Shown here: one piece after another, positions 1 to 64,000 of the stretch
Layout: each line of letters opens with the position of its first letter
Position numbering within the stretch: position 1 is the first letter of the stretch
NCBI RefSeq assembly: GCF_026965535.1
Contig: NZ_CP114039.1
Location: 7,254,001 to 7,318,000, forward strand
Reading direction: 5' to 3'
DNA from: Corallococcus sp. NCRR
Lineage (GTDB): Bacteria > Myxococcota > Myxococcia > Myxococcales > Myxococcaceae
Length of the DNA: 64,000 bases
The notes under the pieces: model-generated
Told to the model about the DNA's origin: nothing
Databases searched by the model: none
The model's input: the letters and a program-made list of their open reading frames with translations, nothing else
Made by a program: the position numbers and the translations under genes

Positions 1-960
1 CCGCTCCAGCCGCAGCTCCCCCAGCCGGTGCCGCGCCAGGTCCAACAGCAGCTTCGCCCGCGCCGTGGGCCGCGCCAGCAGGAGCGGCACCTGGGCCTCG
101 CCGGTGGGGTCCAGCCGCAGCACGAAGGTGAGCCGCACCGCCGCCCGCTGCCGCCCGGACAGCCGCGCGCCCAGCCTGTCGAGCAGCGTCTTGAGCGCGA
201 ACTGCACGGGCTCGAAGGTGTCCGCGGGCGCGTCCAGCACCACCCGGTCCTCCAGCACCTCCTCCAGTGGCTCCGGCGTGAAGGGCGTGTCGTCCACGCC
301 CCGGCACCGCGCATGGGCCCGGGCCGCGGCCGCGCCTCCACGCGCCGTCACCGCGCCGGCCGGCAGCGCCGCCACCTCGCCCAACGTGGACAACCCCAAA
401 ACAGAGAAGGCCTTCGCCGCCGCGTCCTCCAGCGCGCCCAGCGGCAGCGGCGCCAGCGCCCGGGCCCCCTGCCCCTGGGACACCACCACCACCCGCTGGG
501 AGCCATACCGCGCCAGCACCCGCGAGGTGAACGCCTCCGACGCCACCGCCACGTGCGCCCGGTAGCCCTGCTCGCCACAGAGTTCCAGCACGCGCGCGCC
601 CAGCTCGCCTTCGCCCCCCACCAGGTGCGCCGCGCTCGCGTCGAACCACAGCCCGTCCGGCGCGTCGCGCTGGAAGCCCGGGCACAGGCCGAGCAGCGAC
701 TCCCCCAGCGCGGCCAGCGCCTGGGCCTCGTCCTTCAACCGGTAGGGGAAGCCGCGCAGCTCGGGCTCCAGCGCGGTGGCCGCCGTCAGCGTCATCCCCG
801 GCCGCACGCCCACCTTCAGCGCGCGCGTGGAGGCGAAGGCCACCCGGCGCTGGCCGCGCACCTCCTCCACCAGCACCAGTGGCTGGCCCGCGAGCGCGGG
901 CGATTCAATGACCTTGCGCTGCACCGGGAAGCGCGTGACGTGCAGGTAGCCCCTCCGCAT
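1..960 (-). CDS. imuB: ImuB-like inactive Y-family DNA polymerase (partial, C-terminus beyond left edge)
   Basis: The gene starts at ATG 960 and its 320 visible codons stay open to the window edge, so the C-terminal part is missing. The fold is that of the Y-family polymerases, but the acidic catalytic residues are absent: the N-terminal motif reads YLHVTRFPVQ where active members have D-x-D-x-F-F, and the palm motif reads GLWFDASAAHLVGGEGE. That pattern is typical of ImuB, the non-catalytic hub of the ImuA-ImuB-DnaE2 mutasome, which tethers the complex to the beta clamp in damage-induced mutagenesis (family knowledge). A strong ribosome site, GGAGGAGGG, lies just upstream, inside the end of imuA, which stops 18 bases before. 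A dnaE2 gene would be expected beyond the left edge but cannot be seen. Confidence 0.85.
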   Translation of the reverse strand, partial: MRRGYLHVTRFPVQRKVIESPALAGQPLVLVEEVRGQRRVAFASTRALKVGVRPGMTLTAATALEPELRGFPYRLKDEAQALAALGESLLGLCPGFQRDAPDGLWFDASAAHLVGGEGELGARVLELCGEQGYRAHVAVASEAFTSRVLARYGSQRVVVVSQGQGARALAPLPLGALEDAAAKAFSVLGLSTLGEVAALPAGAVTARGGAAAARAHARCRGVDDTPFTPEPLEEVLEDRVVLDAPADTFEPVQFALKTLLDRLGARLSGRQRAAVRLTFVLRLDPTGEAQVPLLLARPTARAKLLLDLARHRLGELRLER

Positions 961-978
961 GGCCCACCCTCCTCCGTG

Positions 979-1833
979 TCAGCGGCCGTCCGGGGACAGC
1001 GCGCTCCCCAGCGAAGGCATGGGCGCGTCCCGGCCGGGGCGCTGGCCCAGGATGCCCAGGCCGTTGCGCACGCGGTCGGAGGCGTCCCGGTAGAAGCCCG
1101 GCCCCGCGTCCCCGGGCGCCTCCACGTCCGCGTCCAGGAGCCGCGCCCCGGCATCCAGCCCCACCTCCGGGTAGAGCTCCCGCCAGGGGCTCACGACGCG
1201 CGTCCCCACGCCTCCGCCCCGGCTGCGCTCCAGCTCTACGGACCAGCCCTGGACGCCCCGGGCCTCCAGCCGCAGCCGCGCGAGCCCGTCCGCGGGCGCC
1301 TCCGGCGACGTCAACAGCAGCACCAGCGTCCCGCCCCGCGCCGCCGCGTCCGCGAGCTTGCGCGCCTCCGTCAGGGCCAGCCGCTCCGGACGCCCCGGGG
1401 CGCCCACGCCGAGCGTCAGGTCCACCACCACCGTGGTGAAGGTCCCGCTGCGCGCCAGCTGCACGGCGGCCCACACCCGCTGCGCGAAGGCCTGGGGCCG
1501 CACGACGAGCAGCCGCTCCAGGTCCACGCCCAGCGCCGCCGCCGCGGGGGGATAGAGCTCCTTCGGGCCGTCCACCCACGCGCACAGGCGCAGCTCCCGG
1601 TGCGCGGACGCCACCGCGCGCAGCGCCAGGCTGGTGCGCCCCGACGCCGCCTCGCCGCACAGCTCCACGGAGTGCCCCAGCGGCAGGCCGCCTTGAGGCA
1701 GGAGCGCGTCCACCGCGTCCACGCCCGTGCGCAGCACCGACAGCGCGCGACGGGGCGCCGCCTGCAACTGGCGGATCCGTTCGCGCAGCTCCTCCACCAC
1801 CGCCAACCCCGACCGTTCGACCGCCGCGCCCAT
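979..1833 (-). CDS. imuA: ImuA-like RecA/SulA-fold protein
   Basis: This 284-residue protein has the RecA/SulA-like core of ImuA. It includes a degenerate Walker A, GEAASGRTS, with Arg where Lys is usual, and a hydrophobic strand ending in VVVDLTLG in the Walker B position. ImuA is a small RecA-related partner in the mutasome with ImuB and DnaE2 (family knowledge). I chose ATG 1833 because AGGAGG sits five bases upstream; an in-frame start at 1866 has no such site. It is followed 18 bases later by imuB, so the two form an operon. I did not find a clear LexA box in the 250 bases upstream, so SOS control is not shown by the sequence. Confidence 0.8.
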   Translation of the reverse strand: MGAAVERSGLAVVEELRERIRQLQAAPRRALSVLRTGVDAVDALLPQGGLPLGHSVELCGEAASGRTSLALRAVASAHRELRLCAWVDGPKELYPPAAAALGVDLERLLVVRPQAFAQRVWAAVQLARSGTFTTVVVDLTLGVGAPGRPERLALTEARKLADAAARGGTLVLLLTSPEAPADGLARLRLEARGVQGWSVELERSRGGGVGTRVVSPWRELYPEVGLDAGARLLDADVEAPGDAGPGFYRDASDRVRNGLGILGQRPGRDAPMPSLGSALSPDGR

Positions 1834-2022
1834 GGGACCTCCTCGCCTCGCGCACCGCGCGCGCATGGGGCCAGTATCCGAAGCCGTCTGACACCCCAGC
1901 AGGCGTCATTCCGAGCGGACCGGACCTGTCGCGTCGGGTGCTCCGCTCGACGGTGGAGGCCGGATCCGCGCGCATCTTTTTTTCGCACCGGACATGACAG
2001 GTCACGTGCCCAAGCCACGAAA

Positions 2023-2051
2023 AAGGGCCCCGCGTCCTTCGCGGGGCCCTT
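2023..2051 (-). terminator. Rho-independent terminator of the vWA lipoprotein gene
   Basis: Perfect GC-rich hairpin with arms GGGCCCCGCG (2025-2034) and CGCGGGGCCC (2040-2049), a five-base loop, and A/T pairs extending the stem. Read on the minus strand the stem is followed by a run of T (A 2020-2024 on the plus strand). It starts about 30 bases after the stop of the gene at 2081. Confidence 0.85.
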
Positions 2052-2080
2052 CGGGTACGGCGCGGCGGATCAGCTCCGGG

Positions 2081-3298
2081 CTACCCGGCGCACAGCACCT
2101 TCACCTCCACCTTCGTGTCGCCCACGCGCCGCAGGCACGGGCCCAGGAAGAAGATGCGCGCGGAGCGGTCGCCACTGGGCGGCTCGTAGCGGAAGTCGCC
2201 GTTGGACGCCGTGCACGTCTGCACGGAGCCGTCCGCGCGCGTGACGTACACCACCGCGAGCCGCGGATCCGGCAGGTTCACCACGGCCACGCTCTGCGCC
2301 ACCGTGGCCAGGTCCGCGATGTCCAGCAGCGTCTGCCGGTAGCTGGGCTTGCAGATGGAGTCCAGGTTCGCCCGGGTCGCGTCGAACGCCTTCGACATGT
2401 CGCTCTGCCGGTAGCCGGGCCCGTAGGACGTCGGGCAGTCGACGTTGCGCACGTTCGTGGTGCCGCCCGTCGTGTCCACGATCAACTCCGCGCGCTTGTC
2501 CGTCACCGCCACCGGCCCGATGGTCGCCCACAGCACCTCGCGCGACGCGCCCTGGCTGTCATGCAGGCTCTGGAAGTCCTGGTAGTACTCCGCCACCGGG
2601 GTCAGCTTGTCCCCCTGCGCCGTGCACGCGTCCACGGCCCGGTCCACGCCCAGCGCCACCGGGGGCGGGCGCTCCTTGGAGCTGCAGTCCTCCTCGTCGG
2701 ACACCACCACCACCAGCAGGCGGGAGTCGTCCCGAAGGAAGCCCCCGTTGCCCCCCTCCTCCAGGGGCTTGCTGGCCAGGGGCGAGGCGACCGCCAGCCG
2801 CACCGCTTCAAAGGGCGCCTCCTGGCCGCTGCCGGAGGTCCCCTGGTCCACCAGGCGCTGGAACTTGGGCAGCAGCAGCGGATCCGAGCCCTCGATGAAG
2901 CGCTCGGCGGTGGGCTGGTTCGCCTCGTCCCTCACCGGCTGCAGCCGGCCCTCCTGATCCGGGAAGGAGCGGATGACGTCCCCCCCGTCCGGGAAGACCT
3001 GGCGCTGGTACACGGAGGTGGTGATGACCCCCACGCGGAAGTCCTGGGACACACCGTTGCCCTCCTTCAGCGCGGCCAGGAAGGCGGGCAACTCCGTGGC
3101 GATGCCCTGCTGCTCCTCGCTCATGGATCCGGAGTTGTCGATGACGAAGAGGATGTCCGTCTTCTGGGGGGCCACCACCGGAGGGGTCGCCTCGCAGGCG
3201 TCCGGGACCGTGGAACCGTCGTCATCCACGGGGGAGTGGCATCCGAGCGCCAGGAGCGCGGACAGCGACATCAGGTGGGCGCAGGTGTGGAGCTTCAC
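2081..3298 (-). CDS. Surface lipoprotein with von Willebrand factor A domain
   Basis: The 405-residue product begins with a lipoprotein signal ending LALG-Cys20, so it should be lipidated and anchored in the envelope. After a short acidic spacer comes a vWA domain opening TDILFVIDNSGSMS. The metal-ion-dependent adhesion site D-x-S-x-S is intact (Asp54, Ser56, Ser58). Such domains bind protein ligands through a divalent metal. The start is GTG 3298, with GGAGG seven bases upstream; the overlapping ATG at 3300 is out of frame and followed at once by a stop. Several cysteines in the second half (for example CSSKE, CTAQG, CPTSY, CTASN, CLRRV, and a C-terminal CAG) suggest disulfides in an exported protein. 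It is divergent from lon across 270 bases and has its own terminator. Ligand and role are unknown. Confidence 0.85.
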   Translation of the reverse strand: MKLHTCAHLMSLSALLALGCHSPVDDDGSTVPDACEATPPVVAPQKTDILFVIDNSGSMSEEQQGIATELPAFLAALKEGNGVSQDFRVGVITTSVYQRQVFPDGGDVIRSFPDQEGRLQPVRDEANQPTAERFIEGSDPLLLPKFQRLVDQGTSGSGQEAPFEAVRLAVASPLASKPLEEGGNGGFLRDDSRLLVVVVSDEEDCSSKERPPPVALGVDRAVDACTAQGDKLTPVAEYYQDFQSLHDSQGASREVLWATIGPVAVTDKRAELIVDTTGGTTNVRNVDCPTSYGPGYRQSDMSKAFDATRANLDSICKPSYRQTLLDIADLATVAQSVAVVNLPDPRLAVVYVTRADGSVQTCTASNGDFRYEPPSGDRSARIFFLGPCLRRVGDTKVEVKVLCAG

Positions 3299-3568
3299 AT
3301 CGTCCTCCAGTGCGGGGACGCGCGCTCGCGCACCGCATCAGGCGTGAGAGGGGGCGAGCATGCCCCACCCCTTCGCCGGACGCGAGACTTCTGGGCCGTT
3401 ACATAGAGGAGCGTCGTACAGAAGACGAGGCACGGAAATAACGCACATCGCGTTTGCCATGTCCCGTTTGGTTGTTACGTTGGTTCATCCGTCGCAGAAA
3501 ACAACCGGATGGTTCACCGGCCCGGCCGCTTGCTGACCGGGTTCAAGCAAGGAAGAGGCCGAACTCCC

Positions 3569-6025
3569 ATGTCTGACGAGAAGAAGAAGGGCACCGCGGC
3601 CAGCGCCATGCCCACCGCGATGGCCCCTCCGGGGCTCATCAACAAGGAAGACATCCCGCAGGTGCTGCCCATCCTGCCGCTGCGCAACAGTGTCTTCTTC
3701 CCCGGCGGTGTGCTGCCCCTGGCCGTCGGCCGCCAGAAGACGATCGCGCTGATCAAGGACGCCGTCCGTGACGACCAGGTCATCGGCGTCGTGACGCAGC
3801 GCCGCGCCGAGGAAGAGGATCCGGGCGCGTCCGACCTGTACACGATGGGCACCGTCGCCCGCATCGTGAAGCTGCTGAAGATGGGCGAGGACAACTACTC
3901 GCTCGTGGTCCAGGGCCTCGCGCGCTTCCGCGTGATGGAGCTGGTCCAGGAAGCGCCCTACCTGAAGGCCCGCGTCGACGCGGTGGAGGACAAGACCTCC
4001 AGCGAGAACGTCGAAGTGGAGGCCCTGGGCATCAACCTGAAGAAGCTGGCGCGCGAGGTCATCGAGCTGATGCCCGAGCTGCCCGCCGCCGCCACGGAGC
4101 TGGTGGAGAGCATCACGCATCCGGGCCACCTGGCGGACCTCATCGCCGCCAACGTGGACGTGCCCATCGAGGAGAAGCAGGCCGTGCTGGAGACGGTCGA
4201 CCTCAAGGCGCGCATGAAGCTCGTCCTGGAGCTGCTCAACCGCAAGCGCGAGATCCTCAAGCTCTCCAACAAGATCGACTCCGCCGTGAAGGGCGAGATG
4301 TCGAAGACCCAGCGCGAGTACTACCTGCGCCAGCAGCTCAAGGCGATCAAGGAAGAGCTCGGCGAGATGGGCGAGGAGGAGGAGGAGCTCGACGAGCTGC
4401 AGGAGCGCCTGAAGAAGGCCGCCCTGCCTCCGGAGGTGGAGAAGGTCGCCCAGAAGGAGCTCAACCGCCTGAAGACGATCCCGGCGGCCTCCAGCGAGTA
4501 CACCGTCGCGCGCACCTACCTGGACTGGATCGCGGACCTGCCGTGGTCGAAGGTGTCCGAGGACAACCTCGACATCGAGAACGCGCGCCAGCAGCTGGAC
4601 AAGGATCACTTCGGCATCAAGAAGGTGAAGAAGCGCATCCTGGAGTACCTGGCCGTCCGCAAGCTGAAGAACGACATGCGCGGGCCCATCCTGTGCCTCG
4701 TCGGTCCCCCGGGCGTCGGCAAGACGTCGCTGGGCCAGAGCGTGGCCAAGGCCACGGGCCGCAAGTTCGTGCGCCTGTCGCTGGGCGGCGTGCGTGACGA
4801 GGCCGAAATCCGTGGCCACCGCCGCACGTACGTGGGCGCGCTGCCGGGCCGCTTCATCCAGAGCATGAAGAAGGCCGGGACGAAGAACCCGGTCATGATG
4901 CTGGACGAAATCGACAAGCTGGGCGCGGACTTCCGCGGCGACCCGAGCGCGGCGCTGCTGGAGGTGCTGGACCCGGAGCAGAACAGCACTTTCAGCGACC
5001 ACTACCTGGACGTGGCGTTCGACCTGTCGAAGGTCATGTTCGTCGCCACGGCGAACCAGCTGGATCCCATCCCCGGGCCGCTCCGCGACCGCATGGAGAT
5101 CATCGAGCTGACGGGCTACACGTTCGAGGAGAAGCAGGCCATCGCCCGCATCCACCTCGTGCCGAAGCAGCTCAAGGAGCACGGCCTCAACGGGGACCAC
5201 ATCGAGGTGCAGGACGAGGCGTTGCTCATCCTGACCACGTCGTACACCCGCGAGGCGGGCGTGCGTAACCTGGAGCGCCGCATCGCGGACATCTGCCGCG
5301 CGGTGGCGGTGGAGGTGGCCGGCGGCAAGCTGGAGAAGCAGGTCATCGGCGCGGAGCGCGTGAAGGAGATCCTCGGGCCCGAGACGTTCTACTCGGAGGT
5401 CGCGGAGCGCACGGAGGTTCCCGGTGTGGCGACGGGCCTCGCGTGGACCGCGGCGGGTGGCGACCTGCTCTTCATCGAGGCGACCAAGATGGCGGGCAAG
5501 GGCGGCATGACCCTGACCGGCCAGCTGGGTGACGTGATGAAGGAGTCCGCCACGGCGGCGCTGAGCTACCTGCGCAGCAAGGCGGAGTCGCTCGGCATCA
5601 ACCCGAACTTCCTCGAGAAGACGGACATCCACCTGCACTTCCCCGCGGGCTCCATCCCCAAGGATGGTCCTTCGGCCGGCGTCACCATCCTGACCGCGCT
5701 CACCAGCCTGCTGACGGGCATCCGGGTGCGGCACGACACGGCGATGACGGGTGAGGCCACGCTGCGCGGCCTGGTGCTGCCGGTGGGCGGCATCAAGGAG
5801 AAGGTCCTGGCGGCGCACCGCGCGGGCATCAAGCGCGTCATCCTGCCGGAGCGTTGCCGCAAGGACCTCATCGACGTGCCGGACCAGGCGAAGAACGAGC
5901 TGGAGTTCATCTTCGCCACGCACATGGACGACGTCCTCAAGGCGGCGATGGAGACCTCTCCGTTCAAGGAGGGGGCGATTCCGGCCACCACCACGGACAC
6001 GCCTCCGGCGGAAGTCCGGGCGTAA
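3569..6025 (+). CDS. lon: ATP-dependent Lon protease
   Basis: Cytoplasmic AAA+ protease that degrades misfolded and regulatory proteins. The 818 residues match a complete Lon: N-terminal substrate-binding domain (about 30-235), coiled coil (about 250-330), AAA+ module with Walker A GPPGVGKT at 379-386 and Walker B MMLDEIDK near 441-448, and C-terminal serine protease with Ser702 (in KDGPSAG) and Lys745 (in GGIKEK), the usual 43 residues apart. I chose ATG 3569 (MSDEKKK) because GGAAGAGG lies about nine bases upstream; an in-frame start at 3509 would add an unlike 20-residue tail. M. xanthus has two Lon proteins, LonV (vegetative, essential) and LonD/BsgA (development). The N-terminus resembles LonV as I remember it, but paralogue assignment is uncertain. 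No convincing promoter was found in the 270 bases upstream. Confidence 0.97.
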   Translation: MSDEKKKGTAASAMPTAMAPPGLINKEDIPQVLPILPLRNSVFFPGGVLPLAVGRQKTIALIKDAVRDDQVIGVVTQRRAEEEDPGASDLYTMGTVARIVKLLKMGEDNYSLVVQGLARFRVMELVQEAPYLKARVDAVEDKTSSENVEVEALGINLKKLAREVIELMPELPAAATELVESITHPGHLADLIAANVDVPIEEKQAVLETVDLKARMKLVLELLNRKREILKLSNKIDSAVKGEMSKTQREYYLRQQLKAIKEELGEMGEEEEELDELQERLKKAALPPEVEKVAQKELNRLKTIPAASSEYTVARTYLDWIADLPWSKVSEDNLDIENARQQLDKDHFGIKKVKKRILEYLAVRKLKNDMRGPILCLVGPPGVGKTSLGQSVAKATGRKFVRLSLGGVRDEAEIRGHRRTYVGALPGRFIQSMKKAGTKNPVMMLDEIDKLGADFRGDPSAALLEVLDPEQNSTFSDHYLDVAFDLSKVMFVATANQLDPIPGPLRDRMEIIELTGYTFEEKQAIARIHLVPKQLKEHGLNGDHIEVQDEALLILTTSYTREAGVRNLERRIADICRAVAVEVAGGKLEKQVIGAERVKEILGPETFYSEVAERTEVPGVATGLAWTAAGGDLLFIEATKMAGKGGMTLTGQLGDVMKESATAALSYLRSKAESLGINPNFLEKTDIHLHFPAGSIPKDGPSAGVTILTALTSLLTGIRVRHDTAMTGEATLRGLVLPVGGIKEKVLAAHRAGIKRVILPERCRKDLIDVPDQAKNELEFIFATHMDDVLKAAMETSPFKEGAIPATTTDTPPAEVRA

Positions 6026-6052
6026 CGGCGAGCTCCGGCTCCTGAAGTGACG

Positions 6053-6090
6053 CGGGCAGGTTCCTTCACGGGGACCTGCCCGTCGTCTTT
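6053..6090 (+). terminator. Rho-independent terminator of lon
   Basis: Hairpin with perfect nine-base arms CGGGCAGGT (6053-6061) and ACCTGCCCG (6074-6082), followed by the T-rich stretch TCGTCTTT. It lies 28 bases after the lon stop and before the convergent P450 stop at 6118. Confidence 0.8.
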
Positions 6091-6117
6091 GCGGGGCCGC
6101 CCTGCCCTGCCTTCGCC

Positions 6118-7314
6118 TCAATGCGGGTGCAGCACGAGCGGCAGCGTGGCGGGCCCGCGCACCACCAGCGTGCGGTGCCACGTCATGGGCTCCGGGCCGG
6201 CCTGCAGGTGGCGGAAGGCGTCCAGCAGGGCCTCCAGCGCCAGGCGGCCCTCCATGCGCGCCAGCTGCGCGCCCAGGCAGAAGTGGACGCCGTGGCCGAA
6301 GGGCAGGTTCTGCGGACCCGGGCGGGACAGGTTGAAGCGGTCGCCGTCCGGGAAGTGCGCGTCGTCGTGCGCGGCGGAGCCCAGGAGCACCAGCACCGGG
6401 GCGCCCTTGGGCAGGCGCACCCCGCCCAGCTCCACCGCCTCCGTGGTGAGGCGCGGCGCGGCCTGGGCGGGCGGCTCGTAGCGCAGCACCTCGTCGATGA
6501 AGGCCGGGATGCGCGAGCGGTCCGAGCGCAGCTGGGCCCAGATCTCCGGGTGCTCCCGCAGCACGACGAGTGACGCGCCCAAGAGGTGCACCACCGTCTC
6601 GATGCCGCCCACCAGCAGGAGCGCCATGAAGGCGATGAGCTCGTCCTTCGACAGGGCCTCGCCGTCCACGCGGGCCTGTTGCAGCTCGCTGACCAGGTCC
6701 GTGCCAGGCGCGCGGGCGCGGGCGTCCAGCACCTCGCCGAAGTACTGGCGCAGCTCCGCCACCGCGTCGCGGGCCCTCTGCTTGCGGTCCTCTTCCTCCG
6801 GGCGGACGGTGGTGACGCCGCCGGTGATGAGGTCCGCCCACTGCTTCAGGCGCGTGGCGCGCGTGGGGTCCAGGCCCAACAGCTCGCTGATGACGGCGGC
6901 CGGGATGCGCAGCGCGTACGGGGGCATCAGGTCCACGGGCACGCCCCGGGGCAGCTCCGCCACCGCCTGCCGGCAGAGGTCGCGCACGCGGGGCTCCAGC
7001 CGGGCCATGGCGCCAGCGCCGAACGCCTTCTGCACCAGCACCCGCAGGCGGCCGTGCTGGGGCGGGTCCATGGTGAGCATGGACTCGGAGAAGGGATTGC
7101 CGCCCAGCCAGGGCGGGTTGGTGGCCACGCGGAAGCCCTGCGAGGAGAAGCGCTGGGGGTCCTTGAGGACGCGCAGCACGTCTTCATGGCGCGACACGGC
7201 CCACATGCCACCGGGCTCCACCTGACACACGGGGGCCTCGCGGCGCATGCGGGCGTAGGTGGGATAGGGGTTGGCCTTCACTTCCGGCGACAGGAGGTTG
7301 AAGCGCTCGCTCAT
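6118..7314 (-). CDS. Cytochrome P450
   Basis: Soluble bacterial P450 monooxygenase of 398 residues, a usual length for the class. Visible landmarks are the I-helix GGIET (236-240) with the oxygen-activating Thr240, the K-helix ExxR (Glu275 to Arg278), and the heme loop FGHGVHFCLG with the thiolate ligand Cys346. There is no fused reductase, so it needs separate ferredoxin partners, none of which are nearby. I start it at ATG 7314 (MSERFNL); a GTG at 7350 would add 12 residues and nearly meet the divergent aldo/keto reductase. The shared 57-base gap means the two promoters must be very compact. It could be a tailoring enzyme for the lipopeptide made by the NRPS from 11.5 to 43 kb, but three genes and a divergent reductase lie between, so that is only inference. 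Confidence 0.95.
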   Translation of the reverse strand: MSERFNLLSPEVKANPYPTYARMRREAPVCQVEPGGMWAVSRHEDVLRVLKDPQRFSSQGFRVATNPPWLGGNPFSESMLTMDPPQHGRLRVLVQKAFGAGAMARLEPRVRDLCRQAVAELPRGVPVDLMPPYALRIPAAVISELLGLDPTRATRLKQWADLITGGVTTVRPEEEDRKQRARDAVAELRQYFGEVLDARARAPGTDLVSELQQARVDGEALSKDELIAFMALLLVGGIETVVHLLGASLVVLREHPEIWAQLRSDRSRIPAFIDEVLRYEPPAQAAPRLTTEAVELGGVRLPKGAPVLVLLGSAAHDDAHFPDGDRFNLSRPGPQNLPFGHGVHFCLGAQLARMEGRLALEALLDAFRHLQAGPEPMTWHRTLVVRGPATLPLVLHPH

Positions 7315-7371
7315 GCCGGGCAATACGCAAGCAGCGAACGTCTCTGGCACTCAAGACGAAGGAGCGGACCC

Positions 7372-8352
7372 ATGAAGTACACGAACCTGGGACACACGGG
7401 CCTGCGGGTCTCCCGCATCTGCCTGGGCTGCATGAGCTACGGCACCCCGAAGTGGCGCCCGTGGGTGCTGGATGAAGAAGCCGCGCAGCCCTTCTTCCGC
7501 CGCGCGGTGGAGCTGGGCGTCACCTTCTTCGACACCGCGAACATGTACTCGGACGGCGTCAGCGAAGAGGTGACGGGCCGCGCGCTGCGCAAGTACGCGA
7601 AGCTGGACGAGGTGGTGCTCGCGACGAAGGTCTACTTCCCCACGGGCAGCGGCCAGAACGAGCGCGGCCTGTCGCGCAAGGCCATCACCCAGGCGTGCGA
7701 GGCGAGCCTGAAGCGGCTGGGCGTGGAGACCATCGACCTCTACCAAATCCACCGGATGGACCCGAACACGCCCATCGAGGAGACGCTGTCCGCGTTGGAT
7801 CAGCTCGTGCGCCAGGGCAAGGTGCGCTACCTGGGCGCGAGCTCCGCGTACGCGTGGCAGTTCATGCGCGCGCTCAGCGTGTCCGAGCGCAACGGCTGGG
7901 CGCGCTTCGTGTCCATGCAGAACCACTACAACCTCGTCTACCGCGAGGAGGAGCGGGAGATGCTGCCCCTCTGCGAGGCGGAGGGCGTGGGCGTCATCCC
8001 CTGGTCGCCGCTGGCGCGAGGCCTGCTCGCCGGCTCACGCAAGTCGCTGGACGACAAGGAGGCCACGACGCGCGCGGGCTCCGACACGCTGTCGCCCATC
8101 CTCTACAACCAGCCCGGGGACTGGGACGTGGTGGAGGCGGTGAAGCAGGTGGCGGAGGCACGCAAGGCCCCGCCCGCGCAGGTGGCCCTGGCGTGGCTGC
8201 TGTCCAAGCCCGTCGTCACCGCGCCCATCATCGGCGCGACGAAGCCCGAGCACCTGGAGGACGCGGTGAAGGCCGTGAGCCTCAAGCTGACGCCGGAAGA
8301 GGTGAAGGCGCTGGAGGCCCCCTACAAGCCGCACGCGGTGCGCGGCCTGTAG
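7372..8352 (+). CDS. Aldo/keto reductase
   Basis: NADPH-dependent aldehyde or ketone reductase of 326 residues with a complete (alpha/beta)8 aldo/keto reductase pattern. The catalytic tetrad is visible as Asp54 and Tyr59 (FFDTANMY), Lys86 (LATKVYFP) and His127 (YQIHRMDP). The C-terminal cofactor region contains APIIGATKPEHLEDA, the usual site for binding the adenosine phosphate. The sequence is close to the YajO/AKR11-type general reductases, and the substrate cannot be read from it. The start ATG 7372 has GAAGGAG about eight bases upstream. It is divergent from the P450 and convergent with the FHA protein gene, leaving 26 bases between stops. Confidence 0.93.
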   Translation: MKYTNLGHTGLRVSRICLGCMSYGTPKWRPWVLDEEAAQPFFRRAVELGVTFFDTANMYSDGVSEEVTGRALRKYAKLDEVVLATKVYFPTGSGQNERGLSRKAITQACEASLKRLGVETIDLYQIHRMDPNTPIEETLSALDQLVRQGKVRYLGASSAYAWQFMRALSVSERNGWARFVSMQNHYNLVYREEEREMLPLCEAEGVGVIPWSPLARGLLAGSRKSLDDKEATTRAGSDTLSPILYNQPGDWDVVEAVKQVAEARKAPPAQVALAWLLSKPVVTAPIIGATKPEHLEDAVKAVSLKLTPEEVKALEAPYKPHAVRGL

Positions 8353-8367
8353 GCTCAAGCGCCAGGG

Positions 8368-8404
8368 TGGACGCGCCTTCAGCGCTCCTTCACGAGCGCG
8401 TCCA
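8368..8404. terminator. Possible bidirectional terminator between convergent genes
   Basis: Perfect nine-base inverted repeat, TGGACGCGC (8368-8376) and GCGCGTCCA (8396-8404), with a 19-base loop that itself holds AGCGCT. It lies between and partly inside the convergent ends of the aldo/keto reductase and FHA genes. There is no T run, so termination is only suggested. Confidence 0.35.
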
Positions 8405-9347
8405 CCTTCTTCTCCAGCGGCTTCACGTCCTCGAAGAACGAGTCCATGGAGTGCGCCGGGGCCACGCGCAGCACCGGCGGCAGCAGCGAGCGGGGGAACT
8501 CCAGCTCCTCGCTGAAGGGCTCGTTGCCCAGTAGCTCCGACACGTTGGTCAGCGCCAGTACGCCCAGCGACGCGATGACGAGCCCGCGCACCAGCCGCCT
8601 GGAACTCCAGCGCGTCACGTAGCGCAGGTGCCAGTAGATCCCCCACCCCACCAGCCCCAGCACCGCCAGCGTGCGCACGAAGCCCAGCCACGCGCCCAGC
8701 GAGAAGCTGAAGCTCAACAGCGCGAACAGGGGCGGTGCCACCGCGAAGCCCAGGAGCAGCAGCGAACCGATGGTGGCGTGCACGCGGAAGTGGAAGCTGC
8801 GCCGGGCGATGCGGCTCGCCAGCGACCAGCCTCCGGCCCACAGGAGCGCCAGTCCCAGCGGCAGCACGCTGGACAACAGCAGGTCGCCCCAGTCCGTCTT
8901 CCCGAACTGGGTCGCCCGCTCGGAGATGAAGGAGAAGACCACCAGCGCCTGCATCGCCAGCGCGAAGGCGCGGGGACGCTCGAAGAGGCGCTCCCGCGGC
9001 GAGGCCGGGGCTTCGTTGACGACGGTGTCCTCCACCACGAAGGAGCGCGGACGGAAGCGCAGCACCGTGTCCCCCACCGACACGCGCGCGTCCGGGGTGA
9101 GGACCAGCTCCTTCAATGCCGCCCACGGCTCCACGCGGAAGGTGCCGTTGACGCTGCCCACGTCATGCAGCACCACCGCGCCGTCCTCGCGCCGCTCCAG
9201 GCGCAGGTGCTCGGCGGAGACCTTCGGGTCGTCCAGGATGATGTCGTTGGCGTAGCCGCGCCCCACCGTCACCGGCAGCTTGTCCAGCCGGTGGCGCGAG
9301 TGGACGGCGTCCCCTTCCAGCACCTCCAGGAAGATCACTTCGTCCAC
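8379..9347 (-). CDS. FHA-domain integral membrane protein
   Basis: The 322-residue product has an N-terminal forkhead-associated domain (about 5-100) with the expected phosphothreonine-binding landmarks GRG, SAEH and VGSVNGTF. It is followed by a block of about five or six hydrophobic segments (about 135-285), so the FHA domain should sit on the cytoplasmic face of the inner membrane. FHA domains read Ser/Thr kinase signals, which are abundant in myxobacteria. The start is GTG 9347, supported by GGAGGGG upstream; a longer open frame reading back to 9743 is only antisense-like sequence overlapping the protease gene. It overlaps the upstream protease gene by 13 bases, a sign of translational coupling. 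I do not recognise the membrane domain. Confidence 0.85.
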   Translation of the reverse strand: MDEVIFLEVLEGDAVHSRHRLDKLPVTVGRGYANDIILDDPKVSAEHLRLERREDGAVVLHDVGSVNGTFRVEPWAALKELVLTPDARVSVGDTVLRFRPRSFVVEDTVVNEAPASPRERLFERPRAFALAMQALVVFSFISERATQFGKTDWGDLLLSSVLPLGLALLWAGGWSLASRIARRSFHFRVHATIGSLLLLGFAVAPPLFALLSFSFSLGAWLGFVRTLAVLGLVGWGIYWHLRYVTRWSSRRLVRGLVIASLGVLALTNVSELLGNEPFSEELEFPRSLLPPVLRVAPAHSMDSFFEDVKPLEKKVDALVKER

Positions 9348-10681
9348 GACAGCCCCTCCAGGTAGCGGCGCGCCAGCATGCGTGCGTTCTCCGCGGAGAA
9401 GCCGCCCAGCGTGAGGCTGGTGTCCACGCCGTGCGTGGACGCGTTCAGCGTGGCCGCGCGCAGCACCAGGTCGTAGAGGCCCGGGAAGCGGCGGTAGGCG
9501 CGCAGGCAGATGGCGGCGCGCACCGTGAGGCCGTTCACGTCCACGAACTCCGACTTGCAGCGGAAGTTGGTGACGTCCTCGCGCGTGGCGGCCACCGCGT
9601 CCGGGTCCTGGGAGAAGAGCGTGCTGTAGAGCGCGGAGAAGCGCATGGCGCCCAGCTTCTGGCTCTCGACGTGCTGGTGCAGGTAGGCCACCACGCCCGT
9701 GCGGTGGCTGGAGGACAGGAAGATGTCCTCCTCGGAGGAGCACTGGTAGCTCGTCACCGTGTAGGGCGTCTCCGGGTCATGCGGCGTGTCGCCCCAGCAC
9801 TTGAGGAAGGGGCTCCAGCGGCCGGGGACGCGGTAGCCGCCCAGCGACTGCTTCGGCAGGTCCGTGGCCATCAGCCGGTCGGTGATGCGCTGCTGGTTGG
9901 CCATGAGCTGCTCGTTCACGGACGTCATCAGCGCGGCGGGCTCTGGCGGAGCGCCCTGCTCCAGCGCCTTGTCGAGCAGCGCCCGCGCCCGGGCCACCGG
10001 CACCAGGAAGCCCACCTGGTTGCCCATGGTGGCCACGTTGACGCCCACGACGCCGCCCTCGCCGCTGAGGGTGGGCCCGCCGCTCATGCCGGGGTTGATG
10101 GCGCCGGTGAAGTGCACGCGCTCGTAGAGGGCGTCGCGCACCAGGCCGTTGTAGGTGCCCTCCACGATGGTGGTGCCCAGGTCGCGCGGGTTGCCCATGG
10201 CGAACAGGCGCGTGCCCTGCGGCGGTTCGTGCTCCTCCAGCTTGAAGTAGTCGCTGATGGGCGCGTCCACCTGGATGACGGCCAGGTCGCTCGCCACGTC
10301 CACCGCGAGCAGGCGCACCGGCACCGTCGCGTCGCCCCGGTCCAGCTCCGCGGTGTAGTCCTCCGGGTGGAGCACCAGGTCGGAGACGACGTGGTAGTTC
10401 GTGAGGGCGTGGCCCTTCGCGCTCACGAAGAACGCGGAGCCGATGGAGGACTTCGTCCCGGAGCGGCGCTCGATGATGCGCACCTGCGAGACGCGGCCCT
10501 GGATGCGGCGGAACAGCTCGTGCGTGGCCGGGGGCAGCGACGCCACCGGCAGGGGCGGCACCGAGTCCGCGACGCCAGCGTCCGGCGCCGGAAGGACCGG
10601 CGGCTGGGCCGGGGACGCCGGAGGCTCTGGAGGAGCCGAGGGCCCCTGCGCGAGCACGGCGACAAGGAGGAGGGAGAACAT
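9335..10681 (-). CDS. Exported trypsin-like serine protease (S1C/HtrA-like fold)
   Basis: The 448-residue protein opens with a signal-type segment (MFSLLLVAVLAQG) and a Pro-rich linker to about residue 55, then a chymotrypsin-fold protease with an intact triad: His97 (TNYHVVS), Asp132 (ASDLAVIQV) and Ser200 (NPGMSGGP). This arrangement is that of the DegP/HtrA-like proteases, but I see no PDZ domain; the C-terminal half (about 240-448) is unrecognised and contains three spaced cysteines. It likely acts in the periplasm. ATG 10681 was chosen as the start; an in-frame GTG at 10693 is possible and adds four residues. It lies between the small membrane protein gene (gap 67 bases) and the FHA gene (13-base overlap), all transcribed in the NRPS direction. 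Confidence 0.87.
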   Translation of the reverse strand: MFSLLLVAVLAQGPSAPPEPPASPAQPPVLPAPDAGVADSVPPLPVASLPPATHELFRRIQGRVSQVRIIERRSGTKSSIGSAFFVSAKGHALTNYHVVSDLVLHPEDYTAELDRGDATVPVRLLAVDVASDLAVIQVDAPISDYFKLEEHEPPQGTRLFAMGNPRDLGTTIVEGTYNGLVRDALYERVHFTGAINPGMSGGPTLSGEGGVVGVNVATMGNQVGFLVPVARARALLDKALEQGAPPEPAALMTSVNEQLMANQQRITDRLMATDLPKQSLGGYRVPGRWSPFLKCWGDTPHDPETPYTVTSYQCSSEEDIFLSSSHRTGVVAYLHQHVESQKLGAMRFSALYSTLFSQDPDAVAATREDVTNFRCKSEFVDVNGLTVRAAICLRAYRRFPGLYDLVLRAATLNASTHGVDTSLTLGGFSAENARMLARRYLEGLSWTK

Positions 10682-10748
10682 GGGCGGCGGCACCGTATCC
10701 CACCGCGAGCCCCACCGGGGGACGCCTTGGCGCTCCTGTCAGGCTCCA

Positions 10749-11450
10749 CTACGGCGTGGCTGGCCCCTCCCCCTGCCGGCGGCGGCGCCAGGCCGCGTAG
10801 GACACCAGCAGGGCCCCGGCCAGGGTGCCCGCCAGCGCCCCCGCGAGCCGCCGGGAGACGACGCCCGCCACCGGGGCCTCCATGCGGAAGGTCTCCAGTG
10901 AGGCGCGCACCCCGGGAGCCAGGGCGTCCCAGCGGGCGGCGGGCGCGCTGACCGTCACCACGGCGTGGCGGCCCTCGGAGGCCAGCCCCGTCACCAGCAC
11001 CGTGCGCACCTGCCCTGCCTCGCGCAGCGTCCCCAGCACCTCCACCCGGGGCACGGGCCCGCCCACGCGGTCCACCCGCTCCGGCGTCAGCGCCACGCCC
11101 AGCTCCCGTTGGAAGTGATGGACCACGGCGGTGGAGAAGGAGTCGCGCTCGGCGGGGCTGGCGGAGAAGCCCCCGTCCACCACGGCGATGAGGAACGTGG
11201 CCGCGTCCGGGCCCTCCCCATCCGCCAGCGCCGCGGACAGGGCGCGCGTGCGCATGCCGTCCTCCGACACCGCGCCCACCTGCGAGCCGGTGTAGCGCTC
11301 CCAGCGCGCCATCCGGAACGTGTCCGGCGGCCGGAAGCTGTAGCCGTCCCGCCGCAGCTCCGTGCCGAGCGCACCGGACAGCGACAACCACACACCGGTG
11401 AGGACGGGCAGGAGCACGGGCCCCGAGGATAACCCCGAAGCCCGCGCCAC
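10749..11450 (-). CDS. Predicted exported protein with C-terminal membrane anchor
   Basis: I do not recognise this 233-residue protein. It has a hydrophobic N-terminal stretch like a signal peptide (about 8-28). A soluble middle part follows, containing YSFRPPDTFRMARWERYTG, and then one hydrophobic segment near the C-terminus (about 200-222) with an Arg cluster after it. It looks like a type I anchored protein with the bulk outside the cytoplasm. The start is GTG 11450 with GGGGAG upstream. The gap from the NRPS stop is only 21 bases, so it is probably transcribed with the NRPS, though a role in lipopeptide export or protection is not shown by the sequence. Confidence 0.75.
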   Translation of the reverse strand: MARASGLSSGPVLLPVLTGVWLSLSGALGTELRRDGYSFRPPDTFRMARWERYTGSQVGAVSEDGMRTRALSAALADGEGPDAATFLIAVVDGGFSASPAERDSFSTAVVHHFQRELGVALTPERVDRVGGPVPRVEVLGTLREAGQVRTVLVTGLASEGRHAVVTVSAPAARWDALAPGVRASLETFRMEAPVAGVVSRRLAGALAGTLAGALLVSYAAWRRRRQGEGPATP

Positions 11451-11471
11451 GCCCGCTCCCCTGCCCCGCCG

Positions 11472-14400
11472 CTACCCGATCTTCTTCTGCAGGTCGTCCA
11501 CCGGCGTCGTGTGCGTGACGATGCGGGACTGGAGCTCCCGCGCCACGTTGGTGATCAGCGGCTTGCGCATCATCGTCATGTGCGTGCCCGGCATGTCCAC
11601 GACCTCCACACCGCCGGTGACGAGCTCCTCCCAGCCGGTGTGCTCACGCGTGTCCGGCCGCTGGCTGGCGCGCAGGAGCACGAGCTTCCCGTCGAGCGGC
11701 TTCGCGTCGTACTGCGTGAAGGCGCGCGAGGTGGACTCGAACACCCGGTACAGGTTGCGCACGCGCTCCACGCCCACGTCGGCGATCTGCGTGTCGCCCT
11801 GGCTGCCCACTTCGTAGAAGTAGTTCACGCGCTCCGCCTGCGTCATCTGGCTGATGCGCTCGCGCAGCTCCATGGGATCGCGTCCCGTGGTGGCCGCCAG
11901 CATCATGGTGAGCTCGGACGTAAGCATGTCCTCCAGGACCTGCTCCGGCGTCTTGTCCGGCACCATGTGCTGCACGGTGTACGCGTCGATGCTCGCCAGC
12001 AGCGCCACCTCTTCGCCCACGGCGCGCAACTGCCGCGCCATCTCGAAGGCGATGATGCCGCCCAGCGACCAGCCCGCCAGGTGGTAGGGCCCGTGCGGCT
12101 GCACCTCGCGCATGGCCGTCAGGTACAGCGCGGCCATCTCCGCCACGGTGCCCAGGGGCTCCTCGCCCTCGGTGCCCCGGGCCTGCAGGCCGTAGCACGG
12201 CTGATCCGCGTCCAGCTCACGCGCCAGGTCCACGTAGCAGAGGACGCCGCCGCCCGCCGGGTGGATGGCGAAGAGCGGAGGCTTCGTGCCCTCCGGCTTC
12301 AGCGCCACCAGCGGCGACCAGGCGCGTGAATCGGCCTCCAGCAGCGCGGCCAACTGCTCCACCGTCGACGCCTGGAACAGCGACGCCAGGGGCAGGTTCT
12401 TGCCGGTGAGCTGCTGGATGCGGCCCATGAGCTGCACCGCCAGCATGGAGTGGCCGCCCAGGTCGAAGAAGTCGTCGCGGATGCCAATGGGCGACATCCC
12501 CAGCGTCTCCTCCCAGACGCGGACCAACTGCAACTGAAGCGGCGTGCGCGCCACCACCAGCGTGGAGCCCTCCGCGCGCGTCGTGTCCGGCGCGGGCAGC
12601 GCGCGGCGGTCCACCTTGCCGTTGGACGTGAGCGGCAGCGACTCCAGCGTCATGAAGGCGGACGGCACCATGTACTCCGGCAGCGTGCGCCGCAGTTGCT
12701 CGCGCAGCTCCGGAACGCCCGCCACGCTCTGGCCCGGCGCGCCCACCAGGTACGCCACCAGGCGCTTGTCGCCCGGCGCGTCCTCACGCACCAGCACCAC
12801 GGCCTCGCGCACGCTCGGGTGCGAGAGCAGGCCCGCCTCGATTTCGCCCAGCTCGATGCGGAAGCCGCGCAGCTTCACCTGGAAGTCCGCACGGCCCAGG
12901 TACTCCAGCGTGCCGTCGGGACGCCACCGCGCCAGGTCGCCGGAGCGGTAGAGCCGCGCGCCGGGCCGCGTGCTGAACGGATCCGGGATGAAGCGCTGCG
13001 CGGTCAGCTCCGGCCGGCCCAGGTAGCCGCGGCTGAGGCCGTCGCCGCCCACGTACATCTCACCCGTGACGCCCGGAGGCACCGGCTGTCCGTGCGCATC
13101 CAGCACGTACACCTGGAGGTCCGGGATCGCGACGCCCACTTCGCTGCCGCGCCCGCCCTCCGCGTCCGCCGCCTTGAGCGCGCGGTAGGTCACGTGGACG
13201 GTCGTCTCGGTGATTCCGTACATGTTGACGAGCACCGGCGCGTTGTCCGCGTGGCGCGCGTACCACGGACGCAGGCTGCCGAACTCCAGCGCCTCGCCGC
13301 CGAACACCACCGTGCGCAGGGACAGGCCCTCGTGGTCGCCCGTGCGCTCCTCGTGCTGGATGAGCTGACGGAACGCGGACGGCGTCTGATTGAGCACCGT
13401 GACGCCCTCGCGCTTGAGCAGCGCATGGAAGTCCGCGGGCGTGCGGCTGACCTCGTACGGCACCACCACCAGCTTGCCGCCGTACAGCAGCGCGCCCCAC
13501 ATCTCCCAGACGGAGAAGTCGAAGGCGTACGAGTGGAACAGCGTCCACACGTCCTTCGCGCCGAAGTCGAACCAGTGCTTCGTGCCGTCGAAGAGGCGCA
13601 CCACCTGTGCGTGCTCAATCTGCGCGCCCTTGGGACGGCCCGTGGAGCCGGACGTGTAGATGACGTAGGCCAGGTGATTGGGCGCCACGCCGCTGTCCGG
13701 CGTCGTCGTGGGCGCGGAGGCCCAGGCGGCGGCATCCGAGTCCAGGCACAGGCGCTTCGCCGCGCCCGACGGCACCACGTCCAGCAGGTGCTGCTGCGTG
13801 AGCACCACCGGCACACGCGCGTCCTCCACCATGAACTCCAGGCGCTCCTGCGGGTACGCCGGATCCATGGGCAGGTACGCGCCGCCGGCCTTGAGGATGG
13901 CCAGCAGGCCCACCATCAGCTCCAGCGAGCGCTCCACCGCGAGGCCCACCAGGACCTCCGGCCCCACGCCCAGCGTGCGCAGGTGGTGCGCCAGCTGGTT
14001 CGCCCGCGTGTCCAGCTCGCGGTACGTGAGGCGCTGTTCGGCGTAGGTGACCGCGATGGCGTCCGGGGTGCGCGCCGCCTGACGCTCGAACAGGGTGTGC
14101 AGGCACGCGTCCACCGGGAAGCGGAAGGACGTGTTCCAGTCCGCCACCACCTCCGCGCGGTCCTCCTGGGTGAGCAGCGGCAGCTGGTGCAGCCGCGCGT
14201 CCGGGTTCGCCCCGATGCCCGCCAGCAACACGCCCAGGTGACGGGCGAGCCGCTCGGCGGTGCTCGCGTCGAACAGGTCGGTGTTGAACTCCAGCCCGCC
14301 CTCGATGCCGTTCGCCGTCTCCGTGAGGCCCAGCGACAGGTCGAACTTCGCGGTGCGGTGCTCCACCTCCACGCCTTCCAGGGCGAGGCCCGTCAGGTTG

Positions 14401-17400
14401 AACGCACCCTCCGGCGCGTTCTGCAGCGTCATGGACACCTGGAACAGCGGCGTGCGGCTGGTGTCGCGCGTGGGCGCCAGCTCCTCCACCAGCTTCTCGA
14501 ACGGCACCTCCTGGTGCGCGTATGCGCCCAGCGTCGTCTCCCGCACGCGGCCCAGCAGCTCGCGGAAGGTCGGATCGCCGTCCAGCTTCGTGCGCAGCAC
14601 CAGCGTGTTGACGAAGAAGCCGATGAGGCCCTCCGTCTCCGCGCGCTGGCGGCCCGCGATGGGCGTGCCCACGCTGATGTCATCCTGTCCGGAGTAGCGC
14701 GACAGCAGCGTCTGCCACGCGGCCAGCAGGACCATGAAGGGCGTGGTGCCCTCCTTCAGCGCCAGGGCCTTGAGCGTCTCCGTCAGCTCGCGGCCGACCT
14801 TCACCGGGACGCTGGAGCCGTTCGACGTCTGCACCGCCGGACGCGGACGGTCCGTGGGCAATTCCAGCGCGGAGGGCGCGCCGGTCAGCTGCTGCTTCCA
14901 GTAGCCGAGCTGCTTCTCCAGCACCTCGCCCTGGAGCCAGCCACGCTGCCAGCCCGCGTAGTCCGCGTACTGCACCGGCAGCTGCGGCAGGGACGGCGTG
15001 CCGCCGTGGGAGAAGGCCTCGTAGGACGCGGCCATCTCGCGCACCAGCACGCCCATGGACCAGCCGTCGGAGACGATGTGGTGCATGACGAGCAGGAGGA
15101 TGTGCTCCTCCTCGTCCAGCTTGAGCAGCTTCACGCGCAAGAGCGGACCGGTGGCCAGCTGGAACGGGTGCACCGCTTCTTCATCCGCGAGCCGGCGCGC
15201 CTCGTCGTGGCGCTCCGGATCCGGGATGTCGGAGAGGTCCACCACCGGGAGCGGCAGCGACACCGCCGGGTAGATGACCTGCGTGGCCTGGCCGTTGTCC
15301 AGGTGGAACGACGTGCGCAGCGATTCGTGGCGGCGCACCAGCTCCGTAAAGCTCTGCTCCAGTGCCGTCACGTCCAGCGAGCCCTTCAGGCGAAGGACCA
15401 TGGGCACATTGTAGGCCGGGCTGGACGCATCCAGCTGGTGCAGGAACCACAGGCGCTGCTGGGCGAAGGACAGCGGCAGGCGGCCTTCGCGAGGCAGCGG
15501 CACGATGGCGGGCGCCTGGGTGCCCGCGCCGGCCTGGAGCGCCTGGTCGATGAGGACGGACAGCTTCTGCACCGTGGGCGCGTTGAAGACGTCCCGCAGC
15601 TGCAGGTCGATCCGGAAGATGCTCCGGACGCGCGACAGCACCTGCGTGGCCAGCAGCGAGTGTCCGCCCAGCTCGAAGAAGTCGTCCGTCGAGCCCACGC
15701 GGTCCACGTTGAGCAGCTCGCTCCACGCACCGGCGAGCAGCTGCTCCGTCGGGGTGCGCGGTGCGATGAACGCCTCGTCCTGCGCGCGCTCGTCGCTGGG
15801 GACGGGCAGCGCCTTGCGGTCCACCTTGCCGTTGGAGGTGACCGGCAGCGCCTCCAGCACCACGAAGGCGGACGGCACCATGTACTCCGGCAGCGTGCGC
15901 TCCAGGTGCTCGCGCAGGCCCTTGCGATCCAGGACCTCCACGTCACCCGCGACGTAGGCGACCAGTCGCTTGTCCCCGGCCACGTCCTCGCGGACGACGA
16001 CCACGGACTCGCGGACCCCGTAGGCGCCCATGAGGGCGGATTCGATCTCCCCCAGCTCGATGCGGTAGCCGCGCACCTTCACCTGGTGGTCGACGCGGCC
16101 CATGTACTCCAGCGTGCCGTCGGCGCGCCAACGGGCCAGGTCGCCGGAGCGGTACAGCCGCGCGCCCGCGTCGGTGCTGAACGCATCCGGCACGAACTTC
16201 TCCGCCGTGAGCTCCGGGCGGCCCAGGTAGCCGCGGCCCACCTGCACGCCGCCGATGTACAGCTCACCCGGCACGCCCACCGGCACGGGCTGAAGCTGCG
16301 CATCCAGCACGTACATCCGCGTGTTGGGCAGCGGCTTGCCGATGCGCACCGCGCCGGAGGCGGAATCCTCCGGGGCCACGACGTGCACCGAGCAGCCCAC
16401 CACCGTCTCCGTGGGGCCGTACTCGTTGATGAGCCGCGTGGCCGGCGCGTGCTTGCGCCAGAACGCCAGCTCCTCCGAGAAGAGCGCCTCGCCGCCGATG
16501 ACGAAGGCGCCCGTGCGCCCCGCCGCCGCGTCCGCGCCCAGCAGGTCGGACAACAGCCGCAGGTGGCTGGGCGTCAGCTTCACCAGGCTGAAGCCCGTGC
16601 CGTCACGCAGCACGTCCGCCAGGCCTTCCACGCCCCGCGTCTCCGACACCATCACCACGCCCCGGCCCGCGACCAGCGGCGCCAGCATGCTGGTGACCGT
16701 GAGGTCGAACGCGAGCGACGAGTGCACCGGCGCGCCCGCGCCCGTGTCCAGCCCGTACGCGGACAAGCACCACGTCAGGTAGTTGGACACGCCGCGGTGT
16801 TCGATGGCCACGCCCTTGGGCTTGCCCGTGGAGCCGGACGTGTAGATGACGTAGGCCAGGTTGCCGGCCGACACCGCCGTCACGGGCGCGTCCTCGCGCT
16901 CGCGGGAGATGCTCCGCTTCCAGTCGCCATCCAGGCTGATGAGCTGCTGCGTGGTGACGGGCAGCTCGTCCGCCAGCGAGTCCTGCGTCAGCACCACCGG
17001 CACCTGCGTGTCCTCCAGCATGAAGGACAGGCGGTCCAGCGGGTACTTCGGGTCGAGCGGCACGTACGCGCCGCCGGCCTTGAGCACGCCCATCACGGCG
17101 ATGACCATCTCCAGCGAGCGCTCCAGGCACAGGGCGACCTTCACCTCCGGGCCCACGCCCAGCCGGCGCAGGTGGTGCGCCAGCTGGTTCGCCTTCGCGT
17201 CCAGCTGCCGGTACGTGAGCGTCTCACCCTCGAAGGTCGCGGCGATGGCGTCCGGGGTGCGGGCCACCTGCTCCTCGAAGCGCTGGTGGATGCAGGCGTC
17301 GCGCGGGAAGTCGGCCCGCGTGTCGTTCCACGTCGTGAGCAGCTGCGTCCGCTCGCCTTCCGTGAGCAGCGGCAGGCGCTGCACGGGCACGTCCGGCTGG

Positions 17401-20400
17401 GACGCCACGCCCTCCAGCAGGACGCGCAGGTGCTCCAGCATCCGTGTGGCGGTGCCGGCGTCGAACAGGTCGGAGTTGTACTCCATGGCGCCGCGCAGCT
17501 CGCCGTCCACCTCCGACAGGGTCATGTTCAGATCGAACTGCGCGGTGGCGTGCTCCAGCGGGACGGCGCGCAGCGTGAGGCCCTTGACCTCCAGCTCCGG
17601 CACCGGCGCGTTCTGGAACGACAGCAGCACCTGGAACAGCGGCGTGCGGCTGGTGTCGCGCGTGGGCGCCAGCTCCTCCACCAGCTTCTCGAACGGGACC
17701 TCCTGGTGCGCGTACGCGCCCAGCGTCGTCTCCTTCACCTGGGCCAGCAGCGCGCGGAAGGACGGATTGCCCTCCAACTTCGTGCGCAGCACCAGCGTGT
17801 TGACGAAGAAGCCGATGAGGCCCTCGGTCTCCGTGCGGCCACGGCCCGCGATGGGCGTGCCCACGCTCACGTCGTCCTGACCGGAGTAGCGCGCGAGCAG
17901 CACCTGCCACGCAGCCAGCAGGACCATGAAGGGCGTGGCGCCCTCCTTCAGCGCCAGGGCCTTCAGCGTGTCCGTCACCGGCTTGCCCACGCGCAGGTTC
18001 ACGCTGGCGCCCCGGTACGTCTGCACGGCCGGACGCGGACGGTCCGTGGGCAGCTCCAGCGCGGCGGGCGCGCCGGACAGCTGCTGCTTCCAGTACGCCA
18101 TCTGCTGGGCCAGCACGTCACCCTGCAGCCATCCGCGCTGCCAGCCCGCGTAGTCCGCGTACTGCACCGGCAGCTCCGGCAGGGATGGCGCGCGGCCGGA
18201 GGCGAAGGCCTCGTAGAGGGCCGCCATCTCCCGCACCAGCACGCCCATGGACCAGCCGTCGGAGACGATGTGGTGCATCGTCGCGAGCAGCACGTGCCGC
18301 TGGGCCTCCAGCTTGAGCAGCTTCACGCGCAACAGCGGGCCGTTCGCAAGGTGGAACGGACGCTGCGCCTCCTCGTTGGCCCGGCGCTGAGCCTCGGCCT
18401 CGCGGACGTCCTCGGGCTGAGCGGACAGGTCCACCACCGGCAGCGACACCGTCGCCGCCGGGTGGACGACCTGCGCGGGCTGGCCGTCACGCATGGGGAA
18501 CGTGGTGCGCAGCGATTCGTGGCGGCGCACCAGCTCCGTGAAGGCGCGCTCCAGCGCGGACACGTCCAGCGCACCCTCCAGCCGCACGGGCAGCGGGAGG
18601 TTGTAGAAGGCGCTGTCCGGCTCCAACTGGTTGAGGAACCACAGGCGCTGCTGGGCGAACGACAGCGGCATCCGCTCCGCGCGCGGCAGGGCCACGAGCG
18701 GCGGCGCCTTCACGCCCCTGCCCTGCGCCACGAGCGTGTCCACGCGCCGGGCCAGGTCCGTCACCGTGGGCGCCTCGAAGAGCGTGCGCAGCGGCAGCTC
18801 CACGTCGAAGGCCTCGCGGATGCGCGACGCCAGCCGCGTGGCCATGAGCGAGTGGCCGCCCATCTCGAAGAAGTGGTCCTCCACGCCCACGCGCTCCACG
18901 CCCAGCAGCTGGGCGAAGAGGGCCGCGAGCAGCTCCTCCGTCGGCGTCCGCGCGGCTACGAAGGTGCGCGTGCGCGCCACCTCGCCCGTCGGCGCGGGCA
19001 GGGCCTTGCGGTCGATCTTGCCCGCGGGCGTCAGCGGCAGGGCCTCCAGCACCACGAAGGCCGAGGGCACCATGTACTCCGGCACCTCCGTCTTCAGGTG
19101 GCGGCGCAGCTCCACCGCGTCCAGCGTGCCCGCGGCCCGGGGCACGACGTAGGCCACCAGGCGCTTGTCGCCCGGCGCGTCCTCGCGCACCACCACCGCC
19201 GCCTCACGCACCTCCGCGTGATGCAGCAGCACGGACTCGACCTCGCCCAGCTCGATGCGGAAGCCGCGCACCTTCACCTGCGAGTCGATGCGGCCCAGGT
19301 ACTCGAGCTCCGCCGAGGACGTCCACCGCACGCGGTCGCCGGTGCGGTACAGCCGCGCGCCGGGCTCCTGGCTGAACGGGTTCGGGATGAACCGCTCCGC
19401 CGTGAGGTCCGGCCGGCCCTGGTAGCCACGCGCCAGGCCCACGCCCGCCACGTACAGCTCGCCCGGGACGCCCGTCGGCTGCGGCCGGAGCGCGTCATCC
19501 AGCACGTACACCTGCACGTTCGCCCACGGCTTGCCGATGGTGAGCCGCTCCGGGTTCGCGCCGTTCTCGGTCAGCGTCGCGCAGACCGTGGCCTCCGTGG
19601 GGCCGTAGGCGTTGATCATCAAGCGCCCTTCGCCCCACTTGCGCGCCAGCTCCACGCTCAGCGCCTCGCCGGCGGAGATGACGGTGCGCAGGCCCTCCAG
19701 CCCTTCGGTGCCCAGCTGCGCGAGCACCGACGGCGTCAGGGTGACGGCGGTGATGCGCTGCTCTTGGAGCAGCGTGCGCAGCGGCTCGTCCGGCAGCAGC
19801 CGGTCGCGCGGCGCGAGCACCAGCGTGGCCCCGGCGACGAGCGTGCCGAACACCTCGCACACGCTGGCGTCGAAGCTGGACGCCGCGTACTGCAACACGC
19901 GGCTGCCCGGCGCGTAGCGGTGCGCGCGGCCCGCCTGCAGGGCCGTGTTCACCAGGCCCTGGTGCTGCAAGAGCGTGCCCTTGGGACGGCCCGTGGAGCC
20001 GGACGTGTAGATGACGTACGCCAGGTTGGCGGAGGTCATGCTCACGGACGGCGCCGTTGTGGGCAGGGCCTGGAGGACGTCGCGGACGTCATCCAGGTGC
20101 AGCCCCACGCGGTCTTCCGCGTGCAGGCCCGGCATGGGCTCGCCGCGCGTCACCAGCACCGTGGCGCCGCTGTCCTCCAGCATGTAGTCGAGCCGGTCGA
20201 TGGGGTACGCCGGGTCGAGCGGCACGAACGCGCCGCCGGCCTTGAGCACACCCAGCATGCCGACCACCAGGTCCAGCGACCGGTCCAGGCAGAGCGCCAC
20301 GCGCACTTCGGGCGCGACGCCCAGGGTGCGCAGGTGGTGCGCCAGCTGGTTCGCCTTCGCGTCCAGCTGCGCGAACGTGAGCGACGTGTCCTCGTAGACG

Positions 20401-23400
20401 AGCGCCACGGCGTCCGGCGTGAAGCGGGCATGCGCCTCGATGAACGACTGGATGCAGGCCTGGCGCGGGAAGTCCACGCGGGTGTCGTTCCACACGACCA
20501 GCTCCTGCCGCGCCTCGTCCTCCGTCATGAGCGGCAGCGCCATCACGCGCTGGCTCATGTCCGCGGCGATGCCTTCCAGCAGCATCACGAAGTGCTGCAC
20601 CAGCCGCTCGGCGGTGACGCGGGAGTACAGGTCGGAGTTGTACGCGAGCCGGCCCAGGAAGCCCTCGGACGCGTCCGCCAGCGACAGGGACATGTCGAAC
20701 TTCGCCGTGCGCGCTTCCGCCTCGAACGTCTTCAGCGTGAGACCGGCCACGGACACCTGACCGGACAGCTCCTCCGCCTGGAGCACGAACATGGCCTGGA
20801 AGAGCGGCGAGCGGCTGGTGTCGCGCACCGGGTGCAGCTCCTCCACCAGCTTCTCGAACGGGACCTCCTGGTGGACGTGCGCGGACAGCACCGTGTCACG
20901 CACCTGGGTGAGCACGTCGCGGAAGGACGGGTTGCCTTCCAGCTTCGCGCGCAGCACCAGCGTGTTGACGAAGAAGCCGATGATGCCCTCCGTCGACGAG
21001 TGCCCGCGGCCCGCGGCCGGAGAGCCCACGCTGATGTCGTCCTGGCCCGCGTGGCGCGCCAGGAGCACCTGCCACGCCGCCAGCAGGAACATGAACGGCG
21101 TCACGGCCTTCTCGCGGCACAGCGCCTTGATCCGCTGCGACAGCGCCTGCGGCACCTTCACCGCCACGCCACCGCCCGAGTACGTCATCACCGCCGGGCG
21201 CGGGAAGTCCGTGGGCAGCTCCAGCGCGGAGGGTGCACCGGCCAGTTGCTGCCGCCAGTACTCCACGTGCTTGCCCATCACGTCGCTGCGCAGCCAGTCG
21301 CGCTGCCAGCCCGCGTAGTCCGCGTACTGCACCGGCAGCTCCGGCAGGGGCGACGGCTTGTCCTCGCGGAAGGCCGCGTAGATGGCGGCGATCTCCCGGA
21401 CGAGCAGGCTCATGGACCAGCCGTCCGTGATGATGTGGTGCAGCGACAGGAGCAGCACGTGCTCCGTCTGGGACATGCGCAGGATGAGGGCGCGCATGAG
21501 CGGCCCCGTGGCCAGCTTGAAGCCCCGGTTGGTCTCCGCGTCGGCCAGGCGCTTCGCCTCGGCCTCGCGCTCCGCGTCCGGCAGGCCGCTCAGGTCCACG
21601 ACGTTGAGCGACGCGGGCGCGGGAGGGTGGATGCGCTGCACGGGCTGGTCGCCTTCCGCGTGGAAGGTGGTGCGCAGCGATTCGTGGCGGCGCACCAGCT
21701 CCGTGAAGGTCCGCTCCAGCACGCCCAGGTCCAGCTCACCCTCCAGACGGACGGGCAGCACGATGTTGTAGAACGCGCTGTCCGGCTCCATCTGGTCCAG
21801 GAACCACAGCCGCTGCTGGGCAAGACCCAGCGGCAGCGAGCCTTCGCGCGGCAGCGGCACGATGGGCGGCGCCTGGAGTCCCTGCTCCGAACGCACGGAC
21901 TGGTCCACGCGCTGGGCCAGGTCCGCGATGGTGGGCGCCTCGAAGAGCGCGCGCAGCGGCAGCTCCACGCCGAACGCCTCGCGGATGCGCGAGGCGACCT
22001 GCGTGGCCAGCAGCGAGTGCCCGCCCAGGTCGAAGAAGTTGTCGCGCACCCCCACCCGCTTCACGTCCAGGACCTCCGTCCAGACCGTGGCGAGCATCTC
22101 CTCCGTCGGCGTGCGCGGCGCGGCGAACTCCGCCTCGCTGCGCTCCGTGCGGGCGTCGGACGGCGCGGGCAGCGCCTTGCGGTCCACCTTGCCCGCGGGC
22201 GTCATCGGCAGCGCCTCCAGCACCACGAAGGCGGAAGGCACCATGTACTCCGGCACCTCGCCCTTCAGGTGGCGCCGCAGCTCCGCGACATCCAGCTCGG
22301 TGTCCTCCTGCGCGACGACGTACGCCACCAGGCGCTTGTCGCCCGGCACGTCCTCGCGCACCACGACCGCCGCCTCACGGATGTCCGTGTGGTGCAGCAG
22401 CACGGATTCGACTTCGCCCAGTTCGATGCGGAAGCCGCGCACCTTCACCTGGAAGTCGATGCGGCCCAGGTACTCCAACTCGCCCGTGGCCAGCCAGCGC
22501 ACGCGGTCGCCCGTGCGGTACACGCGGGCGCCCGGCTCCTGGCTGAACGGATGCGGCACGAACTTCTCCGCCGTCAGGTCCGGCCGACCCTGGTAGCCGC
22601 GCGCCAGCGCCACGCCGCCGATGTACAGCTCACCGGCCACGCCCACCGGCACCGGACGCCGCGAAGCGTCCAGCACGTACACCTGCGCGTTCGCCCACGG
22701 CTTGCCGATGGTGATGCGCTCCGGATTCACGCCGCCTTCGGTCAGCGTCGCGCAGACCGTGGCCTCCGTGGGGCCGTAGGCGTTGATCATCAAGCGCCCC
22801 GCGCCCCACTTGCGCGCCAGCTCCACGCTCAGCGCCTCACCCGCGGACACCACGCTGCGCAGGCCCTCCAGCCCTTCCGTGCTCAGCTGCGCGAGCACCG
22901 ACGGGGTCAGCGTGGCGGTGGTGATGCCCTGCTCCTTCAGCAGCGTGCGCAGCGGCTCGTCCGGCATCAGCCGGTCGCGCGGCGCGAGCACCAGCGTGGC
23001 GCCCGCGGCCAGGGTGCTGAAGATCTCCCAGACGCTCGCATCGAAGCTGGACGCCGCGTACTGCAACACGCGGCTGCCCGGCCCCACCCGCTTCGCCGCG
23101 GCGGCGCGCAGGGCCGTGTTCACCAGGCCCTCGTGCTGGAGCAGCGTGCCCTTGGGACGGCCCGTGGAGCCGGACGTGTAGATGACGTACGCCAGGTTGT
23201 GCGCGGACGTGCTCGAGCGCGGCGCCTCCTCCGGCATCCGCTCGATGGCGTCCACGTCCATGTCCAACTGGATGGTCAGGCGGCCGTCGGTGGGCAGCGA
23301 GTCCATCAGCGACTCCTGCGTCACCAGCACCGGCGCGCCCGAGTCCGACAGCATGTAGTCGAGCCGCTCCACCGGGTACGACGGATCCAACGGGATGAAC

Positions 23401-26400
23401 GCGCCGCCGGCCTTGAGGATGCCGAGCATGCCCACCACGAGATCCAGCGAGCGCTCCAGGCAGAGCGCCACGCGCACTTCAGGTCCGACGTACCGGCGGC
23501 GCAGGTGGTGCGCCAGCTGGTTCGCCTTCACGTCCAGCTCCGCGTACGTGAGCGACTGGTCCTCGTACACGAGCGCCACCGCGTCCGGCGTGGCTTCCGC
23601 GTGCGCCGCGATGAGCGAGTGGATGGTCGCCTCGCGCGGCAGCTCCGCGCGGACGCTGTTCCAGCCCACCAGCACCTGGTGCTGCTCCTCGGCGGACAGC
23701 AGGGGCAGCTCGCCCACGGCGGACTCGGGCTTCGCGACGATGCCCGAGAGCAGCACGTGCAGGCGCGCCATCATCCGCTCCGCGGTCGTGCGGGCGAACA
23801 GGTCGGAGTTGTACTCCAGGCGGCCCACGAAGCCGTCCGCCGCGTCCAGCATGGACAGGGCCAGGTCGAACTTCGCGGTGCGTGCTTCCGCCTCGTAGGC
23901 GCTCAGGGTGAGGCCCGGCACGGACAGCTTCGCCGCCAGCTCCTGGTGCAGCACGAACCACACCTGGAAGAGCGGCGAGCGGCTGGTGTCGCGCACCGGC
24001 TGCAGCTCCTCCACCAGCTTCTCGAAGGGCACTTCCTGGTGCGCGTGCGCGCCCAGCACCGACTCCCGCACCCGCGCGAGCACCTGGCGGAACGAGGGGT
24101 CCCCTTCCAGCCGCGTGCGCAGCACGAGCGTGTTGATGAAGAAGCCGATGAGGCCTTCGGTCTCCATGCGGCCACGGCCGGCCACGGGCGAACCCACCGT
24201 GACGTCGTCCTGGCCCGCGTGGCGCGCCAGCAGCACCTGCCACGCGGTGAGCAGCAGCATGTACGGCGTGACGCCTTCCTTCAGCGCCAGGGCACGCAGG
24301 GCATCCGACAGCTCGCGCGGCAGCGTGAAGGGCAGCGTCTCACCGCGGTACGTCTGCACCGCCGGGCGCGGGAAGTCCGTGGGCAGCTCCAGCGCGGAGG
24401 GCGCGCCGGTGAGCTGCTGCTTCCAGTAGCCGACCTGCTTCTTCAGCACGTCGCCCTGGAGCCAGCCACGCTGCCAGCCCGAGTAGTCCGCGTACTGCAC
24501 CGGCAGCTCCGGCAAGGGCGACGGCTTGCCCTGACGGAAGGCCTCGTAGAGCGCGGCCACTTCGCGCACGAGCACGCCGCGCGACCAGCCGTCGGACACG
24601 ATGTGATGCACCGTGAGCAGCAGCATGTGGCGCACGTCCGAGATGCGCACCAGCGTGGCGCGCAAGAGCGGGCCCGTGGCCAGGTTGAACGGCCTGCCCG
24701 CGTCCTCGTCCGCCAGACGCTGCGCCTTCGCCTCGCGCTCCGCCTCCGGCAGGTGCGTGAGGTCCACGAGGGGCAGCGGCATGGGGGCCGCCGGGTGGAC
24801 GACCTGGATGGGGTTGCCACCCTCCGCGCGGAAGGTGGTGCGCAGCACCTCGTGACGGCGCACCAGCTCCGTGAAGGCCTGCTCCAGCGGGGCCACTTCC
24901 AGCGAGCCGTCCAGCATCACCGGCGCGGCGATGTTGTAGAACGCGCTGTCCGGCTCCAGCTGATCCAGGAACCACAGGCGCTGCTGCGCGAACGACAGCG
25001 GCAGCGTGTGCTCACGCGACAGCGGCACGATGGCCGGCGCCTCCAGGCCGAAGCCCTGGCGGACGGCCTCATCCACGCGGGCGGAGAGCGTCTCCACCGT
25101 GGTCGCCTCGAAGAGCGCGCGCAGGGGCAGCTCCACGCGGAACGCGCTGCGGATGCGGGAGATCATCTGCGTCGCCAGCAGCGAGTGGCCGCCGAGCGCG
25201 AAGAAGTCGTCCTTCACGCCCACGCGCTCCACGCCCAGCAGCTTGGACCACAGGCCCGCGATGAGTTCCTCGGTGGGAGTGCGCGGGGCCACGTGGGCGC
25301 GGCCGGCTTCGGACTCCTTCTCCGGCGCGGGCAGCGCGCGGCGGTCCACCTTGCCGTTGGACGTGAGCGGCAGCGCGTCCAGCATGACGAAGGCGGACGG
25401 CACCATGTAGTCCGGCAGCCGCGACTTCAGGCCCTGGCGCAGCGCCCCGGCCTCCAGCGTGTGGCCGGGCACCGCGACGACGTAGGCCACCAGGCGCTTG
25501 TCGCCCGGCACGTCCTCGCGCGCCAGCACGACGACCTCCGCCACGCCGGGCAGGCCGCTCATCGCGGCTTCGATCTCCGGCAGCTCGATGCGGAAGCCGC
25601 GCACCTTCACCTGGAAGTCGACGCGGCCCAGGAACTCCAGCGCGCCGTCCGGCAGGTAACGGACGCGGTCGCCCGTGCGGTACACGCGCGCGCCCGGCTC
25701 CGGGTGGAACGGATCCGCGAGGAAGCGCTCCATCGTGAGGTCCGGCCGGCCCAGGTAGCCCCGGGCCACGCCCGCGCCGCCGATGAACAGCTCGCCGGGC
25801 ACGCCCACGGGGACGGGCTGAAGCGCCGCGTCCAGCACGTACATCCGCGCGTTGGGCAGCGGCCGGCCCAGCGGCACGGAGGCCGTGGCGGACAGCTGCG
25901 TACCGCGCTCCACCTTCCACGTCAGCACGCCGACCGTGGTCTCGGTGGGGCCGTAGTGGTTGAAGACTTCGAGCCCGGGCACGAGCGCATGCACTCGCGC
26001 CACGAGCGCCGGATCGGACGCTTCACCGCCCAGCACCAGCCGCTTGCGCGGCAGGACGCGCTCGGGCGACGGCGAGGACAGCAGCGCCGTCAGGTGCGAG
26101 GGGACGATCTTCAAGCAGTCCACCGCGTGGCGCTGGAAGTAGTCGCCCAGCGCGGCCGGATCGGACGCCCGGTCGCGCGAGATGAGGTGCAGCGTGCCGC
26201 CGCCGCTCAGCGTCGGGAAGACGGCGGTGTGGCCCAGGTCCGCGGCCAGCGTGGACACCGACGCGAAGCTCGCCGCCGGGGGCAGCTCCAGCCGGAGCGT
26301 CACGCCCTCCACGTAGTGGTTGAGCTGACGGTGCTCGATGGCCACGCCCTTGGGCCGGCCCGTGGAGCCGGACGTGAAGATGACGTAGGCCAGCGAGCTC

Positions 26401-29400
26401 GCGTCGCCCAGGCGCTTGGGGTCGTCCTCACGCTCGCGCGACAGCATCGCGGCGTCGGAGTCCAGGCACACGTGTCCCCTGGAGGCGTCCGCCACGTTCG
26501 CGGCGAGCGAGGCCTGGGTCACGACGAGCGAAGCCGACGCGTCCTCCAGCACCGTGCGCAGGCGCTCCGGCGGATGCGACGGATCCAGCGGCACGTACGC
26601 GCCGCCGGCCTTGAGGATGCCCATCATGCCGACGATGGCATCCGGGGTGCGCTCGGTGAGCAGGCCCACGCGCGCATCCGGGCCCACGCCGCGCGCGCGC
26701 AGCCAGTGCGCGAGCTGGTTGGCCCGGCGGTTCAGCTCCCCGTAGGTGAGCTGGCCGTCGTCGCAGACCACCGCCACGGCGTCCGGCGTGCGGGCCGCGT
26801 GGACGGCGAAGCGCTCGTGGACGCAGGTGTCGCCCGCGGGCTGTGTGCCCGTGGCGTTCCACTCCACCAGCAGCTTCTGGCGCTCGGTGTCCGGCAGCAG
26901 CCGTGCGTGCTCGTGACGCGCCTGCGGGTTGGCGGCCATCGCCTCGAGGGCGCGGAAGTAGTAGCCCGCCAGCGCCTCCGTCTGGTCCGCGTCGCGCTGC
27001 GTGCCGTTGGTGCGCAGCACGAGCATCAGCGCGCCGGTGTCCGGGCGCTGGAGGAACAGCGTGCTCAGCGGAAGCTCCATCCACGCGGTGGACGGCGTCT
27101 CCTCCAGCAGGCGCACGCCTTCGAGCTGCGACAGGCCTCCGGCCACGTGGAAGTGGACGAAGTTGAAGATGGTCTCGAACAACCGCTGGCCGCCCAACTG
27201 CTGCTGCAACCGGCCCATGGGGTAGCGGCGGTGCGGCCAGATGTCGCCGTCCGCCTTCGACACCTGGCGCACCAGGTCCAACCACGTGCCGTCCTCTAGC
27301 GTCACCGGGAACGGGATGCTGTTGAGGAACAGGCCCACCATGCGCTCACTGTCGGCCGTCTCCGGACGGCCGTTGGAGACCACGCCCGTGACCACCGAGC
27401 GCTGTCCCTCCATGAGCGCGCGCACGCGCAGGTGCGCCGCCAGCAGCACGGTCTTCAGCGGCACGTTGGCCGCCTGCGCCACGCGCTGGAGTCCTTCCTG
27501 GAGCGCCGCGGGCACGTCCACCTGCCGCATGCTCAGCACCGGCTCCTGGCCCGCGGGCAGCGGCGCGCGGGGAGCAGGACGGTCCACTTCCGACAGGCGC
27601 GACTTCCAGAACCGCTCGCCCTCGCCGGAGGTGAGCGACTGGTGCTCCAGCGCGACGAACTGGCGGTAGGTGACGGCCAGCGGCGCCGCCTCCGGGGCCG
27701 GCGTGCCGCGCAGCAGGTTCACGTAGCCGCGGAACAGCTCCGACAGCAGCGTCGCGAGGCTCCAGCCATCCAGGATGGCGTGGTGGAAGATGAGCGAGAA
27801 CTGGAGCGTCTTCTCCGTGCGCCGGTAGATCGCGAAGCGCAGGAGCGGCGCGCGGCTCCAGTCGAACGGACGGCAGCGGTCCTCTTCCACGAGCTTGCGC
27901 AAGAGCGCGTCCTGCTCGGCGGCGGGCACGTGGCGCACGTCGTGGAGCTCCAGCGGCACCTGGGCCTCGCGGTGCACGAACTGCAACGGCTGCTCGTAAC
28001 CGGTGAGGTCGAACGACGTGCGCAGGATGGCGTGGCGGCGGGCCAGCTCGGCCAGCAGCTGGCGCATCTTCGCCTCATCCAGCGCCATCTCCAGGTGGTA
28101 GCTGGTGGCGTCGTGGTACATGCCGGACGCCTGATCCAGCTCGCTCTGGAAGAGCATGCCGGCCTGGAGCACGGCGACCGGGTACGCGTCCTCCACGTCC
28201 GAGGGCAGGCGCGCGCGGTCCGCGTCGGACAGCAGGCTGAAGGGCTCCGAGCCAGGGACGGCCTGCGCCGCGGCCTTCGACGGGGCCGCGTGCACCAGGT
28301 TGCCCAGCGCGCGGATGGTGGGCTGGCGCAGCAGCTCCACCATGGGCAGATCCAGCCCGCGCTCACGCAGCTTCGCGATGAGCTGGATGCTGCGGATGGA
28401 GTCACCGCCCAGGTCGTAGAAGCTGTCGTCGATACCGACGCGCTCCACGCCGAGCACCTCCGCCCAGACCTCGCACAGCGCGGTCTCCTCCATGGTGCGA
28501 GGAGCGGCGTACGCCGTGGACATCTGCGGACGCTCGCTGCCGGGCACGGGCAGCGCGCGACGGTCCACCTTGCCGTTGGGCGTGAGCGGCAGCGCGTCCA
28601 TCGCCATCAGCGCCGTGGGCACCATGTACGCGGGCAGCTTGTCGTGGAGGAACGAACGCATCGTGTCCACGCCCAACGGCTCCGCGCCCTCCTCCGTGAC
28701 GACGTAGGCCACCAGCGCCTTCTCGCCCGCGACCTCCTGCACGGCGACGGTGACGTCGAGCACGGACGGGTGTCCGCGCAGCGCCGTTTCGATCTCGCCC
28801 GGCTCGATGCGGAAGCCGCGCACCTTCACCTGCTGATCGATGCGGCCCAGGAACTCCAGCGCGCCGTCCGCGCGGAAACGGACCTGGTCGCCGGTGCGGT
28901 ACAGCCGCGCGCCCGGCACGGTGCTGAACGGATCCGGGATGAACTTCTCCGCCGTCAGCTCCGGCTGGTTCAGGTAGCCGTGCGCCAGGCCGTCGCCGCC
29001 CGCGAACAACTCTCCGGGGGCGCCCAGGGGCACGGGCTCCAGGGACGCGTTGAGGACGTGCACGCGCGTGCCGTTGATGGGGCGGCCGATGGGCACGGAG
29101 ATGCCCAGCGCTTGAGCGTTCTCCACCGGGTAGCACGCGGTGAACGTCGTGTTCTCCGTGGGGCCGTAGCCGTTGATGACGCGGCAGCCCGGCAGCTGCT
29201 CCATCACGCGCAGCACGTGCGCGGGGGACAGCACGTCACCACCCGCCAGCAGCTGGCGCACGGGACGCAGGCCGTCCAGGTTGCCGTCCACCATCTGGTG
29301 GAACAGACCGGCGGTGAGCCACAGGGTGCTCACGCCCTCGCGGGTGATGACCTGGCCCAGCTCGTCCAGGGTGGGCGCGCGCGGCGGGAACACGGCGAGC

Positions 29401-32400
29401 TTCGCGCCGTTGAGCATCGCGCCCCACAGCTCGAAGGTGGACGCGTCGAACGCGAGCGGCGCCAGCTGGAGGAAGACCTCCTTCGACGACAGGTTCACCC
29501 ACTCCGGACCGCACACTAGGCGCACGACGGCGCGGTGGGGCACGGACACGCCCTTGGGGCGGCCCGTGGAGCCGGAGGTGTAGAGCACGTACAGCTCGTC
29601 CTCGCCCGTGGGCGCGGTGTCGAGGTTCGTGTCCGGACGCTTCGCGAGCGCGGCCGCGTCGTCATCCAGGCAGACCACCTGGAGCCACTGCGCGGGCAGC
29701 TCGTCCGCGATGGCGGAGACGCTGACCAGCGCGGACAGGCCCGCGTCCTCGATGAGCATCGAGAGGCGCTCGGTGGGGAAGCTGGGGTCGAGCGGCACGT
29801 ACGCGCCGCCCGCCTTGGCGATGCCCAGCACCGCCACGACGAGATCCAACGAGCGCTCCAGGGACACGCCCACGCGCTTGCCGGGCCTGACGCCCAGGGC
29901 ACGCAGGTGGTGCGCGAGCTGGTTGGCGCGCGCGTTGAGCTGGCCGGCGGTGAGCGTCTCGCCTTCGAAGCTCACGGCGACCGCGTCCGGGGCGCGAGCG
30001 GCCTGCGCCTCGAAGACACGCGACACGGGCTGGCCGTGCGGATACGTGCGCGGGCGGTCGTTCCACGCGGCGAGCGTGGTGCGCTCATCCGGCGTGAGCA
30101 GCGGCAGCGTGCCGATGCGGTGCTCGGGATTCTCCACGACGGCGCGCAGCAGCGACTCGAAGTGGGCGAACAGGCGCTCCACCGACGCGCGGTCGAGCAC
30201 GTCCGTGTTGTGCTCCACCGTGACGGTGAGCCCGCCCTGCCACGGGAACACGACGACGAGCAGGTCCCACTTCGCGGTCCCGTTCGTCTCCGCGTCCAGG
30301 AGGCTCAGCTCCAGGCCGGGGAGCTGGAGCGGCGGCAGCGGCGCGTTCTCCAGCACGAACTTCACGTTGAAGAGCTGGCCACCCGGCTCGCGCGGCGGCT
30401 TGAGCGCCTGCACCAGGGTGCCGAAGGGCAGGTCCTGGTGCTCGTAGGCGTCCAGGGTCCCCTTGCGCACGCGATCCAGCAGCGCGCGGAAGGACAGGTC
30501 GCCCGACACCTGCGTGCGCAGGACGAGCTGGTTGGTGAAGAAGCCGACCAGCGACTCCAGCTCCTCGCGGGCGCGGTTCGCGATGTCCGTGCCCACGACG
30601 ATGTCGTCCTGGCCCGTGCGGCGGTGCAGGAGCGCGTCGAACGCGGCGAGCAGCACCATGAACAGCGTGGCGCCCTCCCCTCGTCCCAGCGCCTCGATGC
30701 GGGACGTGAGGTCCGGGGACAGGTGGAAGCGGCGGCTGTCACCGTGGAAGCGGTCGCCCGCGGGGCGCGGCGCGTCCGTGCGCAGCGCGATGCGGGGCGC
30801 TCCGGCGAGCTTCTTCTTCCACCAGGAGATCTGCTGCTCCAGCACGTCACCGCTCAGCCACTGGCGGTGCCAGAGGGTGTAGTCCGCGTACTGCACGGGC
30901 AGCGCGGGCAACGGCGAGGCCTCTCCGCGCGAGAACGCGGTGTAGAGCGCCTGGAGCTCGTGCATGAACACGCCCACGGCCCAGCCATCCACCACGATGT
31001 GGTGCATGGCGAGGCACAGCACGTGCTCACGCGCGCTCAGCTTCAGCAACTGGGCGCGCAGCAGCGGGCCCTGCACCAGGTCGAACGGCCGGGCGGCCTC
31101 CGCGTTCAGGTGCTTCCGGGCCTCGGCCTCCGCCTGGTCGGCGGGCAGCGAGGACAGGTCCACCACGGGCAGCGCGAACGGCTTCGCCGCCAGGACGACC
31201 TGCACGGGCGCGCCCGACGCGTCCTGATGGAAGACGGTGCGCAGCGCCTCGTGGCGCCGGACGATCTCCTCCAGGCCGCGGCGGAGCACGTCGACGTCCA
31301 GGTCGCCGCTCAAGCGGGCCGCGCTGGGCACGTTGTAGATGGGCGTGCCCGGCGTGAGCTGCTCGAAGAGCCAGAGGCGCTCCTGGTCGAAGGACAGCGG
31401 CAGCGAGCCCTCGCGGGACGCGGGCTTGAGCGGCGGCGTCTTGAACTTCCGCTCGGCGCCGGTGGCCTCGTCCACGCGGGCGGCCAGGGCGGCCACCGTC
31501 GGGGACTCGAAGAGCGCGCGCAGGGGCAGCTCCACCTGGAACTCGCCGCGCAGGCGCGACACCAACTGCGTGGCCATCAGCGAGTGGCCGCCCAGCTCGA
31601 AGAACGAATCCTCCGCGCCCACGCGCTCCACGGTGAGCACGCGCGCGAAGAGGGCCGCCACGCGCTCTTCCGTCGGCGTGCGCGGGGCCACGTAGGCATC
31701 AGGGCGCGTGAGCGCTCCCGTGGGGGCCGGCAGGGCCTTGCGGTCCACCTTGCCGGCGGGCGTCATCGGCAGCGCGTCCAGCACCATGAACGCCGCCGGC
31801 ACCATGTACTCCGGCACGCCGTCCTTCAGGTGCTTGCGCAGCGAGGCCGCGTCCACCATCCGGCCCGGCTGCGGCACGACGTAGCCGACCAGCCGCTTGT
31901 CGCCCGGGACGTCCTCTCGCACCACGACCGCCGCCTCGCGCACGTCCGCGTGGCGCAGCAGCACGGCCTCGATTTCACCCAACTCGATGCGGAAGCCGCG
32001 CACCTTCACCTGGTGGTCGATGCGGCCCAGGTATTCGATCTCGCCCTCGGCCAGCCAGCGCACGCGGTCGCCGGTGCGGTACAGCCGCGCGCCGGGCTCG
32101 TTGCTGAACGGGTGGGGGACGAACTTCTCGGCCGTCATGTCCGGCCGGCCCTGGTAGCCGCGCGCCAGACCTTCGCCCGCGACGTACAGCTCTCCGGCCA
32201 CGCCCACGGGCACCGGGTGGTGCAGGGCATCCAACACGTACACCTGCACGTTCGCCAGCGGCTTGCCGATGGTCAGGCGCTCCGCGCGGACACCGCCGTG
32301 CGTGAGGGTCGCGCAGACCGTGGTCTCGGTGGGGCCGTACGCGTTGATCAGCGTCCTCCCCTGCCCCCACTTGCGAGCCATCTCCACGCTCAGCGCCTCA

Positions 32401-35400
32401 CCGGCGGAGACGATGGTGGACACGCCGTCCAGCCCGTCCGTGCTCAACTGCGCGAGCACCGACGGCGTCAGCGTCACGGTGGTGATGCGCTGCGACTTCA
32501 GCAGCGTGCGCAGCGGCTCGTCCGGCAGCAGCCGGTCGCGAGGCGCGAGCACCAGCGTGGCCCCGGACACGAGCGTGCTGAACACCTCCCACACGCTGGC
32601 GTCGAAGCTGGACGCCGCGTACTGCAACGCGCGCTGTCCCGAGCCCAGGCCCTTCGCCGCGGCGGCCTGCCGGGCGGTGTTGTTGAGGCCCCGGTGCGGC
32701 AGCAGCGTGCCCTTGGGGCGGCCCGTGGAGCCGGACGTGTAGATGACGTACGCCAGGGTGTCCGCGTTGGCGCTGGAGGCCGGAGCGGACTCCGGCAGCG
32801 TCTGGAGGTGCGCCGCCTCCACGTCCATGCGCACGACGCGCAGGCCGTCGGAGGGCAGCTGCTGGCTCAGCGACGACTGCGTGACCAGCACGGGCGCGCC
32901 GCTGTCCTCCAGCATGAAGGACAGGCGCTCACGCGGGTAGGACGGATCCAGCGGCACGAAGGCGCCACCGGCCTTCTGGATGCCGAGCATCGCGACCGCG
33001 AGCTCCAGCGAGCGCTCCACGCAGAGCGCCACGCGCACCTCGGGCCCGACGCCCAGCGTGCGCAGGTGGTGCGCCAGCTGGTTCGCCCGCGCGTCCAGCT
33101 GCGCGTACGTCAGCGAGGCATCCTCGAACACCAGCGCCTGCGAGTCCGGCGCGCGACGCACCTGGGCCTCGAACAGCGTCGGGAACGTCACGTCACCCGC
33201 GACGTCGCCACGCGTGTCGTTCCACGCCACCAGCACCTGGTGACGCTCCTGCGGGCCCATCAGCTCGAGCTGGGACAGCTTCGCCATGGGCCGCACCGCC
33301 ACGGACTCCAGCAGCACGCGCAGGTGCTCCATCATCCGCTGCGCCGTCGCCGCCGTGAACAGGTCGGTGTTGTACTCCAGCGTCCCTTCCAGCCCGCCCG
33401 CCGCCTCCGTCAGCGACAGCGTCAGGTCGAACTTCGCGGACTTCGACTCCACCTCGTACGGCGACAGCTCCACGCCCGACAGCTTCAGGTGCGGCAGCAC
33501 GTCCTGCTGCAACGCGAACATCACCTGGAACAGCGGCGCGTGGCTCAGGCTGCGCTGCGGCTGGAGCTCCTCCACCAGCTTCTCGAACGGCACGTCCTGA
33601 TGCGCGTACGCGCCCAGCGTCGTCTCGCGCACCTGCTTGAGCACCTGCTGGAAGCTCGGGTTGCCCGACAGCTTCGTGCGCAGCACCAGCGTGTTGACGA
33701 AGAAGCCGATGAGCCCCTCCGTCTCCGCCTGCGTGCGGCCCGCGATGGGCGAGCCCACCGAGATGTCATCCTGGCCGCTGTAGCGGGACAGCAGCACCTG
33801 GAACGCGGCCAGCAGCAGTTGGTACGGCGTGACGCCTTCCTGCTTCGCCAGCGCGTTGAGCGTGCGGCTCAGCTCCGCGCCCAGCTTCACCGGCACCGTG
33901 GCACCGCGGTACGTCTGCACCGCGGGACGCGCGAAGTCAGTCGGCAGCTCCAGCACCGCCGGAGCCCCGGCCAGTTGCTGCTTCCAGTAGCCGACCTGCT
34001 TCTCCAACACCCCGCCCAGCAGCCACTCCCGCTGCCACTGCGCGAAGTCCGAGTACTGCACCGCCAGCTCTGGCAGCGGGGACTTCTGGTTGAGGACCTG
34101 GGCCTCGTAGAGCGCGGCGACCTCACGCACGAGGACGCCCAGGGACCAACCGTCGGAGACGATGTGGTGCATCGTCACCAGCAGCACGTGCTTCGCCTCG
34201 CCCAGCTTCAGCAGCTTCGCGCGGAAGAGCGGGCCAGTGCCCAGATCGAACGGGCGCGCGGCTTCTTCCTCCGCCAACCGCCGTGCTTCCGCGTCCTGCG
34301 CACCGGAGACGTCCACCACCGGCAGCTCGAAGGGCTTCGCCGGGTGGATGACCTGCACGGCCTGGCCGTTCTCCTCGCGGAAGGTCGTGCGCAGCGACTC
34401 ATGCCGGCGGACGATCTCTTCCAGGGTCCGCCGCATGGCTTCCACATGCAGCGTGCCCTCCAGCTTCACGCCGCCCGCCACGTTGTAGAAGGCGCTGCCC
34501 TGCTCCAGCTGGTCCAGGAACCACAGGCGCTGCTGCGCGAACGACAGCGACTCCGTGGCGCTCCGGGGCCGAGGCGTGATCGCCGGGGCCTTGGAAGCAT
34601 CACGGCCCGAAGCGGCCGCATCCACGAACGCCGCGAGCGAAGCCACCGTGCTCAGCTCGAAGAGCGAGCGCAGCGGGACCTCGGCGCCGAAGGCCGTGCG
34701 CAGCCGGGAGACCAACTGCATCGCCAGCAGCGAGTGTCCGCCCAGCTCGAAGAACGAATCCTCCGCGCCCACGCGCTCCACGCGCAGCAGCTGCGCGAAG
34801 AGGGTGGCCACCTGCTCCTCCGTCGCCGTACGCGGCGCCACGTACTGCCCCTGCGACGACTGGGCCTCCGGCACCGGCAGCGCCTTGCGGTCCACCTTGC
34901 CGTTCGGATTGAGCGGCAGCGCGTTCAGCACCACGAACGCCGACGGCACCATGTACTCCGGCAACCGCGCCTTCAGACCCTTGCGCAGCTCCGCCACGTC
35001 CAGCGTCGCGCCCGCGACGTATGCCACCAGGCGCTTGTCGCCCGGCACGTCCTCGCGCACCACCACCACGGACTCGCGCACGCCAGGCTGCGTGGACAGC
35101 ACCGACTGCACTTCCCCCAGCTCGATGCGGAAACCACGCACCTTCACCTGGAAGTCGAAGCGGCCCAGGTACTCCAGCTCGCCATTCGGCAACCACCGGA
35201 TGCGGTCGCCCGTGCGGTACATCCGCGCGCCGGGCTCGTCGCTGAACGGGTTGGGGACGTACCGTTCCGCCGTCAGAGCAGGCTTCGCCAGGTAGCCTCG
35301 CGAGAGGCCCGCACCCGCGATGTACAACTCGCCCGGCACGCCCTGCGGCACCGGACGCAGCCGCGCATCCAGCACGTACCCCCGCGAGCCCGTCAGGAGA

Positions 35401-38400
35401 CGGCCCACCGTCGGCTCCCGCGTCGCGCCCTTCTCCACTCGCAAGTACGTCGAATACGTCGTGTCTTCCGTCGGGCCGTAGAAGTTGTAGACGGCGTCCA
35501 CGTTCTTCAGCTCGTAGACGGCCTGCGCCAGCCGGTTCAGCAGCGGCTCACCGGCGAGGTTCACGGTGCGCACCGTCTCCGGCACGCCCCCGCTGCGCAG
35601 CAACTCCGCCATCGCGGAGGGCACCGTGTTCACCAGCGTCACCCGGCTTGCGTCCTTCATCGTCGGGAGCGCCAGTGCGTTCTCCGCGACGATGACGGAA
35701 CCACCGACGCTCAGCGGCGCGAAGACTTCGAACACCGAGATGTCGAAGTTCAGCGACGTCGACGCCAACATGCCCGACAGCTGCTGCGGCGTGAAGAACG
35801 TCGTCGCCCAGTGCAGGAACGCGATCACGCTGCGCTGCTCGATGGCCACGCCCTTCGGACGGCCCGTCGAACCCGACGTGTACAGCACGTACGCCAGGTT
35901 CCTCAGGCCCGTGCGCGCATCGACGCGCGAAACAGGGTTCTTGGAGATGGTCTCCCAATCCGTATCCAGGAACACGTTGCGCGCCGAATGCGCGGGGAGC
36001 ACGCCCAGCAGCTTCTGCTGCGTCAGCACCACCGGCGCCTGCGCGTCCTCCAGCATCCAGCCCAGACGATCCTGCGGGTACGCCGGATCCAGCGGCACGT
36101 AGGCGCCACCCGCCTTCAGCACGCCCAGCAGCGCCACCACCATCCGCGCGGAGCGCTCCAGGCTCACGCCCACCAGCGTGTCCGGGCCCACGCCCATGCC
36201 ACGCAGGTGATGCGCCAGCTGGTTCGCCTGCGCCTCCAGCTGCGCGTACGTCAGCACCTGTCCGTCGAAGTAGACAGCGGGCGCGTCCGGCGTGCGAACC
36301 GCCTGCGCCTCGAAGAGCGTCTGCATCGTGCCGCTGACCGGGGCCGGCAGGTCCGTCCCCGACACGTCCATCAGCAGCGTCTGCTTCTCCTGCGCGCTCA
36401 TCAGCGAAAGGTCGAACACCTTCGCCATGGGGCGCACCGCCACGGACTCCAGCAGCACGCGCAGGTGCTCCGTCATCCGCTGCGCCGTCAACGCCGTGAA
36501 CAGGTCGGTGTTGTACTCGAGCGTCCCCTCCAGCCCGCCCGCCGTCTCCGTGAGGAAGAGCGTGAGGTCGAACTTCGCCGTCTTCGACTCCACCTCGTAC
36601 GGCGACAGCTCCATGCCCGACAGCTTCAGGTGCGGCAGCACGTCCTGCTGCAGCGCGAACATCACCTGGAACAGCGGCGCATGGCTCAGGCTGCGCTGCG
36701 GCTGGAGCTCCTCCACCAGCTTCTCGAACGGCACGTCCTGGTGCGCGTACGCGCCCAGCGTCGTCTCGCGCACCTGCTTGAGCACCTGCTGGAAGCTCGG
36801 GTTGCCCGACAGCTTCGTGCGCAGCACCAGCGTGTTGACGAAGAAGCCGATGAGGCCCTCCGTCTCCGCCTGCGTGCGGCCCGCGATGGGCGAGCCCACC
36901 GAGATGTCGTCCTGGCCGGAGTACCGCGCCAGCAGCACCTGGAACGCGGCCAGCAGCAACTGGTACGGCGTGACGCCTTCCTGCTTCGCCAGCGCGTTCA
37001 GCGCCCGGCTCAGGTCCGCGCCCAGTTTCACCGGCACCGTGGCGCCCCGGTACGTCTGCACCGCGGGACGCGCGAAGTCCGTCTGCAGCTCCAGGAGGGC
37101 AGGCGCTCCGGCCAACTGCTGCTTCCAGTAGCCGACCTGCTTCTCCAACACCCCGCCCAGCAGCCACTCCCGCTGCCACTGCGCGAAGTCCGCGTACTGC
37201 ACCGCCAGCTCCGGCATGGGCATGGCGCGGCCCTGCGAGTGCGCCTCATAGAGCGCGGCCATCTCGCGCACGAGGACGCCCAGGGACCAACCGTCGGAGA
37301 CGATGTGGTGCATCGTCACCAGCAGCACGTGCTTCGCTTCACCGAGCTTCAGCAGCTTCGCGCGGAAGAGCGGACCCGTGCCCAGGTCGAAGGGCCGCAC
37401 GGCCTCCTCGTTGACCAGGCGCTGGGTCTCCGCTTCGGCCACGTTCGACAGGTCCACCACGGGCAGGTCCATCCGGCCCACGGCGTGGATGATCTGCACC
37501 GCCTCGCCGTTCTCCTCACGGAACGTCGTGCGCAGCGACTCGTGCCGCGCGACGATCTCCTGGAGCGTCAGCCGCAGGGCCTCCACATCCAGCGCGCCCT
37601 CCAGCCGCACCGCGCCCGGCACGTTGTAGAGCGCGCTGCCCTGCTCCAACCGGTCCAGGAACCACAGGCGCTGCTGGGCGAACGACAGCGGCAACGCGCC
37701 CTCGCGCGACACCCGCTTCAGCGGCGGCAGGTTCGCGCCTTCCGCCCGCTGCTGCTTCCCGTCGATGAACGCCGCGAGCGAAGCCACCGTGCTCAGCTCG
37801 AAGAGCGAGCGCAGCGGGACCTCGACGCTGAAGGCCGTGCGCAGCCGGGAGACCAACTGCATCGCGAGCAGCGAGTGCCCACCCAGCTCGAAGAACGAAT
37901 CCTCCGCGCCCACGCGCTCCACGCGCAGCAGCTGCGCGAAGAGCGTCGCGACCTGCTCTTCCGTCGCCGTGCGCGGCGCCACGTACCGGGCCTGAGCCTG
38001 CGCTTCCGGCACCGGCAGCGCCTTGCGGTCCACCTTCCCGTTCGGCGTCAGCGGCAGTGCGTTCAGCACGACGAACGCCGACGGCACCATGTACTCCGGC
38101 AGCCGCGCCTTCAGCCCCTTGCGCAGCTCCGCCACGTCCAGCGAAGCGCCCGCCACGTACGCCACCAGGCGCTTGTCGCCGGGTACGTCCTCGCGCACCA
38201 CCACCACCGACTCACGCACGCCGGGCTGCGACGCCAGCGCCGACTCCACCTCGCCCAGCTCGATGCGGAAGCCGCGCACCTTCACCTGGAAGTCGATGCG
38301 GCCCAGGTACTCCAGCTCGCCCGTGGCCAGCCAGCGCACCCGGTCGCCCGTGCGGTACATCCGCGCGCCGGGCTCCACCGAGAACGGGTTGGGCACGAAG

Positions 38401-41400
38401 CGCTCCGCCGTCAGCGACGGCTTCGCCAGGTAGCCGCGCGCGAGGCCCGCGCCGGTCAGGTACAGCTCACCCGGAACCCCCTGCGGCACCGGACGCAGCC
38501 ATGCATCCAGCACGTACGCGCGCGAACCCGTCAGCGGACGGCCAATCGTCGGCTCACGCGCGCCGTCCTTCTCCACGCGCGTGTACGTCGAATACGTCGT
38601 GTCTTCCGTCGGGCCGTAGAGGTTGTAGACGCCCTCCACGTTCTTCAGCCCGTAGATCGCCTGCGCCAGCCGGTTCAGCAACGGCTCGCCCGCGAGGTTC
38701 ACCGTACGCACCGACTCCGGCACGCCCCCACTGCGCACCAGTTCCGCCATCGCGGAGGGCACCGTGTTCACCAGCGTCACGCGGCCCGCGTCCTTCAGCG
38801 TCGGCAACGCCAGCGCGTTCTCCGCGACGATGACGGCACCGCCGCAGGTCAGCGGCGCGAAGACCTCGAACACGGACAGGTCGAAGTTCAGCGACGTCGC
38901 CGCCAGCACGCCCGCGAGCTGCCGCGAAGTGAACGCAGCCGTCGCCCAGTGCAGGAAGGCCACCACGCTGCGCTGTTCAATCGCCACGCCCTTCGGACGG
39001 CCCGTGGAGCCCGACGTGTACAGCACGTACGCCAGGTTCCCCACGCCCGTGCCCGTCGTGACAGGCGTCGTCGGCTGGCGCGCAATGACGGCCCAGTCCG
39101 AATCCACGCAGACGGCCTTCGCGGAGTGCTCGGGCAGCACGCCCAGCAGCTTCTGCTGCGTCAGCAGCACCGGCGCCTGCGCGTCCTCCAGCATCCAGCC
39201 CAGGCGCTCACGCGGGTACGCCGGATCCAGCGGCACGTACGCACCACCGGCCTTCAGCACGCCCAGCAGCGCCACCACCATGCTCGCGGAGCGCTCCAGG
39301 CTCACACCCACCAGCGTGTCCGGGCCCACGCCCAGGCCGCGCAGGTGATGCGCCAACTGATTCGCCCGCGCGTCCAGCTGCGCGTACGTCAGCACCTGCC
39401 CGTCGAAGTAGACCGCCGCCGCATCCGGCGTGCGCGCCACCTGCGCCTCGAAGAGCGCCTGCATCGTCCCGTGCACCGGGCCCGGCAGGTCCGTCCCCGA
39501 CGTGTCCTTCAGCAGCGACTGCTTCTCCTGCGCTCCCATCAGCGACAGGTCGGACAGCTTCGCGCCCGGATCCGTGAGCAGCGACTCTAGCAGCACCCGC
39601 AGGTGCTCCATCATCCGGCGCGCCGTCGCCGCGGCGAACAGGTCCGTGTTGTATTCCAGCGTGCCTTCCAGCCCGCCCGCCGTCTCCGTCAGGTAGAGCG
39701 TCAGGTCGAACTTCGCCGTCTTCGACTCCACGTCGTACGGCGACAGCTCCACGCCCGGCAGGCGGAAGTGCGGCAGCACGTCCTGCTGCAACGCGAACAT
39801 CACCTGGAACAACGGCGCGTGGCTCAGGCTGCGCTGCGGCTGGAGCTCTTCCACCAGCTTCTCGAACGGCACGTCCTGGTGCGCGTACGCGCCCAGCGTC
39901 GTCTCCTTCACCTGGGCCAGCAGCGCGCGGAAGGACGGGTTGCCCTCCAGCTTCGTGCGCAGCACCAGCGTGTTGACGAAGAAGCCGATGAGGCCCTCCG
40001 TCTCCGCGCGCGAGCGGCCCGTGATGGGCGAACCCACCGAGATGTCGTCCTGCCCGGAGTAGCGCCCCAGCAGCACCTGGAACGCCGCCAGCAGCAGCAT
40101 GTACGGCGTGACGCCTTCCTGCTTCGCCAGCGCGCCCAGCGCCTTGCTCAGCTCCGCGCCCAGCTTCACGGGCACCGTCGCGCCGCGGTACGTCTGCGAC
40201 GCCGGACGGGCGAAGTCCGTCGGCAGCTCCAGCACCGCCGGAGCCCCCGCCAGCCGCTGCTTCCAGTAGCCGACCTGCTTCTCCAACACGCCGCCCAGCA
40301 GCCACTCCCGCTGCCACTGCGCGAAGTCCGCGTACTGCACGCGCAGCTCCGGCAGCGGAGAACCCCGCCCGCCACGGAACGCGTCGTAGAGCGCGGCGAC
40401 CTCGCGCACGAGCACGCCCATGGACCAACCGTCGGAGACGATGTGGTGCATCGTCACCAGCAGCACGTGCTTCGCTTCACCCAGCTTGAGCAACCGCGCG
40501 CGCATCAGCGGCCCCGCGCCCAGGTCGAACGGGCGCACGGCCTCTTCATCCACGCACCGCCGCGCCTCCGCCTCGCGCGACGCCTCCGGGGAGCCCGTCA
40601 GGTCCACCACCGGCAGCTCGAAGGCCTTCGCCGGGTGGATGATCTGCACCGCCTCGCCGTTCTCCTCGCGGAACGTCGTGCGCAGCGACTCGTGCCGGCG
40701 GACGATCTCCTCCAGGCTCCGGCGCAGCGATTCGGCGTCCAGCGCGCCGTCCAGCCGCACCGCTCCCGGGATGCTGTAGAGCGCGCTGCCCTGCTCCAGC
40801 CGGTCCAGGAACCACAGGCGCTGCTGCGCGAACGACAGGGGCTGCGTGGCCCCTCGCGGCCGGGGCGCGAGCACCGCCGCCTTCGGCTCCTGCTTCGACG
40901 CGGTGATGCGCTTCGCCAGCTCCACCAGGCTCGGCCCCTGAAGCAGCAGCTCCATGGGCAGCGCGATCCCCAGCCCCTTCTCCACCGCGTGCGCCAGCTC
41001 CACCGCGCTCAGCGAATCCAGGCCGTAGCGGGTGATCGGCTCCCGCACGTCCACCGTCTTCGCCGGCACCTTCAGCTGCTCCGCCACGCGCTCCACCAGC
41101 CACGTCAGCGTGGCCCGCGCGGCCTCCGGCACGTCTTCACGCACCGGCGCCGCGACAGGCTCCGAGGCCTCTTCCGTCTCCTCCGCCTCCTCGAACCCCG
41201 GCTCGCGCCACACCAGCACCGTGCGCAGCTCGTCCGCGAGGAACTGCGCCTTGCACGCGTGCCGCTGGATCTTCCCGCTGGAGGTCTTCGGGATGCTGCC
41301 GGGCTCGATCAGCGCCACGGCGTGCACCTGGACCTCGTGGCGCTCGGCGACGCGCTGGCGGATCTCCTTCACCGCCGCCTCCGCCATGTCCACCTGCTTG

Positions 41401-42977
41401 CGCAGGTTGCCCGCCTTGCGCAGGTCGATCTCCTGCACCACCACCAGGCGCTCCTCGCCCGCGACCTCCAGCGACACCGCCGCCACGCTGCCGGCGCGCA
41501 GCGCGGGGTGGCTCTCCTCCACCGTCTGCTCGATGTCCTGCGGGTAGTGGTTGCGGCCCCGGATGATGATCAGGTCCTTGGCCCGGCCGGTGACGTACAG
41601 CTCGCCGTCACGCAGGAAGCCCAGGTCGCCCGTGCGCAGGAACGGGCCTTCGTCCGTGCCCTTCACGCGCGCCTGGAACGCCTCCGCCGTCGCCTCCGGC
41701 TTGCTCCAGTAGCCCAGCGCCACACTCGGGCCGCGCACCCAGATCTCACCCACGCCGCCGGGCGCGCACGCCTCGCGCGTCTGGGGATCCACGATGACCA
41801 CGGGGTGCCCCGGCCGCTCCTCGCCGCTGCCCACCAGGACGCGCGCCTCCGGCTTCGCCGCGTCCACCAGCACCGCCCGGCGCTGCTCCAACGCCGGAGC
41901 ATCCAGCGCGCAGCGCACCGGCGGCGCCGCCACGCTCCCGCCCGACACCAGCAGCGTCGCCTCCGCGAGGCCGTAGCACGGGAAGAAGAACTCCCGCTTG
42001 AAGCCTTGCGGCCCGAAGGCCTGCTCGAAGCGGTCCAGCGTCGCCGGACGGACGGGCTCCGCGCCGGTGAACGCCACCTTCCACGAGCTCAGGTCCAGCG
42101 ACTGCCGCTCCTCCGCCGGGATGCGCCGCACGCACAGGTCGAACGCGAAGTTCGGCCCGCCGCTGATCGTGGCCTTGTAGCGGGTGATGGCCTCCAGCCA
42201 CACGCGCGGGTTCTTGAGCATCGTCAGCGGCGACATCAGCGCCGCGTGGAACGTCGCGTACAGCGGCGTGAGGATGCCGCCGATGAGCCCCATGTCGTGG
42301 TACGGCGGCAGCCAGATGACGGCCGAGCTGCTGGGGCCCAGCTCGAACGCGTCCGTGATCAGCGCCAGGTTGTGCGCCAGGTTGCAGTGGCTCAGCATCA
42401 CGCCCTTGGGCGAACCCGTGGACCCGGACGTGTACTGGAGGAACGCCAGCGTGGACGCGTCCACGTCCGGCGGCGTCCAGTCCGCTTCCCCACCCGCCGG
42501 GATCTCGTCCGTCCCCACCCAGTGCAGCGAGCGCAAGTCCGGCGCCTGCTCGAAGACGAACTCCGTCATGGACAGGATGCCGGACGTGGTGAGCACCACC
42601 GTCGCGCTCGCGTCCTGGATGATCGCGCGCAGGCGCGGCAGCGTGCGCTCCAGCCGCATCGGATCCGGCGGATACGCCGGCACCGCGACGAGCCCCGCGT
42701 AGAGGCACCCGAAGAACCCCGCCACGTACTCCAGGCCGGGCGGATACAGCAGCATCACGCGCTCGCCCGGCTTCGCTACCTTACGCAGCGCCACCGCGAT
42801 CCGCCGCGCCCGCGCGTCCAGCCCCGCGTAGCTCAGCGTTCCGTCTTCCTGACCCGCGTCATCCAGGAAGGTGTACAGCGGCTGTTCGGACCGCGATTGG
42901 GCCCGGCTCCGCAAGATTTCGACGAGGGTGGAATTCGAGGGCGTCAGCTCAGGGGAACGCGGCAAGGAAGAACCCAT
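11472..42977 (-). CDS. Nine-module lipopeptide NRPS (FAAL-ACP-(C-A-T)9-TE)
   Basis: Single protein of about 10,501 residues. An N-terminal fatty acyl-AMP ligase and ACP load a fatty acid, nine C-A-T modules each add an amino acid, and a thioesterase releases the product. All nine condensation domains keep HHxxxDG, all nine A domains have the SGSTG core, and each carrier domain has the Ser of GGHSL or GGDSI. Codes read from the A domains predict Ala, Ala-like, Phe, Val, Asp, Phe, aromatic, Asn, Thr. I see no epimerase, methyltransferase, oxidase or ketosynthase domain. I chose ATG 42977 (MGSSLPRSPEL) as the start because the FAAL fold begins soon after it; ATG 43043 would add 22 unlike residues. 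Neither has a strong ribosome site. The gene is divergent from a CmlA-like hydroxylase and followed after 21 bases by a membrane protein gene. Product and name unknown. Confidence 0.97.
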   Translation of the reverse strand: MGSSLPRSPELTPSNSTLVEILRSRAQSRSEQPLYTFLDDAGQEDGTLSYAGLDARARRIAVALRKVAKPGERVMLLYPPGLEYVAGFFGCLYAGLVAVPAYPPDPMRLERTLPRLRAIIQDASATVVLTTSGILSMTEFVFEQAPDLRSLHWVGTDEIPAGGEADWTPPDVDASTLAFLQYTSGSTGSPKGVMLSHCNLAHNLALITDAFELGPSSSAVIWLPPYHDMGLIGGILTPLYATFHAALMSPLTMLKNPRVWLEAITRYKATISGGPNFAFDLCVRRIPAEERQSLDLSSWKVAFTGAEPVRPATLDRFEQAFGPQGFKREFFFPCYGLAEATLLVSGGSVAAPPVRCALDAPALEQRRAVLVDAAKPEARVLVGSGEERPGHPVVIVDPQTREACAPGGVGEIWVRGPSVALGYWSKPEATAEAFQARVKGTDEGPFLRTGDLGFLRDGELYVTGRAKDLIIIRGRNHYPQDIEQTVEESHPALRAGSVAAVSLEVAGEERLVVVQEIDLRKAGNLRKQVDMAEAAVKEIRQRVAERHEVQVHAVALIEPGSIPKTSSGKIQRHACKAQFLADELRTVLVWREPGFEEAEETEEASEPVAAPVREDVPEAARATLTWLVERVAEQLKVPAKTVDVREPITRYGLDSLSAVELAHAVEKGLGIALPMELLLQGPSLVELAKRITASKQEPKAAVLAPRPRGATQPLSFAQQRLWFLDRLEQGSALYSIPGAVRLDGALDAESLRRSLEEIVRRHESLRTTFREENGEAVQIIHPAKAFELPVVDLTGSPEASREAEARRCVDEEAVRPFDLGAGPLMRARLLKLGEAKHVLLVTMHHIVSDGWSMGVLVREVAALYDAFRGGRGSPLPELRVQYADFAQWQREWLLGGVLEKQVGYWKQRLAGAPAVLELPTDFARPASQTYRGATVPVKLGAELSKALGALAKQEGVTPYMLLLAAFQVLLGRYSGQDDISVGSPITGRSRAETEGLIGFFVNTLVLRTKLEGNPSFRALLAQVKETTLGAYAHQDVPFEKLVEELQPQRSLSHAPLFQVMFALQQDVLPHFRLPGVELSPYDVESKTAKFDLTLYLTETAGGLEGTLEYNTDLFAAATARRMMEHLRVLLESLLTDPGAKLSDLSLMGAQEKQSLLKDTSGTDLPGPVHGTMQALFEAQVARTPDAAAVYFDGQVLTYAQLDARANQLAHHLRGLGVGPDTLVGVSLERSASMVVALLGVLKAGGAYVPLDPAYPRERLGWMLEDAQAPVLLTQQKLLGVLPEHSAKAVCVDSDWAVIARQPTTPVTTGTGVGNLAYVLYTSGSTGRPKGVAIEQRSVVAFLHWATAAFTSRQLAGVLAATSLNFDLSVFEVFAPLTCGGAVIVAENALALPTLKDAGRVTLVNTVPSAMAELVRSGGVPESVRTVNLAGEPLLNRLAQAIYGLKNVEGVYNLYGPTEDTTYSTYTRVEKDGAREPTIGRPLTGSRAYVLDAWLRPVPQGVPGELYLTGAGLARGYLAKPSLTAERFVPNPFSVEPGARMYRTGDRVRWLATGELEYLGRIDFQVKVRGFRIELGEVESALASQPGVRESVVVVREDVPGDKRLVAYVAGASLDVAELRKGLKARLPEYMVPSAFVVLNALPLTPNGKVDRKALPVPEAQAQARYVAPRTATEEQVATLFAQLLRVERVGAEDSFFELGGHSLLAMQLVSRLRTAFSVEVPLRSLFELSTVASLAAFIDGKQQRAEGANLPPLKRVSREGALPLSFAQQRLWFLDRLEQGSALYNVPGAVRLEGALDVEALRLTLQEIVARHESLRTTFREENGEAVQIIHAVGRMDLPVVDLSNVAEAETQRLVNEEAVRPFDLGTGPLFRAKLLKLGEAKHVLLVTMHHIVSDGWSLGVLVREMAALYEAHSQGRAMPMPELAVQYADFAQWQREWLLGGVLEKQVGYWKQQLAGAPALLELQTDFARPAVQTYRGATVPVKLGADLSRALNALAKQEGVTPYQLLLAAFQVLLARYSGQDDISVGSPIAGRTQAETEGLIGFFVNTLVLRTKLSGNPSFQQVLKQVRETTLGAYAHQDVPFEKLVEELQPQRSLSHAPLFQVMFALQQDVLPHLKLSGMELSPYEVESKTAKFDLTLFLTETAGGLEGTLEYNTDLFTALTAQRMTEHLRVLLESVAVRPMAKVFDLSLMSAQEKQTLLMDVSGTDLPAPVSGTMQTLFEAQAVRTPDAPAVYFDGQVLTYAQLEAQANQLAHHLRGMGVGPDTLVGVSLERSARMVVALLGVLKAGGAYVPLDPAYPQDRLGWMLEDAQAPVVLTQQKLLGVLPAHSARNVFLDTDWETISKNPVSRVDARTGLRNLAYVLYTSGSTGRPKGVAIEQRSVIAFLHWATTFFTPQQLSGMLASTSLNFDISVFEVFAPLSVGGSVIVAENALALPTMKDASRVTLVNTVPSAMAELLRSGGVPETVRTVNLAGEPLLNRLAQAVYELKNVDAVYNFYGPTEDTTYSTYLRVEKGATREPTVGRLLTGSRGYVLDARLRPVPQGVPGELYIAGAGLSRGYLAKPALTAERYVPNPFSDEPGARMYRTGDRIRWLPNGELEYLGRFDFQVKVRGFRIELGEVQSVLSTQPGVRESVVVVREDVPGDKRLVAYVAGATLDVAELRKGLKARLPEYMVPSAFVVLNALPLNPNGKVDRKALPVPEAQSSQGQYVAPRTATEEQVATLFAQLLRVERVGAEDSFFELGGHSLLAMQLVSRLRTAFGAEVPLRSLFELSTVASLAAFVDAAASGRDASKAPAITPRPRSATESLSFAQQRLWFLDQLEQGSAFYNVAGGVKLEGTLHVEAMRRTLEEIVRRHESLRTTFREENGQAVQVIHPAKPFELPVVDVSGAQDAEARRLAEEEAARPFDLGTGPLFRAKLLKLGEAKHVLLVTMHHIVSDGWSLGVLVREVAALYEAQVLNQKSPLPELAVQYSDFAQWQREWLLGGVLEKQVGYWKQQLAGAPAVLELPTDFARPAVQTYRGATVPVKLGAELSRTLNALAKQEGVTPYQLLLAAFQVLLSRYSGQDDISVGSPIAGRTQAETEGLIGFFVNTLVLRTKLSGNPSFQQVLKQVRETTLGAYAHQDVPFEKLVEELQPQRSLSHAPLFQVMFALQQDVLPHLKLSGVELSPYEVESKSAKFDLTLSLTEAAGGLEGTLEYNTDLFTAATAQRMMEHLRVLLESVAVRPMAKLSQLELMGPQERHQVLVAWNDTRGDVAGDVTFPTLFEAQVRRAPDSQALVFEDASLTYAQLDARANQLAHHLRTLGVGPEVRVALCVERSLELAVAMLGIQKAGGAFVPLDPSYPRERLSFMLEDSGAPVLVTQSSLSQQLPSDGLRVVRMDVEAAHLQTLPESAPASSANADTLAYVIYTSGSTGRPKGTLLPHRGLNNTARQAAAAKGLGSGQRALQYAASSFDASVWEVFSTLVSGATLVLAPRDRLLPDEPLRTLLKSQRITTVTLTPSVLAQLSTDGLDGVSTIVSAGEALSVEMARKWGQGRTLINAYGPTETTVCATLTHGGVRAERLTIGKPLANVQVYVLDALHHPVPVGVAGELYVAGEGLARGYQGRPDMTAEKFVPHPFSNEPGARLYRTGDRVRWLAEGEIEYLGRIDHQVKVRGFRIELGEIEAVLLRHADVREAAVVVREDVPGDKRLVGYVVPQPGRMVDAASLRKHLKDGVPEYMVPAAFMVLDALPMTPAGKVDRKALPAPTGALTRPDAYVAPRTPTEERVAALFARVLTVERVGAEDSFFELGGHSLMATQLVSRLRGEFQVELPLRALFESPTVAALAARVDEATGAERKFKTPPLKPASREGSLPLSFDQERLWLFEQLTPGTPIYNVPSAARLSGDLDVDVLRRGLEEIVRRHEALRTVFHQDASGAPVQVVLAAKPFALPVVDLSSLPADQAEAEARKHLNAEAARPFDLVQGPLLRAQLLKLSAREHVLCLAMHHIVVDGWAVGVFMHELQALYTAFSRGEASPLPALPVQYADYTLWHRQWLSGDVLEQQISWWKKKLAGAPRIALRTDAPRPAGDRFHGDSRRFHLSPDLTSRIEALGRGEGATLFMVLLAAFDALLHRRTGQDDIVVGTDIANRAREELESLVGFFTNQLVLRTQVSGDLSFRALLDRVRKGTLDAYEHQDLPFGTLVQALKPPREPGGQLFNVKFVLENAPLPPLQLPGLELSLLDAETNGTAKWDLLVVVFPWQGGLTVTVEHNTDVLDRASVERLFAHFESLLRAVVENPEHRIGTLPLLTPDERTTLAAWNDRPRTYPHGQPVSRVFEAQAARAPDAVAVSFEGETLTAGQLNARANQLAHHLRALGVRPGKRVGVSLERSLDLVVAVLGIAKAGGAYVPLDPSFPTERLSMLIEDAGLSALVSVSAIADELPAQWLQVVCLDDDAAALAKRPDTNLDTAPTGEDELYVLYTSGSTGRPKGVSVPHRAVVRLVCGPEWVNLSSKEVFLQLAPLAFDASTFELWGAMLNGAKLAVFPPRAPTLDELGQVITREGVSTLWLTAGLFHQMVDGNLDGLRPVRQLLAGGDVLSPAHVLRVMEQLPGCRVINGYGPTENTTFTACYPVENAQALGISVPIGRPINGTRVHVLNASLEPVPLGAPGELFAGGDGLAHGYLNQPELTAEKFIPDPFSTVPGARLYRTGDQVRFRADGALEFLGRIDQQVKVRGFRIEPGEIETALRGHPSVLDVTVAVQEVAGEKALVAYVVTEEGAEPLGVDTMRSFLHDKLPAYMVPTALMAMDALPLTPNGKVDRRALPVPGSERPQMSTAYAAPRTMEETALCEVWAEVLGVERVGIDDSFYDLGGDSIRSIQLIAKLRERGLDLPMVELLRQPTIRALGNLVHAAPSKAAAQAVPGSEPFSLLSDADRARLPSDVEDAYPVAVLQAGMLFQSELDQASGMYHDATSYHLEMALDEAKMRQLLAELARRHAILRTSFDLTGYEQPLQFVHREAQVPLELHDVRHVPAAEQDALLRKLVEEDRCRPFDWSRAPLLRFAIYRRTEKTLQFSLIFHHAILDGWSLATLLSELFRGYVNLLRGTPAPEAAPLAVTYRQFVALEHQSLTSGEGERFWKSRLSEVDRPAPRAPLPAGQEPVLSMRQVDVPAALQEGLQRVAQAANVPLKTVLLAAHLRVRALMEGQRSVVTGVVSNGRPETADSERMVGLFLNSIPFPVTLEDGTWLDLVRQVSKADGDIWPHRRYPMGRLQQQLGGQRLFETIFNFVHFHVAGGLSQLEGVRLLEETPSTAWMELPLSTLFLQRPDTGALMLVLRTNGTQRDADQTEALAGYYFRALEAMAANPQARHEHARLLPDTERQKLLVEWNATGTQPAGDTCVHERFAVHAARTPDAVAVVCDDGQLTYGELNRRANQLAHWLRARGVGPDARVGLLTERTPDAIVGMMGILKAGGAYVPLDPSHPPERLRTVLEDASASLVVTQASLAANVADASRGHVCLDSDAAMLSREREDDPKRLGDASSLAYVIFTSGSTGRPKGVAIEHRQLNHYVEGVTLRLELPPAASFASVSTLAADLGHTAVFPTLSGGGTLHLISRDRASDPAALGDYFQRHAVDCLKIVPSHLTALLSSPSPERVLPRKRLVLGGEASDPALVARVHALVPGLEVFNHYGPTETTVGVLTWKVERGTQLSATASVPLGRPLPNARMYVLDAALQPVPVGVPGELFIGGAGVARGYLGRPDLTMERFLADPFHPEPGARVYRTGDRVRYLPDGALEFLGRVDFQVKVRGFRIELPEIEAAMSGLPGVAEVVVLAREDVPGDKRLVAYVVAVPGHTLEAGALRQGLKSRLPDYMVPSAFVMLDALPLTSNGKVDRRALPAPEKESEAGRAHVAPRTPTEELIAGLWSKLLGVERVGVKDDFFALGGHSLLATQMISRIRSAFRVELPLRALFEATTVETLSARVDEAVRQGFGLEAPAIVPLSREHTLPLSFAQQRLWFLDQLEPDSAFYNIAAPVMLDGSLEVAPLEQAFTELVRRHEVLRTTFRAEGGNPIQVVHPAAPMPLPLVDLTHLPEAEREAKAQRLADEDAGRPFNLATGPLLRATLVRISDVRHMLLLTVHHIVSDGWSRGVLVREVAALYEAFRQGKPSPLPELPVQYADYSGWQRGWLQGDVLKKQVGYWKQQLTGAPSALELPTDFPRPAVQTYRGETLPFTLPRELSDALRALALKEGVTPYMLLLTAWQVLLARHAGQDDVTVGSPVAGRGRMETEGLIGFFINTLVLRTRLEGDPSFRQVLARVRESVLGAHAHQEVPFEKLVEELQPVRDTSRSPLFQVWFVLHQELAAKLSVPGLTLSAYEAEARTAKFDLALSMLDAADGFVGRLEYNSDLFARTTAERMMARLHVLLSGIVAKPESAVGELPLLSAEEQHQVLVGWNSVRAELPREATIHSLIAAHAEATPDAVALVYEDQSLTYAELDVKANQLAHHLRRRYVGPEVRVALCLERSLDLVVGMLGILKAGGAFIPLDPSYPVERLDYMLSDSGAPVLVTQESLMDSLPTDGRLTIQLDMDVDAIERMPEEAPRSSTSAHNLAYVIYTSGSTGRPKGTLLQHEGLVNTALRAAAAKRVGPGSRVLQYAASSFDASVWEIFSTLAAGATLVLAPRDRLMPDEPLRTLLKEQGITTATLTPSVLAQLSTEGLEGLRSVVSAGEALSVELARKWGAGRLMINAYGPTEATVCATLTEGGVNPERITIGKPWANAQVYVLDASRRPVPVGVAGELYIGGVALARGYQGRPDLTAEKFVPHPFSQEPGARVYRTGDRVRWLATGELEYLGRIDFQVKVRGFRIELGEVESVLLHHTDIREAAVVVREDVPGDKRLVAYVVAQEDTELDVAELRRHLKGEVPEYMVPSAFVVLEALPMTPAGKVDRKALPAPSDARTERSEAEFAAPRTPTEEMLATVWTEVLDVKRVGVRDNFFDLGGHSLLATQVASRIREAFGVELPLRALFEAPTIADLAQRVDQSVRSEQGLQAPPIVPLPREGSLPLGLAQQRLWFLDQMEPDSAFYNIVLPVRLEGELDLGVLERTFTELVRRHESLRTTFHAEGDQPVQRIHPPAPASLNVVDLSGLPDAEREAEAKRLADAETNRGFKLATGPLMRALILRMSQTEHVLLLSLHHIITDGWSMSLLVREIAAIYAAFREDKPSPLPELPVQYADYAGWQRDWLRSDVMGKHVEYWRQQLAGAPSALELPTDFPRPAVMTYSGGGVAVKVPQALSQRIKALCREKAVTPFMFLLAAWQVLLARHAGQDDISVGSPAAGRGHSSTEGIIGFFVNTLVLRAKLEGNPSFRDVLTQVRDTVLSAHVHQEVPFEKLVEELHPVRDTSRSPLFQAMFVLQAEELSGQVSVAGLTLKTFEAEARTAKFDMSLSLADASEGFLGRLAYNSDLYSRVTAERLVQHFVMLLEGIAADMSQRVMALPLMTEDEARQELVVWNDTRVDFPRQACIQSFIEAHARFTPDAVALVYEDTSLTFAQLDAKANQLAHHLRTLGVAPEVRVALCLDRSLDLVVGMLGVLKAGGAFVPLDPAYPIDRLDYMLEDSGATVLVTRGEPMPGLHAEDRVGLHLDDVRDVLQALPTTAPSVSMTSANLAYVIYTSGSTGRPKGTLLQHQGLVNTALQAGRAHRYAPGSRVLQYAASSFDASVCEVFGTLVAGATLVLAPRDRLLPDEPLRTLLQEQRITAVTLTPSVLAQLGTEGLEGLRTVISAGEALSVELARKWGEGRLMINAYGPTEATVCATLTENGANPERLTIGKPWANVQVYVLDDALRPQPTGVPGELYVAGVGLARGYQGRPDLTAERFIPNPFSQEPGARLYRTGDRVRWTSSAELEYLGRIDSQVKVRGFRIELGEVESVLLHHAEVREAAVVVREDAPGDKRLVAYVVPRAAGTLDAVELRRHLKTEVPEYMVPSAFVVLEALPLTPAGKIDRKALPAPTGEVARTRTFVAARTPTEELLAALFAQLLGVERVGVEDHFFEMGGHSLMATRLASRIREAFDVELPLRTLFEAPTVTDLARRVDTLVAQGRGVKAPPLVALPRAERMPLSFAQQRLWFLNQLEPDSAFYNLPLPVRLEGALDVSALERAFTELVRRHESLRTTFPMRDGQPAQVVHPAATVSLPVVDLSAQPEDVREAEAQRRANEEAQRPFHLANGPLLRVKLLKLEAQRHVLLATMHHIVSDGWSMGVLVREMAALYEAFASGRAPSLPELPVQYADYAGWQRGWLQGDVLAQQMAYWKQQLSGAPAALELPTDRPRPAVQTYRGASVNLRVGKPVTDTLKALALKEGATPFMVLLAAWQVLLARYSGQDDVSVGTPIAGRGRTETEGLIGFFVNTLVLRTKLEGNPSFRALLAQVKETTLGAYAHQEVPFEKLVEELAPTRDTSRTPLFQVLLSFQNAPVPELEVKGLTLRAVPLEHATAQFDLNMTLSEVDGELRGAMEYNSDLFDAGTATRMLEHLRVLLEGVASQPDVPVQRLPLLTEGERTQLLTTWNDTRADFPRDACIHQRFEEQVARTPDAIAATFEGETLTYRQLDAKANQLAHHLRRLGVGPEVKVALCLERSLEMVIAVMGVLKAGGAYVPLDPKYPLDRLSFMLEDTQVPVVLTQDSLADELPVTTQQLISLDGDWKRSISREREDAPVTAVSAGNLAYVIYTSGSTGKPKGVAIEHRGVSNYLTWCLSAYGLDTGAGAPVHSSLAFDLTVTSMLAPLVAGRGVVMVSETRGVEGLADVLRDGTGFSLVKLTPSHLRLLSDLLGADAAAGRTGAFVIGGEALFSEELAFWRKHAPATRLINEYGPTETVVGCSVHVVAPEDSASGAVRIGKPLPNTRMYVLDAQLQPVPVGVPGELYIGGVQVGRGYLGRPELTAEKFVPDAFSTDAGARLYRSGDLARWRADGTLEYMGRVDHQVKVRGYRIELGEIESALMGAYGVRESVVVVREDVAGDKRLVAYVAGDVEVLDRKGLREHLERTLPEYMVPSAFVVLEALPVTSNGKVDRKALPVPSDERAQDEAFIAPRTPTEQLLAGAWSELLNVDRVGSTDDFFELGGHSLLATQVLSRVRSIFRIDLQLRDVFNAPTVQKLSVLIDQALQAGAGTQAPAIVPLPREGRLPLSFAQQRLWFLHQLDASSPAYNVPMVLRLKGSLDVTALEQSFTELVRRHESLRTSFHLDNGQATQVIYPAVSLPLPVVDLSDIPDPERHDEARRLADEEAVHPFQLATGPLLRVKLLKLDEEEHILLLVMHHIVSDGWSMGVLVREMAASYEAFSHGGTPSLPQLPVQYADYAGWQRGWLQGEVLEKQLGYWKQQLTGAPSALELPTDRPRPAVQTSNGSSVPVKVGRELTETLKALALKEGTTPFMVLLAAWQTLLSRYSGQDDISVGTPIAGRQRAETEGLIGFFVNTLVLRTKLDGDPTFRELLGRVRETTLGAYAHQEVPFEKLVEELAPTRDTSRTPLFQVSMTLQNAPEGAFNLTGLALEGVEVEHRTAKFDLSLGLTETANGIEGGLEFNTDLFDASTAERLARHLGVLLAGIGANPDARLHQLPLLTQEDRAEVVADWNTSFRFPVDACLHTLFERQAARTPDAIAVTYAEQRLTYRELDTRANQLAHHLRTLGVGPEVLVGLAVERSLELMVGLLAILKAGGAYLPMDPAYPQERLEFMVEDARVPVVLTQQHLLDVVPSGAAKRLCLDSDAAAWASAPTTTPDSGVAPNHLAYVIYTSGSTGRPKGAQIEHAQVVRLFDGTKHWFDFGAKDVWTLFHSYAFDFSVWEMWGALLYGGKLVVVPYEVSRTPADFHALLKREGVTVLNQTPSAFRQLIQHEERTGDHEGLSLRTVVFGGEALEFGSLRPWYARHADNAPVLVNMYGITETTVHVTYRALKAADAEGGRGSEVGVAIPDLQVYVLDAHGQPVPPGVTGEMYVGGDGLSRGYLGRPELTAQRFIPDPFSTRPGARLYRSGDLARWRPDGTLEYLGRADFQVKLRGFRIELGEIEAGLLSHPSVREAVVLVREDAPGDKRLVAYLVGAPGQSVAGVPELREQLRRTLPEYMVPSAFMTLESLPLTSNGKVDRRALPAPDTTRAEGSTLVVARTPLQLQLVRVWEETLGMSPIGIRDDFFDLGGHSMLAVQLMGRIQQLTGKNLPLASLFQASTVEQLAALLEADSRAWSPLVALKPEGTKPPLFAIHPAGGGVLCYVDLARELDADQPCYGLQARGTEGEEPLGTVAEMAALYLTAMREVQPHGPYHLAGWSLGGIIAFEMARQLRAVGEEVALLASIDAYTVQHMVPDKTPEQVLEDMLTSELTMMLAATTGRDPMELRERISQMTQAERVNYFYEVGSQGDTQIADVGVERVRNLYRVFESTSRAFTQYDAKPLDGKLVLLRASQRPDTREHTGWEELVTGGVEVVDMPGTHMTMMRKPLITNVARELQSRIVTHTTPVDDLQKKIG
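11490..12300 (-). other. NRPS C-terminal thioesterase domain
   Basis: Type I thioesterase of the alpha/beta-hydrolase fold with the oxyanion-region motif FAIHPAGGG and nucleophile Ser near residue 10304 in AGWSLGG; the catalytic His is probably in the C-terminal PGTHMTMM. It releases the chain by hydrolysis or cyclisation; which one cannot be read from sequence. Confidence 0.9.
12340..15485 (-). other. NRPS module 9 (C-A-T), predicted Thr
   Basis: C domain with HHIVSDG. The A domain has AFDFSVWEMW, LNQTPS, VVFGGEA and NMYGITETTVH, giving DFWNVGMVHK, a Thr-type code. T domain LGGHSML near 12450. It is the last extension module before the thioesterase. Confidence 0.86.
15545..18675 (-). other. 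NRPS module 8 (C-A-T), predicted Asn
   Basis: C domain with HHIVSDG. The A domain has AFDLTVTSML, VKLTPS, FVIGGEA and NEYGPTETVVG, giving DLTKVGEVGK, an Asn-type code (Glu at position 322 separates it from Asp in module 5). T domain LGGHSLL near 15655. Confidence 0.85.
18725..21845 (-). other. NRPS module 7 (C-A-T), predicted aromatic, unusual code
   Basis: C domain with HHIITDG. The A domain has SFDASVCEVF, TLTPS, VISAGEA and NAYGPTEATVC, giving DACTIAAVCK. Position 239 is Cys where modules 3 and 6 have Trp, which alters the pocket floor. An aromatic or large hydrophobic residue is likely, but I know no exact match. T domain MGGHSLM near 18850. Confidence 0.7.
21895..25010 (-). other. NRPS module 6 (C-A-T), predicted Phe
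   Basis: C domain with HHIVSDG. The A domain has SFDASVWEIF, TLTPS, VVSAGEA and NAYGPTEATVC, giving DAWTVAAVCK, identical to module 3 and of Phe type. T domain LGGHSLL near 22015. The A domain is very similar to that of module 7. Confidence 0.82.
25060..28210 (-). other. NRPS module 5 (divergent C-A-T), predicted Asp
   Basis: The C domain is unlike the other eight. It begins VEDAYPVAVLQAGMLFQ instead of LSFAQQRLWF and has HHAILDG, so it is catalytically complete but of another sub-family. The A domain has LAADLGHTAVF, LKIVPS, LVLGGEA and NHYGPTETTVG, giving DLTKVGHVGK, close to known Asp codes; His at position 322 favours Asp over Asn. T domain ALGGHSLL near 25185. Confidence 0.82.
28280..31415 (-). 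other. NRPS module 4 (C-A-T), predicted Val
   Basis: C domain with HHIVVDG. The A domain has AFDASTFELW, LWLTAG, LLAGGD and NGYGPTENTTF, giving DAFWLGGTFK, which matches Val codes. The carrier core is LGGDSIRSIQ, the form usually found before epimerase or special condensation domains, not the GGHSL form of the other eight modules. An ordinary A-containing module 5 follows directly, with no epimerase. Confidence 0.85.
31470..34550 (-). other. NRPS module 3 (C-A-T), predicted Phe
   Basis: C domain with HHIVSDG. The A domain has SFDASVWEVF, TLTPS, IVSAGEA and NAYGPTETTVC, giving DAWTVAAVCK, a Phe-type code. The A domain belongs to a different sub-family from modules 1-2, although the C domain is almost the same as theirs, so the C-A junction looks like a recombination point. 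T domain LGGHSLM near 31580. Confidence 0.82.
33460..33879. repeat. Near-identical intragenic direct repeat, copy in module 3 C domain
   Basis: About 420 bases encoding the second half of the module 3 condensation domain repeat, with only scattered single-base differences, at 36601-37020 in module 2, an offset of about 3,141 bases (one module). A somewhat more diverged third copy lies near 39740-40160 in module 1. Confidence 0.85.
34630..37695 (-). other. NRPS module 2 (C-A-T), predicted Ala-like
   Basis: C domain with HHIVSDG. The A domain code read as for module 1 is DIFNNAFTYK, differing from the Ala code of module 1 at two positions (236 and 322), so a small residue such as Ala is likely but less certain. 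T domain LGGHSLL near 34730. The second half of the C domain is nearly identical in DNA to that of module 3. Confidence 0.75.
36601..37020. repeat. Near-identical intragenic direct repeat, copy in module 2 C domain
   Basis: Partner of the copy at 33460-33879. By eye well over 90 percent of bases are the same, including synonymous sites, which points to recent duplication or gene conversion. Confidence 0.85.
37775..40840 (-). other. NRPS module 1 (C-A-T), predicted Ala
   Basis: C domain from LSFAQQRLWFLDRL with HHIVSDG; it should take the fatty acyl group from the loading ACP. The A domain has NFDLSVFEVF, VNTVPS, VNLAGEP and NLYGPTEDTTY, giving the ten-residue code DLFNNALTYK, a known Ala code as I remember it. 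T domain LGGHSLL near 37870. Sequence is close to modules 2 and 3 in the C domain. Confidence 0.85.
40905..42935 (-). other. NRPS loading module: fatty acyl-AMP ligase and ACP
   Basis: Residues about 15-600 form a FAAL, recognised by FLQYTSGSTGSPKG, the FAAL-type motif YGLAEATLLVSGG and KDLIIIRGRNHYPQD. FAALs activate a free fatty acid as acyl-AMP and pass it to a carrier protein rather than to CoA. The carrier follows at about 615-690, with its phosphopantetheine Ser near 654 in GLDSLSAVEL. Chain length and branching of the acyl group cannot be read. Confidence 0.92.
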
Positions 42978-43279
42978 GTGGAAGGCCGGAGAACACCGCA
43001 AGAGCTTCAGTGGGCCGACTGCCCGTGCGACACACACCCACATGGTGCGTGGCGCGGGCGCCCTTGCAATGAGTCCGGGGGAGCAGAACTGGATACGAGA
43101 ATACCACTAGGACTGGGTTCTACTGAACTTGAACAATTTGCTCGAATCGCTCACATTCGCTTGTCAGCCCTGCTTCCTGGTCTTCAGCTCTCACCCCGCC
43201 CTCTCTTGACTCCGCGAGTTCCCCTATCGGAACCGCCGTGAATCGAGTCCGGGCGCGGGGGTCTTCTCGATCGCCCACC
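42978..43279. promoter_or_regulatory. Divergent promoter region between NRPS and CmlA-like gene
   Basis: This 302-base gap holds no gene. Its centre (about 43085-43160) is much richer in A and T than the surroundings. It contains a short inverted repeat GTTC-TACT-GAAC (43117-43128) overlapping a direct repeat GAAC-TT-GAAC (43125-43134). Both divergent genes are probably controlled from here. Confidence 0.6.
43129..43157 (+). promoter_or_regulatory. Possible sigma70-type promoter for the CmlA-like gene
   Basis: A -35-like TTGAAC (43129-43134) and a -10-like CACATT (43152-43157) are separated by 17 bases. Match to consensus is only partial (four and three of six), so this is a weak call. It would leave a leader of about 115 bases. 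Confidence 0.3.
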
Positions 43280-44881
43280 ATGACTGCTCCTCTGTATCGC
43301 CTCGCGGACGCCACCCTCGTTGAACCGCTCGTCCAGGACTTCCAGGCCTGGTGGATGACAGTGGCGCCCATGCCCGCGAGCCTGCATCTGCAGGCCTACC
43401 TGCTGCCGCTGCTGAAGGCCTACCTGCAGACGCCGGACTTCCACGCGAAGGCGGCGAAGGATCCGGAGCTGAGCGGCAGCTCGTTCGTGGGCATCGCGCC
43501 GGAGCGCGCGGAAGAGGTGCGGGCGCTCATGCAGCGGATCACCACCGCGCAGGAGGACAACATCCAGCTGGCGGAGGCGTTCGACGAGTTCCAGACGCAG
43601 CTCCTGGCGGAGGCCAAGGGCCAGTCCCTGGAGCCGCTGTACGCGCGGCTGCCGGAGCCGCTCAAGGGCGTGGTGGAGCTGGTGTACGACTACGTGAACC
43701 GCCCGTCGATGCGCGTGCACGAAGGCCTGCTGTACCGCGGCCGTCACTACAAGGCGGACCTCCAGTCGATGCGGCTGCGCCGGCTGAAGGCGGACGCGGA
43801 GCGCGACTCGCTGCTCACCACGCCGCGCCTGATGGAGGCGGGGCAGCTGGACTGGAAGGTGCCGTTCCACGACGAGCGCCTGGACAAGCTGTTCAGCCTG
43901 GACCTGGAGCCCAAGCCGCTGGAGTGGATCCGCGACGTGCTGGGAGACGCGGTGAAGTCCGACGCGGACCTGATGCCCCTGCTCACGGAGGCGCCTCAGA
44001 CGCTTCCCGAGACGTGGAGCGGGCCGGGGGTGCGCATCCGCTACGTGGGCCACGCGTGCGTGCTGGTGGAGTGGAAGGGCACGTCCATCCTCATCGACGC
44101 GGTGGTGCCGGTGCGGCCGGAGAAGATGGGCCCGCTGGCGCGCATGTCCTTCGCGGACCTGCCCCGCCGCATCGACTACGTGGTCATCACCCACAGCCAC
44201 CCGGATCACCTGGACATCGAGACGCTGCTGCGCCTGCGCCACCGCGTCGGCACGCTGATGGTCCCGCGCGCCAGCGGCGCCCTGGCGGGTGACTACTCGC
44301 CCCGGCTGTTGGGCAAGGCGCTCGGCTTCAAGAACGTGCTGGAGCCCTACTTCTACGAGTCCCTGCCCATCCCGGACGGAGAGATCATCGCCGCGCCGTT
44401 CATGGGCGAGCACGGCGACGTGGCCCACGCCAAGACGGCGTGGATCATCCGCACGGGCGAGGAGCGGCTCTTCTTCGCCGCCGACTCCATGTGCGTGGAC
44501 GAGACGACGTACCGCGACCTGCGCGCCACCGTGGGCGACCTGCACACGGTCTTCATGAACACGGAGATCGTCGGCGCGCCGCACACGTGGATGCTGGAGG
44601 GCTTCTTCCCCAAGAAGCGCGACCGCAAGCTGGAGAAGAACCGCCGCTGCCGCGGCAGCAACTCCACCGAAGGCCTGCGCCTGCTGGAGCTGGTGGGCGC
44701 GAAGCGGCTCTTCAACTACGCCATGGGCCTGGAGCCCTGGATGGAGCACATCATCGGGCCCGCCGCCACGCCGGAGACGCCCCGCATGAAGGAGTCGGAT
44801 CTGCTGCTCACCACCGCTCGCGAGCGCGGCATGCAGGCCGAACGGCTCGAGGGCGCGCGCGAGGTCCAGCTCAAGAGCTGA
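43280..44881 (+). CDS. CmlA-like diiron beta-hydroxylase (metallo-beta-lactamase fold)
   Basis: Likely non-heme diiron oxygenase that beta-hydroxylates an amino acid while it is bound to an NRPS carrier domain, as CmlA does in chloramphenicol synthesis (family knowledge). The 533 residues nearly equal CmlA's length. An all-helical N-terminal domain (about 1-245) is followed by a metallo-beta-lactamase fold with HSHPDH giving His305, His307, Asp309 and His310, Glu377 in GEHGD where hydrolases have His, and Asp402 in AADS. The first five have the same numbers as the CmlA iron ligands as I remember them. This also supports ATG 43280 as the start; a GTG at 43238 would add 14 residues. Divergent from the NRPS, it is the best candidate for its tailoring enzyme, acting on a Phe-type, Asp or Asn residue. 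Confidence 0.85.
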   Translation: MTAPLYRLADATLVEPLVQDFQAWWMTVAPMPASLHLQAYLLPLLKAYLQTPDFHAKAAKDPELSGSSFVGIAPERAEEVRALMQRITTAQEDNIQLAEAFDEFQTQLLAEAKGQSLEPLYARLPEPLKGVVELVYDYVNRPSMRVHEGLLYRGRHYKADLQSMRLRRLKADAERDSLLTTPRLMEAGQLDWKVPFHDERLDKLFSLDLEPKPLEWIRDVLGDAVKSDADLMPLLTEAPQTLPETWSGPGVRIRYVGHACVLVEWKGTSILIDAVVPVRPEKMGPLARMSFADLPRRIDYVVITHSHPDHLDIETLLRLRHRVGTLMVPRASGALAGDYSPRLLGKALGFKNVLEPYFYESLPIPDGEIIAAPFMGEHGDVAHAKTAWIIRTGEERLFFAADSMCVDETTYRDLRATVGDLHTVFMNTEIVGAPHTWMLEGFFPKKRDRKLEKNRRCRGSNSTEGLRLLELVGAKRLFNYAMGLEPWMEHIIGPAATPETPRMKESDLLLTTARERGMQAERLEGAREVQLKS

Positions 44882-44891
44882 AGCGGGCGCG

Positions 44892-44908
44892 GGGCGGCCT
44901 GGCCGCCC
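44892..44908 (+). terminator. Possible terminator hairpin after the CmlA-like gene
   Basis: Perfect seven-base stem GGGCGGC / GCCGCCC with a three-base loop, ten bases after the stop codon. No T run follows, so the next gene at 44962 could still be co-transcribed. Confidence 0.35.
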
Positions 44909-44961
44909 TCCCCTCGTCGGTTGGGCTCGACGGGACGGGCTCAACCGGTATGCTCCGGAAC

Positions 44962-45975
44962 ATGAGGAATCCCCGGAAAGAAACCCTCACGTTCATCGCG
45001 GTGACGCTCGCCGTGAGCTGGACGATGGCCATCGCGTTCATCGCGGGCGGTGAGACGCGCGAGTCCGTGTGGCTGATGCGCTGGATGATGTGCGTGCCCG
45101 GCATCGTGGGCCTGGCGTGCTCGTGGTTCTTCCGTCGCGAGGCCCCGTCCGCGGTGGGCTTCTCCTTCCCTGGCTGGAAGTGGTGGTTCCTGGGGCTGGC
45201 GCTGCCCCTGGCGTACGCCGCCGTCATCACGCCGCTGGCCTACGCGATCCGGCTCGTCACCGGGGACGCGTCCTTCATCACGTACCAGCCGGAGCTGCTC
45301 AAGGGCCCGTTCGGGCTCACGGGCGTGGCGGTGGTGCCGGTGATGATTCTCATGTTCTGGGCGATGACGGTGACGTGGTGGCTGGCCGCCGCGGCCGTGC
45401 GCTGGCGCTGGGTGGAGAAGCTGGGCGCGAAGCTGCCCGAGCGATGGCGCTGGCTGCGCCACGGCGTGTTCGCGCTGGTGTGGGCGCCCGTCGTGGGCTT
45501 CGGCGTCCCCAGCGAGCTGGGTGAGGAGGTGGGCTGGCGCGGGACGCTGACGCGCTGGTGGATGCACCGGCCTGCGCTGGCCGCGGCCATCACCATGCCG
45601 GTGTGGGCCGCGTTCCACCTGCCCCTCATCTTCTCCAAGGCGCAGCGCGGGCACGTAGGGCAGAACGTGACGTTCCTGCTGTCCATCGCCGTGGCCGCGG
45701 TGGTGTTCGCGCAGCTCTACATGGCGTCGCGCTCCATCTGGCCGCCCGCCCTCTTCCACATCAGCTGGAACCTCATCAACCCGCAGCTCTTCGGCAGCGT
45801 CTACAACGGCCGGCCGGGGCTCTTCGGCGGCCAGGTCTGGGTCTTCAACGGCGAGGGCGTCTTCGGCGTGCTGCTCCACGGGCTGGTGGCCGTGTGGCTC
45901 TTCCGCCATTGGAGGCGCAGCGCCCGGGCCGAGGAAAGCGCGGTATTGCCGGAGTCGTCCGCCACGCCCGCCTGA
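44962..45975 (+). CDS. CPBP-family intramembrane metalloprotease
   Basis: Polytopic membrane protein of 337 residues with about eight hydrophobic segments and the motifs of the CPBP (CAAX protease and bacteriocin-processing) family: EEVGWR (EExxxR), WAAFH (WxxxH) and HISWN (HxxxN). These residues form the membrane-embedded active site in this family. Start chosen at ATG 44962 with GGAAC close upstream; ATG 44950 in the same frame is equally possible. It lies 80 bases downstream of the CmlA-like gene on the same strand. Some CPBP/Abi proteins give self-immunity to peptide antibiotics, so a protective role for the lipopeptide producer is conceivable but unproved. Substrate unknown. Confidence 0.88.
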   Translation: MRNPRKETLTFIAVTLAVSWTMAIAFIAGGETRESVWLMRWMMCVPGIVGLACSWFFRREAPSAVGFSFPGWKWWFLGLALPLAYAAVITPLAYAIRLVTGDASFITYQPELLKGPFGLTGVAVVPVMILMFWAMTVTWWLAAAAVRWRWVEKLGAKLPERWRWLRHGVFALVWAPVVGFGVPSELGEEVGWRGTLTRWWMHRPALAAAITMPVWAAFHLPLIFSKAQRGHVGQNVTFLLSIAVAAVVFAQLYMASRSIWPPALFHISWNLINPQLFGSVYNGRPGLFGGQVWVFNGEGVFGVLLHGLVAVWLFRHWRRSARAEESAVLPESSATPA

Positions 45976-46054
45976 AGAGGCCTTGCGGCCCGCCGAGCGC
46001 AGGCTTTTCCGCATGTGACATCCTGGGTGGGCAACAGTTACTCTGCCGCGCGAG

Positions 46055-46534
46055 ATGACCCCTGCCGTCCGGGCCGACATGGAAGCACGTGCCGACCGCG
46101 CCCTACGCCGGGGTGAGCTGGCGGAGGCGTTCGAGCTCTTCGAGCACCTCCTCGCCGCCTTTCCGCGCGAGGAGGCCCTGGCCGCGAAGCTGGCCCACCT
46201 GCGCGACAGCCTCCAGCCGGAGGAGCTTCAGCTCCTGAAGAACCGCGTTCGCGAGCCCCAGCGCCTCCCGCTGGGCCCGCCCTCGTCCATGCAGGAGGGC
46301 GAGCGGCTCTTCACGTTGGGTGACTACGTGGGCGCCGCCGCCGCGTACCGCCGGGCCCTCCAGGAGCGCCCCGGCAACGAGCTGGTGCAGGAGCGGCTCG
46401 AGGAGCTGTACCGGATGGCCCGCGAGATGCCCGTGCAGTCCCCCACGGACCGGGCGCTTCCCGCGCAGAAGGAGGATCGCCTCCAGGCCCTCCTGGACCG
46501 GCTGGCCTCCCGGCGTCGCCTCAAGCGCGACTGA
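46055..46534 (+). CDS. TPR-like small protein
   Basis: A 159-residue soluble protein with two tetratricopeptide-like helical hairpins: one at about 8-45 (ADRALRRGELAEAFELFEHLL) and one at about 78-115 (GERLFTLGDYVGAAAAYRRAL, then RPGNELVQERLEELYRM). No signal peptide or membrane segment is seen. It probably serves as a protein-binding scaffold. The start ATG 46055 has only a weak GAG-type ribosome site. It stands 156 bases upstream of pfk on the same strand. Function unknown. Confidence 0.75.
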   Translation: MTPAVRADMEARADRALRRGELAEAFELFEHLLAAFPREEALAAKLAHLRDSLQPEELQLLKNRVREPQRLPLGPPSSMQEGERLFTLGDYVGAAAAYRRALQERPGNELVQERLEELYRMAREMPVQSPTDRALPAQKEDRLQALLDRLASRRRLKRD

Positions 46535-46690
46535 GGGGGCCGCCCCCGCGTCCTCCGCGAGCGCGGATCCGACGTCAGCGCTGATTCGTGCGTTGCACCC
46601 CCCTGGGGTGGCACCTACAATCCGCACCGACGTTGCTGTCATAGTGCCGCCCGTTCCCACTGACACCCGCGTCCGACTTTCTTCGTTCCT

Positions 46691-47788
46691 ATGGCTCGAC
46701 CTCTTCGACTCGGCGTCCTCACCGGCGGTGGTGATTGCCCGGGACTCAATGCGCTCATCCGGGGCCTCGTGCGACGGGGCGTGTACGAGTTCGGCCATTC
46801 GTTCGTCGGCATCGAGAACGGCTACATGGGCCTGGTGGAGCCGGAGCTCGTCCGCCCGCTCGGGGTGGAGGACACGCGCGGCATCCTGCCCAAGGGCGGC
46901 ACCATCCTCGGCACGTCCAACAAGGCGAACCCGTTCTCCTACCCCGTGCGGGAGGGAGAGAGCTGGGTGGATCGGGACGTGTCGGATCAGGTCCTGCGCC
47001 GCTGCGAGGAGTTGCGGCTGGACGGACTGGTCGCGATTGGCGGGGACGGCACGCTGTCCATCGCGGACAAGCTGGCGGGCAAGGGGCTGAAGGTCGTCGG
47101 GTGTCCGAAGACCATCGACAATGACCTGTCCGGCACGGACCAGACGTTCGGGTTCGACACCGCGCGGCTCATCGTCACGGAGGCGCTGGACCGGCTGCAC
47201 TCCACCGCGGAGGCGCACGACCGCGTGATGGTGCTGGAGATCATGGGCCGCCACGCGGGCTTCCTCACGCTGGAGAGCGGCCTCGCCGGTGGCGCGGACC
47301 TCATCCTCATCCCGGAGATTCCGTACCGCGTGGAGTCCGTGCTGGAGACGCTGAAGCGGCGGGCCACGCGGCGGCGCAGCTTCTCCATCATCGCCATCTC
47401 CGAAGGCGCGTATCCGGAGGGCGGCACGCTGTCCGTGCTGGCGGAGGCCACGGACATCCCGGGCCGGGGCGTGGTGCGGCTGGGCGGCTCCGGCAAGGTG
47501 TGCGCGGACCTGCTGGCGAGCCACATCGACGCGGAGATCCGCGTGACGGTGCTGGGCCACCTGCAGCGCGGTGGCAGCCCGAGCGCGGCGGACCGGGTGC
47601 TGGCCACGCGCTACGGCTGCAAGGTGCTGGACCTGGTGCGGGACGGACAGTGGGGGCACATGGTGGCGCTCAGGAACAACGACGTCATCCCCGTGCCGCT
47701 GAGTGAGTCTCGCAAGGAGCGACGCGTGGACGTCCAGGGGGACCTGGTGCGGTTCGCGCGGAGCATGGGCATCGGGTTCGGGGACTGA
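46691..47788 (+). CDS. pfk: 6-phosphofructokinase
   Basis: Glycolytic enzyme phosphorylating fructose 6-phosphate, cytoplasmic, 365 residues. The phosphofructokinase signatures are present: GGGDCPGLNA at 12-21, GGDGT at 117-121 and PKTIDND at 139-145, and the sugar-phosphate site MGRHAGF. Gly at 120 suggests ATP as donor (pyrophosphate enzymes have Asp there), while Lys at 140 is the residue usual in pyrophosphate or mixed types, so the donor is not settled by motif alone. In M. xanthus, pfk lies directly upstream of pkn4 and the kinase Pkn4 activates the enzyme by phosphorylation (work of Nariya and Inouye). The same arrangement is seen here, with 23 bases between the genes. Confidence 0.95.
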   Translation: MARPLRLGVLTGGGDCPGLNALIRGLVRRGVYEFGHSFVGIENGYMGLVEPELVRPLGVEDTRGILPKGGTILGTSNKANPFSYPVREGESWVDRDVSDQVLRRCEELRLDGLVAIGGDGTLSIADKLAGKGLKVVGCPKTIDNDLSGTDQTFGFDTARLIVTEALDRLHSTAEAHDRVMVLEIMGRHAGFLTLESGLAGGADLILIPEIPYRVESVLETLKRRATRRRSFSIIAISEGAYPEGGTLSVLAEATDIPGRGVVRLGGSGKVCADLLASHIDAEIRVTVLGHLQRGGSPSAADRVLATRYGCKVLDLVRDGQWGHMVALRNNDVIPVPLSESRKERRVDVQGDLVRFARSMGIGFGD

Positions 47789-47811
47789 GGGGAGAGCGCG
47801 CACCGCACGCC

Positions 47812-49827
47812 ATGACGCTCGTCGGCCGCCATATCGGTCGCTATCGCATCCTGGAGGAGCTGGGCTCCGGGGGCATGAGCGTCGTGTACAAGGGCCTGGA
47901 CACGGCCCTGGACCGCGAGGTCGCGGTGAAGGTGCTGCACCCGCACCTGGCCGGCAAGGACGAGTCGCGCCGTCGCCTGGCTCGCGAGGCCCGCGCGGTG
48001 GCGAAGCTGCACCACCCCAACATCCTGGAGGTGTTCGACTTCTCCTCGGCGGAGGCGCACGACGCCTTCATCGTCACGGAGTACATCCGGGGCCGCACGC
48101 TCAAGACGTACCTGGATGAAGGCCCGCTGGAGCCGCCGGAGCTGGCGGCGATGATCATCCATGAGCTGGCGGCGGCGCTGGCGCACGCGCACGAGGCGGG
48201 CGTCATCCACCGCGACCTGAAGCCGGAGAACGTCATGGTGCGCGAGGACGGGGTCCTCAAGCTCATGGACTTCGGCATCGCGCGGCTCCTGGACATCGAG
48301 GACCGGATGACGGTGACGGGCGCGCTGGTGGGCTCGCCCGCGCACATGTCGCCGGAGATCATCGAGGGCCTGGAGGCCGGGCCGGAGGCGGACGTCTTCA
48401 GCCTGGGGATCATGTTCTACGCGCTGATGACGGGCCGGCTGCCCTTCACCGCGTCGAACACCACGGCGACGCTCAAGCGCATCCTGGACGGGGCGTATGA
48501 GGACCCGCGCCGCCGCGTGCCCACGCTGTCGGACGAGTTGGCGGAGATCTGCGCGACGTGCCTCCAGCGCGACCCGGCCCGGCGCTACCCCAACGCGGGG
48601 AAGCTGCGCGACGCGCTGGCGGATGCGCTCGCGGGGCTGGGGTTCTCCCGGGTGGGCGAGGAGCTGATCTCCTTCTTCGCGGATCCGCCGTCGTACCAGC
48701 GGCTCGCGCGCCAGCGCATCGTCGCGGCGCTGCTGGAGCGCGGGGAGCGGCAGCTCGCGGAGAAGCGGACGCCGCGCGCGCTGGCGTGCCTCAACCACGT
48801 GCTCGCGCTGGACGCGACGAATGAACGGGCGCTGGGGCTGCTCAAGGGCATCCAGCGTCAGCAGCGGCGGCGCACGTGGCGCAGGCGCGGCATCCGCGCG
48901 GGCATCGGGGCGGGCGTGGCGCTCGCGTTGGGGCTGGGCGGCTGGCAGATGTCCCGGATGAACGCGAGCACGCCCGAGACGCCGGAGGTGCGGACGGCGG
49001 ATCCGCGCGCGGAGGGCTCGAAGACTCCGGGTGCGCAGGTCGCGGCTGGCACCGCTGGAACGAGCGGCACGGGTACTCCGAACGGCGCGCAGGGCGCGGG
49101 TGGCACGGCGAATCCGCCCGATGGCACAAGCACGGGTGGCACGACGGGTTCTCCCGACGGCACGGGCATCCCTCAGGGCGCGCAGGCCACGGGCTCGCGT
49201 CCCACCGGTGCGCAGGGCACGGGCGGCACGGGCACTCCCGGCCGGGACGCGCTCCTGCCTCCCCCCGAGCTCAACCCTCGCGTCCCCTCCCCACCGGAGC
49301 GCACGCCGTCGCGCCCCACGGTGGTCGCCAGCCTCGATCCGCAGGACGACGCCAGGTCCGCGCGCAACGGGAAGCTCCCCGTGTCCATCCTCGTGCGCCC
49401 CTACGGCTCCATCCGCGTGGACGGCGGCCCCGCGGGCACGCAGCAGCTCGCGCAGCACGACGTGCACCTGTCCCCGGGCGAGCACACCGTCACCGTCTCC
49501 TGCGGCTACTGCGAGGACGCCACGGAGACCATCCACGTGAAGCCGGACGGCGAGAACGTCTTCCGCCTGCGCGCCCTGCTGAAGGCCTCGCAGCTCGCCA
49601 TGGACTACCAGCCGCCGGACGCCACCGTGCGCGTGGGAGACGTGGAGCGCGCCGCGAACGACAGCCTCCAGCACCCCTTCGACATCCGCTCCCCCCGCGG
49701 CCCCGCCAGCTTCCAGCACCGCGTGGAGGTGGAGATCTCCTCCCCCGGCTACAAGACGGAGAAGCGCGTCGTCCTGCTGGAGCCCGGCAAGCCCACCACC
49801 CTGCGCGGGAGCCTGGCGCCCGAATGA
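47812..49827 (+). CDS. pkn4: Pkn4-like transmembrane Ser/Thr protein kinase
   Basis: The 671-residue product has a complete eukaryotic-type kinase domain at about 10-270: glycine loop GSGGMSVVY, Lys40, catalytic Asp135 in HRDLKPEN, DFG at 153-155 and activation segment GSPAHMSPEI. A basic juxtamembrane stretch and one membrane segment follow (about 362-382). Then comes a Gly/Thr/Ala-rich low-complexity spacer (about 400-485) and a C-terminal PEGA-like region (about 520-665). The kinase faces the cytoplasm and the rest the periplasm. By position behind pfk it is the probable orthologue of M. xanthus Pkn4, which phosphorylates phosphofructokinase during development. The next gene overlaps its stop by four bases (ATGA). 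Confidence 0.9.
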   Translation: MTLVGRHIGRYRILEELGSGGMSVVYKGLDTALDREVAVKVLHPHLAGKDESRRRLAREARAVAKLHHPNILEVFDFSSAEAHDAFIVTEYIRGRTLKTYLDEGPLEPPELAAMIIHELAAALAHAHEAGVIHRDLKPENVMVREDGVLKLMDFGIARLLDIEDRMTVTGALVGSPAHMSPEIIEGLEAGPEADVFSLGIMFYALMTGRLPFTASNTTATLKRILDGAYEDPRRRVPTLSDELAEICATCLQRDPARRYPNAGKLRDALADALAGLGFSRVGEELISFFADPPSYQRLARQRIVAALLERGERQLAEKRTPRALACLNHVLALDATNERALGLLKGIQRQQRRRTWRRRGIRAGIGAGVALALGLGGWQMSRMNASTPETPEVRTADPRAEGSKTPGAQVAAGTAGTSGTGTPNGAQGAGGTANPPDGTSTGGTTGSPDGTGIPQGAQATGSRPTGAQGTGGTGTPGRDALLPPPELNPRVPSPPERTPSRPTVVASLDPQDDARSARNGKLPVSILVRPYGSIRVDGGPAGTQQLAQHDVHLSPGEHTVTVSCGYCEDATETIHVKPDGENVFRLRALLKASQLAMDYQPPDATVRVGDVERAANDSLQHPFDIRSPRGPASFQHRVEVEISSPGYKTEKRVVLLEPGKPTTLRGSLAPE

Positions 49828-50822
49828 GCCGAGGCCCGCTGCTTCTCACGTTCCTCCTCCTGGCCGCCCTGCTCGGCCCCGCGTCCGCGCGCGCCCAGAC
49901 ACCCCTGGGCGCGGATCCGGAGGTCGCCGCGCTGCGCTCGTCCTTCGAGTACGGCAAGTACGCGGAGGTGCTGGAGCGCGCCGGCCAGCGCATCGACCGG
50001 GGCGACCTGCCGGAGGAGGACCTGGTGGAGCTTCACAAGCTCGCGGGCCTGTCCGCCTTCAACCTCAACAAGACGGACGACGCTGAACGCCACCTGCGCG
50101 CCGTGCTCCGGTTGGACCCCGACTTCAGCCTGGACCCCTTCGTCGTCCCGCCCCCGGCCGTCGCCTACTTCGAGGACCTCAAGAACCAGATGTCCGGCGA
50201 GCGCGAGTTCCTCCGCCAGGAGCAGCGCTTGCGCCTGGAGCGCGAGAAGACCGAACAGGAGCGCCGGGAACAGGAGCGCGTCGCCCTGGAGACGCAGCGC
50301 CGCCGCGCGGAGGAGCTGGCCCGCCAGGTCACCGTGCGCACCGTGGAGAAGCGCAACTTCCTGGTCAACTTCGTCCCCTTCGGCGCCGGCCAGTTCCAGC
50401 AGGGCCGCAACGGCATGGGCATCGCCTTCGCCGCGACGGAAGGCGTGCTGGCCATCACCAGCATCATCGCGTTCTTCGCGTACGACTCGCTCTTCGAGGA
50501 GCGGCTCATCAACCTGGACAACGTGCTGGATGAAGATGGCCGCGCGGCCATCCCGGTGCGCTACATCCCCACCGACCGCGCCCGGCAGGCGGACACCTGG
50601 CAGTTGCTCAAGCTCGCGTCCGCCACCGGCTTCTACACCGTCTACACCCTGGGCGTGGTGGACGCCGTCTACCACCACGAGGACCAGGTGGTGACGAGCA
50701 CCACCGTCGAGTCCCGCCCCGAACCGAAGCCCTCTCCCTCCGTCTCCCAGGCCGCGCCGCCGCGCGTGCGGCTGTACTCCACCCAAGGTGGACTGGGCGC
50801 CGGCTTCTCCCTCACGTTCTAG
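49824..50822 (+). CDS. Exported TPR/coiled-coil protein of unknown function
   Basis: I do not recognise this 332-residue protein. It has a clear signal peptide (cleavage near ARAQT at 22-26), TPR-like helices (about 33-105), a charged coiled coil rich in Glu and Arg (about 125-170), and one or two hydrophobic segments (about 195-215, possibly 265-285) before a Pro-rich tail. The end SLTF resembles an outer-membrane C-terminus but no barrel is evident. Its ATG overlaps the pkn4 stop in an ATGA, so the two are translationally coupled, and it may act with the periplasmic part of the kinase. Confidence 0.8.
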   Translation: MSRGPLLLTFLLLAALLGPASARAQTPLGADPEVAALRSSFEYGKYAEVLERAGQRIDRGDLPEEDLVELHKLAGLSAFNLNKTDDAERHLRAVLRLDPDFSLDPFVVPPPAVAYFEDLKNQMSGEREFLRQEQRLRLEREKTEQERREQERVALETQRRRAEELARQVTVRTVEKRNFLVNFVPFGAGQFQQGRNGMGIAFAATEGVLAITSIIAFFAYDSLFEERLINLDNVLDEDGRAAIPVRYIPTDRARQADTWQLLKLASATGFYTVYTLGVVDAVYHHEDQVVTSTTVESRPEPKPSPSVSQAAPPRVRLYSTQGGLGAGFSLTF

Positions 50823-50845
50823 CCCCAAGAACCCAAAGTCCGCCC

Positions 50846-52744
<1,899 letters not shown>

Positions 52745-52764
52745 CGTTCCCGCCAAGCCACGCC

Positions 52765-53349
52765 ATGCACCGTCACGCGACGCGACAGTCCCGGGGCATC
52801 CTCCAGCCGCTGGTGACGGCCCTGGGGCTCGCGGCGATCGCGACGGGCTCCGGGTGCCTCATCCCCCAGGACGTGGCGCTCCTGGAGAGCCTGCCCGAGT
52901 TCAGGAACCGACCGCCGCGCATCCTGGAGGAGCAGGTGGAGCCCTCCGAGCGCATCCTGCGCGCCTTCGGCGTGGGCAGCTGCACCCAGGACTTCAACGT
53001 GGTGGTGGAGGACCTGGACGTCGACGACCGCATCACCGTGGAGTGGTACGTGGACTACAACCCGTCCAACCCCACGGGCTACTACCGGCAGATCGTCCTC
53101 GCCAACACCGGCCAGCCCCGCCGTGACGACCGGGGCACGCTGCGCATGGACCTGCGCTCGGCCAACAACCCGCTGGCCCCGCCGGGCATCCACCTGGTGG
53201 AGGCGTTCGTCACCGACCGGCACCTCACCAACCGCCAGCCGGATCCGCCCGACGAGGTCATCCTCGCGGACGGCGGCGTGGTGAAGAACCCGGGCTTCGT
53301 CACCTCGTACTCGTGGGTGGTGAACACGGTGGCGGGGGACTGCCAGTGA
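52765..53349 (+). CDS. Small lipoprotein of unknown function
   Basis: 194 residues with a long basic N-terminus, a hydrophobic stretch and a lipobox-like TGSGC (Cys31), so probably a lipoprotein. The mature part contains an Ig-like stretch: VVVEDLDVDDRITVEWYVDYN. Two further cysteines (CTQD and the C-terminal CQ) could form a disulfide. I do not recognise a family. The GTG of the next lipoprotein gene overlaps its stop by four bases (GTGA), so the pair is coupled and the two proteins may work together at the envelope. Confidence 0.8.
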   Translation: MHRHATRQSRGILQPLVTALGLAAIATGSGCLIPQDVALLESLPEFRNRPPRILEEQVEPSERILRAFGVGSCTQDFNVVVEDLDVDDRITVEWYVDYNPSNPTGYYRQIVLANTGQPRRDDRGTLRMDLRSANNPLAPPGIHLVEAFVTDRHLTNRQPDPPDEVILADGGVVKNPGFVTSYSWVVNTVAGDCQ

Positions 53350-54983
53350 GGCGAGAGCTCCGGGCCCTGGCGCTGGCGCTCGGGCTGACCGGGGCCGGGT
53401 GCGGCTTCTTCGAGGAGGAGCCGCCCCCGGAGCAGCTGGTGTGCCGCTCCGACGCGGAGTGCGCCGCCGGACAGGTGTGCTTCGTGGATGGCTGCGGCAA
53501 CCCCGGCGGCGACATCGTCGTGGAGGTGCAGCCCCACCCCAAGGCGGGCCTGCTCGCGCAGGACTTCCCGGTGGACCGGCTGCGGGCGGAGCAGAACCTG
53601 GAGCTCTTCAGCCCCGTGCGCCTGACGGGCACCGTCACGCGCGGCACCACCGCCACGCCGGACGGCGGCACGGCCCCCCTGCCCTACCGCGCCCCCATCC
53701 ACCTGCTGGCCACGGGCGACAGCCGCCTCATCCCGGGCGTGGCGCGGCGCTTCGAGACGACGCTCACCCCGGATGACGGCGCGTGGGTGCTGCCCGTGGG
53801 CAGCGGCCAGTACACCGTGACGCTCACGCCGGTGGACCCGGCCCTGCCGCCCTTGTCGCGCGACGCCTTCGTGGATCCCTCCTCCGGCGGCGTGGTGGCG
53901 TTCGAGCTGCCCACCGCCGCGCGCGTGGTGACGCTGACGGGGACGCTGATGCTCCAGGGGGCGAAGCGGGTGGACGCGGACATGGAGGTGCAGGTGCTGG
54001 ATGAGTCCCTGCGCCCGCTGTCCCAACGCGCCCGCGTGGCCCGCGACACGGGCGCGTTCCAGCTGGTGCTGGGCGCGGAGGACGCACGGCGCGCCACGGT
54101 GCTCGTGCGCGCGACGCCGGTGAGCGCCTCGGACCAGGTGCCCTGGAAGACCTTCGTGGTGGACCCGTCCACCACCTCCTCCATCCCGCTGGAGCTGGGC
54201 GACCCCGGCGCGGCCGTGAAGGTGGAGGGCCGCGTGCTGGAGAGGGACGGCCAGACGCCCATGGCCGGCGCGCGCGTGTCGCTCCAGGGCCGCGTGGCCG
54301 GCGGGGGCACCTTCAAGGGCGAGCCGGCGCTGACGGACGCGCAGGGGCGCTACCAGCTCACATCCCTGCCTGGCGTGGCGGAGTCCCCGCTCACGCTGGT
54401 CGTCGTCCCGCCGCCCCGCTCGCTGTCGCGCCTGACGCCCGTGAACGTGACGGTGGCGGCGGTGGACACGGTGCTGCCGGACGTGACGTGCCCGGAGCGC
54501 ATGACCGTGGTGGGCAGCGTGAGGAACCCGGAGGGCACCGGCCCCGCGTCGGGCGTGCGCGTCGTGGTGGAGCCGGTGGGGGCCCTGGAGGGCTATCCGC
54601 AGCCGCCCCTGGGCTTCGAGTCGCCGCTCACCACCAACAGCGACGGCAACTTCGCGCTGGCGCTGGACCCGGGCGAGTACCGGCTGGACTTCCTGCCCGG
54701 GGAGAACCTGCCGCGCGTCAGCCGCTTCGTCACCGTGCCGGCCGGCACCGCCGACTCGGAGGTGATGACGCTGGCCGCCTTCACGCTGTCACGGGGGCGT
54801 TCGCTGAGCGGCCGCATCACCCTGCCCCCGGACCCGGCGCTGGCGCCGGACGGAATCGCGGCGAACGCGTCCGTGCGCTTCTTCCGCGTGGTGACGGTGG
54901 GGGGACGGCCGGAGTCCATCCTGCTCGCGCAGACCGTGTCCGACAGCACGGGGCGCTACTCCACCGTGCTGCCCACGCGCTGA
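53346..54983 (+). CDS. Lipoprotein with carboxypeptidase-regulatory-like repeats
   Basis: 545 residues. A short signal ends in LTGAG-Cys, followed by a Cys-rich segment with the pattern C-RSDAEC-AAGQVC-FVDGC seen in many myxobacterial surface proteins. Then come several Ig-like units of the CarboxypepD_reg type, marked by G-R/S-V ... A-x-V ... T-D-A-x-G-R-Y (about 290-360, 380-460, 480-545). These are beta-sandwich modules of secreted proteins. The GTG start at 53346 overlaps the previous stop, with GGGGG upstream. The protein ends at TGRYSTVLPTR, in the middle of the last unit, so it may be truncated relative to relatives. Function unknown. Confidence 0.82.
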   Translation: MRRELRALALALGLTGAGCGFFEEEPPPEQLVCRSDAECAAGQVCFVDGCGNPGGDIVVEVQPHPKAGLLAQDFPVDRLRAEQNLELFSPVRLTGTVTRGTTATPDGGTAPLPYRAPIHLLATGDSRLIPGVARRFETTLTPDDGAWVLPVGSGQYTVTLTPVDPALPPLSRDAFVDPSSGGVVAFELPTAARVVTLTGTLMLQGAKRVDADMEVQVLDESLRPLSQRARVARDTGAFQLVLGAEDARRATVLVRATPVSASDQVPWKTFVVDPSTTSSIPLELGDPGAAVKVEGRVLERDGQTPMAGARVSLQGRVAGGGTFKGEPALTDAQGRYQLTSLPGVAESPLTLVVVPPPRSLSRLTPVNVTVAAVDTVLPDVTCPERMTVVGSVRNPEGTGPASGVRVVVEPVGALEGYPQPPLGFESPLTTNSDGNFALALDPGEYRLDFLPGENLPRVSRFVTVPAGTADSEVMTLAAFTLSRGRSLSGRITLPPDPALAPDGIAANASVRFFRVVTVGGRPESILLAQTVSDSTGRYSTVLPTR

Positions 54984-54994
54984 GCGCCGCGTGT

Positions 54995-55504
54995 CTACCG
55001 GCCGCTGTCCTTGCGGCGCGCGGTGTCGAAGGCGGCGTGCAGCGCGTCCACCGCGCCGCCCACCTCGCCCGCGTACTGCACCGCGTGGATGGTGTAGAGG
55101 TCCTGCACCCGCGTGAGGTGGCGGTACACCGAGCGCAGCTCCACGCGCGCGGGGTCCCTCGACTCCAGGGCGCACTCGGACTCGGACTTGCGCACGCGCG
55201 TCAGCCAGTCCGTGCGGAAGCGCATCCACTCCTGGTCGACCTTGCGGGCGGGGAGGACGTGCACGAGCTTCTCGCGCTCGGACTCCAGGTCCTTCCAGTG
55301 CGCGGTCGCGGCGTCCAGGCACTCGCGCACGGTGAGCGGCGGCGTCACCGGCGGGGGCCGCGCGGGCGTCATCGCCGCGACGGAGTTCCCCACGTTCCAG
55401 ATCAGCCACAGCGAGACCAGCGAGGCCAGCGTGATGTGGACCGCGTACGCGGCGCCACGGTAGCGGCGGAAGCGGGGGTCCTTCTGCGAGTCGGGAGCGG
55501 ACAC
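54995..55504 (-). CDS. Small single-pass membrane protein, unknown
   Basis: 169 residues: a basic cytoplasmic N-terminus, one membrane segment (about 22-44, VHITLASLVSLWLIWNVG), and a helical soluble domain with two Cys residues (CLDAATAHW and CALES). I do not recognise it. The start is GTG 55504 without a clear ribosome site; a hairpin-forming sequence lies directly before it. It is convergent with the lipoprotein gene, 11 bases apart. Confidence 0.65.
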   Translation of the reverse strand: MSAPDSQKDPRFRRYRGAAYAVHITLASLVSLWLIWNVGNSVAAMTPARPPPVTPPLTVRECLDAATAHWKDLESEREKLVHVLPARKVDQEWMRFRTDWLTRVRKSESECALESRDPARVELRSVYRHLTRVQDLYTIHAVQYAGEVGGAVDALHAAFDTARRKDSGR

Positions 55505-55533
55505 GGGGCCCAGGTCTTACGACCCTGGACCCC
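55505..55533 (-). terminator. Hairpin directly upstream of the small membrane protein gene
   Basis: Arms GGGGCCCAGG (55505-55514) and CCTGGACCCC (55524-55533) pair with one mismatch around a nine-base loop. It abuts the GTG start, so it may end transcripts from the gene upstream or mask the start. No T run. Confidence 0.3.
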
Positions 55534-55561
55534 GGGTGGCAATGCTTCCCTTGCGCACCGT

Positions 55562-55581
55562 CCGGAAGGCGAACCCTCCGG
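55562..55581 (-). terminator. Terminator-like hairpin with UUCG loop
   Basis: On the minus strand an eight-pair stem (one G-U pair) closes a TTCG tetraloop, 15 bases after the stop of the TPR/coiled-coil gene at 55596. There is no T run after it. Confidence 0.45.
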
Positions 55582-55595
55582 CGGCGGCGGGGGGA

Positions 55596-56582
55596 CTACT
55601 GGCCCGCGGCGGGGGCGGCCACGGCCGGAGCGGCCTGGGGCGCGGCGGCCGGGGCGGCGGCGGGCACCGCGGCGGCGTCACCGCCGGCGGCGGCGCGCTT
55701 GGCGGAGCTCAGGCGGCCGCGGAACTGCGACAGGTACTGGGTGGCCGGGTACGTGGCCAGCGCGTCGCGCACCGTGTCCGCCGCCTTATCGAACGCGCCC
55801 GTCTCCTGGTACGACTGGGCCAGCAGCAGCATGGCGTAGTCACGCGTCTTGGACTTCTTGTCGCCTTCCACGAAGCGGGCCAGCAGCGGCACCGCCTTGT
55901 CGTGCTGACGCAGCTGGTTGTAGGCCGTGCCCAGGAAGAAGGACGCGTCCAGCGCCTCCGCCTCCGCGGGGTTCATGGCCAGGAAGCGCGACAGCTCCTC
56001 CACCACGGCGGGCATCTCGTTCTTGCGGAAGGCGATCTTCCCGCGCTCGAAGGCCGCGTCGCCCGTCTCGCGGCGCAGGATGGCGGCGCGGTCGTTGAGG
56101 GCCTGGCGCTCCAGCGAGGACAGCTTCTGCGTGTCCAGCTTCACCAGCGCGTCGATGCCCTTGAGCCGCTCGTCACCCGGCAGCGTGGTCATCATCTTGT
56201 AGACCTCGCCCGCGGCGCGCTGGGCCGTCAGGTGCGCGGTGGTGTCCGCGCGCTGCTTCTCCAGCTGCGTGGAGAGGTCCGCCACCTGCTTCTCCAGCCG
56301 CTCGCGCTCATTGGTGTTGCTGGAGCTGCGCGCGCCGTTCACCAGCACCGCGCCACCGACCGCCAGGATCGCGAAGAGCGCGTAGGCCACGGCCGAGGAG
56401 ATCCACTGCCGCTTCTGGAAGTCCTCGTGACGCTTGCCAACCGCCTTCACCTCCGCGTGGAGGTTCTTCAGCAGGTTGTCCGTCTTGATGACGAGGTTGC
56501 GGGACTCGATGACTTCGCGGCGGAGCTCGGAGAGTTCCTTCTCGAGATCGGTCTTCGGCTGTTCAGAGGGGGCCATGGACAT
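55596..56582 (-). CDS. Membrane-anchored coiled-coil and TPR protein
   Basis: 328 residues. A charged N-terminal coiled coil (about 8-55) precedes one membrane segment (about 62-85), a second coiled coil (about 90-125) and TPR-like helices (about 160-285; for example LDASFFLGTAYNQLRQHDKAVPLL and AMLLLAQSYQETGAFDKAADTV). The C-terminus is a low-complexity Ala/Pro tail. It resembles YbgF/CpoB-type scaffold proteins in its last part, but the N-terminal layout is different. ATG 56582 was chosen; ATG 56576 and an in-frame start at 56621 are also possible. Function unknown. Confidence 0.75.
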   Translation of the reverse strand: MSMAPSEQPKTDLEKELSELRREVIESRNLVIKTDNLLKNLHAEVKAVGKRHEDFQKRQWISSAVAYALFAILAVGGAVLVNGARSSSNTNERERLEKQVADLSTQLEKQRADTTAHLTAQRAAGEVYKMMTTLPGDERLKGIDALVKLDTQKLSSLERQALNDRAAILRRETGDAAFERGKIAFRKNEMPAVVEELSRFLAMNPAEAEALDASFFLGTAYNQLRQHDKAVPLLARFVEGDKKSKTRDYAMLLLAQSYQETGAFDKAADTVRDALATYPATQYLSQFRGRLSSAKRAAAGGDAAAVPAAAPAAAPQAAPAVAAPAAGQ

Positions 56583-56751
56583 CTTTCTGGGACCGGAAAT
56601 GACTTCGGCCGACTCACGCATGCTAGGGGACTCTCCGGGATGAGGGGCGGGTTCTTTTTCCGCTCCCCAACAGGGCCCTTGGTGCCCACCATTCCCCGGA
56701 AGTCCCTGCTCCGCGCGCTCGCCTGCTCTCGTATTGGAACTTTCCGCGCGA

Positions 56752-57489
56752 CTAGAAGTTGGTCAGCGGGCGAGACGGATCCGGCGGGAACGCGTAGGTG
56801 ATGCCGAGCGCGAACCAGTTGCCGCCGTGGCTGAAGCTGAAGGGCCCCGAATACTTCGCCGTGTCCGGAGACTCCACGGGGCCGCGCAGGAACATGAAGC
56901 GGTACTCGGCGGTGATGCCCCACTTCGCGGACAGCCGGAGCGTGGCGCCGAGCGAGCCCACCCAGGCCTGGGAGACCTGCTCCTTAATGGCCGAGCCCTC
57001 GCGCGTCGAGGAGATGACCGTGGGCCCCGTGAGCACGCCCGCGAAGGGCACCAGCCCCTGCGGCCCGACGTCGAGCACGCCCTGGAAGCGGACGCCGAGG
57101 AGGATGCCGTACGACAGTGTGCTGACCTTGCGGGACACGGTGGTGGCGTCGGGCCCGGGCTCCGACAGGCGCAGGTTCTGCGCGGTGCCAAGCAGGTCGA
57201 TGCCGATCTCCACCAGGTCCGACATCGCGTACGCGAACGTGGCCACGCCCACGGGCCCCCCGGAGGACTCCGGCGCGCGCTCCAGGCCGTTGCCCGGTCC
57301 CTTGGCGCCGTACCAGGAGTCGTAGAGCGTGTTGTTGGAGGTGAGCCGGTAGCCGGCCTGCACGGTGATGCGGCCCACGCCATTCAGGTCGTTGGGCGCC
57401 CGCTCCGCGCTCCAATCGCCCTCCTCCTGGGCAAGGGCGACGACGGGCGCGGTGGCGAGGGCGAAGACGAGCGGCAGACGGCGGAGCAT
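56752..57489 (-). CDS. Outer-membrane beta-barrel protein
   Basis: 245 residues with a clear signal peptide (MLRRLPLVFALATAPVVALAQ). Alternating hydrophobic strands follow (for example ITVQAGYRLTS, VGVATFAYAM, LSYGILLGVRF, WVGSLGATLRL, ITAEYRFMFL, WFALGITYAF), and the C-terminal residue is Phe, as in proteins assembled by the BAM complex. Length suggests about eight to ten strands. ATG 57489 gives a proper signal peptide; an earlier in-frame start at 57558 would place 23 polar residues before it. Function unknown, possibly a small channel or an OmpA/OmpW-like protein. It is divergent from the YCII-family gene. Confidence 0.82.
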   Translation of the reverse strand: MLRRLPLVFALATAPVVALAQEEGDWSAERAPNDLNGVGRITVQAGYRLTSNNTLYDSWYGAKGPGNGLERAPESSGGPVGVATFAYAMSDLVEIGIDLLGTAQNLRLSEPGPDATTVSRKVSTLSYGILLGVRFQGVLDVGPQGLVPFAGVLTGPTVISSTREGSAIKEQVSQAWVGSLGATLRLSAKWGITAEYRFMFLRGPVESPDTAKYSGPFSFSHGGNWFALGITYAFPPDPSRPLTNF

Positions 57490-57670
57490 CAAGGCGTGGA
57501 TCCCGGGGCTTTCTGCCGGCACGGGCGCTCGCGGCCCGGTGCTACAGGCGTGTCGCACACCGTAGCCGGGGATGTTGCCGCGTCAACTTTCCGGTCCGTC
57601 CCCCACCGTGTCGATTTCGCGCCCTACCATTCGTCGCCATTTTGAACCCGACGTTCCAGGAGAACTCCCC

Positions 57671-58096
57671 ATGCGCTTCATGATGATCGTCAAGGCAACC
57701 CCCGAGAGCGAGACCGGCCGGCTCCCCACGACGGAGGAGCTGACCGAGATGGGCAGGTACAACGAGGAGCTGGTGAAGGCCGGCATCCTGCTCGCGGGAG
57801 AGGGGCTGCACTCCAGCTCCAAGGGCGTCCGCGTGACGTTCTCCAAGACGGGGACGACGGTGAAGGATGGCCCCTTCTCGGAGACGAAGGAGCTGATCGC
57901 CGGCTTCTGGATCATCGAGGTGAAGTCGCGCGAGGAGGCCGTCGCCTGGGCGCGCCGCATCCCCTTCCAGGACGGGGAGGTGGAGATCCGCCAGGTGGCC
58001 TCCGCGGAGGACTTCGCGCCCAGCGACCCCACGGGCGAGCTGCGCGCGCGTGAAGAGGAGCTGCGCGCGCAGGTCGAGGCGAAGGCCAGGGCCTGA
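57671..58096 (+). CDS. YCII-related (DGPF) domain protein
   Basis: 141 residues forming a ferredoxin-like YCII/DGPF domain, with the signature DGPFSETKE at about 59-67 and FWIIEVKSREEA after it. These proteins are widespread and often lie near ECF sigma factors; most are of unknown biochemical role. AGGAG lies about eight bases before ATG 57671, which settles the start. The C-terminus (about 120-141) is a charged helix beyond the domain. It is convergent with mutL, only four bases apart. Confidence 0.9.
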   Translation: MRFMMIVKATPESETGRLPTTEELTEMGRYNEELVKAGILLAGEGLHSSSKGVRVTFSKTGTTVKDGPFSETKELIAGFWIIEVKSREEAVAWARRIPFQDGEVEIRQVASAEDFAPSDPTGELRAREEELRAQVEAKARA

Positions 58097-58100
58097 GCCG

Positions 58101-59978
58101 TCAGCGGGCGCGCCGCTCCAGCTCCAACAGCGGCATCTCCAGCACCACCACCGTGCCGTGCGTGCACGGCGGTGTGAAGTCCGCGCGATCCAACTCGCCC
58201 AGCAGCGCGCGCAGCTGCGCGTCGGTGAGCGGCGAGGAAGACGCGCGGCGCGCGGCGTGACAGGCCATCACGCGCACGGCCTCCGCCAGGCTCGTCACGT
58301 CCAGCGGAGCGCTGCGCGGAGGCAACGCGCGCGACAGGGCCTCCAGGAGCGCGCGCGGGTCCACGCCCTCCAGGCCCGCCGGCACCGACTTGAGCGCGAG
58401 CGCCGTGCCCCCAAACGGTTCCACGTCCACGCCCAGCTTGAGCAGCGCCTCGCGGCCGTCCACCAGCGCCTTCACCGCCGCCAGCGACAGGTCCACCGTC
58501 GTGCCGAACAGCGACGGCGGCGGCGCCTTCGTGTCGTCCTCCAACCGGCGCATGTACGCGGTGAGGCGCGCGCGCTCCAGCGCGGCGTGCGGATCCAGCA
58601 CCACCAGCGTGCCGCCGGGGCCCTCGCAGACATGGAAGCGGCTGCCCAACAGCCCCATGGGGCGCAGCGCCGCGAAGTAGCCCGGAGGCGGCGCCTCGTT
58701 GAGCTGCGGCTGCGCTTCGCCGAACCCGAGCGAGCGGCCCGGCACCTGGGGCGCCTGGAACGGACCGGGGAACGCGCTGCCCTGGGCGCCACCATGGGGC
58801 ACGAAGTAGGACGGCGTTAGCGGGCGCGCGGGCGTGGAGCCTCCCGGTGCGTCCATCGCGGTGGGCAACGGCGCCCCCCAGGTGGCCTCCTGCGCGCGGG
58901 TGAGGAAGCGCTCCACGGCGTGCGCGTAGTGCGCGGCGTCGCGGGGCTGCGGGTTCGCGGCCTGCTCTTCCGGCGAGCCCAGCCACGGGGCCGCGCGCAG
59001 CACGCGCGAGAGGGCGGCGCTGATCGCGTCCTGCACGCCGCGCGCGTCCGCGAAGCGCACCTCCATCTTCTGCGGGTGCACGTTGACGTCCACCGCGGCG
59101 GGCTCCACGTCGATGTGCAGCACCACCACCGGCTGGCGGCCCGCGGGCAGGAAGTCCTGGAACGCGCGCTGCACGGTGCTGATGAGGCCGCGGTCGCGGA
59201 TGTAGCGGCGGTTGACGAAGGTATAGAGGCCGCGCGCGTTGGGCAGCGTGTACTCCGGCGACGCGAGGTAGCCCGTGACGACGACGCCCAGCCGGCGCTC
59301 CTCCACCGGGAACAGGTGCGGGAAGGACGCGGGGCCCAGGGCCGCGGCGATGCGCTCGCGCGGATCATGCCCGCTGGCGGGGCTGGAGAAGAGCTCGTTG
59401 CCCTCGTGCGAGGCGAAGAAGCCGACCTCCGGGTGCGCGAGCGCCAGGCGCACCACGGCCTCCTCGCAGTGCTTGAGCTCGGTGGCGCCCTGGCGCATGA
59501 ACTTGCGGCGCGCGGGCACGTTGAAGAACAGGTCCTCCACGGTGATGACAGTGCCCACGCGGGGCGGCGCGTCCTCCACCGTGGGCGGTCCGCCGCCCTC
59601 CACCTTGACCTGGGTGCCCTCGTGCGCGTCCGGCTCCGCGGTGTGCAGCGTGAAGCGGGACACGGAGGCGATGGCGGGGATGGCCTCGCCCCGGAACCCC
59701 ATGGAGTCGATGTGGAAGAGGTCGTCCAGCTCCCGCAGCTTGCTGGTGGCGTGGCGCTCCAGGCAGAGCGTGGCGTCCTCGCGGCTCATGCCGTGGCCGT
59801 CGTCGGAGATGGTGATGCGGCCCACGCCGCCCGCCTCCAGCTCCACGCGCACGGTGCGGGCGCCAGCGTCCAGCGAGTTCTCGCACAGCTCCTTCACCAC
59901 GGAGGCGGGGCGCTCCACCACCTCACCGGCGGCGATCTTGTTGATGAGCACGTCGCTCAGGCGCGCGATTCGGGACAT
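58101..59978 (-). CDS. mutL: DNA mismatch repair protein MutL
   Basis: 625 residues, a usual length for MutL. The N-terminal GHKL ATPase is intact: IAAGEVVERPASVVKEL, catalytic Glu in ELCENSLDAG, DDGHGM, and GFRGEAI. It couples MutS mismatch recognition to downstream repair. The C-terminal dimerisation region is more diverged: the endonuclease motif DQHAxxExxxxE reads DPHAALERARLT and the later CPHGRP reads CTHGTV, so nicking activity is doubtful. The start ATG 59978 is supported by the standard MSRIARLSD N-terminus. It is divergent from the SDR gene across 132 bases. Confidence 0.95.
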   Translation of the reverse strand: MSRIARLSDVLINKIAAGEVVERPASVVKELCENSLDAGARTVRVELEAGGVGRITISDDGHGMSREDATLCLERHATSKLRELDDLFHIDSMGFRGEAIPAIASVSRFTLHTAEPDAHEGTQVKVEGGGPPTVEDAPPRVGTVITVEDLFFNVPARRKFMRQGATELKHCEEAVVRLALAHPEVGFFASHEGNELFSSPASGHDPRERIAAALGPASFPHLFPVEERRLGVVVTGYLASPEYTLPNARGLYTFVNRRYIRDRGLISTVQRAFQDFLPAGRQPVVVLHIDVEPAAVDVNVHPQKMEVRFADARGVQDAISAALSRVLRAAPWLGSPEEQAANPQPRDAAHYAHAVERFLTRAQEATWGAPLPTAMDAPGGSTPARPLTPSYFVPHGGAQGSAFPGPFQAPQVPGRSLGFGEAQPQLNEAPPPGYFAALRPMGLLGSRFHVCEGPGGTLVVLDPHAALERARLTAYMRRLEDDTKAPPPSLFGTTVDLSLAAVKALVDGREALLKLGVDVEPFGGTALALKSVPAGLEGVDPRALLEALSRALPPRSAPLDVTSLAEAVRVMACHAARRASSSPLTDAQLRALLGELDRADFTPPCTHGTVVVLEMPLLELERRAR

Positions 59979-60110
59979 GGCGATCAGCCACCCTCCGCCA
60001 CCTGGATGACGTTGTCCAGAACATCACGGGTGCACTCGGCTGACATTCCTGGACGGCTGGGCTAACACCCGCCCCTGCGAATGGAAGTGATCCGAGCAGG
60101 CAAGGGCCCG

Positions 60111-61052
60111 ATGCGCATCGCGGTGACAGGCGCCAATGGCGACTACGGCAGGCTGCTGCTGCCGAGGCTGGAAGCGGACCCCGGCGTGGAGAGCATCCTC
60201 GTGCTGGACACGAAGGAGCCCCAGGGCACGGGCAAGGTGGAGTTCCACCGCGTGGACCTCACCCGCTACGACGCGGAAGCCGAGCTGACGGACGCGCTCA
60301 CCGAGCGCCCCGTGGACGCCCTCTTCCACCTGGCGTTCCTCTTCGGGCCCATCCTCAACGGCCCGCTGGCGCACGAGCTGGAAGTCATTGGCACCATGAA
60401 CGTGCTGACGGCGGTGGGCCGCGCGCGGCTGCCCCGGCTGGTGGTGCCGTCGCTCACGGTGACGTACGGCGCGCGGGGCAACAACCCGGCGCTCCTGCGC
60501 GAGGGCTCGCCGCTGTTTGGCTGTCCGCACAGCCGCTTCGTGAACGACAAGGTGGAGGTGGAGGGACAGGTGCGGGCGTTCCGCGAGCGCAACCCGGACA
60601 CCCGCACGCTGGTGTTGCGCTTCGCTCCCCTGCTCGGCCCGAGCCTGGACAATCCGGCGACGCGGTTGCTGTCGCACGCGGTGGTGCCCACGCTTCTGGG
60701 ATTCGACCCGCTCTGGCAGGCGATCCACGAGGAGGACGCGGGCCGGGCGCTGCACCTGGCCCTGAGGGCGGACGCGGCGGGAGAATTCAACGTCGTGGGG
60801 CGCGGAGTGTTGCCCCTCTCCGGACTCATCCGCCAGGCGGGCGCGCGACCGCTCCCCCTGCCGGGGCCGTTGTTTCGTGGAGCACTTCGCGCGCTCGGCG
60901 TAGTGGGGGCGGGCACGTTGCCGGTGGCCCTGCTCGACTACATGCATTACTCCTGGGTCGCGGACGGGGAGCGCGCCGAGTCCGCGCTGGGGTTCGTGCC
61001 CCTCCACCATGTCAGGGACGCCGCCTCGGCGCTCAGAAGGAGCCAGTCATGA
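60111..61052 (+). CDS. Extended SDR (NAD-dependent epimerase/dehydratase-like)
   Basis: 313 residues with an N-terminal Rossmann nucleotide site, AVTGANGDYG, and the layout of extended short-chain dehydrogenases. The position of the usual YxxxK pair reads FVNDK (in HSRFVNDKVEVEG), so the catalytic Tyr seems replaced by Phe; it may be a binding or regulatory protein rather than a reductase. ATG 60111 starts directly before the Rossmann strand with AAGGG upstream; ATG 60081 would add ten residues. Its stop overlaps the start of the acyltransferase gene (ATGA), so the two are coupled and may act in one lipid-related pathway. Substrate unknown. Confidence 0.85.
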   Translation: MRIAVTGANGDYGRLLLPRLEADPGVESILVLDTKEPQGTGKVEFHRVDLTRYDAEAELTDALTERPVDALFHLAFLFGPILNGPLAHELEVIGTMNVLTAVGRARLPRLVVPSLTVTYGARGNNPALLREGSPLFGCPHSRFVNDKVEVEGQVRAFRERNPDTRTLVLRFAPLLGPSLDNPATRLLSHAVVPTLLGFDPLWQAIHEEDAGRALHLALRADAAGEFNVVGRGVLPLSGLIRQAGARPLPLPGPLFRGALRALGVVGAGTLPVALLDYMHYSWVADGERAESALGFVPLHHVRDAASALRRSQS

Positions 61053-63166
61053 CCAAGGGTGTCCTCGGGAATGATCCCTTCCAGCGGGGCGCCGCGCCCC
61101 GCACGGGCGAGGTGAAGGACGACGCGGCCGACCCGAAGGCCGCGAAGAAGTCCGCGGGGTCGAAGTCCGCGAAGGGCGCGAAGTCAGCGGGCAAGGCGAA
61201 GAGCGCCAAGGGTGGCGCGCCGAAGTCCGGCGCCCAGGCGAAGGCGCCCAGGGGCGGCAAGGCCGCGGAGGCCAAGCAGGCCACCGCGACGCCGAAGACG
61301 CCCGCCGCCAAGGTCCACATGTTCGAGGCCCGCACGGACGGACGCGGGAGCGCGCGGCACGAGCAGGACGCGCGCGACGTGGAGCAAGCCTCGGAAGCGA
61401 AGCACGGGCGTTCGTCCGCGAAGGACGCGCACGCTTCGGGCCAGCATCCGGCCGGCGAGGACGTCTCGCCGCTGCGTGAGCCCTCCGTACCAGGCCCCGC
61501 CGCCGAGCCCCGGCCTTCGCGGCCCCAGGTGCTGGCGGAGGAGGTTCACGGCGCGCGTCCCCAGGAGCGCAAGGTGGACCGCGCCCTGACGGAAGCGCTC
61601 GCGTCGGAGGCGGCGGAGACCGCGGCGAAGACGGCCGTGGACGAGCTGTTCGAGGGACAAAAGGGCCCGGACCGCGACATCGAGCGCATCCTCGCGACGG
61701 AGCTCGTCGCGGAGGTGGCCGAGTCCGCCGTGCGGCAGGTGCTGGACCACGGCCATGGCGAAGCCTCCGAGCGCGAGGTCGCCACCGCCGTCGCCACCCA
61801 GGTGGCCGAGGCCACCGCGGGTGTCGCCGTGGACGAGGTGCTGGACCACGACGCCAACGGCCCCGAGGAGCGGGCCCTGGACGAAGACGGCGAGGGGGGC
61901 TGGCCCACCGACGCCTGGATCCGCGACCCGAAGGACGTGCCTCCGGAGGACACCGGGGACACCTGGACCGCGGATGCCTGGCGCCGCGACCCGGAGGGGA
62001 TGTCCGCGCCGGAGGACCCGGAAGAGAACGACGACCTGATCACCGGCGTCGAGCGCGTCGAGGAGAACGGCGTGCACATCTCCGTCTCCATCATCGAGGG
62101 CGCCGCCCCCACGGACGTGGAGCCCGAGGTGGAGCTGCCCGACGAGACCCACGACGAGCTGCCCCCCAGCCGCAGGCCCCTGTCGCTCGTGAGCGACCCC
62201 GGCGGGGCGCCCCTCCCCGAGGAAGCGGAGCGGGCCGCGCAGGGCTACGACCGTCCGGAGGAGCCGGCCCCGGCGTCCGGCTTCGCGGGCCGCGCCGCGG
62301 GCATGTTCTCGCTGGCGAAGGAGATCGCCGGCCAGGCGCTCGCGAGCGAAGGCCTGGGCCGCGCTGTGGGCGCCATGCACGGCCTGATGGAGGCCATGCG
62401 CACCAGCCTGGGCGCGGGCGGCGGCAGCCGGCTGGACGACTACGGCAAGGACGCGGGCCTGGTGGAGAGCCTCCAGCCCGTCCTCGACTTCCTCTACGAG
62501 CAGTACTGGCGCGTCTCCGTGGAGGGCGTGGATCAGGTGCCGCGCGGCGCCTCCATCCTCGTCGCCAACCACTCCGGCGCCCTGCCCTACGACGGCCTCG
62601 TGATGGCGCAGGCGCTGCTGCGGGAGCGCCCGGATCTGCCCGAGGCCCGCTGGCTGGTGGAGGATCAGGTCTTCCACGCACCCATGCTCGGCACCCTCTT
62701 CAACCGCCTGGGCGCCGTGCGCGCCTCGCCGGAGAACGCGCTGCGGCTGCTCGACGAGCACCGGCCGCTCGTCGTGTTCCCGGAGGGCTACCAGGGCGCG
62801 AGCAAGCCGTTCGCGGAGCGCTACCGCCTCAAGCGCTTCGGCCGGGGCGGCTTCGTGAAGCTGGCCCTGCGCACCGGCGCGCCCATCGTCCCGGTGGCCA
62901 TCGTCGGCGCGGAGGAGACGTCCCCGCTGTTGGGCCGCCTCCCCGGTGGCTTCCTCGGCTTCCCGTCGCTGCCGCTCACCGCGCCCGGCCCGCTGCCCGC
63001 CAAGTGGACCATCCGCTTCGGCGAGCCCATCACCATGGAAGGCCTGGCGCCGGAGGCCGCGGACGACCTGGGCGAGGTGCAGCGGCTCACCGAGCGCACC
63101 CGCGAGTCCATCCAGGGCATGCTCCAGGCCCTGCTGCGCGAGCGCCGCTCCGTGTTCACGGGGTGA
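61049..63166 (+). CDS. Large PlsC-type acyltransferase with repeat-rich N-terminus
   Basis: 705 residues. The catalytic part is C-terminal (about 485-700): NHSGALPYD (an H-x6-D form of the acyltransferase motif) and VVFPEGYQG (FPEG). It is therefore probably a membrane-associated acyl transfer enzyme acting on glycerolipids. The first 480 residues are unusual: a Lys/Ala-rich histone-H1-like stretch (about 28-80), three tandem units of 31-34 residues at 178-274 ending in VDEL/VRQV/VDEV, and an acidic region with the repeat W-T-x-D-A-W-x-RDP. None of this is typical of the family. It may bind polyanions or partners. The start overlaps the stop of the SDR gene by four bases. Confidence 0.85.
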   Translation: MTKGVLGNDPFQRGAAPRTGEVKDDAADPKAAKKSAGSKSAKGAKSAGKAKSAKGGAPKSGAQAKAPRGGKAAEAKQATATPKTPAAKVHMFEARTDGRGSARHEQDARDVEQASEAKHGRSSAKDAHASGQHPAGEDVSPLREPSVPGPAAEPRPSRPQVLAEEVHGARPQERKVDRALTEALASEAAETAAKTAVDELFEGQKGPDRDIERILATELVAEVAESAVRQVLDHGHGEASEREVATAVATQVAEATAGVAVDEVLDHDANGPEERALDEDGEGGWPTDAWIRDPKDVPPEDTGDTWTADAWRRDPEGMSAPEDPEENDDLITGVERVEENGVHISVSIIEGAAPTDVEPEVELPDETHDELPPSRRPLSLVSDPGGAPLPEEAERAAQGYDRPEEPAPASGFAGRAAGMFSLAKEIAGQALASEGLGRAVGAMHGLMEAMRTSLGAGGGSRLDDYGKDAGLVESLQPVLDFLYEQYWRVSVEGVDQVPRGASILVANHSGALPYDGLVMAQALLRERPDLPEARWLVEDQVFHAPMLGTLFNRLGAVRASPENALRLLDEHRPLVVFPEGYQGASKPFAERYRLKRFGRGGFVKLALRTGAPIVPVAIVGAEETSPLLGRLPGGFLGFPSLPLTAPGPLPAKWTIRFGEPITMEGLAPEAADDLGEVQRLTERTRESIQGMLQALLRERRSVFTG
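61580..61870 (+). repeat. Three tandem protein repeats in the acyltransferase N-terminus
   Basis: Residues 178-208, 209-240 and 241-274 share the pattern A(L/T)ATE-x-V-A-E-x-A-x-x-A-V-D-E-V-L-(D/E) with helical periodicity. The units are diverged, so DNA identity is limited. Confidence 0.65.
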
Positions 63167-63197
63167 AGGCGGACGGCGGGGGGCACCCGGGGGCGCG

Positions 63198-64000
63198 TCA
63201 GCCGCAGATGCGGTTGCGCCCCTGGCTCTTCGCCGTGAGGAGGTGCTCGTCCGCCGTGCGCACCAGCTCCGCGGGCTCGCGGTGGTGCGGCTCCAGCGTG
63301 GCCACGCCCATGGACAGCGTGACGGGGATGACCTGCTTGTCGAACTCGAAGCGCTGCCGCTCCACCAGCTTGCGCACCTTCTCCGCGAGCTGCCGGGCGC
63401 CGGTCAGGTGGATCTCCGGCAGGAGCAGCGCGAACTCCTCGCCGCCGTAGCGGGCGAAGACGTCCTCGCGCCGGATGCGCGTGCGCACCGTGGACGCCAG
63501 TTGCTTGAGCACCGAGTCCCCGGCCAGGTGCCCGTAGGTGTCATTCACGTCCTTGAAGTGATCCAGGTCGAACATCACCAGCGACAGCACGCGCTCGTAG
63601 CGGCGGCTGCGGGAGACTTCGCGGTCCAACTGCTCGTCGAAGTAGCGGCGGTTGTAGATCTGCGTGAGGCCGTCCATGGTGGTCAGCCGGTAGATCTCGT
63701 CGTGGTACGCCGCCTCGATGTTGCCGCCCGCGATGAACTTGAAGATGGTGCGGCCAATCTTCACCAGGTCGCCGTTCTGCAGCGAGCGCGCCGACGACGC
63801 GATGTCGTCATTGACGAACGTGCCGTTGGTGGACCCCAGGTCCTCGATGCGCACGCCCTTGGTGGTGTTGGTGATGCGCGCGTGGTTGCGGCTCACCGCC
63901 TCCTGATCAATCTGGATGTCCGACTTGGACGACCGGCCGATCAGCGTCTCCTCACGCGCCAGGTCGTACTTGCGCCCCAGATCCAGGCCGTAGATGACCA
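63198..64000 (-). CDS. FHA-GGDEF diguanylate cyclase (partial, N-terminus beyond right edge)
   Basis: The open frame runs off the window, leaving 267 codons. It begins inside an FHA domain ([20 protein letters not shown]) and continues into a GGDEF domain with the active-site GGEEF and an intact inhibitory site RRED five residues before it. So it should make cyclic di-GMP and be product-inhibited. The substrate and metal residues [15 protein letters not shown] are also present. FHA joined to GGDEF suggests that phosphothreonine binding controls cyclic di-GMP production. The stop lies 31 bases from the convergent acyltransferase stop. Confidence 0.92.

Follow-up and report, generated by a model that had tools for sequence, protein, structure and literature searches.

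The locus analyzed here raises the question of which product is made by a nine-module NRPS encoded by a single gene of Corallococcus sp. NCRR, and in particular whether the residue selected by the fourth module enters the peptide as plain Val. The window, i.e., the whole stretch of 64,000 nucleotides that was analyzed, corresponds to positions 7,254,001-7,318,000 of the genome, which is a single contig of 9.79 Mb.

The Synthetase Gene

A Pfam search run on ten consecutive pieces of the synthetase identified an AMP-binding domain, a DIP2-like C-terminal domain and a PP-binding domain, followed by nine repeats of Condensation, AMP-binding, AMP-binding_C and PP-binding and a final Thioesterase, with every domain exceeding its cut-off (Table 1). 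The longest frame (11472..43043, minus strand) encodes 10,523 aa with no internal stops and has a GC3 of 0.95. Together, the Pfam domains and the uninterrupted frame bear out the claim of an earlier note on this DNA that a FAAL, an ACP, nine C-A-T modules and a thioesterase reside in one gene, and these are the parts that define a FAAL-initiated lipopeptide NRPS. The gene end at 42977, previously taken as the start, is Met23 of the longest frame. It is the likelier start, since the sequence MGSSL was found at that place in five of the six orthologous frames compared, the one without it being that of G020.

The first domain had 23 matches among solved structures, including the FAALs FadD32, FadD23, and FadD28, while the labels of its two best kinds of solved entry say no more than "Polyketide synthase" and "Saframycin Mx1 synthetase B." The C domain of module 1 (C1) was LCL-like, with Txo2, Txo1, and TycC as best solved relatives at 337-403 bits, compared to 97 bits for AmbE and 89 bits for McyA. 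The whole gene was kept in five further genomes of the genus at 86.6-97.4% identity (95.7% in G020), which argues that its architecture did not arise by chance.

Two long open frames were found antisense to the synthetase, at 12450-27299 (plus strand, 4949 aa) and 29535-39590 (plus strand, 3351 aa). Their GC content was 0.95-0.96 at the first codon position and 0.73 at the third, a pattern that suggests shadow frames opposite a high-GC gene and not true genes.

Table 1. Features of the synthetase locus, with positions in the window and residues as predicted from the specificity codes.
Feature	Position	Strand	Basis or code
Synthetase, FAAL-ACP-(C-A-T)9-TE, single gene	11472..42977	-	10,501 aa from likely start Met
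FAAL domain	41184..42977 (inner border approximate)	-	Pfam, solved-structure matches
ACP behind FAAL	40890..41126	-	Pfam
Module 1	37734..40889	-	DLFNNALTYK (Ala)
Module 2	34599..37733	-	DIFNNAFTYK (Ala)
Module 3	31440..34598	-	DAWTVAAVCK (Phe)
Module 4	28269..31439	-	DAFWLGGTFK (Val)
T4 motif LGGDSI	28395-28412	-
Module 5	25071..28268	-	DLTKVGHVGK (Asp, or Asn)
C5, condensation domain of dehydrating (CmodAA) type	26868..28193	-	Clade, motif, solved-structure matches
C5 motif HHAILDG	27765-27785	-
C5 motif KTVLLAAH	27432-27455	-
C5 motif HRRYP	27219-27233	-
Module 6	21894..25070	-	DAWTVAAVCK (Phe); Asn-type code in G017
Module 7	18714..21893	-	DACTIAAVCK (aromatic, perhaps Tyr)
Module 8	15549..18713	-	DLTKVGEVGK (Asn)
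Module 9	12339..15548	-	DFWNVGMVHK (Thr)
Thioesterase with GWSLG motif	11529..12278	-	Pfam, motif
CmlA/FrsH-type non-heme diiron beta-hydroxylase, divergent from synthetase	43280..44881	+	Pfam, solved matches, motif
CAAX/Rce1-type protease gene, within inserted segment	44950..45975	+	Pfam, neighborhood comparison

Specificity Codes and Predicted Residues

To read the codes, the nine A domains were aligned together, and each anchor occupied a single column. All eight codes listed in the earlier note were recovered unchanged, and the ninth, which it had left unlisted, was DACTIAAVCK at module 7. The amino acid names given to the codes follow common usage and the earlier reading, DLTKVGHVGK alone coming from a paper. 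Residue 7 is a guess among the aromatics with Tyr favored; this choice draws on a Tyr code, DASTVAAVCK, and on work on GrsA Trp239. Position 5 had been given as Asp and the code fits this, but DLTKVGHVGK is described as serving both Asp and Asn, mostly Asp (PMC12283262). Modules 1-2 and modules 2-3 shared 85% DNA identity over 4.9 kb, and A1 and A2 were 84% identical.

In C. carmarthensis CA043D (G017) the region from T5 to C8 was only 47-86% identical to that of the window, compared to 86-98.5% for the other domains, and module 6 is Asn-type where the window has Phe. A6 of this strain (L107-L109) was 99.8% identical to its own A8. The DNA identity between its modules 6 and 8, taken in 50-codon steps, was 91-100% across the A domain and 81-96% in C6. 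Module 6 of G017 looks like an internal copy, and the DNA-identical part is possibly an artefact of the draft assembly. The difference of one module (Phe or Asn) between species provides a natural example of module exchange.

By Sequence, C5 Is of the Dehydrating Type

C5 scored 217 bits to the general Condensation model, while its eight counterparts in the synthetase scored 360-423 bits. Its closest solved relatives were a McyA chain (345 bits) and AmbE (218 bits), with the next at 153 bits. For the second C domain of AmbE, dehydration of the substrate is reported to be shown by experiment (PMC10880069). The published helix motif of CmodAA domains is [K/R]SVLLAAH (PMC11342130), and a KTVLLAAH-type helix was found in C5 and in none of the other eight C domains. 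The K/R...H pair of this helix was present in all 63 tips of the C5 clade (62 distinct domains, with P. fallax entered twice) and in none of 71 other C/E domains, whether LCL (49), after-E (12), or E (10). An RR at motif C6 was found in 61 of the 63 clade tips compared to 1 of the 71 others. C5 carries both the Arg at the start of C6 (in HRRYP, placed there by eye) and the HHxxxDG (as HHAILDG) expected of a CmodAA domain. C5 was 95-99% identical among the six genomes.

All C5-like domains formed one clade with a support of 1.0, a group of its own in the D-clade whose sister was that of the after-E domains, i.e., C domains preceded by an E domain; the tree was built without MIBiG reference sequences and without dual E/C references, and support for its inner branching is low (0.099 for the Thr-type node). 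The Val-type domains formed one clade (0.999) nested in the Thr, Ser and Ile types, again with weak inner nodes.

A search with C5 at E ≤ 1e-70, in which up to 17 candidates were scored for each genome, gave at least 68 domains in at least 44 of the 96 genomes of the family, i.e., C5 and its orthologues (6) and 62 others. Sixty of the latter were taken with their upstream module, those left out being the domains of G024, with an upstream Ser code, and G063. An upstream code was obtained for 56 of the 60 (26 Val, 24 Thr, 4 Ser, and 2 Ile-like), the other four being cut at contig ends. With the orthologues included, the residue upstream of the 62 distinct decoded domains was Val in 32, Thr in 24, Ser in 4 and Ile-like in 2, and no other residue was found; the clade members were selected for their similarity to C5, and many of the rows come from close relatives and do not represent independent events. 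At the same loci, 0 of 65 decoded LCL domains followed a Val, Thr, Ser or Ile-like code. The upstream T motif was GGDS in 63 of 63 C5-like rows (P. fallax twice), compared to GGHS in 65 of 65 LCL rows. In the synthetase itself T4 has LGGDSI, whereas the other eight T domains have GGHS. However, 11 of 13 DCL-class domains also follow such codes (Ser 6, Ile-like 4, and Thr 1) and 13 of 13 follow GGDS, so the upstream residue and the carrier motif separate C5 from LCL domains and not from DCL domains.

This has a bearing on whether C5 might instead be a DCL or dual E/C domain with D-Val as residue 4, a reading that would fit the GGDS shared with all 13 DCL-class domains and the sister position of the C5-like domains to the after-E clade. 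Between T4 and C5, however, no further stretch of condensation type was recognized by Pfam, and C5 neither follows an E domain nor groups with the after-E domains; its diagnostic residues were found in 0 of the 12 after-E domains (the tree holding no dual E/C reference). The carrier before dual E/C domains is described as LGGHSI (PMC10212144), and the LGGDSI of T4 therefore speaks against the dual type. We consider the D-Val reading very unlikely; as judged from sequence, C5 is set apart from DCL domains by its clade and by the K/R...H motif.

A CmlA-Type Hydroxylase Gene Adjoins the Synthetase

Thr and Ser bring their own beta-hydroxyl group while Val does not, and a Val module in front of a dehydrating domain would therefore need a hydroxylase. 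A gene of this kind starts 302 bp from the start of the synthetase. Its product matched PF18456 (CmlA_N) with 295 bits and Lactamase_B_2 with 44 bits, and its best solved matches were 8a90 (306 bits), which we take to be FrsH, and CmlA 4jo0 (282 bits). CmlA itself is said to act on p-aminophenylalanine. The HxHxDH motif reads HSHPDH, and H304, H306, D308, H309, and E376 were invariant in 42 sequences, some of which are the same gene twice; the residues beyond HxHxDH are presumably metal ligands as well. Neither this gene nor the C5 subtype nor LGGDSI of T4 had been part of the earlier reading.

The hydroxylase gene adjoins the synthetase in six of the six genomes found to hold the latter, and was 92.5-97.7% identical in the other five. 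Across the family, a CmlA gene lay within 30 kb on the contig for 10 of 34 decoded Val/Ile-type domains compared to 1 of 28 Thr/Ser-type domains (p 0.008 per domain), six of the ten being one orthologous set. For the remaining 24 of the 34 no CmlA was found within 30 kb on their contig. Genomes carrying Thr/Ser-type C5-like domains hold CmlA genes as well, so that pairing the two at the level of whole genomes would not tell the types apart. In a CmlA tree, the protein of the window formed its own clade and was not grouped with those near other Val- or Ile-type lines, and we rejected this tree as support for the Val clade.

It may be asked whether the enzyme acts on a residue other than Val (Phe, residue 7, Asp, or Asn) that is kept as the beta-hydroxy form, with C5 condensing Val unchanged or otherwise modified. 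CmlA-type genes also adjoin FAAL synthetases that have no C5-like domain in the part seen, and the code DACTIAAVCK was found again in G007 beside a CmlA gene. Beta-hydroxylated Asp, Phe, and Ile are described as retained in the chitinopeptins, for which CmlA-like functions are proposed (PMC9248904). But such a reading would leave C5, with its dehydrating marks, without a beta-hydroxylated substrate. G017 has an Asn-type module 6 and an A7 that is only 79-81% identical, yet it has kept the CmlA gene at 92.5%. Nor was there a clear tie to Cys239 of A7: 19 of 83 domains with Cys239 (FDASVCE) had a CmlA gene within 40 kb, compared to 7 of 65 with Ala239, which was not decisive, and we rejected Cys239 as a mark of the hydroxylated residue. 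We regard hydroxylation of another residue as improbable.

Two further observations concern genes of this type. In several genomes of the genus, the layout of a FAAL synthetase and a divergently oriented CmlA-type gene recurs with other modules (Gly, Ser, E ... Asp; L141-L152). The source genome has a second CmlA-type gene (G000:C1:7713955, L155) with near neighbors in the tree from several relatives; no NRPS domain was found near it in the 20 kb taken.

A Proposed Route to Dehydrovaline

We propose, with a probability of roughly 0.7, that the product is acyl-Ala-Ala-Phe-dehydroVal-Asp-Phe-(aromatic, perhaps Tyr)-Asn-Thr. The FAAL would load a fatty acid onto the ACP and C1 would join the acyl group to Ala1. 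The nine modules would add Ala, Ala, Phe, Val, Asp, Phe, an aromatic residue (Tyr favored), Asn, and Thr. The CmlA-type enzyme would hydroxylate the beta carbon of Val on T4 before condensation, and C5 would dehydrate beta-OH-Val to alpha,beta-dehydrovaline and then condense it with residue 5. The thioesterase would free the chain, probably as a linear acid.

The domain order, the codes, the clade and diagnostic residues of C5 and the hydroxylase with its HxHxDH motif are read from the sequence, and C5 and the hydroxylase are both kept in six genomes. We infer Val as the substrate of the hydroxylase from the type of C5 and the code of module 4; the dehydration, residue 7, the mode of release and the function of the product are likewise parts of the model. 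The product had been predicted as acyl-Ala-Ala-Phe-Val-Asp-Phe-aromatic-Asn-Thr. The residue order by code, the lipopeptide nature, and the number of modules stood, and the exception is Val4, which from the type of C5 is read as dehydrovaline. A plain acyl nonapeptide as first written, the extra functions having been lost, would agree with eight codes that read as standard amino acids and a ninth that is near the Phe code. The conservation of C5 and of the hydroxylase among the six genomes, at the identities given above, speaks against such a loss, and of the readings considered this is the one to which we give the smallest chance. No report of the predicted dehydrovaline peptide was found in the literature searched, MIBiG and most subscription papers being outside that search.

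A wider reading may be drawn, which we find unlikely as a whole. Here, a Val-hydroxylating CmlA-type enzyme, a Val-adapted dehydrating C domain and ring closure by the thioesterase via a hydroxylated fatty acid would give a cyclic dehydrovaline lipopeptide. The Val-type clade would have arisen from Thr/Ser dehydrating domains, and its hydroxylase partners would belong to different families (CmlA here, TauD-type and Asp/Asn-hydroxylase near two others). The cryopeptin paper describes dehydrovaline as so far limited to linear peptides (PMC12181424).

Comparison With Known Systems

The locus is of a kind already known, both as a FAAL lipopeptide NRPS and in the use of a hydroxylase with a dehydrating C domain for dehydrovaline. 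For NRPS-made dehydrovaline, hydroxylation followed by dehydration has been called likely (PMC10880069), and this logic is proposed in part for myxovalargin (PMC9853869, PMC10880069). For the cryopeptins, hydroxylation of Val by a CmlA-like enzyme and dehydration by a CmodAA domain are proposed and the dehydrovalines were seen by NMR, the role of CrpA being given as a hypothesis (PMC12181424).

A Val code before a CmodAA domain together with a CmlA-like gene, the combination of a dehydrovaline lipopeptide of the cryopeptin kind, was found in the window. As described, crpABC of Pedobacter shares with the window a CmlA/FrsH-like protein, C domains for modified amino acids, a lipid tail, and dehydrovaline (predicted here), but differs in having two NRPS genes, a starter C domain, and a Phe-Dhv-Arg-Dhv-Leu pentapeptide, and in belonging to Bacteroidota (PMC12181424). 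The myxovalargin cluster mxv is likewise a myxobacterial NRPS with dehydrovaline (predicted here), but by its description has five NRPS genes, E domains, and agmatine release without a type I TE (PMC9853869). MxvH is the enzyme proposed in this route (PMC9853869), and the C domains after the dehydro-residues of myxovalargin were placed in the dehydrating cluster (PMC10880069). The corallorazine cluster crz of C. coralloides B035 also has a dehydrating C domain in Corallococcus, but is described with two modules, Ser converted to Dha without a hydroxylase, and reductive release (PMC11342130). FrsH of the FR900359 cluster and CmlA are, like the predicted hydroxylase, diiron beta-hydroxylases acting on a carrier-bound amino acid, but the substrate of FrsH is Leu and the hydroxyl is kept (PMC7794379).

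The Cluster Occupies a Variable Insertion Site

Comparison of the same site in relatives (L312-L319) identified the insertion as the hydroxylase gene, the CAAX-type protease gene and the synthetase gene, flanked by a phosphofructokinase gene and a conserved hypothetical gene and lying between 11450 and 46691 in the window. The window's cluster was found at this site in six genomes, the site was empty in four (G016, G019, G025, and G026) and two (G024 and G027) held a cluster of corallorazine layout; these counts leave out G021, G022, G023, and G030. At the empty site the phosphofructokinase gene, the homologue of the 10749-11450 gene, the trypsin-like gene and the FHA gene are neighbors, with 0.75-1.4 kb between the matches of the first two, and no match to a CmlA-type or CAAX-type gene was found there in the four relatives. 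The layout in G024 and G027 is C, Ser A, T, C5-like C, Gly A, and was named from the published description and not by sequence comparison. At this single insertion site, one synthetase protein and one oxidase account for the whole predicted dehydrovaline route.

The trypsin-like, FHA and 10749-11450 genes were rejected as cluster members as they are present at the empty site in four of four relatives. A P450 gene (6118-7350) was rejected as a tailoring gene, since it is located outside the insertion and in two of the six cluster genomes no match to it was found between the corresponding flanking genes. All 16 genomes of the genus had the trypsin-like gene, which in G021 lies on one contig with a Ser-type C5-like domain. 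An orthologue of the phosphofructokinase gene (89% or more) was found in 14 of the 16, the other two showing a 50-52% paralogue only.

Other Val-Type Lines in the Family

The Thr/Ser relatives of C5 represent natural controls for the Val type. Three other Val-type lines were inspected by means of a GC-filtered gene list, with ten proteins scanned. No hydroxylase candidate was found near the line of G077 (one protein scanned). The cluster of G071 had a TauD-type gene inside it.

The source genome had 105 condensation-domain matches, and its NRPS open frames of 7,670-10,694 aa number eight, that of the window included. It also encodes a second FAAL synthetase in which a C5-like domain follows a Val code, at about G000:C1 6598000-6636000 (L269, L306, and L307). 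Its neighborhood contains a penicillin-amidase gene and an Asp/Asn beta-hydroxylase gene, the latter about 24 kb from the Val-type domain, and from its sequence this locus is a second candidate for dehydrovaline formation.
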